DNA from: Calocera cornea HHB12733
Taxonomy: Eukaryota; Basidiomycota; Dacrymycetes; Dacrymycetales; Dacrymycetaceae
Reading direction: 5' to 3'
NCBI GenBank assembly: GCA_001632435.1
Contig: KV423934.1
Span: 1 to 64,000, forward strand
Length of the DNA stretch: 64,000 nt
The notes under the pieces are model-generated. The model did no database searches. It saw only the letters and a list, made by a program, of their open reading frames with translations, and had not been told where the DNA came from. The position numbers were made by a program, and so were the translations under genes. Shown piece by piece: positions 1-64,000 of this stretch; positions within the stretch are counted from its first letter, which is position 1; the number at the start of each line of letters is the position of its first letter.

Positions 1-541
1 AGGGGGGGGAGGGAGCGGGGGAGCGGCAGCAGGAGCGACGTGGAGGGTGGGGTGGGGCGCAGCGCGACGGAAGGCCGGCGGGACGGTACGAATGGACGGG
101 CAGGACGGGCAGGATACTGTTTTGAAGCGGGCTGCAGCGGGTGGAACATGGCATTGTTCTTTTTCTACCTTCAGGGCCATACACGATGTGTAGATACAAG
201 AATTCATTCGTTGCCGCATAAAGTGGACCATGGTGCTTACGGTGCTGCGGCGCTGCAGCACCCCTCTGCAGCTGGGCCACCTCCAACAGCATTGGGAGCC
301 GCGCGGGAAACCCCCCTCTAGGGTCCTTGACATTAGGACTGCGGGCTGCAATCACCAGGCGCTCATGTCCTCCCGTGCTGCACACAAGCAATCTCCCCAC
401 CGCCCGCGGAATACCCCTCTCCCGAGCGCCGTATGCTTGACAATGCATACAGCGACCACTGGGCTGCGCTTCCTCGCGCGCCGGGCCGCTCCTTGGATGT
501 GTCCTCCCCCGGGCCGGCTCGTATATGCCGTCCCCCAGATC
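1..541. other. No supportable gene
   Basis: G-rich sequence downstream of the decayed CFEM-like gene. Open frames here have no recognisable domain or splice pattern and look like chance frames in GC-rich DNA. Confidence 0.5.
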
Positions 542-1393
542 TCACACAAGCACGACCATCACGCCCAACACTAGTACCACAGATCCTCCCAGCGCCACTC
601 GTCCCGCCCCGATCTTCTCCCCTGCCGGCGCTGTCCCGCTCCCGCTCGACCTGCTCGACCCGCCGCTCGAGCCCGTCGAGCCCGTGCCTGTATTCCCCGC
701 TCCGGCCGCAGTGCTCGTAGGGGAGCCACTGACCCCCGGGGCGCTGCAGAACTCCTGCAGTTGGCTCGGGGTGATCTGGAGTGCCGTGTCTACGCACTGG
801 AAGCAGGCGTCCGAGAGCGTCGAGATGGCGCTGCAAATGCACGTCAGGTCGTATAGGTTGCATTGCTGAGGCTGGGTTAGCATCACTGCACGAGAAAGGG
901 AGGCGAGGGGGGACGCACCTCGAACGCGCTATATGCGGCCGAGTCCGTGGAGGAGGTGCACTACGGCTGGCACGTGCCGTCGTCTGGCGGGGAGGGCCCG
1001 CCCTCACTCGGACTCGTGCTCCCGCTGGTAGGGATGCTGCCCGTCGGGCTTGACCCCTGTATCGGGCTGCCCGTCGTGCCCCCGCCTGCGCACTCGGCAT
1101 CATAGTCCGACTGGGACACACCGTCGTTATTGAGCATGCAGGTGAGGCAGGTCGAGGAGAGGAGGGAGGAGTTGCTGCATATACAGGGCAGGTCGGTGGA
1201 TGAGCACCAGGCGAACTTCTGGAGGACGGACTCGTCTGACGCTGATGAGCAGATTGAGGTGCAGGCGGAGGCGCTGTGTCGCTCGGCCAGGGAGGAGTGA
1301 CGCTGTGCTAGGGAGATGCTGCCGAAGCCATGAGGGAAGAACGCGCTGGCCAGCAAAGGGTAGCGCGAGCAGTAGCGTGACGAGCAGTCGCAT
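542..1393 (-). pseudogene. Disrupted GPI-anchored protein with two CFEM-like domains
   Basis: A paralog of the intact gene at 4071-4962. It has a signal peptide beginning MRLLVTLLLAL at 1393, a first 8-Cys CFEM-like unit, a second unit split by an intron (donor 918, acceptor 866), a Gly/Ser/Thr linker, and a hydrophobic GPI-type tail ending at 542. Two lesions interrupt it. The signal peptide and the mature domain lie in different frames, with the shift at or near the AAA run 1355-1357. An in-frame stop lies at 961-963, just before the second unit. The intron position matches the intact gene, so this was a normal family member. It is either a recent pseudogene or carries assembly errors; two independent lesions favour decay. 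Confidence 0.6.
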
Positions 1394-2510
1394 TATGGGT
1401 ATGCTGGGTATACTGAGATCGTACAATCCGCTAGTCGTTCGAAAGAGAGCAAAAGAGCGATCTGAAAGCGTGCCATTATTGTGCACTGTCACTTTCGGTA
1501 TTTTGACCGAATGTTGCTCAGTTGGCCAACGACGCCGTATCCCCGGTTGTCACAGATCAGCTCGATGTCAGGCGCGTTTCCATGGAAGGTTCGGTCGCGC
1601 ATCGTGTTTGTGAGACGCGTCAAACCGATTTCAAAGACAAAGAGCCCGGAAGCGGAATATGGGTCCGGTCCGTTGACGAGAAATGCTCCGACGCCGCATT
1701 GTCGTTTGGCATCTCATCGTTCATCAATGTGCTTCCTTTGGCTATCTTGACGCTTGATGTCTTGCATCGGTCTACCAATTGCAGTCCTCTGTAACAAGCT
1801 CTCGTCTCTGAGGAGCTGCGAGCCTCAACTGCTAGTGGGGCTTCCGGCCAGAGTAGCTAGGCTCTGCCCCAACGGAACCTCGATTAAATGGGCATCCTCG
1901 TCCTGCGGCAAGGCGGGCCATCAAGAAGCTGGCAGAAGTAGCTTTCGGATGCACCGGACATCTCCGCGTGCGGAGAGGAGCAGGTAAAGTTCACATGCAA
2001 GAAATCCGACAACTCCCGGTCCAGCATGGTATGCGACGATCATCAGACCTTGGGGAGCGAACAAATGGCAACGCCGGTGAACCCGTCGTCAGTCGCACGA
2101 GGGAGGGAGAAGCGTACAGTATGTTCGCTTGATCGTCCGCTCTTGGTGATAACCACATATAGTTCGGCCATCGGCTCTAAGTGTACCATTCATCAAAGCG
2201 GATGTTCTCCGACCCAGTCAAGGGACCCTTACGATTCCGAGCGATTTTGTTAGGATTCGGACTGATCACGGTATCCAATATTCACGCGACGGCGAGCATA
2301 AGTAGCCAGACGGTTCAATGGAGATAATGTCAAATTTTCGGCCTTCTTATGTTGCGACCGGACTGCCATCGGCTTATTGCTCGCATAGATGGCAGCCTCG
2401 CATGGGAATGACATTAGCAAATCTGAGCAAATGACAACGTTCTCTGCACAGTGGACTCGCCTCTTTCCTTTACGACGCTACGAACGCCGCCACGGTACAC
2501 CTCTAACACG
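1394..2510. other. Intergenic between two decayed CFEM-like genes
   Basis: About 1.1 kb between divergently oriented decayed copies. It would contain their former promoters. No coding signal with domain support was seen on either strand. Confidence 0.45.
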
Positions 2511-3343
2511 ATGTACAGTACTTCATATTCTCTCTCAGTGTCCTCCCCTTGCTCGTGACAGCCCCTCCCCGGGCTGTGAGCTCTGCCGAACGTTCTTCCT
2601 CCCTCCTCGCCGGACGACATAGCGCCGCTTGCGTCGACTTCTGCGCGAATGCAGCCGATTGCGTAGCCCTGCAAGCGCTTCTGCGGTGCCCCTCGACGGA
2701 CACCATGTGCCTGTGCACCAAGGCCGCTGGGCTGTCATCGAGCCGCCTGCAATGCGTTCTGGTGGCTGAGAGGTTGACATAGACTCAGTACGAGCGAGCA
2801 TGCGCTAGTGGAGGTTTATCGTCCACCGTCCCGAGCCGCGCCACGGCCACCGCTCCCAGTGGCCCCACGTCCACGTCGGCGGCAAGCTCCCCTACAATCA
2901 CCGGTATCTGCCGGTTAGAATGCTCTTCGCCGATGCAGCATTCAACCAGTTAGAGGTGCGGTTTGTCCGCTCGATGTCACCGAGGCGTAGGTATTGATAT
3001 GAGACGGATTAGAAGTGTACCACGCCAGACTCGGTCCCTGCATGTGCCCGGCCATCTCTTACCTCTCAAGTGCACGCAACACATGTGCTGCCAACGCCTT
3101 GCATGTACCACCAGCCCAAGTCGGCTCCGCCTGCGCCAACGCCACAGGCACCAGTCCCGGCAATGCGAGGGGCTGCCTCAGGTGCACGGGCTCGGGCGAT
3201 GCAACGAATACCGGATCAAGCGGCGGGAGTTCCGTCATGGGGGTACGTCATTGGTCCCTCCGGGAAACAGTGCCGTTGGGAGAGTCGCTGTGGGTTGTTC
3301 GGTCGGGGCAGTGATATTCGGAGTCATGGTGGTCCTGGCCTAA
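2511..3343 (+). pseudogene. Decayed CFEM-like GPI protein gene
   Basis: A third member of the local CFEM-like family, broken into at least three frames. A signal-like start at 2511 shifts frame into a stretch (2549-2782) holding a first Cys-rich unit with the CLC pair and a stop at 2780-2782. A second Cys unit (CMCPAISYLSSARNTC) appears from 3015 in the open frame. The hydrophobic GPI-type tail GAVIFGVMVVLA ends at 3343 in another frame. The tail closely resembles that of the copy ending at 542. The number of breaks argues for a true pseudogene. Limits are approximate. Confidence 0.55.
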
Positions 3344-4070
3344 GATGGAATCCAGGGCATCCTGTCTAGACGCTAGCGAGCAGGGAACACGATGTCTTCA
3401 ACACAGCTGCGAGTGTAGGAAATAGACATGAAACCTCTGCATCAGAAGAGGGGAAACGGGTGTAGCATGGGCGGAACATCAAGCCGGGTATTGCCATCTG
3501 GGTCTTCTTCGGGAGCAAGCAGAGTCATCCCTGAGCGATGTCAGAACACCGGCGAGTGTGCACGTTCCAAACTTGCCTACGACACAGCCTGATGATCGTA
3601 CTACACCCTGGGCGCTTTCCATGGAACAGGCAGGGTGGTCCGTCTCCGTCCGTAGACCATCCAAATTTGCTGATGAACCCCGGATTTGCACTTACGTACG
3701 CAGGGTCTTCGGGTTCCTGAACACCGCGTTCATGTCTCGTGTTCCCGGCCAGGATGGGACAGCAGGGTCGTGCGGTGGGTGAACGAATCACGAACAGCGT
3801 TACTGTATGGGAAGCTCGACAGATGAAAGCCAGGAAGGGATGTGCCAAGCCAGGGTCCTTTGATGGGCGATGTGAGAGGCGAGGACCTACCTGGAATGGC
3901 ATGGAAAATAGACGCCTGCACTGAGCGGAAATGCAAAATACAACGGAGAAGAGACAAGTAGGAGGGGCGGACAGAGAAGCTGGACAGGTATAAAAGGCTT
4001 GCATACGGGCTGCGAAAGTCCTCCACACGGGACAGTCAGTGATACAGACAGAAACCCTCAGAGCTCAATC
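3344..4070. promoter_or_regulatory. Upstream region of CFEM-like gene with TATA box
   Basis: TATAAAA at 3989-3995 lies 75 bp before the ATG at 4071, a good spacing for a fungal TATA promoter. No supported gene lies in the remaining upstream sequence. Confidence 0.55.
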
Positions 4071-4962
4071 ATGCACCTTTCACTCTCTCTCCTCTTACTG
4101 CCGGTCCTCGTCTTCGCCTCCGTCACACCCAACTTCGTCCGCGCTCCCTCCGCCCTCGCCAGGAGTCAAACCGGCTCTGTGCCGTGCCAAACGGCCTGCG
4201 TGTCCGCGTCCGACACCTCCGGGATCACAACGATCGCCTCCTGTCCGACCGATCCGGCGAGCGCCAACACCGCCTGCGTGTGCTCAGCCGCTGCAACCCT
4301 CTCGTCTGCATGCTTGGATTGCTTCCTCGGCCTCGATAATATCTCGGAGTCGGAGTTCTCGCAGGCGTGCGCAGCTGGAGGAGCTGGAGGATCCGGAGGA
4401 TCGACTACACCAACCAGCACCGCATCAACTCCCAGCGGCTCGGCCTCTCCGTACTGCACGTCGGTATGCACCTCGGCGTCAGACCAGGCCGGCGAGGCCA
4501 ATCTTCAAGTATGCGCTTTTCTTCTCCTTCCGCATTCGCACAGATCTGACCGGCCGCTCCCCTCAGCAATGCGCCGACACGGATCTCAACTGCCTTTGCA
4601 CGACCGTCGCCACCCTCTCGTCGTCGTGTATGAGCTGCTGGCTTGGTATTGCGGGTCTCACACCGGCGCAGTACACCACCGACTGTGCCGCCGGCGGCAG
4701 CAGTTCAGCTGGTAGCGGTGGGAGCTCGGCTGGAAGCGGTGGGAGCTCGGCGGGTAGCGGTGGGGGCAGCTCGGCTGGCGCGGGAGGTGGCGCGAGCTCC
4801 GGAGGCTCAAGCCCGACCGCTGGGAATGGCGGAAGCGGGGCGAGCAATACATCCTCTGGCAGTGGAAGTACGCCGACTGCGTCTACAAAGAGCGATGCGA
4901 GACGCGTCGTTGTCGGTGCTGCGCTCGGCTTGGTGCTGGGAGCGATGGTCATCCTTGCTTAG
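4071..4962 (+). CDS. GPI-anchored cell-surface protein with two CFEM-like 8-Cys domains
   Basis: Two exons (4071-4508, 4567-4962) joined across a 58-nt GT..AG intron in phase 0 give 277 residues. Residues 1-18 are a signal peptide. Two Cys-rich units follow: the first begins PCQTAC and contains CVC, the second begins YCTSVC and contains CLC. Each has eight cysteines in a CFEM-like order, but with CxxC rather than the usual Cx3-4C near the end. A long Gly/Ser/Ala repeat linker follows, then a C-terminal hydrophobic stretch (GAALGLVLGAMVILA) typical of a GPI-attachment signal. CFEM proteins are fungal surface proteins, some of which bind haem iron; that role is not shown here. This is the only undamaged member of three local copies. 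Confidence 0.8.
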
Positions 4963-5352
4963 TGAAACATGCCTCTCCTTTCATGGTTCAGTGATCGGTA
5001 GTGATAAAGAACTGAACTCGCCCCCTTGCTCACATAATACACTCCGTCGTGCTTGTTCTAGTCACACTAGCTGTCAGCCTGCGGGCCGGGCTCAAGCGAT
5101 CCGTCTGGAATATCCAGCTGACGTGCAGCAATAGGCGTTGAAGCGTGTATCGACAAGGCACAGATCAGGCCAAGATGTCGGTAAGATGTTTGCATTGTCT
5201 AGAAGTATGTGTTAGAATCTGCTGTTGTGAAGAGGTGAGCGCAGTAGCATTCTACTAAGAACACTTCAGGCGACAAAGACAAAGCGGAGGCTTTCCGTCG
5301 GAATCTCTTTTCTGTCAGTGAAGATACTTGGGCCGAACCCAATTTCATCGAA
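4963..5352. other. Intergenic, no gene seen
   Basis: Sequence between the CFEM-like gene and the tRNA. Nothing beyond a presumed 3' UTR was recognised. Confidence 0.5.
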
Positions 5353-5434
5353 GCGTGGATGGGGTAGTGGTAACCTCAGTCGTTGCCATTAAGCAACGCT
5401 CGACTGGCCCCGGGTTCGATTCCCGGTCCACGCA
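5353..5434 (+). tRNA. tRNA-Gly (GCC) with an 11-nt intron
   Basis: A perfect 7-bp acceptor stem pairs GCGTGGA (5353-5359) with TCCACGC (5427-5433), with discriminator A at 5434. The D loop holds AGTGGTAA, and the T arm CCGGG-TTCGATT-CCCGG is perfect. The anticodon stem AGTCG/CGACT brackets TTGCCA, giving anticodon GCC, then an 11-nt intron TTAAGCAACGC at the canonical 37/38 site. GTTGC next to the anticodon can pair with GCAAC in the intron, extending the stem as expected for the splicing substrate. Mature length is about 71 nt, usual for tRNA-Gly. An A/T-rich stretch with CTTTCCTTTT follows and could end pol III transcription. Confidence 0.93.
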
Positions 5435-5486
5435 GAAAAACCTTTCCTTTTGCATTTTCCACCTATTTCCTCTTTGGGCGACAGAA

Positions 5487-5721
5487 GCTTCCGCTCGGCT
5501 TTGATACTTCTGGCTCGGCTTTGATACTTCTGGTTCCCCAAGATACTTCCGCTTTATACAAAAGTTTCCACTCGGTGGCACTGTTTCGGCTTGATATAAA
5601 TGATTCGGCTGAGCAAAGTAGCTTCCGCTTACAGCAATTTCTTCCGCGCCCAGCCAATGCTTCCGCTCGAAGGAACAAATGCCTCCGCCCTACTTGCGCC
5701 AGCTTCCGCTTTCTGTGGGCA
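5487..5721 (+). repeat. Phased array of GCTTCCGCT motifs, about 19-nt period
   Basis: About twelve consecutive units each start with a variant of GCTTCCGCT (A/G-CTTCYGSY) followed by 9-12 nt of unconserved sequence. Successive starts are mostly 19 nt apart (range 18-22). The period is not a multiple of three and stops occur, so it is not a coding repeat. A related array lies at 18051-18504. It starts about 50 bp downstream of the tRNA-Gly. Confidence 0.7.
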
Positions 5722-5822
5722 GAGAATGGGACACGTACGACAAATTCATTCTTTCACAAGCAAAAGCAGCGTATCACTGCTCAGAAAAGGGCCGCTCAGC
5801 ACTGAACATGATATCTAAAGCT

Positions 5823-7793
5823 TCACAGAACGTTGCCGTTGAGGTGGTGGATTATGGGCCAGATGATGTCAATCTCCTTCTCGAGCTTGCTGCAGCCGGC
5901 GTCATGCGTCGCCGTGCGCTCGTAATCGACGCCCGTCGGGTTGTTCGCGCCGCCAAGGACGTTAATGCTCGGGTGTGCGATATCATTCACCACGAATGGA
6001 CGCCACTTCAGGGATTCCAAACCCTGCGGCCCTTCACGAGCGAACAGGACCCAGGCATTCTGGATGTACTTGGAAAGCTTGATCTCAACACTGGGGAACA
6101 CCGTTGTTGTCAGTAGCGAACGGTCAGGACGCTAATACATAAGACTCACTCCGTTGGCTTATAATTCTTGGAAAAGGGCGATAAAGTGTACGTCTGGAAC
6201 ACGATCGGGATTTCGGATGTGTGGAAGGCGCGCAGGCTCTTGTTTCCGTTATTGATGTCGTCGAACACGCCTTAGGTATATTGACTCTCAGTATTCCACG
6301 GAGAAGTGTAGCACTCACCCTCATATATGTAGCGATACGTAGGAGAGTTGGCCCCCACGCGCAGGCTCGCACTTTGGAAAGCGAGGCAGTGGAACAGAAC
6401 CTGTGTCAATGCTCAATGTAAGTTGTGTGGACGACCAGGAAACCCATACGTCAGTAATCGCGGCACTCGCGACATTGAACGAGACATCCTTGGGGAGCTT
6501 GCCACCGGTCGCCTCGTAGGCGGCCACGAAGATATCGCCTTCGTTGGCGTTGTTGCCAAGGAGGGTGGGCACCCTCAGGAACCCTCCTTGCGTCAGACGC
6601 CTCTGCCAGTCGCCGAAAAGGGTGTAACCTGAGTGGTGAGGAAGGTCAGACTCGAGGTCCACCGCTTGTAGCAGCAAACACTGGCCATCTGTGATCGCCG
6701 TAAACGTGACATTGCTGCTGAGGATGGTGGCCTGCAAGTCCTTCCATGGCACGGACCGCATGCACTTCATAACATCGGGCCCTACACACGATGTCCATGA
6801 GAAAGCAAAGACTTGAAGTATTATCGGACTAACTGCTTGTGCATCCAGTTGCCTTGGTAAGATTGGTCCAAACGGTCGGGTCAGGCGCAATAAAGAAGTC
6901 CAGGCCTACGCTAATAGATAGTTGATTCAGGAAGGAGCGCACTTTGCAATTAAAACGTCGTACACTCCGGACTCCAGAATGACACCTATGCGATGCGTCA
7001 GCGGACAATAAAGCTCACGTGAAACATTCCTTACGCTTCACAATCGTATCCTGTGGGTTCCTGATGGCGTAAGCATCCACAGCCAGAGAGCCGAAGCTCT
7101 CGCCAAACAATGTGATGCGGTTGGGATCTCCGCCAAAGTTGGCGATGTTCGCGTACACCCACTTGACCGCGAACTCGACATCAAGCAGTCCGACGTTCCA
7201 GCTTCCCGGAGCATTGGGGAAGCCGAAGACGTTCGTGCGATAGTTGATGCTAACGATGGTGATGTCGTCATAGTCGCGAGTAAAGAAGGAGCCGTTGTAT
7301 GGAAGAGTATTGCTCTATCCATATGCGTTAGAACACAGAGTCGGTTCGATGATCCCTAACATACTGTGCCAAACTTGCCGCTTCCACCGTACACCCAAAT
7401 CATAACAGCCGTCTTCTGGGGCCTATTGGTGGCGGGAGCCCATATGTTGAGGTTCAGGCAGTTTTCGGAGGTGGGCACTTTGAGTTGCTGATCCAGTATG
7501 CCCGAAATATTGAGAGCGGCTGCAGCGCTTGGAGAGATTTCAGCAGGGCAAGAGTCACCCCAGTTGGATGCGTCAAAGACCTGCGAGCCTCGGGGATAGG
7601 CCTGCTGAGGAGGCTCGAATCGATACGTAGCCGTGTCTGCCGCATATGGTATACCCAGGAACTGCCGATTTCCATTGACCGAGATGCCCCTGACTGGGCC
7701 TTGGGCAGTCTGCACAAGGAGCCCATCGTCGGCAGACGGAGGAGCAAAGAAGGAGGACAGCCCGTAGGCCAGCTGGAGCAACAGAGAATACAT
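5823..7793 (-). CDS. Secreted type-B carboxylesterase/lipase-like enzyme
   Basis: Eight exons (7793-7365, 7314-7035, 6985-6943, 6910-6834, 6781-6450, 6400-6319, 6270-6150, 6090-5823) keep phase throughout and give 543 residues, the usual family size. A short hydrophobic N-terminus suggests secretion. QGPVRG and the oxyanion-type segment WVYGGSGKFG are followed by the nucleophile elbow GESFG (Ser about 216, with Phe where Ala is usual). The acid is in NNANEG (Glu about 357) and the His in AFHTSEIP (about 431). The triad is therefore complete for hydrolysis of carboxylic esters; the substrate is unknown. A TATATATA stretch lies about 45 nt upstream of the chosen ATG, which supports that start over one 75 nt further upstream. 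Confidence 0.85.
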
Positions 7794-8461
7794 GCCTGTC
7801 TCTTTGCGGTTCGGCAATGGTGGCTCAAGCTCATATATATAGAGAGATCCAAGCGTGCCATTATGCATTTACCAATGCGGCCGCTCTCACTAGACGAGCT
7901 CGTCCAGATGCGGCACGCAAGGCATGCAGCGCAAGCGAGACCACATGTCCAGACCATGGCCTAAATGCAGACGAGAAGCCATAATAGCAAGAGTCCCGTG
8001 CAACGGATGGATGTGCGGTCAACCGTTGCAAGGTACGGAGTGAGGCATGCGGGCGCAAGAGAAGACGGACGGGGCGAAGCGCCCAGCGGCTTGGTGCCGA
8101 TGAGGCGATGTAAGGGGCCGAAGAAGGCGCGCCGAGAGCCTATGGGCCGGCTGCTACCCCTTGGTCCGGCATCTTGTCCTGTATAACGGCAGAAACACTA
8201 TCAATCGTGTCTTCTATAAATACATATAGATAGATAGCGCATCTTCAGTATCTACAAGTACTCGGAATAGGAATAAGGATACACAGGCAACATAGGCTGC
8301 GGTGTTACTCAAGGTAACGGAACATTCCGCGAGCATAACGACCGATCTTGCGCTTCTCAGAGTGGAACCGCGCCATTGGGAATCTGGCAAAGAACTCATC
8401 AAGGAAGGTTGGGCTGAATACTATGATCAGAATATGCAATCGACAATGGAGAAGGTTGGAC
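7794..8461. promoter_or_regulatory. Esterase promoter region
   Basis: Sequence between the 3' end of the WSC gene and the esterase start. It contains a TATATATA stretch near 7833-7841 on the esterase side. No other gene is supported. Confidence 0.4.
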
Positions 8462-11400
8462 TCACTTTGCGTAAAGGTCGAATAAGTAATGACCTCCGCA
8501 AATTTCGGACGGGTCTCCTGAACACGGGGTGTCGCACTCGCCAGCCGAGTTTCCATTAGGCACAGGGGCACCACCATAATAGATGCCATCACTGCAGAAG
8601 CACAGGTTGCCATGCTCAACAGCAGCGATAGGATATCCCAGATTATAGCAGAAGTCGACGCAGCCCTCCACCGTCTGATCCGGCAGCGCTCCGGTCGTCG
8701 CGTTGGGGATCGCGCGACTCTGGTCAGGAGAGTAGGGGGTAGGTTCTGAGTAGCACCCAAGTGGAGTATATGTCGGAACAGCAGCGCTGGACGTGGAGGA
8801 GGAACTGGAGCTTGAAGTGCTCGTATGTGCGGTGCTGGTGGGGGTAGCTGTAGATGGACTAGGGGAGCTCGTGCTCGTTTCACTGAAGCTTGAGGAACCT
8901 GAGGACGAACTTGCGCTCGAAGTGCTGGTAGGCTCTGTGCTGGTTGCAGTCTCTGTGGAGGAGCTTGGGGCGCTCGAGGAAGAACTGGTACTCGAAGTAC
9001 TAGGAGGTTCCGTGTCGGTGGCAGACGTCGTGGGCGGACTGGGAGGGCTCGAGATTGGCTCAATGGAGCTGGACGAGCTAGATGACGAAGTGCTGGTGGG
9101 TGCAGCGCTGGTGGGGGGTTCCCTTGAGGAACTCGAGCCGCTTTCCGACTCACTGAAGCTGGAGGAGCTGGGTGACGAACTGGCGCTCGACGTGCTGGTG
9201 GGAACCGTGCTGGTAGCAGATTCCGTGGACGGGCTAGGTGAACCAGAGCTAGACGAGCTCGATGAGGAGGCACCGGTGTCCGTGGCAGAAGCAGTCGACG
9301 TATCAACAGAAGATGGCTCACTAACGGTGGCCGTCTCGACTGAAGAGCTCGAGGAAGATGACTCCGAAGAGGTGACAGTAGGCGAAGTGATGCGAGTGTG
9401 CGACCTCGTCCGACTGGATTCAGAAGACCTGCTATGGGAGGATGATGTTGCTGGGGCGCTGGAAGGTGAGGTCGTGGAAGTGGCGGTGGTAGTTGGAGCG
9501 GCCGACTCAGAACTGCTGGGAGTCGACGAGGGCTCGGAACTGACAGCCTCAGATGTGGTCGACGACGAGTCCGTGCTTTGTGCCGCCGCCGCCGAGCTGC
9601 TGGGGCTTTCTGAAGTCGTAGGAGGCCGCCCCGCTGTGTGAGACAGCGACGCGGTGGTAGTCGGAATGACCGGTATTGTACGTGTGTGAGTCGGCGACGT
9701 CCCACTGAGTTCGGTGGATCGCGTGTGTGTCCTTGTGAAGGGCCTGGTGCTGGACTCTTCGGTGCTCGCCGTTGAGGATGAAGTTGGCAGAGAGGACGAG
9801 GACGACGCGGTGGACGAAGTGGAAGTAGATGAATGGGACACAGGCGAGGACGACGAAGGGGAAGAGGACGGCGAAGAGGGTGGAGAAGAAATCGATGAAG
9901 AGGTCGTCAGCGGCGGCGGCGGTGCTGCAGCACTCGAGGTTGTTTCCGCAGTAGCGCTCGTGCTGGTTGGCATGACCACAACGGCAGAGGTTTGAGTGCC
10001 AGCGGCGCCAGGGCTGTCGCACCGGTAAGTCATGAACGGACGAGAGGGAGAGGGAGAAGACCCACGTGTCCACCACATTCAAGCCGCCATCTGGACAGCT
10101 ACCGTCCGGGTTGGCCGGGGTGAGCTGAGACGTATCGAGCGAATTGCTGCAGATGCACTCCGCACCGCCGTCAGCTGTCGCTGAGAACTCGTAGCCTCCA
10201 TTCGTGCAGGTCGTAGGGCAGTCCAGGAGCGCGGCCTTGACGTTGCCTGCGAAGCGGGACTGGGATGAGGTAGGGAAGAGCGCGGCGAGCGGCGCACAGC
10301 CAAGCTCCGTACTCCCGGACGGCAGACCGCTGGAACCGGTGCCAGAAGCGGAGCCGGTGCCACTGGGGGATGAAGAGCTTTCCGTCGGGCTGGTCGCGCT
10401 GCCTGTGTCAGTGGCCGGTGCGCCGCCGCCGGGGCTGCGAGTGCCCGTGCCCAATGCGCCCGTGTCCGTACCGGTAGGAGCGCCCGTGTCCGTACCGGTA
10501 GGAGCACCCCTGTCCGTACCGGTAGGAGTGCCGGTGTCCGTACCGGTAGGAGCACCCCTGTCCGTACCGGTGGGAGCACCCGTGTCCGTACCGGTACCAG
10601 TCCCCGTGTCCGTGCCAGTAGGAGCGCCCGTATCCGTACCGGTAGGAGCGCCCGTGTCCGTACCGGTGGGAGCACCCGTGTCCGTACCGGTACCAGTCCC
10701 CGTGTCCGTGCCAGTAGGAGCGCCCGTATCCGTACCGGTACCAGTCCCAGTATCAGTACCAGTAGGAGCGAGCGTGTCCGTGCCAGAGGCTGTAGGCCCG
10801 CTGCCAGAGCCGCCCCCCAGGAGAGGGCAGAGGAGCGGGTTGAGGATGCCTAGTACGCCACCTAAGCAGTCGTTTGTGCCTGAGGCCGTGGTCGAGGTTG
10901 CGGTGGCGGAGGAAGTGTCCGTCAATGCCGTTGATGAAGGGCTGCCTGTTGCACTGACGCTGCCTGTTGCACTGACGCTGCCTGTTGCACTGACGCTGCC
11001 TGTTGCGCTGACGCTGCCTGAGCCTGATGCAGAGATCGGTTGGGCGCCGCTACGTTGGCATGTTAGTGTCAGCTCGGACGCATGCCTGATCAAGGGCGAA
11101 CTTACGTGCTAGTCAGGGTGAGGTCATTGTCCGGGCAGCTGCCGTCCGGGTTGGTAGCGACGATCTGTGTCGTATCGAGCGTGTTGCTGCAGATGCACTC
11201 TGTGCCCTCGAGGGCCGTTGCGGCATACTGATAGTTGCCGTTGAAGCAGGTATCTGTGCACGGGAGGGAGTCGCGGTGCGGGGTGATGCGGACTGCGAGC
11301 GGTTGGCCGAAGACGTCACGGGAGGAGAGCTGGGGAAGGATCGCGGTCGCAGGAATGCAGCCGACGTCAGTGGAGGTTTGCCTGTCAGGATCAGACGCAT

Positions 11401-11523
11401 TAGACGCCGGAAGACTCAGGGTCGCAGGGATGGAACCAACCTCGGAGAGTGGGCGAGCGTACCGGAGGAGCCGATTAGGAGGGAAGCAGAGACGAGGGTG
11501 GAGAGGTAAGCGAGCGGCGTCAT
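8462..11523 (-). CDS. Large secreted Ser/Thr-rich protein with a C-terminal WSC domain
   Basis: Four exons (11523-11441, 11381-11106, 11049-10066, 10013-8462) all join in phase 2 and give 964 residues. A signal peptide (about 1-20) precedes a Cys-rich unit with the core [10 protein letters not shown]. Next come SVSATG repeats, then a long TGTDTGAP minisatellite region, and a second copy of the Cys-rich unit ([10 protein letters not shown]). A region of nearly 400 residues rich in Ser/Thr follows, and finally a canonical WSC domain (GCYSE, CVDFC, LCFCSD, CSGD, CGG) that runs to the C-terminus. The intron after each Cys-rich unit has the same phase, implying duplication of an exon-intron unit. 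WSC domains bind polysaccharide in wall sensors and oxidases. No membrane span or catalytic domain is seen, so a wall-associated secreted mucin-like protein is inferred. Confidence 0.8.
10438..10785. repeat. 24-nt coding minisatellite (TGTDTGAP)
   Basis: About 14 tandem 24-nt units with minor variants encode an eight-residue Thr/Gly/Asp/Pro repeat in the WSC gene on the minus strand. The unit keeps frame, so length changes stay in phase. Some units have a shortened or substituted form (TGTG, RGAP). Confidence 0.8.
10941..11022. repeat. 18-nt coding repeat (SVSATG)
   Basis: Four to five near-identical 18-nt units in the same exon of the WSC gene encode SVSATG on the minus strand. Confidence 0.75.
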
Positions 11524-12972
11524 GTTAGCAATCAGGCTGTATTATTAGCAGATCCAATTAGGTTTTCCGGCGATCAGGATCGGTCGGTCGGTCCCTGTCG
11601 CAAGGGAGCCGCTGGGGCGTGGCCGGGAAGGTCGGCAGGGAAGTCGGGGCGGGGCGGTTCCGTATGTTTTGAAAACAAACGGGTTTTATAGTTGCTGTCA
11701 CCTGCCATCACCGAGACGGTCGCGAGGTCTTCACGGCGGTCCCAGGGCGTCGCGGCCAGCAGCGAACAGATCCATCGCTACTGCGGGGCATCCGGGCGTC
11801 GCGCGAGAAATGATTACGAATGGATGGGCGGGGAAGCGCCCATGTGCCCGGGGTCGAACGGCTCATTAGGACGACCCGCGCGCTGCGAGCTGAGGTTGTG
11901 CACGCCTATGACGGCATTGCTGGACAGATGGTCGACTGTGCGATGCGGCTCGTATGGGAGATGTCAGGCGTAGCGTAGCGCCTGAGCTGAGCGGGCGATA
12001 TCACTTGTGAGGGGTGCCGTAACGCCGAGGTGGTGGCTGGTCGAGGACGCGCGCTGGGGGCTCGCGTCGGGCGACCGAACAGGAGCTGCTCGTTTTGCTG
12101 TTCACCTTCCGTTCCAAGACTGGGATACCCAAGCGATGAAGATGGCTGCCTGTAGCTGACATTCCCGACTAAGATCGAAGGGTGGACTGACCTGTGAGTG
12201 ACTGGCCTCTGTGTGCTGCATCAGACCGCGCGGGATCAGTCGTCTCACGTGACCGTCGTCAGTCAAGACTCGAACAGTCGTCAAGGCGCGTCAAATCCAC
12301 CCCGCCATCAATTGGGACAAGTCAGCCCCGCCGCTCTGCGGAGACCGGTGCCTTCTCACGTACGCTCCCGGTGCCTCATTCAAGCCTATCCTCTCCAATC
12401 ACATGTACTCAGTCCCCCGTCGTCCCATATCCCCCAGGGCACGGTGGTAGGCCCCCGCATCCCGCGGAGGTGCGGGGTCGAACACGAAGATCGGACGGCT
12501 CGGACGGGCTGGTGGGACAGCTGGGACCGCGAGGCGAGCGGCTTTCTGGGGCCACTGGGCGAGCCTATCGAGTGCCGCTCTTGTCACCGCTCTTGTGGCA
12601 CAGGACCAGCAAATGAATTGTTCCTATTGTCTTGTCACCAAAGTGCGAGGAGGGCGTGGGAGAGGCTGGCGGGCGAGACACAAATTGGGTTCAGTGCTGC
12701 GGGCCCAGCTGGCTCGTCTGGTGGAAGGTAGTCAGCAGGCTGTCACCAATTAAGTATACACCAATTGTGGGAATGCAGTGGGCCAGCCATCGTTGAGGTG
12801 CAGCCATCACGACGCTCCGGTGATGAGCGTCGTGATGGATGCTTGGGTTCAGATGACCAACCGTATTCCCAAGGCTGCAGCAGGAATACATGTTCAGAAT
12901 CTCAGACCATACCCATCCAGCCCTATCACATACAGTACAACACAAGCTTACACCTCAGACCAATCATGATTG
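11524..12972. other. Intergenic region with one perfect inverted repeat
   Basis: About 1.4 kb upstream of the WSC gene and downstream of the cupin gene. No frame shows a recognisable domain. A 13-bp perfect inverted repeat (12804-12816 with 12826-12838, 9-nt loop) could form a hairpin or be a dyad binding site. Confidence 0.45.
12804..12838. repeat. 13-bp perfect inverted repeat
   Basis: CCATCACGACGCT pairs exactly with AGCGTCGTGATGG across a 9-nt loop. No poly-T follows, and it is about 135 bp from the 3' end of the cupin gene. Function unknown. Confidence 0.6.
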
Positions 12973-13500
12973 TCACTTGCTGCCCAGATACTCCAGTGCA
13001 GGCCCCTCCTCGCCATACACTGGGTCCCTCACCAGCCCACTCACGCCCCGAATCTTCTCCTCAAACCCCTTCTCACCCCGCCTCTTCTCGTCCCAATGAT
13101 ACCCCACCGGGTAGCTGCCGACCATCATGAACCCGCTCGGCATGTTCAGGCCCTTGTGTGCCATCCCGGGCGGGAGGACGACGACATCGCCCTCGTGCAC
13201 GTCGAGCGCCACCGCGCCCGAGTTCCCCTCCCCGCCGAACAGGCACGTCGCGCGCCCAGAGTACACGGCCAGCACCTCGTACGTCGTCGTGTGGAAGTGC
13301 GAGAACGGGTACATCCCGTACCGCCACTGGGGCTCGTACCCGTTTGCCCGCAGGTGCGCTTCGAGCGCCGAGGGAGGCGTGCCGCGCGGGAAGACGGAGT
13401 GGTAGATCAGCAGGGGGAGGGCGGCGGGGGAGTCGGCGGTGGGGGGGACCCGCTGGACCGTCAGCTTGAGCGTGGACAGCGGCGCGGGGGTGAGGCCCAT
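12973..13500 (-). CDS. YjlB-like cupin family protein
   Basis: A single uninterrupted exon of 175 residues; the in-frame TTG three codons earlier is not a usual start. The double-stranded beta-helix signature is visible: HFHTTTYEVLAVYSGRA, then EGDVVVLPPGMAHKG, then GSYPVGYHWD. This order and the terminal EEGPALEYLGSK-type segment match small fungal and bacterial YjlB cupins. His residues in HFHTTTYE and GMAHKG could bind a metal ion. The reaction is unknown. It lies in the same orientation as the three reductase genes that follow, but each has its own promoter space. Confidence 0.8.
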   Translation of the reverse strand: MGLTPAPLSTLKLTVQRVPPTADSPAALPLLIYHSVFPRGTPPSALEAHLRANGYEPQWRYGMYPFSHFHTTTYEVLAVYSGRATCLFGGEGNSGAVALDVHEGDVVVLPPGMAHKGLNMPSGFMMVGSYPVGYHWDEKRRGEKGFEEKIRGVSGLVRDPVYGEEGPALEYLGSK

Positions 13501-13969
13501 TGTTGGCAAGTTGCGGGCGCGACGGTGCGGGAGAGAGGAACAAAGGCAGGGGCTAGTGAGGGAGAGGGTCGTCTTGCCAGCATATGTACATTACGACACT
13601 GCGAGGTGGAGGAGCAGCAGACGTCACTGGCAACAAAACCTCGACGGCGATCTGATTGCGCGGAACCCGAATACAGCTGGGGTGAATAGACAACGCCATT
13701 ATTCCTGTAATACAATCATAGATATGCAGGCTTTGTCTAGAAGGGCTCAGTCTTCCATACTCCATGGGACGAGATGTTGTGCTTGATAGCATGTGTGTCT
13801 CTCTGCGACCTCGGCTCGGCACACTTCCGTTAAGCGTGCCTCTATCTGCCCCGAGAGCCAACCGGCAAAGCACGGGCAGCACAGATCCGTCCATTAAATT
13901 CCATTATTCCATTATTCTTACACACCCTCTACCTTGCCACTGAGTATCATCCCATGCTCGCGGCCCTGT
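13501..13969. other. Intergenic, cupin promoter side
   Basis: Sequence between the cupin start and the 3' end of the first reductase. No clear TATA box or other gene was recognised. Confidence 0.4.
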
Positions 13970-15224
13970 TCAGATCTTCGTCTCCCACGGGTGATACACC
14001 AGCTTCTGGCCCGACACCTTGCCCTGCCTCATCAGGTCGAACCCGTCGTCGATCGATGCCAGCCCATCCGGCATATTCCTAATCGGATTCGGCTTGATCT
14101 TTCCTTCGCGCATGAGCACATCCCACAGATGGGTCAGGCGCACCCGGACCTCGTCCTGCGCGGGCACGAAGATGCCCCCGGCGAACACGCGGTGCGTCTT
14201 TACGGACTCGGGGACAGAGCCGGTGAAGGTCAGGACGGTCATCAGCTCGGGCGTGGGATGGTCGAGGCAGGCGAGGGAGGCCTCGCACGAGCCGTGCTCA
14301 GAGATCGCGTCGTAGACGTAGCGCAGGCCCGGGGCAAGCGCCTTGATCTTGTCCACGACCTACATAACCCCCATCAGCGTTCTCTCATGCATGAGGTCCT
14401 AGCGAACGCACATTGGCATCATGGTAGTCCAGCACCTCCACCGCGCCTAAGCTCTTCACATACTCGAAGTTCCTCGGGCTGCACGTGCTGACAACCTTGA
14501 ACCCCTGTATCACCGCGAGCTGCACCGCGAGCGCACCGACGCTCGAACTCCCGCCCCAGACGAGGAACGGCTCGCCCTGCACGGTCGGGATGACTTTGTC
14601 GGAGCTGTCGAGCGGGAGGGGAAGCTGGAAACCGGGCGAGTCGTACAGGCCCAGCGCGGCGGTCCAGTACGCCAGGGGGACGGTCGCTGCTTCGTCGAAT
14701 GTGTAGCTCGGGGGGATCTGCCGTGGGTTAGAAGGCACTCGGAGTGAGGGCGAGAGCGGGGCATACCGGGATGGTGGAGTCCTCCCGCATGACGCAGTAC
14801 GTCTGGTAGATGCCGTGCTTCGGGTGCGTAGCGAAAGTTGTCATGGATGCGACCTGTTAGAAAAATCAGACTGTCATCTGCACAACAGGTGGAAAAGGAC
14901 GCACTCTGTCGCCAGCTTTGAACTTGGTCACACCCTCCCCAACCTTGTCCACCACGCCCGCGACGTCCACACCATTGATGAACGGAAAGGACGGAATGGC
15001 AAAGTTGAAGTCGACCTAAAGCGCCGCAATCAGGCTTCCGTCCATATATGCACCACTATGCGGGCGGGACGACGCACCTGCTTCCAGTCGACCGGGTTCT
15101 GCGCCGCCGCCTCGACACGGATGCGCACTTCGCCCTCGGCGGGCTCCCACAGCTCGACGGGCTGGGCGGGGGCGAGCTTCTTCTGCTTCTCTTCGGTGAT
15201 GAGGATGCCGATATTCTGGGCCAT
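13970..15224 (-). CDS. ToxD/enoyl-reductase-like MDR oxidoreductase, copy 1
   Basis: Five exons (15224-15078, 15015-14905, 14853-14767, 14717-14412, 14359-13970), all phase 0, give 346 residues, the usual length for this zinc-free medium-chain reductase group. The start reads [17 protein letters not shown] and INGVDVAGVVDKVG mark the GroES-like half, and [16 protein letters not shown] is the NADPH-binding loop. The end is SGQKLVYHPWETKI. Structural zinc cysteines are absent, so an NADPH-dependent quinone or enoyl reductase is likely; substrate unknown. A TATATA stretch lies about 105 nt upstream of the ATG. It is the first of three tandem paralogs and most like copy 2. Confidence 0.88.
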
Positions 15225-15834
15225 ACTTGACTGTTACAGTAACGAGCGGCTACGGCTTATGGAGTTGGGAAGGTGCGGAGAGTAAGACGATGCTGGCGGA
15301 GGACGGGGGGGGGCACCAGCGCGCGACCGAAGTATATATGTCATCCTGCGATTGCTGGAGCGAAAGGTCGGAGATACCCTCGTTGGTCAGGAACGCGGAG
15401 CTCTCTAGTAACTTCCAGTAGGGCCCGGGCGGCGCGGATGAGGGCGATCGGGTCACTCGCAAGCCACAGCGTATCGTAGCCGCATGCCCACACTTACTGG
15501 TACTCTTGGACAGCAGCACAGGAGCAACGGTCGAACGAGGATGGCGTAATTCGACAACTGAATAGAGGGCGGCTGAGGTCAGCAATGTCGATGACGGAGC
15601 ATGTGGGAAGAAACGGGCGGATGCAGGCCCGGCTCGGACGCATCGGGCGACAGGGGAAGACCCGTTATTGTTTGAATGGGACGGTCATAGTACAAGAACA
15701 CAGGGCCGTCATGCTATATAACTCGTGCATTCTCGACTCATGCATGCCAAGCAGCAAAGTGAAGTGCTCGAACTCATCCTCTTGACAATGCTGGCCGTAA
15801 ACATACCACTTCCTGGACTCACACCTCGCACCCG
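15225..15834. promoter_or_regulatory. Promoter region of reductase copy 1
   Basis: It contains TATATA near 15330-15337 on the minus strand. No gene is supported. Confidence 0.4.
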
Positions 15835-17104
15835 CTAGATCTTCGTCTCCTGCGGATGATACACCAACTTCTGGCCCGACACCTTGCCCTGCCTCATCAG
15901 GTCGAACCCGTCGTCGATGGAGCCCAACCCGTCCGGCATGTTCCTTACCGGATGCGGCTTGATCCTCCCCTCGCGCAGGAGCACGTCCCACAGGCGTGTC
16001 AGGCCCAGTCGTGTGTCGTCCTGCCCGGGTCCGAAGATCGACGAGGCGAAGACATGGTGCGTCTTCACGCCCTCGGGGAGGGCGCCGGAGAACTCGAGCG
16101 TGTTCATCAGTTCCGCGGCGGGGTGGTCCAGACACGCCAGAGACGCCTCGACAGAGCCGTTCTCGGAGATCGCGTCGTAGACGTAGCGCAGGCCTGGGGC
16201 GAGCGCCTTGATCTTGTCGACGATCTACGGGACTTTGGTAAGCACTCTCCCAGACATGGGACTAACGGACACACATCCACATCATGGTAGTCGAGCACCT
16301 CTGTCGCGCCCAAGCTCTTCACATACTCAAAGTTCTTCGGGCTGCACGTGCTGATGACCTTGAAGCCTTGGACAACCCCTAGCTGCACCGCGAGCGCGCC
16401 GACGCTCGAGCTCCCACCCCAGACGACGAGCGGCTCGCCCTTCATGTGGGCGACGATATTGTTGGCATCGTCGAGCGGGAGGGGCAGCTTGAACCCGGGC
16501 AGGTCGTACATGCCCAGGGCAGCTGTCCAGTAGGCCACGGGGAATGTGGCGACTTGGTCAAAGGTGAAGCTCGCGGGGATCTGCGGCCAGGTGCGTTAGA
16601 GGGGGTGGCACAAGGGGTGGAAGGGAGGGCGGCCTACGGAGATTGTACAGTCTGCGACTAGGATACAGTATTTCTGGTAGACACCGTGCTTGGGGTGCGT
16701 GCCGAAAGGCGGCATGGCGACGACCTGCATCGTGTCAGTCCGTTATGATTAACACATGCATCAGACAGGGGAGACCTACCTTGTCGCCCACTTTGAACTT
16801 GCTGACTCCCTCACCAACCTTGTCCACCACACCCGCGACGTCCACGCCATTGATAAATGGGAAGAATGGGATGGCGAAGTTGTAGTCGATCTGGCGCGCT
16901 GCGATCAGTCTTTCCCCCCTATAGGCGCCCTGAGCAGCTCATGAGGAGGGGACGCACTGTCTTCCAGTCGACCGGGTTCTGCGCGGCCGCCTCAACGCGG
17001 ATGCGCACCTGGCCCTCGGCGGGCTCCCAGAGCTCGACGGGCTGCGGAGGGCCGAGTTTCTTCGGCTGCGCATGGGTGAGGAGGATGCCGATGTTCTGTG
17101 CCAT
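15835..17104 (-). CDS. ToxD/enoyl-reductase-like MDR oxidoreductase, copy 2
   Basis: Five phase-0 exons (17104-16958, 16890-16780, 16724-16638, 16580-16275, 16224-15835) have lengths identical to copy 1 and give 346 residues. The same landmarks are present: [48 protein letters not shown] and SGQKLVYHPQETKI. Complete conservation of intron positions shows tandem gene duplication rather than retroposition. TATATA lies about 95 nt before the ATG, as in copies 1 and 3, so the promoter layout was duplicated too. Substrate unknown; an NADPH-dependent reductase of secondary metabolism or detoxification is inferred from the family. Confidence 0.88.
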
Positions 17105-18050
17105 GCTGGTCTATCGGGAGCGGCTGTGGGGCTGAGATTGGGATTGGGACTGGAAATGGAAATGGAACTGGGCGTGGAGTTACGACGAGCCATCGAGGTA
17201 TATATCCCCTGGGCACCTGCAGCTCGAAACGTGGGCCATGTTCCCACTTTTGTAAAGTGACCGGGCCAGAGACAAGCGGTGCCTCTCACCATTCTGCGAT
17301 GATTGATGACCGCAGCATCGTCACATACAGTTGGACAGAGAAGAGACAACTTCGCCGGATAGTCGCCGGTTGCTACTGTACATCACTTGATCTGGCGGGC
17401 ACGCGGCATGGACTCCGTGTAACAGCACACACCTGCAACTGCAATCGATGGTTCGCATTGGTCACCATGCCGGCAACACTCAGGTGAGAATCCGTATGAT
17501 CGAGTGCTCATAGTGCCTCTTGGCAGATGTTTCGGCTTTAGGGAACAAAGGGTGTGAGCTTTGACTACTATATGGGCCGGTGAAGGTGCTCATTAAGTGC
17601 GGATCTGATTCCGAGACGGACGCAGACCGGGTGCGCGTGGGTAACCAACTGGCCCGGAGAAGTACTCGCCGGATGCAGTTCTAGGAGGCCATCAGGAGCG
17701 GAGCTAAAATGGAGTGGCTGACAACGGTTAGACTCGGTTCCTCGTGCACTCAGCTACAGGCCCTGACAACGGCCACTTTGCTCGTTGGAAAGACCGTCTG
17801 ACACCTGGCACGAGCACCTTCACCGGCCCATACCGTAGTTCAATTGAGCTTGCTTTGCGCAATAAAACTTGGTCAAATAAAGCCTGCAAGACATCCTGAT
17901 CGAGAGTCTTGTATCGCTGCCTGCGGCCCGTTGAGACGCTTTCTCGTAAAGTGTTTGGAGAAATCATAGCAGTGGGCGATGGGAAGGGACATTAGGAGGT
18001 CAGACACACATCCAGCGGTACAAAGGTGAACAGGCGCATCTGCGTACTTT
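17105..18050. other. Intergenic, promoter of reductase copy 2
   Basis: TATATA near 17198-17204 belongs to the minus-strand reductase. No other gene is supported up to the GCTTCCGCT array. Confidence 0.4.
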
Positions 18051-18504
18051 GCTTCCGCTGGTCATCTTGCCTCGGCTACTAAAGATACTTCCGCTAGTAC
18101 CACTCTGCTTCCGCTTTCCGGTTTGCTTCGGCTGTGGTATTTGCTTCTGTAGCCTTCTGCTTCCGCTTCAATTCTGATTCCGCAGTACATGTTACTTCCG
18201 TGCAATAATTTGCCTCCGCTACAATGTTTGCGTCCGCTTTGAAGAATGCTTCCGCTTCTGCATTAGCTTCCCATTCTAGTTCCGCAAAAGACGCTTGCGC
18301 AACATGTTATGCTTCAATGATATCAGTATGCTTGGGTTTGTAGATTTTCCTCCTCCAGAGAGTGTCCGCAGTGGAAATAAAACTCAGCAGAAATAAAACT
18401 CTCAAGCTGAAGCATATCGGGGGTCGGAAACAACTTCCATCAGGGAAACAAGCAGGCACAGCGGAGGCAAATGGGACAGCGGAAGTATATAGAATACACG
18501 AGGC
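18051..18504. repeat. Inverted pair of GCTTCCGCT arrays with 18-nt period
   Basis: From 18051 to about 18315 roughly fifteen units start with variants of GCTTCCGCT on the plus strand, most of them exactly 18 nt apart, with the other 9 nt unconserved. From about 18362 to 18504 the same motif continues on the minus strand with similar spacing. The two halves face each other across a 45-bp centre. No open frame follows the repeat. Confidence 0.7.
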
Positions 18505-18669
18505 AAAGCTGTTTGAAGGGAGGAGCGCAAAGGTCACGCGACGCGGCAGTCATCCTCGCCTTGTTCTGTGCATGATGTGCCTCGTTGACTCGACACGTGC
18601 AGGGTACATTCAATTCTTTGACCAATATCTGCGGCCTCACAACTACGACCTCAAGTCGCATTGCGCCCG

Positions 18670-19928
18670 CTACACCTCCGTCTCCTGCGGCCGATAAACA
18701 ATCTTCTCGCCGGAAACCTCCCCGCGCCTCGCCAACCCAAAGCCCTCGTCCACCGAATCCAGCCCGCGGGGCATAACCCTCACCGGGTGCGGGATGAGCC
18801 TCCCTGCCATCGTGAGCGCCTGCCACAGCGTGCCCAGGCGCGCGAGCTCCGCGGCCTGCTCGGGCACGTAGATCGCACCGGACATGATCTGGTGGCGCGT
18901 GACGTGCCCGGGGACGGTGCCGGCGTAGGGGAGGACGAGGGCGACTTCGGACGCCGGATGGGCGAGGGAGGAGAGCACCGATTCGGTCGATCCGTGCTCG
19001 CTGATTGCGTCGTACGCGTAGCGCAGATTCGGGGCGAGCGCCTTGATCTGGTCCACGATCTGGGCTTCGGCGTCAGCAACGTCCCCTCGCATGAATGACG
19101 TACTGACATCGACATCATGGTAGTCCAGGACCACCTCCGCGCCGAGACTTTGCACGTAGTCAAAGCTTCTTTTCCCGGCGGTGGCAATGACCCTGAGCCC
19201 GCTGGCGACCGCAAGCTGGACAGCCATCGCCCCGACGCTCGAGCTGCCGCCCCAGACAAGCAGCGTCTCCGCCTCCACTTGGGCTTGGGCTTGGGCGAGC
19301 GGGGCAAGCTTGTCCCCCTCCAGCGGGAGGGGAAAACGAATGAGGGAGAAGAGCCCGATGGCCGCCGTCCAGAAGGCCGTGGGCAGTGTGGCGGCGTCAT
19401 CAAACGACAGGCTTTGTGGGATCTGGCTGCTGCTCAGCGGGAGCGGGGCATCACGCCGGGGAAGAAAAGGCGTACCAAGATGGACCCGTCGACGCGAGCG
19501 AGGTTGTACTTCTGATAGATGCCGTACTTCGCCCCCTGGCCGAGGGGGGAGAAGGCGGCGGTCTGGCCGGTGCGTCAGCCTGCTGCGAGACAGCACCGCG
19601 GGACAGACGAGGACAATACCCGGTCGCCCACTTTGTACTTCGTCACGCCCTCGCCGAGCTTGTCCACCACCCCCGCAGCATCAAAGCCGTTGATATAGGG
19701 CAGCGGGAGGTTGCCAAAGTTGTAGTCGATCTGTAGCCTCACCGTCAGTTGCGGTTATGGAGCAGCGAGAGGTGGACGCACCTGCTTCCAGTCGACCGGG
19801 TTCTGCGCCGCCGCCATGACCTTGACGCGCACCTCACGTTTGCCCGGCTCCCAGAGCTCCACGGCCTGGGCCGGAGCGAGCTTCTTCTGGTACGTCTCAG
19901 TGATGAGTATCCCGATATTCTGAGCCAT
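18670..19928 (-). CDS. ToxD/enoyl-reductase-like MDR oxidoreductase, copy 3 (diverged)
   Basis: Five phase-0 exons (19928-19782, 19730-19620, 19562-19476, 19422-19108, 19059-18670) give 349 residues. Exon 4 is 9 nt longer than in copies 1-2, owing to an AQAQAQ insertion. Landmarks are [31 protein letters not shown] and [16 protein letters not shown]; it ends RPQETEV. It is the most diverged copy, consistent with an older duplication or changed specificity. TATAAAT lies about 100 nt upstream of the ATG. The two-armed repeat array separates it from copy 2. Confidence 0.87.
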
Positions 19929-21200
19929 GATGGTCTCGGTTAACTTTGAGCGTATTTCTGCTTGGCGAATTCTTCAAGACACGAGAGCACCGTGTTCAGA
20001 TCAAACTTGCCACCGAATGAGGGGTCAATTTATATTGTTCTGCTCCCTCTTACTCCCGCTGCTTGTTGGATCCACGAACGGAGCTCCATTCGCGAAGCCA
20101 CGACGGCGGCGCTAAGCAGGGGTCCAACAACGCGTTCTCCGATATCGGGGGCGACGCGACTGCTGAGCCAATCGTCGATTCGTCCCGGTCCCATGACAGC
20201 GGGTGCTGTTGGTGTCGGGAGAACGCCACAACCTTACGCGATTCCTCCCGTGGGTCGGACTAAATGTCGGACGAGCCAACCCTGGAAACTTGGCACAAAG
20301 GTGGGTCAGGAGACGGGGGAGCAGCTATGCCTTGTTCTCGACGTGGTTTGGAAGCAACAGCTGACAAAGGAGACTTTCGAGATCACCTCATCATTGTCGA
20401 TTTGCTTACGTCGGTCAGCTTCGGGCAACGCATCTTTCATGCATCCCTCAACTGCCAAGAGAAGAGACCGAGCCCGTTAATCTACTTGTTGGTGCTCATG
20501 CGATTGCGCGATGGTCGTACCCGCTTGGCTTCGACAACGGGGGCGCGGGTCCTGGGCGACCATGGGTGTTTGATTGTGGATGTGGCGTTGGCAGAGGGTA
20601 TGAAAGATACTGAGGGTATGAAAGATACTGAGGTATCTTACGACATGGACAGCAGAGAGATCGAGAAATCCGTCTTGTCCGAAAGCAGGCATTGAACGTT
20701 GTAAGGTGCGGGATTGTCAGAGGAAGAGAACATACCAGAGAGTTCTGGATCACTGGATGGCTGCCCAGTCGGATGGACCATCGCACGTTGTAAGGCACGC
20801 ATTACTGCCAGGAGCAGAATCTGGTAACGACGTGGATTCGGACCCGGGAATCGCTTTTGTGGGGGCCTTTAGTGCCCCGTCCATATGGCTGGACAGAATG
20901 CGGTCGTCTGGCAGCTATGTCGGTCTCCTATGGCCCAACGGCTCGGAAGAGTACTGCAAACACACCACTGAGCCGGGTCACGACTGATCACCTACAACTT
21001 CCGCACAATCGTGCTGCATTACATCAGCAGTTTTGACGCTTTGGAGCTGGTGGATAACTGCGGGGAGGCCGTGATGAAGTTCAAAGTACATGATTATCTC
21101 CTGGCGGGGGCTTAAGCAGTGGGTACATGTAATACATCGCGACCCGAAGGAAAGAATCGGCCAAACAACAGTACCAAAGGCGCACCCTGTGCTACCTGTT
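19929..21200. other. Intergenic, no gene supported
   Basis: About 1.3 kb between reductase copy 3 and the DUF6533 gene. It holds a short direct repeat (two 18-nt units near 20596-20632) and TATAAAT of the reductase. Open frames have no domain or splice support. Confidence 0.45.
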
Positions 21201-22648
21201 TCACTCCTCGCTTGCATACACAGTCCATCCCGTGTCATCGGTCGCATAGCTCTCAGGACCGGTAGTCTTGAAAGCGGTTAGCGCGCTCCAATCCTCAGGT
21301 CGCGCTGCGCTTCGCAAGTTGAGGTATATTCTGGGGAATGTCAGAAAGGACCTGGCTATTACGCGAGACTACGTACCGTGATATCATTGCCGTGTTCAGG
21401 CACCACATTATGCTGTAAGGCGTGTAAGCTGATATGTACATCGGGGAGATGAACCCTTACTTGATTCCAACCAAGAACTGATTCGACTGCAGCAGGTCAG
21501 GACGATGCGAGTGTCCTAGACAGAACACCTACCGGAAAACTGGTATAGGCGATGATGTTCAAGAGTTCTGCTACTATCATAACCTGAAGTTCTTCAGTGC
21601 AGCCCGATCGCTTGAACGTTACAGAGCTCACCAGGAAATACCCCACGGAGTCGAACAGTAGGACGCTGATGAGCCGTGTACTGGAATTGGTTTCCCTCGT
21701 GTACTTCAGCGTCTTGCGGACCACGAGGTAGAAGACAACAACATCGAACAGCATCATGAATAGGAAGACAATCCATAGCCAGCTTAGATGGTGTAGTGAG
21801 ACGCATGCGTGGATGTCCTCAATGAATAGCATGCTGTCTGCGCCCACGTGAGCCTCCAATCCAACATCCGTGAGGATCACTTACAATCGGCAGCGACAAC
21901 ACCGTATGCCATCACGATGACCGAACCGAGGAGCTCAAGACACAGTAATGCAGAGAGAACAATCAAGATTCCTCGATGTCGATTGTAGAGTGCGTATACA
22001 CGTAGAAGCATGAGTACTACAGGCTATTAGCGAAGTCTTTGCCACATGTCTAGCGGCCTACCTGCTCCTATCCCATTAACGCAAAGTCCTTCGAGGGTCA
22101 ATGACGTGAGGAAGAACTCGAAGCAGCTGTGCTATGATGAGTCATACGATTGATTAGGCTCAAGCTCTGTCCCTCACTACTGCACGAGCGCTTAGTTTAT
22201 CGGCAGACCATCGACGCGGGATCAACTTACAGATTGGTTGCTTGGTGCCGCCATGAGACCCGACATTGCTGTGAATTCATCAGTCGTAGAATGATCATTC
22301 AAAAGCGTGGCAGCTTACTGTACACGACATAGATGTACAGGCCTGGTGTTACGTAACGGTTGCACAGGAACAACACTTTGACCAGCGATCGCGGAGCCGG
22401 CCAAACCAGATTGATCTGTCAAGATGAATCAGGACTTCCCGCGATTTGATAGGACCGTATCTCTTACCTCAACATCAAGTGTTGTAAGGATGTCATACAG
22501 CATCAGGCACTGTCATCGTCAAGTTCGGTCACCAGCTACAGCACGCCGAGGCAACACGTACAAAGCCCGCAATAGCCACGCTTTCCTGTACGCGGATCGC
22601 ACTGACGTCGCTTGTTGACAACAGGCCGGAGGTATTGGGGGTCGACAT
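21201..22648 (-). CDS. DUF6533-domain multi-pass membrane protein
   Basis: Eleven small exons (22648-22562, 22509-22468, 22415-22319, 22268-22231, 22131-22062, 22016-21885, 21837-21632, 21583-21533, 21477-21461, 21412-21377, 21330-21201) stay in phase and give 301 residues. The N-terminal DUF6533 signature is clear: LMLYDILTTLDVE followed by LFLCNRY. Then come LLRVYALYNRHRGIL, several hydrophobic spans (for example SWLWIVFLFMMLFDVVVFY), LFDSVGYFLV, and the family ending MISRIYLNLRSAARPEDW. Such proteins form large basidiomycete families with about seven spans and unknown, possibly receptor-like, function. No ligand can be inferred. Confidence 0.85.
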
Positions 22649-24001
22649 AATGCGAGATCGCCGCAGAGGATGCGACACTCCCTTATATTATAGTATCAAT
22701 CAATCGCGCCTTCGGAAGGTACCCGGAGCCCTTGCGATGATATCGGATGGCTGGACGGGCGCTTGCCGAAAGAGTCAGACAATGAGATGAACAGCCCTGA
22801 TGTCGTAACTGCAGTGACTGAGAGCACATTGCGCGACTTGCGGTGCAAGTTGAGAGGACTCGAGCAGCAGCAGTATAAAGACGAAGTTAAGAACGTTCTG
22901 CGCAGAGCGGTTGAAATCCGAACGTGGAGTTGATCGACATCCAAACCAAGAAAAGGGGCAGGCCCATTGCCGATGTCCCCGCTGCCGCTCTTCGGCCATG
23001 CTTATACCCGCTCCAGATCGCGCGTGAGTAGTGGGTTGACGTTGCACACGACACGCAGAAGCAATTTCGTCGCGGGACAGCATCGCCCCGCTCTGATATG
23101 GACCCTTGGTACCGGGTATTTATTAGTAAGATGCTGTTGTGAGCGATGACTAATAGTCGTCCCGAGGCTACTTCATCGCTCGACGGCTGTGGAAGCGGAG
23201 GGTCACTCCCGGAGGTGCCCGGGGGCCGCTATATGTAGAGATCCCACTCTGCGGAGAAGAGTTGAAGCGTTTTTATCGTTCGAGACCGGCCAGGACCAGG
23301 GTGTGCGATTCATTTTCGAGAGTCAACCTAGAGTTCTGGATCGACATGGCTTCGGGCCGTTAATATAGATAGGGAGGGCAACGTGCCTGGTCGCACGGCT
23401 TTGTCAGCCTGCGAGTAGAACTGAATATACCGGGAAATGGCCTCCTGAAGCCCTGCTACTTTTCTTTCCCACGAGACGGGTCAAAAAGGCATGTACATAC
23501 TCGTAGTTAAGTTATTGCAGTCTAAATATATAACCCAGTATGAGCTCGAGGAGGGCACTATTGTTGCGGGTCGGAGATAAACCCTCGGATGCCGTTCGGA
23601 GACGAGAAGACGTCGGTTGCAGTCAAATGATCCTAACATGACATTCAACAAAGCTTCCGGACGGTTAACTCTGCTCATTGTAAAGTAGCAAAATACTATT
23701 CAACTTACAATGAAATTTCTGAAAACAGTATGTTCTTTATAGGCAGGAACTGTGTCCCCTTCTTATTTATACTATTCATACGGCGCGTCAGTCCCAACAA
23801 TACCGGTTTTATTGTGAATTTAAAAATGTATTCTTGTCTGACTGAGTTGACCCTCTTCCACAGAGCTCACCTTTTATGTAGTGCCCAGTTCTTCACCACA
23901 ATAGAACCACTAGTTCCCCGCTGGAAAGCACACATTTTTGAGAATTTGCATTGTGAGTTGACGATTCTATTCCTTGCAAGCCGCGTGTGCCGAGTATGAC
24001 G
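22649..24001. other. Intergenic, left flank of the giant element
   Basis: About 1.35 kb between the DUF6533 gene and the element, with a markedly A/T-rich part at about 23620-23960. No gene is supported. Before insertion this sequence would have been contiguous with the region upstream of VPS45. Confidence 0.5.
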
Positions 24002-24006
24002 CGTCA
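24002..24006. repeat. Left target-site duplication CGTCA
   Basis: CGTCA directly precedes the left terminal repeat and is matched by CGTCA directly after the right terminal repeat at 60666-60670. Confidence 0.7.
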
Positions 24007-24018
24007 TATGGGACAAAA
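24007..24018 (+). repeat. Left terminal inverted repeat
   Basis: TATGGGACAAAA, the inverted partner of 60654-60665 with one mismatch. It is followed by C-rich subterminal sequence with TGTCCCGG at 24109-24116 and CCCGCATCCC at 24123-24132. Confidence 0.68.
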
Positions 24019-24827
24019 CTGTGTATCTCTATCCCGAATTTGCCCGTCCTCCTTGCGCCACGCTTCTTGCATCCGCCTGGCCTTCTTTGCCCGCAAACAG
24101 CCCACATCTGTCCCGGATTTGTCCCGCATCCCCGATTCACCACGTGCATTACACTCCTTCCGCCTTTTGGCCCGCATTTTCACGCCAACTGTCCCTATAA
24201 CTGCTCCCCATTTACACGCGCGCTCAAATATCCCTGAATTTCGCATACCCCGCATTCCCCCTCGAACCATATCAGGCAATCATAACTTTCTCCCCATTAC
24301 ACCCTTCGACTCTCACCCCAAGCCCTTGCTTCCAGACTCCGCCCCCTCCGCAACAACCCCCTTCGATATGTTTATTACCCGCGGCACGTAATGAGGTACT
24401 TACGGGGTCCCTTTCCACGGCTTCTCACGGTCTCCCTTGATCCCATCACCGGACCCAACGAACGCTTTGCTCCGGACTCTTCTATCAAATCATTTTTTCC
24501 TGTGTCGCTTCTCTGGGACCTCCTTCACCGTCTACGAGCCAATGATCGTATCTTCCTATGATGTTGATCTGCTGGATAAGCCCTCTTATCTCGTCGCGCC
24601 ACATGTTGCGTGTATTTACGCTTCTCTGTCCGCTCCTCCTCCAGTCATCCCAGGCGCCTGCCCGCGCCTTGTCATATTCCCTTCCATCCATCTCCTACTC
24701 CTCCCTTCACTTACTCGCTCTCTTCATCACTTTCAAAACCGTCGTTGTCACTGTCACCTTATGCCCCCTGCGGCCCCCCTGCCCCTCTCATGCCTGCAAT
24801 GCCAGGATTGTGAACGATTCATATATC
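24019..24827. other. Left subterminal region and promoter
   Basis: C-rich subterminal sequence of the element, then the presumed 5' region of the first gene. Several open frames run through it, but none has a better start or domain than the ATG at 24828. Confidence 0.4.
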
Positions 24828-27800
24828 ATGTCCGCACGTCGCCGTTCTTCCCATCACCGTGACTCACCATTCGTATCACAGTCTCTACCCGAGCCAGACA
24901 TCTTCGAACTCAGCACTTTATGCTTCTGTGGGTGTCCTCTCGGGCGGCATCACCAGCCTCGCCCCGCTCGCTTTCGGTCTGCCCGCTCCAGTTGCCGGTT
25001 ATTCTTCAGTGTACGTCTACGCCACACCTACCTTTATTTGACACTGTCTCAACACAAGTACCTGCAGAGCTCACCCGATTGGAGCAACCACACCCCCTGC
25101 GAGAATGAGCTGAACAGCAACGCAGTGTGTAATATCTCGTACATCCTTCATTTCCCCAACGCTATCTCTTCGGCGTCGTCGCTCTCCACCGACCCTATCA
25201 ATCCTGCTGCTCTGCCTCGCAACCCGTCCACATCCAGTGACCGCACTTCCAGTGCCGTCGCGGAAGTCGAGCCCATCCCTCAAACGAACTTGGGATTCCG
25301 CCGCTCTCCTGCTCTGCGTCCCACTTTCAACCCTCTCGCAACCTTGTCGTCACTTCCTGCGCTCCGAATTGGAGCTGTACCCTTCATGGACCGTCTCCAA
25401 CCCACGGAACAGGACAGCGTCAATTCGACTCGACTTGCCGCTTTGGCTCGGCATCTTCGTGACACGTCCACCCCTTCCAGATCAAGAGGTGCTCATCCTA
25501 ACCGCCGTGGGACCGCCCTTACGCCGTCTGCCCGGCAGGAACCTACTCCACACCATGGATTCCAACCTCTTGAAACCCAGAGCAGCACAGCGCAGCCGTC
25601 CCATCAGCCCAACACGCCAACGTCACACATCAGGAGCTCAACAGGGCATTCCAGCGCCACGATTGCTGTTCTTCCATGTCCTGTGTGTCGTTGTCCTACT
25701 ACCCGCGCATGCCAGCCTGACTCAAGCCCTCTCAGTTAGCCGGTATTCCTGGAGTCTTCCCTTTCACCGATTTGCATGGATTCCGACCTTATGGCGGGCT
25801 CAAAAAGGCCCAATTGGTCAACCTTGTGAATCGCTTGCAAGACTTCAACTTGTTATATGATCTTCATGCCCAAATTTCGCCCACTGCAATCCTCCACGAC
25901 CTCGACGTACTACTTCGAGCTCATCTGGAGGCACATGACCTTCATTTCCCTCCTGCCGATCGTGCGCAACTTACGGACGACACTGCTCGTTCCATTCAAC
26001 TTCAAGCCGATTCTTTATCATCGTATTTGTTCGACTTCGTCATTCCGGGACGTATGTCTCGAGGCACACCAGGGCCCTACACACTGCTCCAATCCCCTAT
26101 CAGTACCGAGGCCCCCATCCTTCCGCAGTTAAGGGATCGTTACAGGAACTGGACCAATCCACTGCAGACATATCGCCGGGATGTGCTGGCGTTTGTTGGT
26201 CTGTATATTCATTGCCCAATCTTCCTCTGCTAAGCTCGGTAACTGACTGTTCTTTAGTTCCTCGGTTTGGTGGACTTTCTGGCCACTTGCCACCCAGCTA
26301 TCATCGATCACCTGGTCTGCACCGATGCTTTGTCCGCATCGTTCTCCACCAACTCTCGCACTGTGACCCTCGGTTCGAGCATTTGGACGAATCTTGTTTG
26401 GGAGCGCAGTGTATTGTTCCACCCTATCAACATTTGCAGGGTAGTACACACACAATACGAACGCCGTCCGAACCTCTGCAAAGCGTCATACCTCAGCGTC
26501 GCCCACTCAGCGCGGTTTGTGTCTATCTTTACTTTCAAGACTACCCGTTCACGTTGTCCCTACTTGTAGAGCCCTCCGCCTCACCCCCATTCCCCGGCCA
26601 CCGTCCGCTCAACTCGTCCTCGCTTGTCTACTCAATCTCACACTCCTCAATCCTCTGCTTCTTCAGCAATGTCTATACCATCTTCATCGTCTTCCCCTTC
26701 CCCGTTCGCCGTCTCCCCTTTGACCCTTCCTGACAGTCAGCCGCAATTCTCCCCCTTGTCCCCAGCTCTTATCCGCGCATCCTCTCCGAGTCTTGCCCAA
26801 CTTCACCAATCCCGCACTTCTCGTCATACCACCACCCGGAGCCCACCGCCCGCCCTCGTATTGCACCGTTCTCCTCGTCCCCACACTCGTTCCCCGAGTA
26901 TCGAGGTCATTGATCTCACTTCTCCGCGTTCTCCCGCCTCCTCACCAATACCGTTCGGCGGGTTCAGCGTTGATCCACACACCGATGATGAAGCCGATTG
27001 GTCTCTTGGCTAGTATGAAGCGCTCTTTCTTGATTTATTCTGACCTCCCTATCAGAATGGACACCATTGGAACGAACTTCTGCCACTTTTCACGCTCGAT
27101 GTGCACAATGGAACGTCGAAGCTCGCCGCCTCGTTCCATCGCCACCTACCGAATTCTGCGGAGTCATCAGTGCCCCTGTCTACCCGGGTGAACCACGGTC
27201 GCACACCCATTCAGCGTTTCAAATGGTATCCTTGCAACTTGCTACCTCTTTGTTCACGCTCCTAAAGGCGGCGTATCCGGAATCCGACGGTCCTGCGCCT
27301 TCCTCTCGAGCTCAGTCTGCCCTGCACCATTATGTTTCTCGTCTCTGTCCTGGAACCTTTCGCGTCGAGGTGTAAGCATGTTCGGGGTTCCTCTCATCTG
27401 TTACTAATTTGTCCTTCGCAGTATTCGGCCCTTCAACGGGTCCATGTCGTCAGGTAGTGTCCTCACCGCCGGCGCCGGTCCGACACGACAAGCGTTGCGG
27501 ATGCTCCTTCAGCAATATGCTGCACTATCCCCTGAGATGTCAGCTACCAACCCCGACGGCCACCTGACTATTCGACCCAGGGATGAGGTCCACCGGCATG
27601 AACATAATGTCTTCTGGCGAGGTGTCGGAGTCCTCAGCGCAATATGGATCCTTCATACCAGCACTCCGCCTTTCAACATCTCTCCATTCCTTCTCTATGC
27701 GGCAGGTTCCCAACAGCAAGATATTACGGCTGATATCTGCCGACAAGCCTCTTTCATTCGGACTTTCGCCCCAGCTTCGTCCGCTATGCTTCATTCCTGG

Positions 27801-28819
27801 GATCGCCTAGCTAGCCACCATGTCTCCGATCCCTCTCGTACCCAAAAGCTCTCCCGGCAAGATCCACAGCACTCCATCAGCCAGTTTCTTCCCTTCTTGG
27901 AACAATTCGATCTCGTAAGACACTTCACCTTCATACAACTACCCTGCTCATCCTTCCTAGCCAGTTCCAGAATATGAGCTTGCGGCCTCCTGGCAGATAT
28001 CCCGTAATCAGCACAGTGACATGCGTCGTTTACTCACGGACACCTTTCTGTTTGGAAGCCCTGATACGTTAGGGTCGTCTCTTTTCCAGGCTTTCCGGGA
28101 GGGATGGAATATATTTGGCCTTGGCAGCGTCTATGCCTTCCCTATGCCCGCTTGCCATTACTGATCGGCATCAATTGTGTAGTTCTACGAACGTCAAGCA
28201 TTTTCCGATTTCAAGACTTTCCTCTGGGTTATATGGCAAGATCCGGCTGCAGACCCTGAATCGTACTTGTGCGACCGAATCAAATGGTTGCAATCACGCC
28301 CTGACGACAATGATTGGCACAATGTTCAAGCCTCACTCAAACGCTACCTGTCACGCGAGGGTCACCCACTCTGTACCTCCTCCTCCATGTCTGAAGGACT
28401 TCGGGCGGTTTACCTCAGTCTGGGACTGGATCCACAGAGTCTGACCAGTGACAATTCCGGTCTGCATGTACGCCGGCGCCTTCTCAATCGTGTTTGTTTG
28501 GGCGACCAAAATATGGGTGATTCAATAATCAAGGCAGGTTCATCGTACCACGCATTTTTCATGATGATAATCTTACTGCGATGTGGCCTCTTGTAGATCT
28601 CGCTTATTCCCCATCTCACGTCCAATGGATCACACGGAATCCCGCACCAGGATACCGAGTCTCTTGTTACGGCTCGAGTCTGCTTTTCAGAGCTGACCAT
28701 TTCTTATGGTACAGTATTGTTGGCCCTTGCAACCGAAACCGATGATGGGCTTCAGTTCGATCAGACTATACATGCTCTTCTGCTTAGCGCTAGTGACCCA
28801 TCCCACTTTAATATGTATT
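24828..28819 (+). CDS. Element gene A: Ser/Pro-rich protein with C-terminal HECT-like domain
   Basis: A multi-exon gene, partly modelled. Supported exons are 24828-25682, one starting at 25736 (FTDLHGFRPYGGLKKAQLVN), 27422-27914, 27961-28128, 28183-28489 and one starting at 28534. The N-terminal half is disordered. The C-terminal part resembles a HECT lobe: RPFNGSM then AGAGPTRQALRML, VFWRGVGVLSAIW then ISPFLLYA, and FQAFREGW. The end reads RVCFSELTISY then FDQTIHALLLSAS. Cys in RVCF would be the catalytic ubiquitin-accepting residue. HECT proteins are E3 ubiquitin ligases. Near 28656 the frame changes without an obvious intron, so the copy may be damaged. Exons between 26200 and 27370 are uncertain. 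Assignment rests on motif spacing only. Confidence 0.45.
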
Positions 28820-28884
28820 AGACAGGCATTCCACCCAGTCCGATCTTTTCCCCTCCACGGGTGCCAAGGCGGTTTTTACAGATT

Positions 28885-29990
28885 ATAGAGATGGTTTTGG
28901 GCGCGCTTGGGGGCAAAGACAGTGTTGAGCAGCTAGAACCGGCTTCGTAGGCAGCACATCATGTCTTCACCATGTCATTTGCGTTGAGCTTGCAAAGGCC
29001 GTTTCGTGCTTATAAGACAGTTTCATCAGCAGCTGCGCACTATTGTACTGTCTCCGTTACTGTCATGCTCGAACGATGATAGAGATAGTTTCGGGTGCTT
29101 CCCGTGCAAAGACAGTTTCGGTGCAAAGACAGTTTTCGGCGGTCTCACGCCGTTACATAGGCAGCGCACTTTGTCTTTCGCGCTCATCTTGCAAGGACGG
29201 CTTTCCGCTTATAAGACAGTTTCAACAGTTTTAGGAGCAGCCGACGAGCGCTTTCCCATCTGTGCTACTGTGGGATGCGACACATGTGCGGAGATGGTCT
29301 CGGGCGCTTGGCGTGCAAAGACAGTTCTCGGCGGTCTCACGCCTTTACATAGGCAGCGCACTTTGTCTTTCGCACTCATCTTGCAAAGACGGTTTCCGGC
29401 TTCTAAGACAGTTTTATAAGCAGGGGTTAAGGGATTTCCCATATGCGCTACTGTGAGATGCGACACATGGACGGAGATGGTCTCGGGCGCTTGGGAGCAA
29501 AGACAGTTTTCAGTAGTCCGAGGCGTTTTCCCAGTCAGTTTCCCCGTTTTTTTTCGGCTCTGAGCTGGTAAAGACGGTTTGGTGCTTAAAAGACAGTTTC
29601 ATTAGCATATTCCCACACTTGTACCGTCTTTGATACTGTGGCATGTGCCACATCATAAAGACCATTTTGAGCGTTTGAGAGTAAACACAGTTTTCAGTAC
29701 TAGTCCGAGGCGGTTTTCTACTCCGCGCATCAAGTCTTTGGCGCTCAGCTACTAGAGACAGGATCAACTGATATTACAGTACTAGAAGCAGGTGACCAGC
29801 TATTTTTCTTTGCACTACTGCAAGATGCGACACCTAGACAGCCTGACATGGTTTCGGATGCTTGAGAGCAAAGACAGTTTTCAGCAGTCCGGGGCGGTTT
29901 GTACTCAGTGCAAACAATTACGAGATTAGCTTCGGGACAGAGTTCAAGAACAGACCTTGTTCCTTCTACTTGGCCGTTTGCAGCGACACC
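28885..29990 (+). repeat. Satellite-like array R1 (about 180-210 bp units, AAGACAGTTT core)
   Basis: About six degenerate tandem units. Each has a GAGATGGTYTCGGGCGCTTGG-like start, then GCAAAGACAGTT, AAGACGGTTT and AAGACAGTTT. Starts lie near 28885, 29080, 29291, 29474, 29655 and 29849. The core has the same orientation as in array R2 and the opposite orientation to arrays R3 and R4. Confidence 0.75.
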
Positions 29991-30460
29991 AGCACTCCTT
30001 GTCCCTAAATCGTATTTGATAGACCAACACCGCTTCCGTGTATCTGCTCCCAAGCTGAACTCTTCGCCTTCGTTCAGAATACAGGAATAATCACAAGAGG
30101 TAAAGAATTTGCTGAATTCAGTGACCTATGAAGCGCTCATGCCCCGTTTGACGGTTGTGCCATACTTGGTAGAATAGGGACTGTGCCGGTCCTCGAGCTC
30201 AGTTTCATTACCCACAGCTTCCGCACGTCGCCACGACCACACCCATCTTCTCCTGTTCGAATGATGACTATGATAAGGTTCAATATCATAAGTACTACGA
30301 TCCAACACCCAGACAGTAAAGGGGCAGTGAGTGATGTATCTGCCGCTTTGCATCCTGCACGGTATCCCAGTCACGTGCTCCTTGACTTACGCATCTGCAT
30401 ACACGCGTCTAGCACGCGTCGCGGTCGTTCCACAACGCCTCTTTGTCTCACTCACTCCCC
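29991..30460. other. Spacer and promoter region of F-box gene
   Basis: No gene recognised between array R1 and the F-box gene start. Confidence 0.4.
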
Positions 30461-31992
30461 ATGCATCGACTATGGTATATGCCTGAGCTGGTTCATCTCA
30501 TTCTACAGGAACTCGACTCTTTTCCGCCCGCCCTCATCAACCTGGCGTGTACAGCGAGACGCTTCAGACACCCCGCCCTTTCGCAAGTTTGGGTTGTACT
30601 CAACGGCCAGAAACTAGTAGCGCTGAACCGCACGCGTTTTCTTACTGCTCCTACTAACTGTCACGGAGTAAGGCATACTTGACTCTACATTGAGATAGAC
30701 ATCATCCGCTGATACGTGGGCAGATGAGAACAGCAACGACTTACTATCGCAGCCTACCTCAACGCATCTCGCTCGACTTCACCTCGCCGGATGGCAAGGG
30801 GGCGCTGTTGACGTGGACTCTCAGAGATATTCTGAGACTTCGGGATCCGATCTTCTCCTCACTCTACTCCGTCTGTGCTATGGTCAACAGCCCCCCGCAT
30901 ATTGCTCTTCTACTCGATCTGTTCGAACACCATCCCCATCAACTCAGCCGAATCGTTCTCGACTTCGGCGGCAACGCGTGGTCTGACTCTGATGTATCTC
31001 CTCTTCTACACAGACTCATCAATTTGGCACCAACACTTGCCAACCTCACCCTCCATGGTGTCCCGTTGTTAGCTTCTTCAACATCGACGCTCCTCGCCTC
31101 CGTCATCAAGTCCGCAGAAGATCTGGACACCCTCTCGCTCGTTATGCCTCAATTCTCAACGAGTATCCTCCGCCGCATCGCATCCTCTTGCAAGCTCAAT
31201 AACCTACATATTTCCGGTGCTGTGAACATCCCTTCGCAGGACGATCAGCCCGTTCAGTGGCGGCTACGCTCTCTCACCAAGATTAGTCTCCGAACCTCTT
31301 TATATGCGGCAAGATCTATTGTTCGAGGCTTATCCATGTCAATTTTCTCGCTCAAGCTCTCCCTGGTGCTCTCCGCGGCAGAGGAAGACCGATTACAGGA
31401 CATACTGGAAGACATCAACGAGCGTTTGCCTCTTCTTCGCAGCGTCCATCTGGAGCTATGGGTACACGACCACGATGAAAACAAGATATTCTATTGGGAC
31501 CAGGTTACGCCCCTGCTCCATTGCAACCACATCAGGACGTTCAACCTCTCCATCTACTCCCCCTGCGCTATCTACCTTCAACAAGGCCACTTGGACGCGA
31601 TCGCTCGAAGCTGGTCTCAGCTCAACACGTTCACGTGTCATTCAGGTTCGGCCAATTCTACCCTCAGCGCGGCCGCGGATCTCAATGTTCGTCGATCTTG
31701 CCCGATATCTTTCCATGGGCTTCTCCGCTTCTCTGCTTTGCTTCCCCACCTCCGCCGAGTCCACATCAATCATCTTAAAATCTTCTCACCGGAAACAAAG
31801 CTAGTATTCGGCAGCCGGCTCCAAAGCATTCAAATCGACAAGCTCACGGTTGAAAGCCTCGATTCGGCGGCTCTCATGCTCAATTTCTCCTTGCCCGCCG
31901 TTTTCATACAAGTCACTGACCGTACCGACGAGACTCAGTTGGGCCGCCCGATCTACAAGCGCATGAAAGCTCTCCGCAAGCTCCGAACGTAG
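30461..31992 (+). CDS. Element gene B: F-box protein with leucine-rich C-terminal part
   Basis: Two exons (30461-30667, 30724-31992; phase 0, 56-nt intron) give 491 residues. Residues about 4-45 form an F-box-like segment (MPELVHLILQELD, then LINLACTARRF). The rest contains repeated leucine-rich strands (LSLVMPQFS, LHISGAVNI, LKLSLVLS, HLELWVHD), typical of basidiomycete F-box proteins. F-box proteins recruit targets to SCF ubiquitin ligases through Skp1; the target here is unknown. No frame breaks are seen. It lies between arrays R1 and R2, and is convergent with a second gene of similar type. Confidence 0.7.
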
Positions 31993-32251
31993 CTCGCTAC
32001 TCGAGTGTGCCGTGATGGATGTGATCTCTTCATTAATATTGTCATCCGATTGATACATTCTGCATGCGACAGATCTCATCGATAGACACTCTCCCCTCCG
32101 TGTACATATTTACGGGTCTACATCAATATGATCAGCTGATTACATAACATCACCCATACATGTGCATCGTTCCAGTCAATCTCAGGTGATCACGATCCGG
32201 CCGAATATGAGTATTGGAAGATTGGAATTCTTTCTTCTCTGTACTGTCCAG

Positions 32252-33902
32252 CTACGCACAGCGGAGCTGTTCTTGCGATTCGTCCAGTAAAGCCTTCACA
32301 CCCAGCCACAGAGACTGTTGAGTAGGATCGAGCAGCTCGATGTGGATACGAGGAGGCAGCATCGTAAGCTGCAGAGCGGTGTATTGCTCATTAATGAAAA
32401 CACCCGTCCCCACTTCGATCGTCACTTTCGGACCTTGACGGGGCAATAGCGCACGCCAGACTAGTCCTTCAGCAAAGCTCAGACGTGGGAGCCGAATCGA
32501 TTGCAAATTCACGGTTTCGGACAGCCATTGCGTGAGCCCGGTAAAGGTGACTTTCGCTACGTTCTCGTCATGAAGATTCCTCGTCCAGGAAGAACCAGAC
32601 CAATAGTAATGAACCGTCTTCAGGTGTGACGCGAAGAAGCCCATAGAAACCAGATCTTCGTCTCGCAGGTTAACAGGACAGGTGCCCGTGTAAGTGAGTG
32701 AGAAACCCTCCAGCTCAGTGCCCATCCACATGGGCCTGAAGTCGTCCCAGTCCAACACCGAATCCGCGCATGTTACATTCGTTGTGAGCTCAATTTCCAG
32801 ATTTTTCAGATCTTCGACATTGTCGGCAAGTATTCTTGGGAGATAGCCCATAAAGGCGCTGTTCTCCGCCGACATCGTACACGTTAGGGTCATATGACCG
32901 ACTGACAGTCCCGACATCGCCTTCAGAATAAGAACGGCCGTAGCAGGCGATGTCTCGATTACTACAGCACGCAGGGCCCGTTTCGATGCAGTGTCTGGCG
33001 ATAATATCGATACGCGCGGAACACAGATCTGATTGATCCAGAGGAGCCCTGGCGTATCGAGGATTCTAAGATCGCGAAGACACGGAACTTGGCATAGCGC
33101 ATTAAGTAGCGATCTTCGCACTACCTGTGCATCTAGACCGACGTCGCCCAAAACCTTCGACATCGTCAGGAAGTCTTCGAGCAGATGAGGATATATGCTG
33201 GGAATGGGCGGCAAGCCATGTAGGTTCAGTGCTTTGAGCGTCGATGTGACGATTTGCAGTTTGTTGAAGAAGGCAGTGATGAGAGATGATGTTTCTTTGG
33301 ATTCAGAGGCGCTCGGCTTGACGTTTACGTGGATTGTATGCGTGCATGGTGCGATAAGACGAGAAACGATGTCCAGATCGTCAACACTGACGGTAGATAA
33401 ATCGATCTTGCATAGATTCGGAAATACGGCGACTAAAGCGTTTGATCTCTCCAACAACCCTAAAGAAGCGTGCAGCCTTGAAGCCTGCTCTACCGTCCGG
33501 ATGTCCAGCGCTAATTCATGGATCATGGACCCGTAGAAGAGGGTAGGCGTTGTAATCATCTGTCTCCCTGTGAGTACAACACAATAAGCCCCTTCTCCCA
33601 GTACTTGCCTTGCTGTTTCGATCTTCATAGACGGTCGTAGAAGGCCAAGCATTGTCGGAGAGGATGTGTTCGGCCAAAGCATTCAATGTGGACGCGTCTG
33701 CGCATTCCCACAGCACGGGCATGACCTTCGCGAACACGTATTTGGAGCATCGCGCAAAGCAAGCCAGAGCTTTTATGTCGTCTTGCAGGATATGATATGC
33801 AATCTCGACCGCGACGCCGTCGGATGCAAGGGCATGCATGATCTTCGGTTGAACGGAGAGCGATGGATAAGGAAAGACCCAAAATGGAAGGATCGCTTCC
33901 AT
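32252..33902 (-). CDS. Element gene C: F-box/LRR-like protein
   Basis: Two exons (33902-33605, 33567-32252; phase 1, 37-nt intron) give 537 residues, or 516 if the ATG at 33839 is used. The N-terminus (VAVEIAYHILQDDIKALACFARCSK) resembles an F-box. The body has leucine-rich repeats (LRDLRILDTPGL, LKNLEIELTTN, LQSIRLPRLSF) and the end is LLDESQEQLRCA. The intron is unusually short. Substrate recognition in a ubiquitin ligase is inferred only from overall architecture shared with gene B, with which it is convergent. Confidence 0.6.
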
Positions 33903-34629
33903 CCTTGGACGCGCGATGAAACGCGTGACGTAATCTGCATCCGATACGCGTATCTTGCTCACACCGTACTAGCACTACGCACGGTCAGCATGGGGACTCT
34001 TCACTGATTTCGGCCTCTGGTAGCCTGGCGCACGGTGCGGTATACCTATCAGAAGTATTGCTTCAGTTCTCTCACGCATCCATACAGGTTTCCATTCGAA
34101 CTCGAAGCCACGGTTCCTCAGGAAACCGCGCACCTGATGATCATCTTGATTCTGCAACGTGTTCCTTTGATGGATCCGTTTGATCCGTTCCGACCAATCC
34201 GGAGAGCCTAACAGACTTCCTTGACGGTCACTCGACTTCTCACGCGGACCTGACGCGATACAGGTATCCGATGGCATTGGTTGGATTGATAATATAAGCG
34301 CCTTGTGTTCTTGGGTTCTCAATCCTACAGCGGTCCGCCTCTGTCGACTGATCATCTATTCTGTGAACTCTATATCCGCCGTTATCGCCCATAACCGTAG
34401 AACTCGCCATCATCCACACACCACATCTAAGTACATAGTCATTATGACCCAAAAATCCACATCACCTGGAGCGGGGTAAAGTGCGTGCTTCCGAGAACCG
34501 CTCTCACGGACTCGTTCCTGACGGTCATCACAACCAGCTGCTGCAATGCACTGCCTTTCCGCGAATTCACCGCTTACAATTGGATACAGTCTGCCACCGC
34601 TAGAAGGACCCACCCACCGCGCTTCGTCA

Positions 34630-37072
34630 ATGCAGCATGCATTGTGTGAGGTCCTGCAAGCCGTTCAAGCGCACGTCGACCGCGTGAAGCTTGCGAACCC
34701 GCACATATGGCCTGAGGCGGCGAGGGAGCTCGAGGCCGCTACAATTGAGGAGCAACGCCTGCAACGGGAAATCATCGAGTCAGAAATCGCGTTGCAAAAG
34801 TACTGGACAGATGTCGTCATGTACGAGGTCCAACAACTGGAGTGTATGTCCCGGGTAGTTCCATCCGTTACATTTCCCTGACATCGTTCACTGCTTGGTT
34901 GTGGAAGATGTAGATTTCCCATCACCAACCTCAGAAGAAGTTCGTCTGTGGTGGGAGTATTTCGGTCAAGATGTGTGAGTGAGGACACTTAACATCAAAC
35001 ACCTCGCTGGGCTGGGACTGTAGTATTACGCAGCCACGTTCCGTTATGACCATGTTGATCACATGAATTCGGCATGTTCATGCAGCTAGCCTGCCGCATC
35101 ATGATACCGTTCTTTATGGTGAGAACGTAAAGTGCAACCTCCTTTGTCTGTCGCCATTCCTAATCAACGCTGCCGACAAATGCGGAGGAACCACGAGTAT
35201 CGTAGAGTTCCCGCTCTAGTGCACCTTGACCCCTGTCACCCTTTTGTAAACAACCCAGGACGAGAACCAGGTTGTCGTTGTAGCAATAGTGGACACAGCC
35301 GCGGTGACCTCGGCGTTCTCAGAAGCAAGGGAAGACCCTGTGGCGGTGTCGACTCCTGTAACATGCCGGTGCCGCGTCAAGCGGCCATCGGTCCCTTCTC
35401 GTGTTTCGGAGAGCGTGCACCGCTGCAAAAGTGTGATACATGGCGCAACCTCAGGCGACAGCGGCCCTCGCTCCTTTAAGAGATACCCCAGCCGAGGTGA
35501 GCGAGACGTAACAAGTATGTAATAGTCTAATCAATCAGGCGTAGCGTCTCCGCACATGTGATCTCATCGCACAACGCCGATCGCAAGTGAATCCAGGTTT
35601 GTTGGACGCGTATCAGCACCTTGTCCGCCCTGTCCTTCAATTCATCATTCAACGCAGGTATGAGCATTGTATGTTCCATTTTTGGCCACGCTTGTCTTAC
35701 CCCGCGTCCTGTAGAGATCTCGCCCCCCGCTTTGTGAGGGAGGAATATCCCGGTCTCATTTATACGCCGGTCTTCGTCCCCGGACCCAGTACCCTCCTCT
35801 TTGACGACCCTATCGACCTGTCACTATATGAGGATCCAACGAGGAACACCACGGCCGGTTCGCCAACCGTGAACACCACAGCTGGTTCCACGAGGAGTCG
35901 TCTACGAACGATGCCGGAGGAACCGCCTCCACCTCCTGCGAGCGCCGTTGGGATGAGGATCCATCAGATCAGCACTATGGGGACTCCGTCCGTCCAGACT
36001 CATTTCCAAGAGGTCATATGTGAGTTAAGCTCGTGAAGTCAAAGGGCAGCTGAATCATGAGCATAGATAGGCTATGGCTCGAGAAGAGTCAACCAGCCTC
36101 CTGGCACGACTTATTCGAAAAGGCAATCGTGGCGTTTTACCAAGCTGTGATGCACGGAAGTTTTGGCACCGCCTTGAAGTACTCGCGATGCCCGAAGATG
36201 TTCTGCTGCGCTGGATTGCTCCGGAATGGACTGCTGATGACGGACGAGGAGCATCGTGCCTTGTGCTCCCAGTTTGCGTCTTGCCCCTCGTCGACACAAT
36301 GGTTCCTTGCGGGTACCTCCCTCCCGCCTCATTCCTGGCCCATCAGCCGATTTCAGAGCCAGGCTAAAGCACTCTCTCAACGCGCCCGCCGTAGGCTGAT
36401 AGCTCGGTTGATCGGTGACGCTGGTGTCCGGCGCATCCACGAGCGACTCGATTCACTTGTCTTCCTCGCCGCAAAAGGCTTCTTCTACCAAGGGGAAGAT
36501 ATCCAGTGGCAAGCGAAGGGCGTCCCTGTCTTCAATTGCTCCGAATGGATCATATTTGCTGTGTGAGTATTTGTCATCATGTCAACAGCATTGTTTGACC
36601 TTATCAACCGCAAAGATTGGCGGATCTGTTGTTCAAGAACGAAATCGGCCCTGACTGGTCCGGCGTTGAGCTACGCATTCTCGTGATTGACAGCGTCATC
36701 GGAGGCGCAGTATGCAAGGGTCGACTGGGGAATACCGCGTTGAGCGATGTTGAGCGATGGGACCAGATCCGTCAATCTGTCCAGCGTCATTCAGCCACGT
36801 GCTGCGTGATGTGCCGCCTTGTGCTTTCGAGCCTGCGAAGCGGTTGGCCTACTGAAATGGCTAATATTCGTGTCACACAATGGACTCAGACGACAAGTCC
36901 GCAACCCCCTGGACAACCTGTCCAGCCGGAGTGGGTTTGGGACGACGTGCCTACCTACGACGACCTTGTCGACCTCGATACATGGATAGAGCTGAATATC
37001 GCGCTCGTCCACGAGAACTGGACCGATATTTTCAACGAGGACCATTTGGAGGACTCAGACGACGACGCTTAA
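34630..37072 (+). CDS. Element gene D: unrecognised protein with coiled-coil start and acidic end
   Basis: The first exons are clear (34630-34843, 34908-34974, next from 35024) and start with a helical, Glu-rich segment (EAATIEEQRLQREIIESEIALQ) likely to form a coiled coil. Later coding blocks run to 36036 (RDLAPRFVREEYPGLIYTP), then about 36069-36560 (LWLEKSQPASWHDLFEKAIV), and from about 36617 to the stop at 37072. The last block has FKNEIGPDWSGVELRILVIDS, two CC/C pairs (CCVMCR) and an acidic tail EDSDDDA. Exons between 35050 and 35590 are unresolved. I do not recognise the family. Continuous long-range frame logic suggests a real gene. Confidence 0.45.
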
Positions 37073-37187
37073 CCTTAGACTTGCAACATACAGAATAAGT
37101 CCGCTGGTTTCGAGTAACATTGAAATTGCATGCATTAATGTCATTGATCATTACATACTGTGTCTATCGATAAGCCTCGGTTCCTGC

Positions 37188-39587
37188 TCACAAGCAAAGT
37201 CGCCGGAATGCGGTACTCTGCTCTTCCAACGAGCCTTCACGCAACATGGCGAGATCATTGATCAAGGCTCTATCGGCGAGGATATGCGAACTCGATAGCG
37301 TCGGGTGATCGCCAAAATAGTTCTTGATAGGGCGCGACAGCACCGATTCATCCGTAGGAGAGAAGCGGTAGACTTGAACTTTCCATATGTCCTCCATCAC
37401 ATTGTCGTTGCCATGTCCTTCTGTGTCGTTGAATGTAGACGCCTCGTAGCGACCAATCCTGAACACGATCGCGTCATCGATCGCGTCTTGGTATCCTGCT
37501 AGTACTTGATTCCCACTCGTGTGATAGGCAAGCATTGTCGGTAAGTACCGTACTCCAAAGCCACGGGTGAGTGCTTCGAGATGACCATCTGGAACGGAGA
37601 GATAAACAGGCATAATGTCTTGAATGTAGGACCCAAAGCCGGGTGGAAGCTGTTCCGCACGGATCTGGGGCGCAGCTCGCACAGACTCTGTGAGTGACGG
37701 GTTCGGGAATTGTCTCACGCCCATCATCAGAGACTGGAGGTGATGGTCAGCTTAGGTTCGAAGGGGTCAGTAAAGCCACTAACCAGTATATGAGTCTCAA
37801 GCACAGATTGCACATCAGACTCAGTAACCTCTACTTGCGGCGGTTGTCTCCATGCTTGAGGATTGGACCCCCACGGTATGTTGTCCTGTTCTATGCCGCT
37901 ACATGCGGCACGGAAAAGTAGTGCTTGTCGACCTCCCCATGGTGACAAAATCATTCGCCCTGCCCCGCTGTCTACAGCGAGCCAGTCGCAGTGGGTGGCA
38001 CGGTCCCCATTGGTGCCTTCGTATATTACTGACACTTCGCCCGGGCGGCTTTTCGGGCCAGGCTTGATTGCGGCTGACAGAACAGAAGTGCGTCCCGCTT
38101 CGCATCGGTACCAGCCAACTGCAGCATCGTGCTGAATCCAGAAGACGTGTCGCAACGTCAGATCGATCGATAACGCGGTTACGTACTGAGATCGATCGAT
38201 CTTAACTGTCCACACGCATCCTTCAGCGTACAGGTCGTTCACAGTAGCTGCACGAGGAGCATGAAGCACAGAGATGCGAGCAGAGTCCTGCCATATCATG
38301 GTGACTGAGGAGTGTCCTCCGCCTAGGCCTCCTTTGATGACTGCTTCTTCCAAAGGATGACGGAGTGGCAAGGCTTTGTTCGGTCGCAATTCCATGGCGT
38401 TGTGGTCGTCTTTTCCCATGTTGAAATCATGAATGTCGGAGATAGCGAACACGAAAAGCGTGCTGGTATGCGCGACAGCGACAACATCGGAAGTGAAAGC
38501 GGCCACGCATTTTCCCTTCTAATATATTGTCAGTCAATTGCTTCGTATTGCACAGAGTCGAACTTACGATATCGCCACAAGACAGAAGCACTTGCTTATT
38601 GGTTGACCAGTCGACAGCATGTAGTCTGATGCAGCCATCCAGGCATCCATGAACGCTCATCGACCCGTCGAAGTCTAGGACATCCGACGATCCGTCTTGA
38701 TACTTTAACGTTTCGAAAGTGCCGTTCTTGAATGCAACCAAGAAGCTTCTCGATCCAGTCTTCGCATCACCAAAGTCGCTCGCCAGATCCGCGTCTTCGT
38801 ACAAGAAAGCCGGAAGGTTCTCGTAGGAGAGTACCATGGTGTATTCGTCACTGGAAAGTGTATGGATCGCACCACATACGACAGCGGCAGGGTCGGCTGG
38901 TGCCGGTAATGGGCTCCATCCCTCCACCACGATATCATATCCTCCGGCGTCTGAAAACCTGAGCGCGTCGACCTGTCCATTGGATAATCCGCGGAACACA
39001 TGTTCTCCCTTCACTGCCATCCACAGTACCACACCGTGTCGCGGTGCAGGTATAGTGGATATGCAGCCGGAAGCGGCTCCGTATTTATCTTCTAGCGAAG
39101 ATCCGATGCTGAATGGCGGAGAAGGACCGGTCGAGTCGGATGATGCTGGGTATAAACCGTCTTTGATGAGGGACGGATATACGGGAGAGCCTTTCCTCAA
39201 TGGCATGGCAGATGTTGTCTTGCCCCATTTCAACGACGCAGACGACCTATTGTTCATCACATCCGTCCTACTCCTTCCACCTGCGGAGAGTGCGAACGGC
39301 GATTGTCTGCTGAGGTTGTTGTAGGTTGCATTGATGGGCGGCCTCACGGAATCAGGTTCGACGTGGTGTTCACTTTCAAACAGGTGCTGAGATGGAGAGG
39401 ACGGCTGGCGTAGGGTTCCACGAGATGGCGGTTGGGGCTTCGCCGAGAACAACTTGCGGACACGGGCAAGAAGGGACTGTCGGTCAGAGGAACTATGCCT
39501 GTCCCGCGGTCGCTGACCGACGTTGTCGCTCCAGGGCTTTGATTCGAGTGCCGCAGGACTGGCAGATGATCGAGCCTTGCCGGCCAT
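37188..39587 (-). CDS. Element gene E: probable beta-propeller protein
   Basis: Three exons (39587-38568, 38518-37784, 37733-37188; all phase 0, introns 49-50 nt) give 766 residues. A basic, Ser-rich N-terminus of about 170 residues precedes repeated four-stranded-like units of propeller type: GVVLWMAVKGEHVFRG, MSVHGCLDGCIRLHAVDW, TSDVVAVAHTSTLFVFAI, SVTMIWQDSARISVLHAP and ASTFNDTEG-type strands. These resemble degenerate WD40 or related repeats, but repeat number cannot be fixed by eye. No catalytic motif is seen. The open frames are intact. It ends 116 bp from the end of gene D, so D and E are convergent. Confidence 0.6.
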
Positions 39588-39814
39588 CTTGGATATAGCA
39601 AAGATGAGGGAATGCTGAGTTCCAGTTCCTGAGCGATGGAGGGAAGAGCGATATGCGATTGGAAGCTCCCCAATGGCCCCATGACATCCTCACAGCCTCA
39701 CAAGACTGAGGGCCAGAGCAGGCTGACGGATTCAATGCTGACTCAGCAAGGCTGACTAGACGAAGGGAGGATGCTCGGCGGGGCCTGAAAGAGACTCGAA
39801 CGCTATACGCAATG

Positions 39815-40200
39815 TGAGTTTCCGCGCCCCAAAGGCAGTTTGCACACGCCGCAGGCAATTTTCACACGCCAGAGGCAGTTTCTGCCTTACCAGAACCCCG
39901 AATAGAGACGGTCTGAAGCGACTAAGAAAGTGGCTGTTCGAGGCGCGCTCCCAAACATGGTGCGCGCGCGTGAGAGGCAGTTTTTCAGCAACCCAGAGAC
40001 AGTTTCGGCCTTGCCAGCACCCAATCGCGGTCACAGTTGGGTAAGACCTTCAGATGAAGACGGTTTCGAGTAAGAGATTTTTGTAAGCTTGTCTGGGTGG
40101 GCCCGGACACGACATAGCGTGCGTTTAGGAGACGCTGTTTTGGTGGCCCAGAGACAGTTTTCGCGCCCGAGAGACAGTTTCTGCCTGCTCCGTCTGATTG
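39815..40200 (+). repeat. Satellite-like array R2 (AAGACAGTTT family, forward)
   Basis: About two diverged units containing GAGGCAGTTT, AGAGACAGTTTCGGCCTTGC, GAAGACGGTTTCG and AGAGACAGTTT. Aligned by eye, the order of motifs is the reverse complement of the units in R3 and R4. Confidence 0.7.
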
Positions 40201-40355
40201 CGGTGACTAAGCCAGAGGAGCGGATAGAGACGCGATTGTCTAGCTTACAGTACGTACAGCCCTTGGTAACCGAATACAGTGTGCGCATGCTGGAGGCTCC
40301 CCACTGTCGGGCGGGAGCCATGACGATTAGAAGTATTGTAGCTAAGGTACATTTC

Positions 40356-43173
40356 CTAGCTGCCTGTTTGCCTCTTGCGTTTGACGCCCCGTCGTTCCTC
40401 GTGCTCATGGTCCATCGTCACGTCTGCATCGGGTTGCAATTCCGTCAATCGTTTGATGGTGACCAACTCTGTCTTGCCTTTGGGCGGCCGCTCGTTCAAC
40501 TCAAGACCTTCGGCCAACCAAGGATACACATCCTTCCAATCCACTCGGACGGCCACCGGGGGGCTGGGAAGACAATACACCTTGGGGGGCACTGAGAAAA
40601 CCGTGCTTTAAATCAGCAGTTAGAACTTGCTGATCAGCTATAACGCACCAAAACATGCGTCGTCAGTGATAAAATGGCAGTGCGAATTCTTGAGGAAGCA
40701 AAGCAAGCAGGTGAATCCATCCTGCCATATGCACCACAGGTACCACAAGCTCTGCAACACTGTTTGAAGCCATCGAAGTTGGCAGGTTTGGCACCGGTAA
40801 GGGCCCCACGCAATCTACGGTCATGTCAGAGCTATATATCACCTAAGCCTCCCTACCCGAAAGCTTACGTTTAGAATGACCCCGTCTTTCCACCGGACCT
40901 TCACCCACCCAACCCTCAGGACGAAGTCTCGCACAAACTTGTCAGGACCGATCTCCTCAGGATCGACCTCGTGCCACCCTGCCTGTCCCATCTTAGAAGT
41001 GTATTGTGGAACTTCCAGTGATTTGCGTTTGAGTGTGGTCCAATGTTCCAGAACAATCGGCTGTCCGAAGATACCCCAAATACGCCTTCTGGGATCCTTC
41101 AAAATGCTGACTCGTACTCGCATCACTGGTGGGGCGGGCAATTCTGGAATGGTGCCGCCATCCGCCTGACTCTTTCGTCGACTCTTCTTCTTCTTCTTCC
41201 GTGCGCTGGATTTCTTCGCCTTCGGTTCTGCTGTCTCTCCATCGCTCCTGAAACCTATTGACGCCTCTACATCTTTTGCTCGCTGAGGCCGACTGTTGCG
41301 ATCTCGTGTTGGGGCAGGTTTCGAGCGTTGTTCGTCTCCGACATCGGTATCATCAGTGGAGATCGTGTTGAGCCGCTGAGCGATCTGCACGATGTAGGCA
41401 TCGATCTCTTGCATGGCGTCGCTATGAGAATAACCGCAGAGCACGGCGTGCTCCTGTCGCCATTGCCAATTGATCCGGAGAGTATCCGGAAGAAGGGGAT
41501 TCAGATCCGGATACACATCGGCCAGTATGTGGGCTTTATGCAGGAGACGCATCAGGAAGGCCTGAAACTTGACATCGCACGATCCGATCGCTTCCTCGTC
41601 AAAGGAGGCCATAAACATGCCCTGATCCACGTCAAATTCTGGGTGTGTGACAAGAGAGAGCTGCAGTCGTACCAGTAAGCGACATGCTCCACGAAGGCGA
41701 TTGGACGCTGCTTCGTCATCCATGTTTCCGGACACTACGCCGCGATATTTGCTACGCAATGTTGAAGACCAAATCACCTTGTCCAGCCGATTGGATCCGT
41801 GCGGTGTCAATCCTGTCATGTTGCGGCAGAGCCTTGTGACAGGAATGGAAAGCGCCTCCTCCGGGAGGAGTTCCCCGGGGATCGGTATTGCCACCTGCTC
41901 ATCCGGCCGGATTAGACTCCTCAGGTCATGAAGGAGGCGAATTAAGAGTTTGATAGCGAGTTTCGAGGGTGAGACATTTTGCACATAACATTGTAGCAGG
42001 TAGCGAGTCTGTATTCTTTATCAGTTTTGGCCATTTATCACATCCAGCAAAGCCATTACCCAGGCATCTGTACGAGTCGTCAGGTACCACACTACCGACC
42101 CTGAAGCTCGAGGTCGCTCCCAGACACCAGAAGCAGTGATGGTTCCTTTGAGCTCCGGAATATACTCGGCGTCGATCTCTAATTGGATGTACTCTTCTCG
42201 CTCGAAGTTGGTTTCGGCCCACCATCGATTAGCTGGAATTTTCTTCCGGGACGGGCGCTTCAACGAGACCGTCGATTGCCGGCCCATCGCGTACGTGTAG
42301 AATGCGTCAGGTACGTACGCTTCCCGTAGAAGGGTTGCCTTGGATTCCACGCTAAATGCCCAGAGACAATCTCGGCTGTAGAGCACATCACGCAAGAGGC
42401 GAGCTTGGAGTTGGCCGGACCATTGCGCGATATGAAGACACTGGGCGGACCGGTGAACACAACTCTAAACTTGATGAGTGTACGCGTTGGAAGACAGCAA
42501 AGCACTCACCCATATGAACTTCATGCGAGTCAAATGTCGGTGGACACTGCGCACGTCGTCGGTCGATAGCGCGGGAGGTTCAGGCATCGCCTCCAAGATG
42601 CCGCACCACTGATCAGCGTGCAGCAACTGAAGCCGGGTTGCTTGACCGATGGAAAACGAGGACCGTTGTCCTTCAATGGTGATTGATATAGGTAGCAACC
42701 CGGTGAGACGATTGATATCTTGCGGCGGTGTCCATGCCTCCGGATAGTGCAGCAGAAAAGGATAGGTTTCAGTATAGTGGGATTGGCGACCAAGCAGTAC
42801 GACATCGAGTCCAGTAGTGCCACCGATGGGGGGAGTCCCGCCTGCATCCCATAGCCTTTGCATCGTGGACAATACGAAAGTAACCAGCGATTTCAGGCTC
42901 TTCGGTAAGTTGGCCGAAGTGAATGTATTGTAGGTGAAATGAAGAAAAGCGTTCTGAGGTGGTCCGTCAGCACGTCGCTCATGCCAATGGTACGGATGGG
43001 CGCACAAGAACTCCGCAGTATCGTTTCAGCTGCTCTTCAGCTTCTTGAGGATCATCGGAAATACTGCCACTCAGCCAACTCTTAACTTCGACCAGCGCTT
43101 CCCCCCAGATGGGCCAAAGGTCATCTTGAATTGCCTCCACGACAGTGGCCGCAACGAAATGGCTTTCATCCAT
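40356..43173 (-). CDS. Element gene F: unrecognised protein, apparent frameshift
   Basis: Coding blocks are 43173 to about 43020, about 43019-42510, 42440-42060 and 42008-40869 (introns 69 and 51 nt, in phase). A likely C-terminal exon lies near 40356-40595, with a nuclear-localisation-like KRKR end. At about 43020 the frame changes with no intron: EEQLKRY continues as EFLCAHPYHW one base out of register. The third block has KRPSRKK; the fourth has a Lys-rich linker (SSARKKKKKSRRK). No known domain was recognised. The start is divergent from the Pif1 gene, with about 430 bp between, so they may share a promoter. It is either damaged or carries a one-base sequence error. Confidence 0.45.
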
Positions 43174-43601
43174 GGTGACGAGGCTAGCCTTACTTTACTT
43201 AACCCACGTTGTACTTCAAAAGAGAATGTATCGATGATCATCAGGCAAAGAACCGCTGGGCGGGTAGCATATACGTAGGTAACGGAGGAGACCGAAGCTG
43301 ATAGTCAGCAGCATAGGTAGTACCTTGTTCGTCGTTGGCGGGGAGGAGAGGGGCGAAGGGACTCGCCACCCGGAAGCAACTCCAGTGGCGGATCGGACAG
43401 CCTCATGATATGCAACTCCTAGGCGCACGATTCTGAGATAGCTACTCTATCAACAGCAATTACCCCACTCTATCGTGTCCAGTCATACTTTCACAGCCTG
43501 TTCTCGCCTTTGATGTCGTTCGAACGGTATGTGTCGTTACAGGTTTGCGTAGAGAGGAGAAGGTTCAACAGCAGTTGTAGCATGCAGCTCTCTTCTCATC
43601 C

Positions 43602-46600
43602 ATGCCGACACTAGCGGCGCGAAAGCAGATAGACTTCGACTATGAAAGCGAAACGCTTGAGTCGTCACGTCAAAAGCGCCGCCGAGCTCTACAACATATT
43701 CTGAACGGACCCCCGCTTCGTATCCGCTTGCGGGTCGCCCCTGTATGCCTCCCCCGCCGAGAGCAAGGTGCCGTAGATCCAACGACTCGCGAGGACGATG
43801 CAGGATCCTCCGCGGCTTCTGAAGATGAAGGGTGGATGGAGTCTGCGGAGGTGGACATGGGTGTGCGAGAAGTCCCCGAGATAATGACAGGGATGGAGGT
43901 TGCCCTGGCGAGGCTTGAACTTCAGGAGGGAGACGAGGATGACAGACGGTTGAACGGCGTGTCCTCTCCAGCAAGAGATGAGCATTTACTGCCTGGTGCG
44001 CCCGTTATCTATGCTTTGTTTGCTAGCTCATTTATTCCTTATTCAGTATCGCGCATGCAAGCAGTCAGCCCTCTGCCTAGGATGCTTGACACCCTTACGA
44101 CTGCTGAGGGCTCTGACGACTGTTCAAGCCCCGACCGACAATCGCCTCTGCCGCCGCCGCCCATCAGCGCGCACTCTTCACCCTATGAGAGATCAGAGTG
44201 GCCTAAGTCCCCGGGTGCAACTCCCTCGCCACCACCATGGTCCCCGACGCCTTCGCCCATACCGTCCGTCATCCTCGCCAAATCCCCCGGCGCGACTCCA
44301 TCGCCACCACCATGTTCCGGGTCACATTCGCCAATACCCACCAAGTCGTTGTACGCCACAGAGTCTCATGCCAGTGCGTCCGACTCTACGATCACACCCA
44401 GGACAGCGGATGAAGGAGATTTATTGTCACATGCAGGACCGCCGGTGCTGCACTCCCAAATGGCGACTTCATATCTGCGCCCGGAGCGTTCTAGCACGCC
44501 GATACAGCCCCTTGGAGCCATGGATCCCCAAAGGCAAGGACCGCCCGCAGACGAGTCGCCCTCAAGAGCGGCACTCACGACGGGCGACAAGGGACAGTTT
44601 CTCGCCGGTGCGAGTTCACCTGTACTTCAGGCGTCGGCGGCAAGTCCATCCAGGCAACGATCGAAGACCAATTCGCCGCGAGCGCATTCTCCCTCGCCGG
44701 TTCACCCCCTGGGATCAAGTACTCCCCAAGGGCCAGCAACGCCAGCAGACGAGTCGCCCTCAAGAGCGGCACTCACGACGGGCGACAAGAGACAGTTTCT
44801 CGCCGATGCGAGCTCACCTGTACTTCAGGCGTCGGCGGCAAGTCCATCCAGGCAACGATCGAAGACCAATTCGCCGCGAGCGCATTCTCCCTCGCCGGTT
44901 CACCCCCTGGGATCAAGTACTCCCCAAGGGCCAGCAACGCCAGCAGACGAGTCGCCCTCAAGAGCGGCACTCACGACGGGCGACGAGAGACAGTTTCTCG
45001 CCGATGCGAGCTCACCTGTACTTCAGGCGTCGGCGGCAAGTCCATCTAGGCAGCGATCGAGGACAAATTCGCCGCGAGCGCATTCTCCCTCGCACGCTGA
45101 GACCCTTCATCCCATCGCTCCGGAAAAGAAGGAAACGCCAGCCAGCGCGTCCTCTCCGCGCTTGTCATCCCATCCGAGTGAAACGCCGAACGGGGCGGGA
45201 CAGGGCACACCTACCCGGGTCAAAGCTGGTCAAACAAGATCGGTTAAGGTGAATACGTATCATTCAACGAGCGGTGTTCTCGATGCAAATCAGTCCGCGC
45301 CATCAATCGAGTTGCACGGACCGAATTCAACCGATCAAGGTGGTGTCGTGCCTAGCAATTCGGCACCTCAAAGGAAGAAGCCCCCTCGCCCGCGCCGATT
45401 GCCGCCCAGACCCACGGTCGTCGCCTCCCTCGAATCAGACTTGATGCCTGCCACGCCAGACTTGGTCGATGCTCTTATGGAGGAAGGTAGCAAGCACAGT
45501 AGGACGCTAAGCCGCTTATTGAGGCAGAGCCGTGGTGAAACGTATCCGACTATCAATACAGATGGACTCGGGGTGCTATCAGGAGAAGTGGGTGACCGAA
45601 CGGCAATCGACCCTTGTTCACTGCCGCAACCATGTCCGCCCGTTCTGGACGATCTTCCTCGTACGCCCACAGGGATGGGACATGCCCCGTTGGCTTGCCC
45701 TGGCTCCTCTGATGCCCCTGCTGGCGGTCTTCCCGACCACCTCGCTGGATCCATGGAAGTGGACACGGTCAGCGAATCATCAAGAGAAGTGCGTCATCCA
45801 GCAATCATCGAGCTTACTGCAACACGGCAATCCCCTGCGATGACTTTGAATCGGCCCTCTGACGCGACAAGACAGACAGAGCAGCTCACTGAACCTCTCC
45901 TGACTTCTCCCTACGCTGTCCCAACTCCTGCTGCCTTGCCTCATTCTATCTCTTCCGTGTTGTATCCTGCCGCCGAACTCAACCCCCCACCGTCCCAAGC
46001 GCAAAGGTTTCTGGTGCGTCGCAGACAGCTACCTCCAAGGAACGGCCGATCCAGAATTCTGGCATCACTGGCCGCAGCAGTGGCAGCGGAACGGGATATC
46101 GAAAATCCACCACCGGCTTCACCGATCAACATTGCATCCCACTCCCAGCGCGAGCGCCCTGCTACCATGCTTGGAAGTCAAGTACCGGCAAAGCCCGTGC
46201 ATGATCGATTTCTTCAAAGTGACGGCACCAAATCCATCTTCGAAGAGATCGAGGAACGTGTTCAACGTTTACTGGCGGAGCGGCGGCGATCCGAAGCTGC
46301 ACAATCAGCCACGCCGAATACCCAGTCGAACGGCTCCACAGCCGCGACAACACATCAGAGTGTGGGAATAACATTGTCTCAAAGGCGGCGAGCACGGCAA
46401 CAGGCAGCGGCGTCGCGTTCTCCTGCCCGTCCGCATACACCTCCGTCAAGCTCTCCTACCGCCAGACCGCCGAAGTTTTGTCTGAGTGCCGAGCAGGCCT
46501 ACATCTTTAAGCTCGTGCGCCAGGGTTGCAACGTGTTTTACACAGGACCGGCAGGTAGGTCTCCAAGACCATGGCCTCTGAATATCTCGTATCGATACTG

Positions 46601-48315
46601 ATCCTGTATTGCCAGGATGTGGAAAGACGGGCCTTCTGAGGGTCATAATAAAGCATTTCAATCGGCGGTTTTCAAACAGCCCCAACGCGCTGGCGGTGAC
46701 GGCCCCAACTGGAATGGCTGGTGTGGCGATCGGAGGCACTACGATTCATACTTGGGCTGCTCTTGGTTACGGAAGAGATACTGCGGAGATTCGCGCAGAC
46801 AAGATTCAAAATTGGCCGGAAGCGTTAGCGAAGTGGCGCGAGGTGAAGGTGTTGATCATCGATGAGAGTAAGTCATGACGTTGCTCGAAGTAGGCCTGGA
46901 TTGCCTCACGGTACTAGTATCGATGGTCAATGGTATCATGTGGGATCGTCTGGAGAAGATGGCTCGGATCATTCGGAACGACCCTAGGCCATTTGGAGGC
47001 ATACAGGTACAGTAGATGAGTTTCCCTCTTGTGGGGCTATCTGATTGTTGATCTCATGTTCAGCTGGTCGTAACTGGAGATTTCTTTCAGCTGGGACCAA
47101 TGCCAGTCCCGGGCTGCAAGGAGAGCCCATTGTTTGCTTTCGAAGCGAACAGCTGGGACGCATGCATGACAAAGTGCTACAAGTTGACGCGTATCTTCCG
47201 CCAAAGGGATCAAGGTATGGCGGCATACCAATACTCAGGCCTGGGGCTGATATCTCTCGATAGCCTTCATAGACGCGCTAAACGAAGTTCGTATCGGCAA
47301 ACCAAGCCCGAAGACGTCAGCTGCATTTCGTGCCTGCAGCAGATCTTTGCCTCATGCAGAAGCTGTTCAGCCTGCGCGCTTGTGAGCTCTCTACCAGCTG
47401 CTGATCGTGTTCATGTTCCGCATGCTGACTATGGCTACTAGATTTGCAAGACGGAAACAAGTCGAAGAGGCGAATAAGGTGCAGTACGGTCTGCTCAATG
47501 GGGTCGAACACCACTACGTTGCGTTCGACAGCGGCAATGAAGACGAAATCGACGAAGAGTTGAAACGTTCTGGGACGAGCTTACCGCCTGCCTACCTTTC
47601 GCTAAAACTTGGCACGCAAGTTATGATCACGAAAAACATACACAATCGGAATCTGTGGAACGGAACCATGGGCAAGATTAAAGGCTTTATGACAAGGTCG
47701 GAGTGGAATCGCCGGGAAACGCAGTCACCCTATCACCCGGGACCATTAACGGGACGACAACGATTTGACGCCGGCAAAGAAGGTGACTTCGCAAACGAGC
47801 ATATGCTTCTACCTTGGGTACGGCTGAAGACTCCGGATGGATATCGTGATGAACTGGTTGGTTACGAACGATGGGACGTGTATGCACCTCATGGCATGAT
47901 TGTCGCTTGCCGCGAACAGGTAGTTCCATGAACAAGAATGACGTCTCGAGACTGATTATCCCTTGATCAGATTCCTTTGGTGCACGCATACTGCCTGTCG
48001 ATGCACAAAGCGCAGGGCAAGACGTTACCTTGCGCTGTTGTCGATCTTGCGTATGCCTGGAAGCCAGGTATCTTATCTTGTATTGCTGTTTTGTTTGTAC
48101 CGATTGGACTGATGGTTTGCTCAGGTCAGGTCTACGTGGCGCTGTCACGTGTACAGTCTTTCTCGCAACTGCAATGTTTGCGTTGGCGTATAGACTATGT
48201 GAGTTGAAGTCGCACACGTGGACGTCTGACTGACGCACCGCCTCAGATCAAGGCCGATCCGGACGTAGTAAGATATGACAGGACATTGCCCACTGTTCCC
48301 GCCGGTTACACATAA
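43602..48315 (+). CDS. Element gene G: Pif1-family DNA helicase with long disordered N-terminus
   Basis: Nine exons (43602-46554, 46616-46867, 46918-47006, 47064-47214, 47264-47381, 47442-47919, 47971-48067, 48125-48198, 48247-48315) keep phase and give 1426 residues. The first about 950 residues are Ser/Pro-rich and contain 66-residue tandem repeats. The helicase core is complete: LSAEQAYIFKLV, Walker A GPAGCGKT (about 981-988, split by intron 1), TAPTGMAG, Walker B VLIIDEISM (split by intron 2), VVTGDFFQLGP, LTRIFRQRD, LSMHKAQGKTLP and YVALSRV. Pif1 enzymes unwind DNA 5'-3' and act on replication and G-quadruplexes. No Helitron Rep domain is fused or nearby. Whether it serves the element or is captured host cargo is open. 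Confidence 0.85.
44541..45090 (+). repeat. 198-bp coding tandem repeat in the Pif1 gene
   Basis: Nearly three almost identical 198-bp units (66 codons) encode ADESPSRAALTTGD and ASSPVLQASAAS-type sequence. Near identity at the nucleotide level implies recent expansion or homogenisation. Confidence 0.85.
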
Positions 48316-48489
48316 GGCGCTTTGTCGGAGCGTTGCAAACACCCATACATTACTTGGTTGGAACTATAACTTCTAATTATACATAAGTTAATTCCAGTGC
48401 ATGAAGATTTCTGTGCTATGCTCTGCTTTTAAAGAATCTACTTGGTCGAACCGTGTCTATGATAAAGTCTGGCTCGGCAATGACCATGA

Positions 48490-48960
48490 CGGCGCGTAGC
48501 AAGCCAGAAACTGTCTTTGGGCCGCCGAAACTGCCTCTCGCGAACGCGCACCAGACTGGGGCACGGGGCCGCACACTGACTGAACGAGCATGGGAAACTG
48601 TCTTATGAGCCCGAAACCGTCTCTACGAGAAGGTCTGGTGCGCCGACTTCAGGACCACGGAGGGGTGCTGGCGAGGGAGAAAACTGTCTTTGGGCTGCCG
48701 AAACTGCCTCTCGCGAACGCGCACCAGACTGGGGCACGGGGCCGCACATGGACTGAACGAGCATGGGAAACTGTTTTATGAGCCCGAAACCGTCTCTACG
48801 AGAAGGTCCGGTGCGCCGACTTCAGGACCGCGGGGGTGCTGGCGAGGGAGAAAACTATCTTTGGGCCGCCGAAACTGCGTCTCGCGAACGCGCATTAGAT
48901 TGGAGCACGGGGCTGCACACGGACTGCACGAGCATGGAAAAACTACCCGGAACCGTCTCA
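48490..48960 (-). repeat. Satellite-like array R3 (about 171-bp units, reverse orientation)
   Basis: Two and a half close copies with GAAACTGTCTTTGGGCYGCC starts at about 48508, 48680 and 48851. Each unit also holds GAAACTGCCTCTCGCGAACG and GAAACCGTCTCTACGAGAAG. It lies just after the end of the Pif1 gene. Confidence 0.85.
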
Positions 48961-49251
48961 TGGCAAGGTCTATGGAAGGATTGAGCAGCTTGCATCGCCC
49001 TCTGCGGAGCCGAGGCCCATCCAAGGTCTGGCTCCCCTGTCTGAGTCTCGCTCTCTTTTCCCACCTCTTATTAGTCATCTGCATTTGGACTCCGCTGTCA
49101 CGGAGGCTAACTCCGGCCATTCCCCCCTGTTTCTGTAAGCTTAGATTCCCTTCACTAGGCGACATTCAATACAACCATTCTCTCCCGGTGATTAATATCC
49201 TTACCTAATGCGCTAAATCATGCGTTAACTCCCACTCCGGACCCGTTCAAG

Positions 49252-49798
49252 CACCATCCAAGCGTTTTAAATCACTGTTAACACGTGTTAACACCCGTTA
49301 AACCATCCATGAAGCCTGTTAAATCGCTGTTAACTGCTCTTACGCGGGCGACTACCCTGACTGTGAATGGAGCGCGACGCGTCCCAGCTCCGAAGTGTCG
49401 CCGCCGTCTGTCGCCCTTTTACGCATGCATACATCCTTCCCATATCATATCTCAACGCTTTACCTCCTTTTTTAATCAACACTTTATCTGTCCTAACGCT
49501 TCACCGTCCCGTACCCGTAATCACCATCCAAGCGTTTTAAATCACTGTTAACACCTGTTAACACCTGTTAACACCCGTTAAACCATCCATGAAGCCTGTT
49601 AAATCGCTGTTAACTGCTCTTACGCGCGCGACTACCCTGACTGCAAATGGAGCGCGACGCGTCCCAGCTCCGAAGTGTCGCCACCGTCTTTCGCCCTTTT
49701 ACGCATGCATACATCCTTCCCATATCATATCTCAACGCTTTACCCCCTTTTTTAATCAACACTTTATCTGTCCTAACGCTTCACCGTCTCGTACCCGT
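49252..49798 (+). repeat. Direct duplication of about 270-280 bp with CTGTTAACACC runs
   Basis: Two near-identical copies start at 49252 and 49522, differing mainly by one extra 10-nt GTTAACACCT unit in the second. The copies lie upstream of gene H. The inverted form of the same short motif occurs upstream of gene I at about 54665-54785. Confidence 0.85.
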
Positions 49799-49888
49799 AC
49801 CCGGCCTCACCATCAACCCTCCAACCTCGCGGTGCTTCCTCTCCTTCCTCCAGCCGCGTACAGAACGCCCGTTCATCTCTCGCTGTCG

Positions 49889-51669
49889 ATGTCGTCTCCG
49901 TTCGGTATGTCATCACCTCTTCCCCCAGCCCTTCATTAATAGCCCGCTTTCCAGATTCCATCTTAGCCTCCTCCGAACTCGGATCTACTGAAGCCGCCCT
50001 CCGTGCAATAGATGATGCCTTTGCGCGGTTGTCTGCCCCCCACAGCTGTATGTTCCTTCGTTGCCCTTTTTTGTCATGCTCACCGCGCCTTTACAGACGA
50101 GTTTTTCCTCTCTGTCATCCTTGCTCTTATTCAAGGCATGCGACATGTCCACACGGAACATCCTCCTTCTGTCGACCCCCCGGCTCTGGTTCTAGAGCTC
50201 CTCGAGCTAATCGAGCTTCGAATAGCTCTACGTGCTCCTCAGACCGACCTGCTATCCCATTTCGAAGACCATCTCATATCAATCGCAGATTCGTTTAAGT
50301 CACATCTTGGACTTGGACCGCTCAACTATCGCCAGTTCGATGATGCGGATTCCGTTATTCAGGTCGTCGACGGACAGACTCAAGTTTACACCGCTTTTCA
50401 ACATGACGGTCTGTTCTCTTTCCGCCTTCGCTGTCCTCATTCTCATCTTACTATTCAGTCCCAGAACCCTCATCCACCAACAGCGATGTAGACATGGGTT
50501 CGCCGGAGAACCCTTCTCTGCCCGACGGGCATCCAGTTGTCCGTCCGTTCCGTCTACGTACCCGGGTATCTGGCACATCCTTGCCCCCGGTATCAACCGC
50601 CTCCGTATCCTCACCTTCGACTTCACGTTTATCTTTAACCCATTCGAGTTCTACTTCATCCATCAACGCTCCCAGCTCTCTCTCCCCACTTCCCGCTTCT
50701 ATCCGCGGTTTCGGGGCACTCCCGGAGAACTCCCTCCTTTCTGCAAAAGAGGATCCTGCGAAATACAAAGCAGCCTTCCAGACACGCCCAGGAGAACATA
50801 CCACTCGTAAAGCATCCATTACGGCCCACCTCCGTGCGGACATCGAAGAATGGCAGTGTAAGTTCCCCTTTACATAGCGCGGCATCATTTTCATTTTCTT
50901 CAGGTGCCTCTCCCCTTGGGACTAGCGTCGGTTGGAAAGAGTTCGGGAGGCTTCTTCACCAGAAGAAATTGCTTCTCGATAATTATCATACCGACCTTCC
51001 TCCACCCGGCGTTCCGAAATACCCCTACCACTGGATACCAAGTGGACGCGCTTGGGCTCTTTGTCTCGGAATCTGGACCGGTCGCTTCTGCATTCGTCCC
51101 CTCACAGCTGGTAAGCATCCATTTTTGGCGATCCTCTGTATCTTACGCCATTCAAATCAGATGAGCTAGCTCACGTCCATCCACCCATCGTTCGATATAC
51201 CGATGGGTTGACCTACTCATATCAAGAAATTCACAACGCATTCCTCGACGACGCCGCTTCTCCCAGTCCGGCTCCACCCACCCAAGCGCTATCCACCTCA
51301 ACGCGCACCCGTGGAAGACGCTCCCAACGCGCGAACAATCCATCGAATGCTTACCCGCCCACCTCCACTTCGACCATTCCGAACTCCGCTGATCTCGGCC
51401 TCTTTGTCGACTCAAACGAAACTACTTCCGAATTCTTCTTTGATCCCAGTCACAAGATGGATGTCCATAATGATTCCCATACGGCCGTCTTCCTCCTCGT
51501 GTGGATTCACCGGTGGGGTCTAGACAGTCCTGATGCCCCCCCCCGCAAGCAGGATTGCAGCGTCTTTTTCAAATGGTTCAATCAAGGCAAGCGCGGTCGG
51601 CCCGATACGTCCGATTCTATGCTTCACAACTACGATCTCTATCGGCAATGGGTTGTTTCAGAAAATTGA
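49889..51669 (+). CDS. Element gene H: intact unrecognised protein
   Basis: Six exons (49889-49904, 49955-50047, 50097-50408, 50459-50857, 50904-51110, 51161-51669) all join in phase 1 and give 511 residues with no break. The first coding exon is only 16 nt. A helical N-terminal part (LVLELLELIELRIALRAPQ) is followed by a Ser/Pro-rich linker, a W/Y-rich block (KYPYHWIPSGRAWALCLGIW, then GRFCIRPLTA), a second low-complexity linker, and DCSVFFKWFNQGKRGRPDTS near the end. No family recognised. The regular splice structure shows that selection has kept it functional. It is convergent with gene I, and the two are flanked by matching GTTAACACC repeats. Confidence 0.6.
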
Positions 51670-52808
51670 CACTAAACTATATGCCCCTATGAGAAGCTAC
51701 TAGTTAGCCGTTCAGTGCAATGTCATATTATCTCTACCTCGATTCTTACATCGCAGAAGGGGAGGATGATCCGTCAGACACAGGGAGAGGTGGTGACAGT
51801 GACAAAGAAGAGAAGGGGAATGACGCAACCTGGGCTATTAGGTAGGATACAGTAGCCGGAAGGCGCAGGATCCGGTAATCAGTAACCAGGGGAATCCAAG
51901 ACAGGGTCTTTCTATGTAGAAAATGGGGTTCTGGCCGGGAGCGCTGGAAAGGAGGAGATCGGTTGGAGCTCACCGTGAGACGCCGGTGGAAAATGTGGGG
52001 ACTGCTGGGCACACGGCAACAAGGGCATGGGACGTATATTTGGGAATACGAGAGGAGATTATTGGTAGTCCGGCGAGAGCGAAGATGGTGGAGTGATTGG
52101 CTACACATAAAGGGTTGGAGATGACGGCTTGCGAAGAGCATACACTGACTTGATGGAGGGGACGGATCAGGATGATTATGAATTTGCCATACTTGGAGGG
52201 TTGGGGGAGGAGGAAGAAGAGGAGCAGAGCGACGACTATTGACGGTTGGATATGATAAGGGAAGTGGAAGACTTATTACAGGTCGATCTGACGGACACGT
52301 AGACAGCGGGGAGGGAGAGAGACGGGCGGGTAGGAATGGATTGGAGAAATATGACGAATGTATGAGTGAGGTCTTGCCGGGAAGATAGGCGGAATTGGCT
52401 CGGCGGATACTAAGGATATGGAGGGTTGTCCCAAAGGCTGAGAAGGATGGATGGAGGAAACGAGGGATGACGGGAGGTGTCACTGATGATACCCCGCTTC
52501 ACCCGGATGGATAAGATCACCTGCGAAGCTGCTGCATTTGACTGAATCATGGAAGGCGGGCGTAGGACGATACCAGGTTACTAATGCGTACAGGTTGATG
52601 GGGTGCAAGAGAACCCAGATGATGGTAACGATGATACAGGTATTTGGGACATCAGGACATAATGAAACACCGGTCTTGAATAAGGGAAATGGACCGACGA
52701 GATGAGAGACATAGTGGGATACAGAGGAGAGGAATTGTAGAGGAGAAAAGCGGCATTACAGCGCTAGATAGTATGCGTTAAAGAATGGAAGAAACGGAGC
52801 AGATGCTT
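51670..52808. other. Space between convergent genes H and I
   Basis: A 245-codon minus-strand frame (51746-52483) runs through it but is low-complexity and has no domain. It may be 3' UTR or a chance frame. Confidence 0.35.
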
Positions 52809-54420
52809 TCAGCTGCGCCGAGAACGTTTCGACCGCCCGGGAGCGGCAGGTAGGGGTTGCGGAGGCTCCGGCCGTTTACGAGAAGGAGGAGAAGGCGGAT
52901 GAAGAACGGGGGAAGAGGTAGAAGTAGAGAGTAAGAGTTCGGCAAGCTGCTGATCGAGTAGGGTTTTTTGTCTAGTCAGTTCCTTGAGGGCTGCGGCTTG
53001 GGCACCGTGGACTTGTAGCTGTACCGGATGTTCGGTTGAAACAGGAACAGTGTGTTCGAAGTCCCACAGAGGGGTAAGAGTGTCGTTATTGGAGACAGGT
53101 GTATTGGTTATTCGTATGTAACGGGCGCTTGGAGAGGCAGAAATGAGGAGCTCAGTTTGTGAAGGCGTCAAGGTGGCCAGATAGAGGGGCAACTGGGGAG
53201 ATAAGCAAGTTTCGCGGCAAGGGAACAACAACTCACCAGCATATGACGAGAATTGCAGTAAAGGTTGAGCGTCGTTGGAACTTTGGGTAGGTGCTCAAGG
53301 TGAAGCTCTAGATCTCCGTTGAAGCCGCTGGGTACTGTGATATGAAGATGAAGGAGCGGTCGGCATGACGGAAAGTCGACAACGTACATGGACGAAATGA
53401 GAACTTAATTCGCCGGGTGCGGTACAGAGTGATGATAAGAACGACGGGTCCTTCGCGATGAGCACCGTGAATATGTTGGAAAAGCGCGATAGTTTGAGGA
53501 GAGGTCAGAGCAACAGAGATAGGCGACGAAATGATTGGCGAAGTTACGTCAGCCGGCCCAGGATGAGGGTCGACACGGGCGTAAGCTCCAAGGACGACAG
53601 CTGGTTGGGAACATAAGCGGACAGTGGCGGCATTGGATTGACGAGACATACTATCATCCGCGGACATGGACATGTTCAGCATGGAAAAAGGGCGAGCAAC
53701 TGGGTCGTGAACATCGAAATCCGTAAGCGAAATGGAGAGTGAAGGGGGAAATTGCAGTTCAGCAGTGTCGTCGGCCACAAGGCGAAGGAACGCCAGCAGA
53801 CGGCGGATGTTCGTTTGTCCATGTAGAATGATGTCATCCGGTTGATGAGGAGTAGCGTATCGAGAGGGAGAAGAGGGGAGAAGGCGGCGTTCCATGCAAG
53901 CTGCATATATGCGGCAAGTAGACCGTATGCCATTGCAGTCTTGACGAGCAGAAAAGGTGATCTGAGCATAATCGTTGATTAGAGAACCGTGAGTCATAAG
54001 AAAAGTAGATACTGAATCGGCCCGGCACGTCAGAGAGATGCTTTTAGAGACTTTGAGCAGAACATCGAGGAGTTGGACGACAACTAGCACGGTTTAGAGA
54101 ACAGTGACGCGACAGCCAGCCATTTGACGAACTGGGTACATGTTGAGGATAGATTGAACAGTGATAGTGGAAAGCGTTGGGGCGTGGCGGTATAGTTGAG
54201 TGAGGAGGAATTACAGGCATTAGAAAGTGAGGGGTGGGAGTAGTTGTGGGAAGGAGAGATACCGCAGAAGGACTGAGGTCGACTCGACGCGAACGCGTCC
54301 GCCAGACGGGTCGTCCTTTTGATTCCGTGATGCGCGACGGACTAAGTTCGGCTCCGAGTTAGAGGGCCGATACTGGTGAGAGGCCATCTCAGTTGGCGAT
54401 GGAGACGGACCCGTGCGCAT
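52809..54420 (-). CDS. Element gene I: unrecognised, probably nuclear protein
   Basis: The supported 3' exons are one ending at 53388 (running from about 53940), then 53334-53237 and 53192-52809, with in-phase introns of 53 and 44 nt. A further intron (about 51 nt ending GCTCAG) precedes the long exon. Upstream coding (VVVQLLDVLLKVSKSISLTC) and the first exon (from 54420, with EMASHQYRPSNSEPNLVRRAS) are joined by an unresolved splice. The middle holds IRRLLAFLRLVADDTAELQF and ALFQHIHGAHREGPVVLI. The C-terminus is a coiled-coil-like LKELTRQKTLLDQQLAELLL followed by a basic RKRPEPP and GRSKRSRRS tail, a likely nuclear signal. Family not recognised. Confidence 0.5.
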
Positions 54421-54664
54421 TCCAACGCTCTGTGGCCGGAAGTTCTGGCGGTTTAGATTGAGGGATGAGCGATATGCGCGGTTTTACCCACTGAAGGAGT
54501 CATATGGAGAGCGAAACCGAGGATACTAAGGACGAGGGCGATTTAGCAGGGTGAGGACGGATTCCCGCGTACCTTGAGCCCAGATATGGCGGTCCAGACT
54601 GGGGGATACGCGCTAAGCTCATGCTCTGCAAAGAAGAAAAGGCAGGAAGAAAGGGCGTAGCAAG

Positions 54665-54785
54665 GTGTGAACAGGGTGTTAACAGGGTGTTAACAGGTAT
54701 TAACAGGGTGTTAACAGGGTGTTAACAGGGTGTTAACAGGTATTCACAGGGCGTTAACAGGTATTAACAGGGTGTTGACGGGGTA
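54665..54785 (-). repeat. Tandem GTTAACAGGGT repeat
   Basis: About ten imperfect 10-11-nt units (GGTGTTAACAG and GGTATTAACAG). Read on the minus strand this is CTGTTAACACC, the same motif as upstream of gene H. The two therefore form an inverted pair bracketing genes H and I. Confidence 0.85.
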
Positions 54786-55124
54786 TTATGATGACCTAAT
54801 GTATTGTCGCAAGTGGTTGGTGACGCTAGTGGACTAGTGTTTAAGACTGTGAAGACCGCATGAAGCCTAGTTAACGGTTTTTAAAGAGATGACAGTGCTG
54901 GTGAGGACCGTGCGTGGTTATGCGAATGAAGTCGACTTGAGTTAGAAAAATGAGGGAGAGATAAGAATCTACAGAGGGGGCAAGGGTAGAAACGAGGCGG
55001 TCCAGTTCAAGTAAGTATTTGTGTGAGATGGGGCCTTGGTCTAGGGAGGGAAGTGCGTCCAGGACACGCGTCAAGTGAGCTGCTCACTCCGGCTTTCAAT
55101 GAAGGTCTGCCTCGCTTAGACCGC

Positions 55125-55560
55125 GACGGGGTGCTGGCAAGGCAGAAACTGTCTTTCGGCCGCCGAAACTGCCTTTCGCGAACGCGCATCAGATTGGGGC
55201 ACGGGGCCGCACACGGACTGGACGAGCATGGAAAACTGCCTTATCAGCCCGAAACCGTCTTTATGACAAGGTCTGCCTCGCTTAGACCGCGACGGGGTGC
55301 TGGCAAGGCAGAAACTGTCTTTCGGCCACCGAAACTGCCTTTCGCGAACGCGCATCAGATTGGGGCGCGGGGCCGCACACGGACTGGACGAGCATGGAAA
55401 ACTGTCTTATCAGCCCGAAACCGGCTTTCCATGAAGGTCTGCCTTGCTTAAAGCGCGACGGGGTGCAGGCAAGGCAGAAACTGTCTTTGGACCGCGGAAA
55501 CTGCCTCTCGCGAACGCGCACCAGACTGGGGAACGGGAGGGCCCTGGACGAGGGTGGAAA
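55125..55560 (-). repeat. Satellite-like array R4 (about 167-bp units, reverse orientation)
   Basis: Two and a half units with GAAACTGTCTTTCGGCCRCC starts near 55146, 55312 and 55479. They share the full unit structure of R3 (GAAACTGCCTTTCGCGAACG, GGCACGGGGCCGCACAC, GAAACCGTCTTTATGACAAG) and the same orientation, inverted relative to R1 and R2. Confidence 0.85.
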
Positions 55561-55828
55561 ACTTTCTTCTAGCTGCTGAAAACCGTTACTGCAGGCTGGG
55601 GAAGCAGAATTTGCATCAAGACTGATTTTTCAGCGGCGGATATAGTAGTAGCAGGCGGGCGAGAAGCGGCAAGTGCACCGCGCGTTGGATTACAAAGCCA
55701 ACTTTAAGATGAATAGGATAGATACGATGATGACAATCAGAACATCTTGTAAGTGGCAAGAACGCAGAGGCGGATTGAAGAAAGGATAGAAGGAGGCTAT
55801 CCAAGTGTCCCGGATGACATGCATGTCA

Positions 55829-56608
55829 TCAGACTCTACCGGCCAGAGCATTTCGGTATAAAGCACCAGAAGCGATAGCCCGCGGAGGCGCAAAGCGCGG
55901 GAAAAGGTGAGCGAGCTGCCTCTGGACCTTGTTTGCAGTCCAACGGCCAGCTGTCTCCACAACTTCACCGGTTGGCGTGCCGTCAATAACACGACTGCGC
56001 TCGGCTGGCGTCCGCGCGAGGGTGTATCCGACGACTCCTAGAAGCAAGAGCTGCGCCCGTCCATGCTCCGTGGAGTTATCGGGTGAATCCCAGTTGCCGC
56101 GCTGGTTGAGGTAACGTGCTCGACCATGTTCCCAGAATGCTTTGTATCGGTTGAGCCAGCCTTTGTGATTGTTGAGCGTTCGTCGACTGAGGGGGACTCC
56201 AAGAGGCAGGGTTGCAAACCACTCAGCGATATGGTCAGCCATGATAACGCCATCCCAAGGGTCAACGGGCGGGGCACGGTAGGCATCCAAAGCTCTGGCA
56301 GACGGCATGCCGAGTGTTGAACACACTTCGCTGTACAAGATCACCCGTCGCATGAACCATATGAAGCTGTTTAGAGCAGTCACGTCGTCCTCCGTGTCGA
56401 AGCGAGATAGTGAGGACAAAACGTGGGGGAACCGATTCGCGAGGTATTGGGCCAGCCTAGCGAAGTTCGGTTGCGTCGCGGTCTCCGCTGACAGGGTTTG
56501 ACGTGGCTGTCCACTCGATGGGATGACAGCAGCACGCGGGCCATCTCGATCTGACCCCAGAGGCGATGGGGGCTGCACAAGGGGTGGCACATCACTATCG
56601 CTGAACAT
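55829..56608 (-). CDS. Element gene J2: unrecognised 259-residue frame abutting J1
   Basis: An open frame beginning MFSDSDVPPL directly after the TGA of J1 (stop and ATG are adjacent). It holds LSSLSRFDTEDDVTALNSF, FMRRVILYSEV, WLNRYKAFWEHGRARYLN and QRQLAHLFPRFAPP. Without an intron this would be a second cistron or reinitiation product. More likely it is the C-terminal part of one J1-J2 protein joined by an unrecognised intron (an acceptor TTCAG lies at about 56600). Family unknown. It is next to the integrase gene, in the same orientation. Confidence 0.5.
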   Translation of the reverse strand: MFSDSDVPPLVQPPSPLGSDRDGPRAAVIPSSGQPRQTLSAETATQPNFARLAQYLANRFPHVLSSLSRFDTEDDVTALNSFIWFMRRVILYSEVCSTLGMPSARALDAYRAPPVDPWDGVIMADHIAEWFATLPLGVPLSRRTLNNHKGWLNRYKAFWEHGRARYLNQRGNWDSPDNSTEHGRAQLLLLGVVGYTLARTPAERSRVIDGTPTGEVVETAGRWTANKVQRQLAHLFPRFAPPRAIASGALYRNALAGRV

Positions 56609-58045
56609 TCATAGTTCGTGCGACTGTGGTTGAGGTAAAAGAGCGGGATTGCTGCGAGTTCCGGACGCGTCGCGAATAGGGATGGCTTGAGCTCGGGTTG
56701 CCTCCGATGGTGGGGTAGTGGGCAGCATGGAGGCGTAGGTCTCCACCAGCTGGGTCTGATCCTGAGACTGGCCAACCAGATAGAGGACGTAGACAATGCG
56801 ATTGAAAAGAATGGTAGGCAATGAGATCGGGAGACGGCGGAGGAATTCGCGAGTTTCGGGATGTGACATATCCATTGGCTCGATGTGTTCATTTGTTGAA
56901 GTAGGACCATGGAGAAGGTTGCGAAGCGTACCCACAAATCGCTGGCCGGGGATTTCCCAGAAGGGTTTAGGATATCGGCCCCGAACCGATGGAACGGTAG
57001 ATGTGCCCACATGGAAATGATTGTAGCGTGGGTCAGAGAACTGGTCGAGGGCGTGCCTGGGTACAGTTGCGGATGGTAGCAGGACTCGAGGTAGGAGAAG
57101 AGTAATCGGAGGACAATTGGGCAGGTCACTCTTATGGATGCCTGCACGGGCGAACACAACGCCTTGCCGAGGTGCCCCGTCGAAGAGCAACAGAAGAACC
57201 GAGCAAGAGTTGGCTGAGGTAGAAATGCGTTAGAAACAGCGAACTGAGTACTTGATTCATGGACCGTACCGGGAGAAGTCGTAGATGGTGACAGGAAAGA
57301 CGGGTCTGGAGGGATCGTTGGATACGGTGCGGTCGATTGGTTCCAGGTGGGAGGGTTACCGGTCGGAACAGATAGAGGGGTTATGGATCGTATGGTGCTT
57401 TCCTCCAATTGGTGAGTATGAACAGCTTGATCTCCAGCAGAACTATATTGAGACGCATGTCCTGGCTGGTTATTGGGCGGTAGAGGATCGAATGGAGAGG
57501 AGACGGAGGTGTCGTGATGGCCCAGAAATCGGCGGCGCTGAGTGCGTTCCGCTGCAAGAGCAGCCAGGAAACTGGCAAGACAGTCAGCGGCTGGATAGAA
57601 AGTAATAACACTTGATAGAGTGTGCGCACTGGTTCTGAACCGCATAATCCCCGACATTTCCTACGATTGGAAGCAGATCGTCGTGAGAGGTGGATGCTGA
57701 TGATGCAGATAAATGGGCCGAAGGGGGCGAGGCAGCTTCGCCGGGGAGATTGTCGGACTCAAAGACAGATGTGTCGCGGGAAGATGGTTCGTCATTGAGC
57801 AACATTTCGGCCAACTGCGAGTCATGTTCATCGGACGTCGGGGAGACGGCTGGCAATGAGCGAGGGGAACTTGTGGGAGGAGTCAGCTCTAGGGCTTGAG
57901 TAGGCTGAATGGCAACGCGAATTTGTTGAGGTAGTCTCTGAGCTCGTCTTCTGATAACACGATCCGAGAGATACTGATTGGAAAGGTCGGGAAGGCCGCC
58001 GCGGGAGAGGGAGATGCTACGAGTAATTCGCGGTGACTGAGACAT
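56609..58045 (-). CDS. Element gene J1: unrecognised protein upstream of J2
   Basis: Three exons (58045-57630, 57571-57252, 57213-56609; introns 58 and 38 nt) keep phase and give 446 residues. A Ser-rich N-terminus contains a basic patch (DRVIRRRAQRLPQQIRVAIQ). Next comes a hydrophobic segment (SVLLLLFDGAPRQGVVFARA), then GRYPKPFWEIPGQRFVGTLR and RLPISLPTILFNRIVYVLYL. No family recognised. Its place beside the integrase and its intact frame make it a candidate accessory protein for transposition, which is inference from position only. Confidence 0.5.
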
Positions 58046-58241
58046 TTGAACGTACTGAACAGAGGAGGTGGATGGACGGAGGCAGAGTCAACGTTGACAA
58101 TGGCGCGAGGGATGTGGATCGGGCATCATATTCCTACGCTTCCTATTTACTACGTTTGGATATGACTAGGGGATTGAATTACTGCACATGACAAGAAAAA
58201 ATGCTGAACTAAGTGAAAATGAATAATACTATAGCTTATGG

Positions 58242-59954
58242 CTACTCTGCAAGGGGAGTGAATGTGATACAAAGTTCGTAGGACCGTTGCCATCGGCCTG
58301 TCAGAGATGTGTGGTCTGCTTGGGCAAAGTGTCCTTCGTCCGTGAGCGTACGCTCGAGCATAGCAATATCATCACTGTGAAAAGGCTGACGGGGAGGCGT
58401 TGCATCAATCGTATTGAGACGAGATGGTATGGGATCTCCGACTGCAGGAGAGGAGGCCGAAAGGGGCAAGAATCCAAAGTTAGGCAAATGAAGAGGATCG
58501 CGAGGCAGAGCCTGTGATGGGAGGTGAGGGGAGGTTGTATCCAGAGGCGGTCTGGAATGGATTTGGGGATCTTGGTCAAGACCCCTGGCACCATGCTGAA
58601 GACACCCGGCCAAGAAGAGCTCAGCTGGTCGCTGATTACGACCATCCAAGGACAGCGTGTGATAATTCCAAGAATTCTGAAACGAGACGGCGTCATCGTT
58701 TATGTCATCGAGAAAGAGCCATTGAATGAGCCAAATGTGGTCTTGGTTGAGGGGATTCAGGCCGTGGTTGCACTCCAGCGAGTGGAAGAACTCTGCCCAC
58801 TTTTCAGCGAAGGAGTTGTTGACGTCAACCCACATCCTTTCGATGCGAGTATTATGGACAGAGTTTCCCCCGATGTAGGAGCCGCGGTTAGTGCCACGGT
58901 GCTGGACCATCCACTCGGCTACACGAAGGTTTTCGGCGCCATGGTCTCCGCGGACGCGGGACGGGGTACCGTAGTACTTGCGGGCCTGTTGGAAGACCTG
59001 GAAGACGGTGTCGGCTCGGTTATTCCGACTGACACGGATGCCAAGAACACAGCGGGAATAGCCGTCGACGAAGCAGTGAATCCACATCTTCCAACGGTGG
59101 AATCGATGGTTGCCGTCATGATGCCATAGAGAGTTGGGACCGGGAACGGTGTAGCGACGCCGAGGGATGATGCGGCGTTCAAAGGTGCGCCGGGTCACGT
59201 CCAAGCGTCGTAAAGAGGCAGTGAGGCGGTGTAGAGGTACGTGATGGCCGAGTGCCACTAAATGGCCGTTCAACATTCGCCGTCCATTGTCATTGAATGT
59301 AGTACGCCATGCTTTGACAAGATTGTCGAGCTGGAGATCGGTGATAGATCCTGGCGTGGGTCGTCGACCGACGTATCGGCGCCTTGTCCCTGACCCCGTG
59401 TTGGTTTCTTCGTAGATGGGCTGACCAGGGGGGGAGAGTCCGCTTTCGAGGAGACGACGTTGGAGTGTTTTTGAGGATAGGCGAAGAAGACGCGCGGCCT
59501 TCTTGCGGCTGGACAACCGGGCTATCTCCTGAAGGAAACGGAAGTCGACGACCTTTCGGGGTCGTCCACGGCCGCGCGTATTATGCTGGCCGGAGACAGG
59601 CTGGGGAATACATCGTGGCAGATTATCGATGATGGTGGAAAACGCCTGATCGAGTTGAAGGAGCATATGACGAACATCACGCTCTATTGCAGTGTTTTCG
59701 GCGGGGGTGAAGACATGAAGGACCTAGAATAGTGTGGTGAACGACTGAACAACAATGGAGTGAAAGGTACTGACAGGTTGGACTGTGGTCCAGAACAAGA
59801 CAACAGCAGAGCGTGTAGCCTCCAAAGCACCCCGATCTCCGGCATCAAGACGAAGCGAGTGAACAACACGACGTTGAAGAGTCTCAAATTCTTGAGCGAC
59901 GACGTTGCAAGCCTGTTCCGGGCGGCGTAAGATGGCTTCGGGATTGAGGGGCAT
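58242..59954 (-). CDS. Element gene K: rve-type DDE integrase/transposase
   Basis: Two exons (59954-59775, 59723-58242; phase 0) give 553 residues. Residues about 120-156 form a helix-turn-helix-like segment (LSSRKKAARLLRLSSKTLQR) after a GRGRPRK AT-hook-like motif. The catalytic core is LWHHDGNHRFHRWK (Asp about 263), VRGDHGAEN (Asp about 320) and NTRIERMWVD (Glu about 355), with 34 residues between the last two acids. GTNRGSYIGGNSVHN between them is typical of an integrase-core family found scattered in animal and fungal genomes. All three acids are present, so the enzyme could be active. It lies 0.7 kb from the right terminal repeat, facing inward, as expected for the mobilising enzyme of this element. 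Confidence 0.85.
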
Positions 59955-60653
59955 ATGGGTTGCCGAACGTTGAGAAGAAAGTGCGACGGATAAATATGAA
60001 GTGCAAGATGGATGACGGGGGATGAAGACCTGAACGGACCATGGAGCACGGCGGATGAAGACCTGACCGAACCATTGGGTTGATAGTCGTCATGAGCTGC
60101 AGAAAGGATCCGAGGTCCAGCTGAAAACGAAAAAAGAGACCGATTCGGATCGCGAGCTGGGAGCTGATACCAAGAAGATATGATAGATAGACCGCGTGAT
60201 GCCATTTGTGGAGGAGTAACGATGTGTAAAGAACCTCTTGCGGTTGATGACTGCCCGATGGTAGCGAAGAGCCTGTTGGGGAGGGACCCCAGGGCGCAGA
60301 GATTGCAGAGTACACCGAATTGGCGCGACATGCGCACGCGACTAATGCCGGAGACAGAAAGCTCCGTTTGCAGCCGTGGCCCGGGCCGTAAATATTTGAG
60401 GAACGTCGGACCAGGAAATGCATTGTGTGATATAACAATATGTGTAGAGCTGGACGAAGGTAATGAGGCGTTTCCGGAGGTGGTGCAGGACGCGGGACAT
60501 CACCGTGCGTGGCTGTGCGGGGAAAAGCAGTGGCGGAGTCGGGCAAAGCGCGGGCGCGGGAAGGGACCGGGACAGGATGAAGCGGGATGCGGGGAACAGG
60601 GGCAGGAGAAGGGAGGGACAAGGGATATCGGAGGCGATGCAGGTGGTGTGCTT
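59955..60653. promoter_or_regulatory. Integrase promoter and right subterminal region
   Basis: Sequence between the integrase start and the right terminal repeat. It contains GGGATGCGGG (60584-60593) and CCGGGACA (60567-60574), the inverted partners of the left subterminal motifs. No gene is supported. Confidence 0.5.
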
Positions 60654-60665
60654 TTTTGTCCGATA
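60654..60665 (-). repeat. Right terminal inverted repeat
   Basis: TTTTGTCCGATA, reverse complement TATCGGACAAAA, matching the left end at 11 of 12 positions. Confidence 0.68.
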
Positions 60666-60670
60666 CGTCA
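60666..60670. repeat. Right target-site duplication CGTCA
   Basis: An exact copy of the left CGTCA. VPS45 begins 137 bp further on. Confidence 0.7.
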
Positions 60671-60806
60671 CCTCATAGCCGAGCGGCTATGCAGACTCAC
60701 CTAGGGTCGTCCCACGTCGCCTACTGCGCGTGCATGCGAACACGCTCTACGTAGCTCACTACTCTCTTGCTTGAATATCGAACGCGCCTCCTAACGCGAG
60801 CGCGAC

Positions 60807-63105
60807 ATGGACGTCGTGTATGCTGTCAACTTCTATGTCGACAAGATCGTCTCATCCCCGACGTCTATGAAGGCGCTCCTGCTCGACCAGCACACAACGC
60901 CCATCATATCATTGGCCGCGACGCAGTCGACCCTGCTTGCGAACCATGTCTACCTAACCGACCGGATTGACAACCCAAGGAGAGAACGGATGCCGCATCT
61001 GCAATGTGTGGTGTTTGTGAGACCGACGGAGGATAGCTTGGAGTGGGTAGGGAAGGAATTGGAGCAGCCGCGATATGGTGGCTATTACCTCTGTACGCAT
61101 CTCCGACTGGTCTAAGCAACTGAACTGATGCAATCCTCAGACTTCAGCAACACCTTGACCAAAACTGCGATCGAGCGGCTAGCGGCACAGGACACCTACG
61201 AGCTCGTGCACGAAGTACAAGAGCACTTTGCAGACTACCTCCCCGTCCTGCCATACCTCTTCTCGATCAACTACACCCCCTCACCCCCGAACAACTTCCC
61301 GCTCTACGCTCTGTCATCCTCCTCACTCCCCTCCTCCACATCCCCCGGGCACCTTACCCTCACCCCTCAAGCACTACAACACCACCTCTCTACGCTCTCC
61401 GCCCTCCTACTCAGTCTTAAGAAGAAGCCCACGATGATCCGACACGAGCGCTCCTCCACCGTCTCCCGTGCTCTGGCGGTTGCGATGCGAAGCCACCTGG
61501 CAGCCGAGCAGCAGCTGTTCGACTTCCGCGCCTCTGCAGGCACCTGCGTCCTCCTCATACTCGACAGGCTCGAGGACCCCGTCACGCCCCTGCTCATGCA
61601 GTGGACGTACCAGGCGATGGTGCACGAGCTGCTAGGCATCCACAACGGGCGCGTGGACATGAGCAGCTCGCCGAGCGTCAACCCGCAGATGCGCGAGGTC
61701 ACGCTCACCCCGCAGACAGACCCGTTTCTCGCGCAGCACCTGCACACGCCGTTCGGCGACCTCAGCGTCAGCCTCCAGGCGCACGTGGCACAGTTCAGCC
61801 AGAAGCACCAGGGCGTGAACAAGCTCGACTCGGTCGAGGACATGAAGCGGTTCGTGGAGGAGTACCCGGAGTTCAGGCGGATGGGAGGGAATGTCAGCAA
61901 GCATGTGGAGATCGTGGGAGAGATGAGCAGGCTCGTGGGCAGGGACAACTGTCTGGAGAGCTCCGAGGTCGAGCAGGAGATCGTCGCCGGTGGTAGCCAT
62001 GCGGAGGACTGGAGGGTACGTCCACAATCCACTGCCCTTTCGCTTGCAAGGCTGACGGGGTCCTCAGAATGTGCAGCGAATTATACAGAATCCCAATATC
62101 CCGGAAATGGAGAAACTACGGATATCGATGCTCTACGCCCTCCGACATCAGACGAACCCGCAGTCCTCCATAGGCTCATTACCAGCGCTCCTGTCTCAGG
62201 CGGGTGTTCCTGCGTCTGATGTCTCTGTATGTACTCTGTACTATGCAATTGGGGACGCTTCTGATCAGCCTTGTTATAGCTGATCTCCACACTCCTCACC
62301 TTGTCCGGTTCGCAGCGCCGGCAAGCCGATCTCTTCCTCACCTCCTCTTTCCTCGCGCGTGGAAAGTCCGCTCTCAAAGCGCTGAAAGGCGCCGAGAATG
62401 TCTATACCCAGCATACGCCGTACCTTGCCCAGACGCTTGAGGTGATCGTGAAAGGCCGGTTACGGGAACAGCAATATCCTTTCGTGGAGGGTGGTGGGCC
62501 GAATGCGACCCTGCAAAGACCACAGGACGTCATTGTCTTCTTCCTGGGTGGGACGACATATGAGGAGAGCAAGGTCGTAGCTCAGATGAATGTGGAGTTG
62601 CAACAGCAGGCAGCCGTTCAGCCTGGAATGGGCACTGGCACACGTATATTACTCGGTGGCAGCACCATCCATAACTCAAAGAGGTAAGCTACCTTTATCA
62701 TCTGTATTCGACCACATTCCAACGGTATCATACAGCTTCCTCGACCTTCTGCGCATGGCTGCACCGCAGGCGGCCTCCCTTCCCAACCCGACATCACTTC
62801 CCGCTACATCGTCGAGCTCGACTCCAGTGCCAGCAGGCTCGCCCACGCCAAAGTCACCGCCAGCATCAAACGCGCCTGCGCTGAACCTTCAACTGGGCAG
62901 TCTCAATCTGAGCGTCGGAGGACCAGCGGGCACGGGTTTGTATCGGGGCCCGTCAAATCAGAGCGGTGTCGGTATACAGCTTGACCCCGAAGGTTTGCGG
63001 GAAGGAGCCGGTCGCATCGGCGAGGGCGTCAGAGGTTTGTTGGGGAGAGTAAGGGGCGGCTTCGAGCGTGTGGCCAGTCCAGGCTTCCGAGAAGCTCAGG
63101 AGTAG
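60807..63105 (+). CDS. VPS45: VPS45, Sec1/Munc18 vesicle-fusion regulator
   Basis: Five exons (60807-61092, 61141-62015, 62068-62226, 62280-62683, 62736-63105) keep phase and give 697 residues. Sec1/Munc18 hallmarks occur in order: MKALLLDQHTTPIIS, HLQCVVFVRPT, YYLYFSNTLTK, LLILDRLEDPVTPLL, WTYQAMVHELLGI, MEKLRISMLYALR, and DVIVFFLGGTTYEE followed by ILLGGSTIHNSKSFLD. Family members bind syntaxin-type SNAREs; Vps45 acts between Golgi, endosome and vacuole. The C-terminus is extended by about 100 Ser/Pro/Gly-rich residues beyond the usual end. The giant element lies immediately upstream, so its native promoter has probably been displaced. Confidence 0.92.
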
Positions 63106-63542
63106 GGGCTATTTGTAATCCGCTATAGTTATAGGATAATCCAGAGTACAGTGATACCAGAGGTCGTTCCCAGGTCGCACCGTGCAAAGATTCCCGCTCC
63201 GTACGCGGCGAAGTACAATATATTGCTACATGGGTCAGAGCGCCCGAACGCCGAAGGAAGACATGACCCCGATGATAAGTATTACGCGAGCAAATGATCA
63301 GGTTTCTGCCTCCTCTTGCAGATATTTCGCAAGGTCCCAACCACACACCTCGCTTCCACGGTGACCGGGTCTCTTTCCGGCCCGTCCCGCCATGCGGGGC
63401 TCGATGCATCTCTCATCATCCTTATACCCTCTTCTCGAGATGACAAGCTGGCTCTGTATCCCTCCAGAGTTGCGACGAGAGAGAACATGTCGAATTCCAC
63501 GTCTCTGGCGCATTGTTGCAGAATGTTTCGACTGCATTCCTG

Positions 63543-63998
63543 TCAGCTTGCAGCACATTGAGCTGTCCTCCGCTCATACCGTTCTTCCCGCTCCGCATCA
63601 GGCAAACCGACTCGCTCCCAGAGCTCGTCTCTACCAGAGAACTGCAGCATCACTTGGCCGAGAACCTTGAGGATAGCCGTAGCAGCACCATCCCTCGCTT
63701 GATGAGGTACTTTTGTCGAGAAGTTTGCTTCTACTTTGCCATTGAAAACCATAAGGTCCGTCGCGTTTCCTACATTATGAGTGTGTGTTGGGACTGTACA
63801 TGAAGCAGCAGGAGACTTACGGAAGGGTTCATTCGTGGGAGCATTTGCTCGCCAGGTGGTCGTCTGCGCTATAGGCCTGATGGCAGCATGCTCAGTTGCC
63901 CTCCCCTTGCCCTTATCTTGCCTAGGTCCGTCAACAGCCATGCCTTTGCCCTTGTTCATGCCGACTGGGGCAGGCGCAGCTATCGTATCTTCCGACAT
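63543..63998 (-). CDS. Hypothetical protein, start at window edge
   Basis: A frame beginning MSEDTIAAPAPVG with basic Lys/Gly segments (NKGKGMAV, DKGKGRAT), then LMVFNGKVEANFSTK and LKVLGQVMLQFSGRDELWERVGL. GTAAGT at about 63826 may begin a small intron. Further coding may continue past 63543 in another frame (VEFDMFSLVATLEGYRASL, to about 63285). No family recognised. It is convergent with VPS45. Confidence 0.4.
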   Translation of the reverse strand: MSEDTIAAPAPVGMNKGKGMAVDGPRQDKGKGRATEHAAIRPIAQTTTWRANAPTNEPFRKSPAASCTVPTHTHNVGNATDLMVFNGKVEANFSTKVPHQARDGAATAILKVLGQVMLQFSGRDELWERVGLPDAEREERYERRTAQCAAS

Positions 63999-64000
63999 CG

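Follow-up and report, generated by a model that had tools for sequence, protein, structure and literature searches.

A giant integrase-bearing DNA transposon of Calocera cornea, most likely from a gene-rich branch of IS3EU/GingerRoot

The window analyzed here (contig 21 of the basidiomycete Calocera cornea, positions 1-64000, the whole stretch of 64,000 nucleotides) raises the question of whether some 36.7 kb of gene-rich DNA can move as a single unit, and if so, where this unit ends and to which transposon lineage it belongs. A preliminary description had proposed one giant, many-gene element with one integrase and a target duplication, and the comparisons presented below support this proposal. 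The interval very probably represents a copy, undamaged in the parts that were read, of a giant C. cornea DNA transposon lineage, most likely a gene-rich IS3EU/GingerRoot branch.

The ends of the element had originally been placed at the 12-mer TATGGGACAAAA at position 24007 and at its inverted, one-mismatch partner at 60654-60665, with CGTCA outside both. These sequences are indeed present. The 12-mer is not above chance, with two window matches at up to two mismatches compared to 2.97 expected from shuffles, and since copies elsewhere in the genome stay alike for 12 bp beyond it, the true ends lie 12 bp further out on both sides. The window copy (C21) spans positions 23995-60677, starts with TATGACGCGTCATATGGGACAAAA and finishes with the inverted partner of this sequence, 19 of the 24 positions of the inverted ends being matched. 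No other place in the window matches the reverse complement of the left end as well as the right end does (19/24), the runner-up being the palindromic left end itself with 18. The resulting boundaries are as follows:

23989..23994, unstranded: target-site duplication GCCGAG, left copy (copy comparison)
23995..24018, plus strand: left terminal inverted repeat, 24 bp, TATGACG type (end pattern, copy comparison)
60654..60677, minus strand: right terminal inverted repeat, 24 bp, TATGAGG type (end pattern, copy comparison)
60678..60683, unstranded: target-site duplication GCCGAG, right copy (copy comparison)

A degenerate end pattern built from the ends of C21, C48, C2, and C71 was searched across the C. 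cornea genome (32.1 Mb, 302 contigs). The search returned 25 matches with up to three mismatches, 20 of these with up to two, whereas a reversed control pattern gave 7 (up to three mismatches). The 20 closer matches comprise 12 in six two-ended elements and eight single ends. The preliminary description had regarded the lack of any second copy with such ends as evidence against a transposon, and further copies were found:

C21: two-ended giant, 36,683 bp, duplication GCCGAG (6 bp)
C48: two-ended giant, 38,873 bp, duplication AACGCGT (7 bp)
C14: two-ended giant, 33,736 bp, duplication CCCCAC (6 bp)
C52: two-ended giant, 29,602 bp, duplication CGCGTT (6 bp)
C76: short derivative, 571 bp, duplication CACAGGG (7 bp)
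C154: short derivative, 571 bp, duplication GTTGGCC (7 bp)

The duplication length varies, with 6 bp in three elements and 7 bp in three, and the duplication of C48 is alternatively readable as 6 bp with one extra element base. Among the single ends, those of C34, C94, C4, C39, and C255 point toward a contig end that is no more than about 8.3 kb away, those of C2 and C71 run into N stretches, and the eighth is located at C154:41042. The first and last 3 kb of all four giants differ in GC skew, which ranges from -0.26 to -0.34 on the left and from 0.07 to 0.24 on the right.

The additional copies also decide between the two sets of boundaries. If the element ended at 24007 and 60665, CGTCA would be a 5-bp duplication, and it does flank both inner motifs. 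However, CGTCA falls within the terminal repeat, equal 5-mers occur at that position in none of the five other two-ended elements, and a perfect 6- or 7-bp repeat is found at the corrected boundary in all six. The empty site described below likewise puts the border of a derivative at the outer boundary. The comparison among two-ended copies refutes the CGTCA duplication, and we give this reading practically no credence; the duplication is 6-7 bp long and situated 12 bp further out.

Near-identical copies in unlike flanks indicate recent movement. C34 and C94 share 99.97% identity over 3,569 bp and 100% over 341 bp, beginning at the end repeat, with no flank match in the approximately 155 bp compared. 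The same holds for C4 and C39, with 99.87% identity over 1,527 bp, beginning 3 bp outside the end. The C76 and C154 derivatives are 99.3% identical across exactly their length (571 bp), and the 571-bp derivative shares 68-78% identity with the ends of larger or partial copies.

The empty-site search covered the joined flanks of C21, C154, and C76. When searched in the genome, the joined flanks of C21 and of C154 matched only themselves, giving no empty site. The search thus yielded none for the 36.7-kb copy but succeeded for the C76 derivative, which has ends of the same type. The joined flanks of this derivative match a dispersed repeat, unbroken across the junction, at 13 loci, and the loci on C63, C109, C141, and C181, read at base level, are uninterrupted at the junction in four of four cases, representing the empty site. 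Three of the four empty loci hold two CACAGGG units compared to three in the filled C76 site, and C181 has one variant unit; given a 7-bp tandem as target, the length of the duplication was taken from the added 7 bp. To the right of the junction, the paralogous match continues for 27 bp, up to the end of the dispersed repeat. Inverted copies of the last ~48 bp of this dispersed repeat (C76:118183-118548) lie beside several of its copies, so that it resembles a small inverted-repeat element with tandem CACAGGG units.

The long aligned stretches common to the copies could also have arisen if a gene block had spread by segmental duplication instead of transposition. We consider this extremely improbable, since similarity ends at the element ends, the compared flanks differ, each two-ended copy has its own duplication, and an empty site exists for one derivative. 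In a comparison of what the copies carry, five gene blocks are common to the giants, namely the integrase (rva_4), a PIF1 helicase, G1, G4, and G6. In the window copy they are arranged as follows:

24558..28821, plus strand: core gene G1, about 10 exons in the model, ~1,260 aa (translated comparison)
40356..43173, minus strand: core gene G4, ~835 aa, cysteine-rich C-terminus (YRCQTCQ...CFLKN..C) (translated comparison)
43602..48303, plus strand: core gene G5, long low-complexity N-terminus followed by a spliced PIF1-family helicase (PF05970, PDB)
55829..58072, minus strand: core gene G6, with a conserved upstream block G7 at 57608-58072 that possibly belongs to the same gene (translated comparison)
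58242..60083, minus strand: core gene G8, DDE integrase/transposase (rva_4) (PF24764)

The rve-type integrase first recognized inside the element is confirmed by the match of G8 to PF24764 (rva_4) at 203 bits, and G8 has a retroviral-type integrase fold. Its main exon covers 58242-59723, and an additional conserved block is located at 59763-60083. D184, D241, and E276 of the integrase frame (P0001) are invariant, with the DDE residues invariant in 26 sequences. No cysteine is invariant or nearly invariant in the 26 integrases, and an HHCC domain is absent from P0001 as judged by eye. The integrases of the two-ended giants have diverged to about 50% identity, and related integrases are found across mushrooms (Agaricomycetes).

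Translated comparison recovers G1, G4, G5, and G6, together with G7 and G8, from each of the three remaining two-ended giants. G1 adjoins the left end in copies where that side was read; C71 carries G1, C4 and C39 carry its start, and the partly read C2, whose left part is N, has G4, G5, G6, G7, and G8. Neither G1 nor G4 gave a Pfam match, with no informative PDB match for G1 and no PDB match for G4. Protein searches with G1 and G6 (~8,000 candidates scored each) returned matches only in Calocera, and the predicted structure of G6 is helical, with modest confidence. The G5 helicase matches PF05970 (2e-32) and PIF1 in the PDB (5.6e-80). The genome holds 81 PIF1 matches in total, many of them in open frames of 1,900-2,300 aa which, as a guess from length, resemble Helitron proteins.

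The gene models are our own predictions; in C21, those of G1, G4, G5, G6, and G8 are free of stops, while C48 has two in-frame stops, one each in the G6 exon and a G4 exon. At the level of coding sequence, the core genes are under purifying selection, with dN/dS values of 0.08-0.28 where dS is finite, dS being infinite in many pairs, including many wider comparisons. Between C21 and C48, dN/dS amounts to 0.13 for G8, 0.15 for G6 exon 2, 0.16 for the G5 exon, and 0.09 and 0.28 for two G1 exons; the sole finite value for G4 is 0.18 (C48 versus C2), both comparisons with C21 having infinite dS. A single G6 homolog, C43:93404-94078, is on a contig where no integrase match was found. More generally, G6 is found at 14 loci, 13 of which lie within 32 kb of an integrase locus (seven within 3.1 kb), compared to ~5% expected by chance, with 25 integrase loci grouped from 57 matches and the 32-kb limit set after seeing the distances.

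The core blocks are accompanied by cargo and by repeat arrays:

28985..29900, plus strand: repeat array, GACAGTTT motif, 3' of G1, facing cargo
30461..31992, plus strand: cargo gene G2; of the elements compared, only C48 gave a match
32252..33929, minus strand: cargo gene G3; of the elements compared, only C48 gave a match
36054..39587, unstranded: cargo reading frames, partly common to C2 (26-40% aa identity), weakly to C52
39819..40186, plus strand: repeat array, GACAGTTT/GGCAGTTT motifs, 3' of G4
48451..48960, minus strand: repeat array, AAACTGTC motif, 3' of G5
55089..55586, minus strand: repeat array, AAACTGTC motif, 3' of G6

As read from the sequences of the copies, the cargo varies between them. 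The C21 and C48 versions of G3 and G2 have dN/dS values of 0.29 and 0.33, respectively, and the frames at 36054..39587 gave no Pfam match. This variation of G2 and G3 between copies would fit a chance composite, in which two short IS3EU-like ends bracket ordinary host genes and moved once or never, as would the existence of 571-bp elements with ends of the same type that have moved. Such a composite is nevertheless strongly disfavoured and very improbable, given that the C21 core blocks occur within three of three other two-ended giants at different sites, that the core has diverged to about 50% integrase identity yet is under purifying selection, and that integrase and G6 lie no more than 32 kb apart at 13 of 14 G6 loci.

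Returning to the giant transposon, the position of its arrays is only a lead, as both motifs and distances were selected post hoc: 18 of the 21 GACAGTTT/AAACTGTC sites in C21 lie within 1.1 kb 3' of G1, G4, G5, or G6, the other three being in the G5 coding repeats, and all 12 sites in C48 lie within 1.5 kb 3' of core genes. In C14 and C52, the motif AATAGCKGAA behaves alike, with 11/15 and 11/11 sites, respectively, within 1.5 kb of a core-gene 3' end; C14 has no site after G5, and four of its sites are located 2.2 kb past G8. Of three GACAGTTT sites in the C2 sequence read for this comparison, none fits, and nine sites of two related 8-mers follow G5. The GACAGTTT/AAACTGTC motifs are absent from window positions 1-23900. 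Relative to C21, the segment at 30.4-48.3 kb is inverted in C48, and the inversion borders coincide with oppositely oriented arrays, which suggests recombination between arrays. Two further repeat features were observed: G5 holds a 198-bp coding tandem repeat of ~2.9 copies (44525-45093) bearing the intergenic-array motif GACAGTTT, and TGTTAACA-rich arrays with 10 sites are located at 49249-49799 and 54664-54788 of C21, whereas this motif occurs at most once in any other element read.

To place the element, its termini were compared with known families. TA starts all 12 ends of the six two-ended elements. PMC10045372 describes TA..TA termini for complete IS3EU families, with duplications that are usually 6 bp long, and the elements resemble IS3EU/GingerRoot as portrayed in parts of PMC10045372 and PMC12730594 in their TA..TA termini, duplications of 6 (or 7) bp, and a DDE transposase without an HHCC domain. 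From the termini and the duplication, we infer that the element is probably an IS3EU/GingerRoot member, most likely a giant, gene-rich variant. The preliminary description knew of no named family with this gene set; the termini and duplications now match IS3EU/GingerRoot, whereas the gene set itself is not described in the relevant passages of PMC10045372. The difference from IS3EU as described there lies in the size of 29.6-38.9 kb, the PIF1 helicase, and three conserved proteins (G1, G4, and G6). Individual passages report IS3EU in rusts and a truffle, with TET/JBP and alpha-kinase genes (PMC12730594), and name it in Ganoderma (PMC8955403). The TET-carrying fungal IS3EU are described in part of PMC12730594 as having TIRs over 30 bp and TAYGG ends, unlike the 24-bp ends here. 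No TET/JBP or alpha-kinase domain was found in the scanned C21 frames, the Pfam scan covering 37 of the 78 frames with a length of 100 aa or more, plus 8 spliced or partial models.

Polintons make 6-bp duplications and have long terminal repeats. With its large size, retroviral-type integrase, and 6-bp duplication, the element resembles Polinton/Maverick, and it could be viewed as an endogenous virus or Polinton/Maverick-like element with a 6-bp-duplicating integrase and a virus-like gene set, in which a divergent capsid may be present among G1, G4, and G6. This origin is very unlikely in our view, since the ends are short (24 bp) and the 37/78 frames and 8 models gave no match to a family B polymerase, capsid, packaging ATPase, or protease.

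Helitrons carry a PIF1-type helicase. Against a solved PIF1 chain, the G5 helicase reaches 273 bits, compared to 56 against Helraiser, and no Rep domain (Helitron Rep/HUH) was found in the G5 N-terminus (P0002) or in the helicase part. A treatment of giant transposons covers Helitron, Polinton, and Teratorn (PMC6431247, in the passages concerned). Measured against these passages, the element differs from Helitrons by its inverted ends, target duplication, and DDE integrase; it resembles Teratorn as a giant eukaryotic DNA transposon with additional genes, but unlike Teratorn (piggyBac plus herpesvirus; PMC6431247) it shows no viral genes in the frames scanned. Starships have been reported in a basidiomycete (PMC13066641). 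They are likewise giant fungal elements with a mobility gene and variable cargo. Unlike Starships, whose captain is a tyrosine recombinase, the mobility gene here is a DDE integrase, and no tyrosine-recombinase captain was found in the 37/78 frames and 8 models.

Taking these features together, we infer putative roles for the proteins and a copying step. G8 would pair both 24-bp ends, cut at TA..TA, and join the ends to staggered target cuts, leaving 6-7-bp duplications. As suggested by the short derivatives, ends with no more than 571 bp may suffice for movement in trans. PIF1 promotes break-induced replication, and the helicase of the element probably aids copying or repair of the very long DNA after excision, through break-induced or gap-repair synthesis. 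G1, G4, and G6 may act as transposition helpers kept by selection, while variable cargo sits between the core blocks and the border repeat arrays may permit swapping and inversion. Tentatively, and with considerable doubt, these elements could even constitute a distinct giant class, in which a DDE integrase with its own PIF1 helicase and three helper proteins would copy 30-39 kb by break-induced-type synthesis and border arrays would exchange cargo and invert modules, making it the DDE counterpart of Starships in basidiomycetes.

To our knowledge, there are few eukaryotic giant transposons for which the precise ends, the duplications, and sister insertions have been established. The present case connects an IS3-like DDE integrase with 30-39 kb and a conserved multi-gene core in a basidiomycete. 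The defined ends and 571-bp derivatives provide a system for studying how an enzyme of the cut-and-paste type copes with very long DNA, as well as the role of a transposon-borne PIF1 helicase and cargo exchange. The integrase relatives across Agaricomycetes suggest that more such elements may be hidden among 'integrase core domain' proteins.

The element is surrounded by host sequence. To its left, a WSC-domain frame (8465-10078) and a tRNA-Gln (5353-5434) represent ordinary host genes. To its right, a frame at 61128-62216 (within window positions 60807-62216) matches the Sec1 family (PF00995, 1.9e-62). This match follows an ATG frame whose start is 124 bp to the right of the duplication, so that the element may have inserted into the promoter of that gene.
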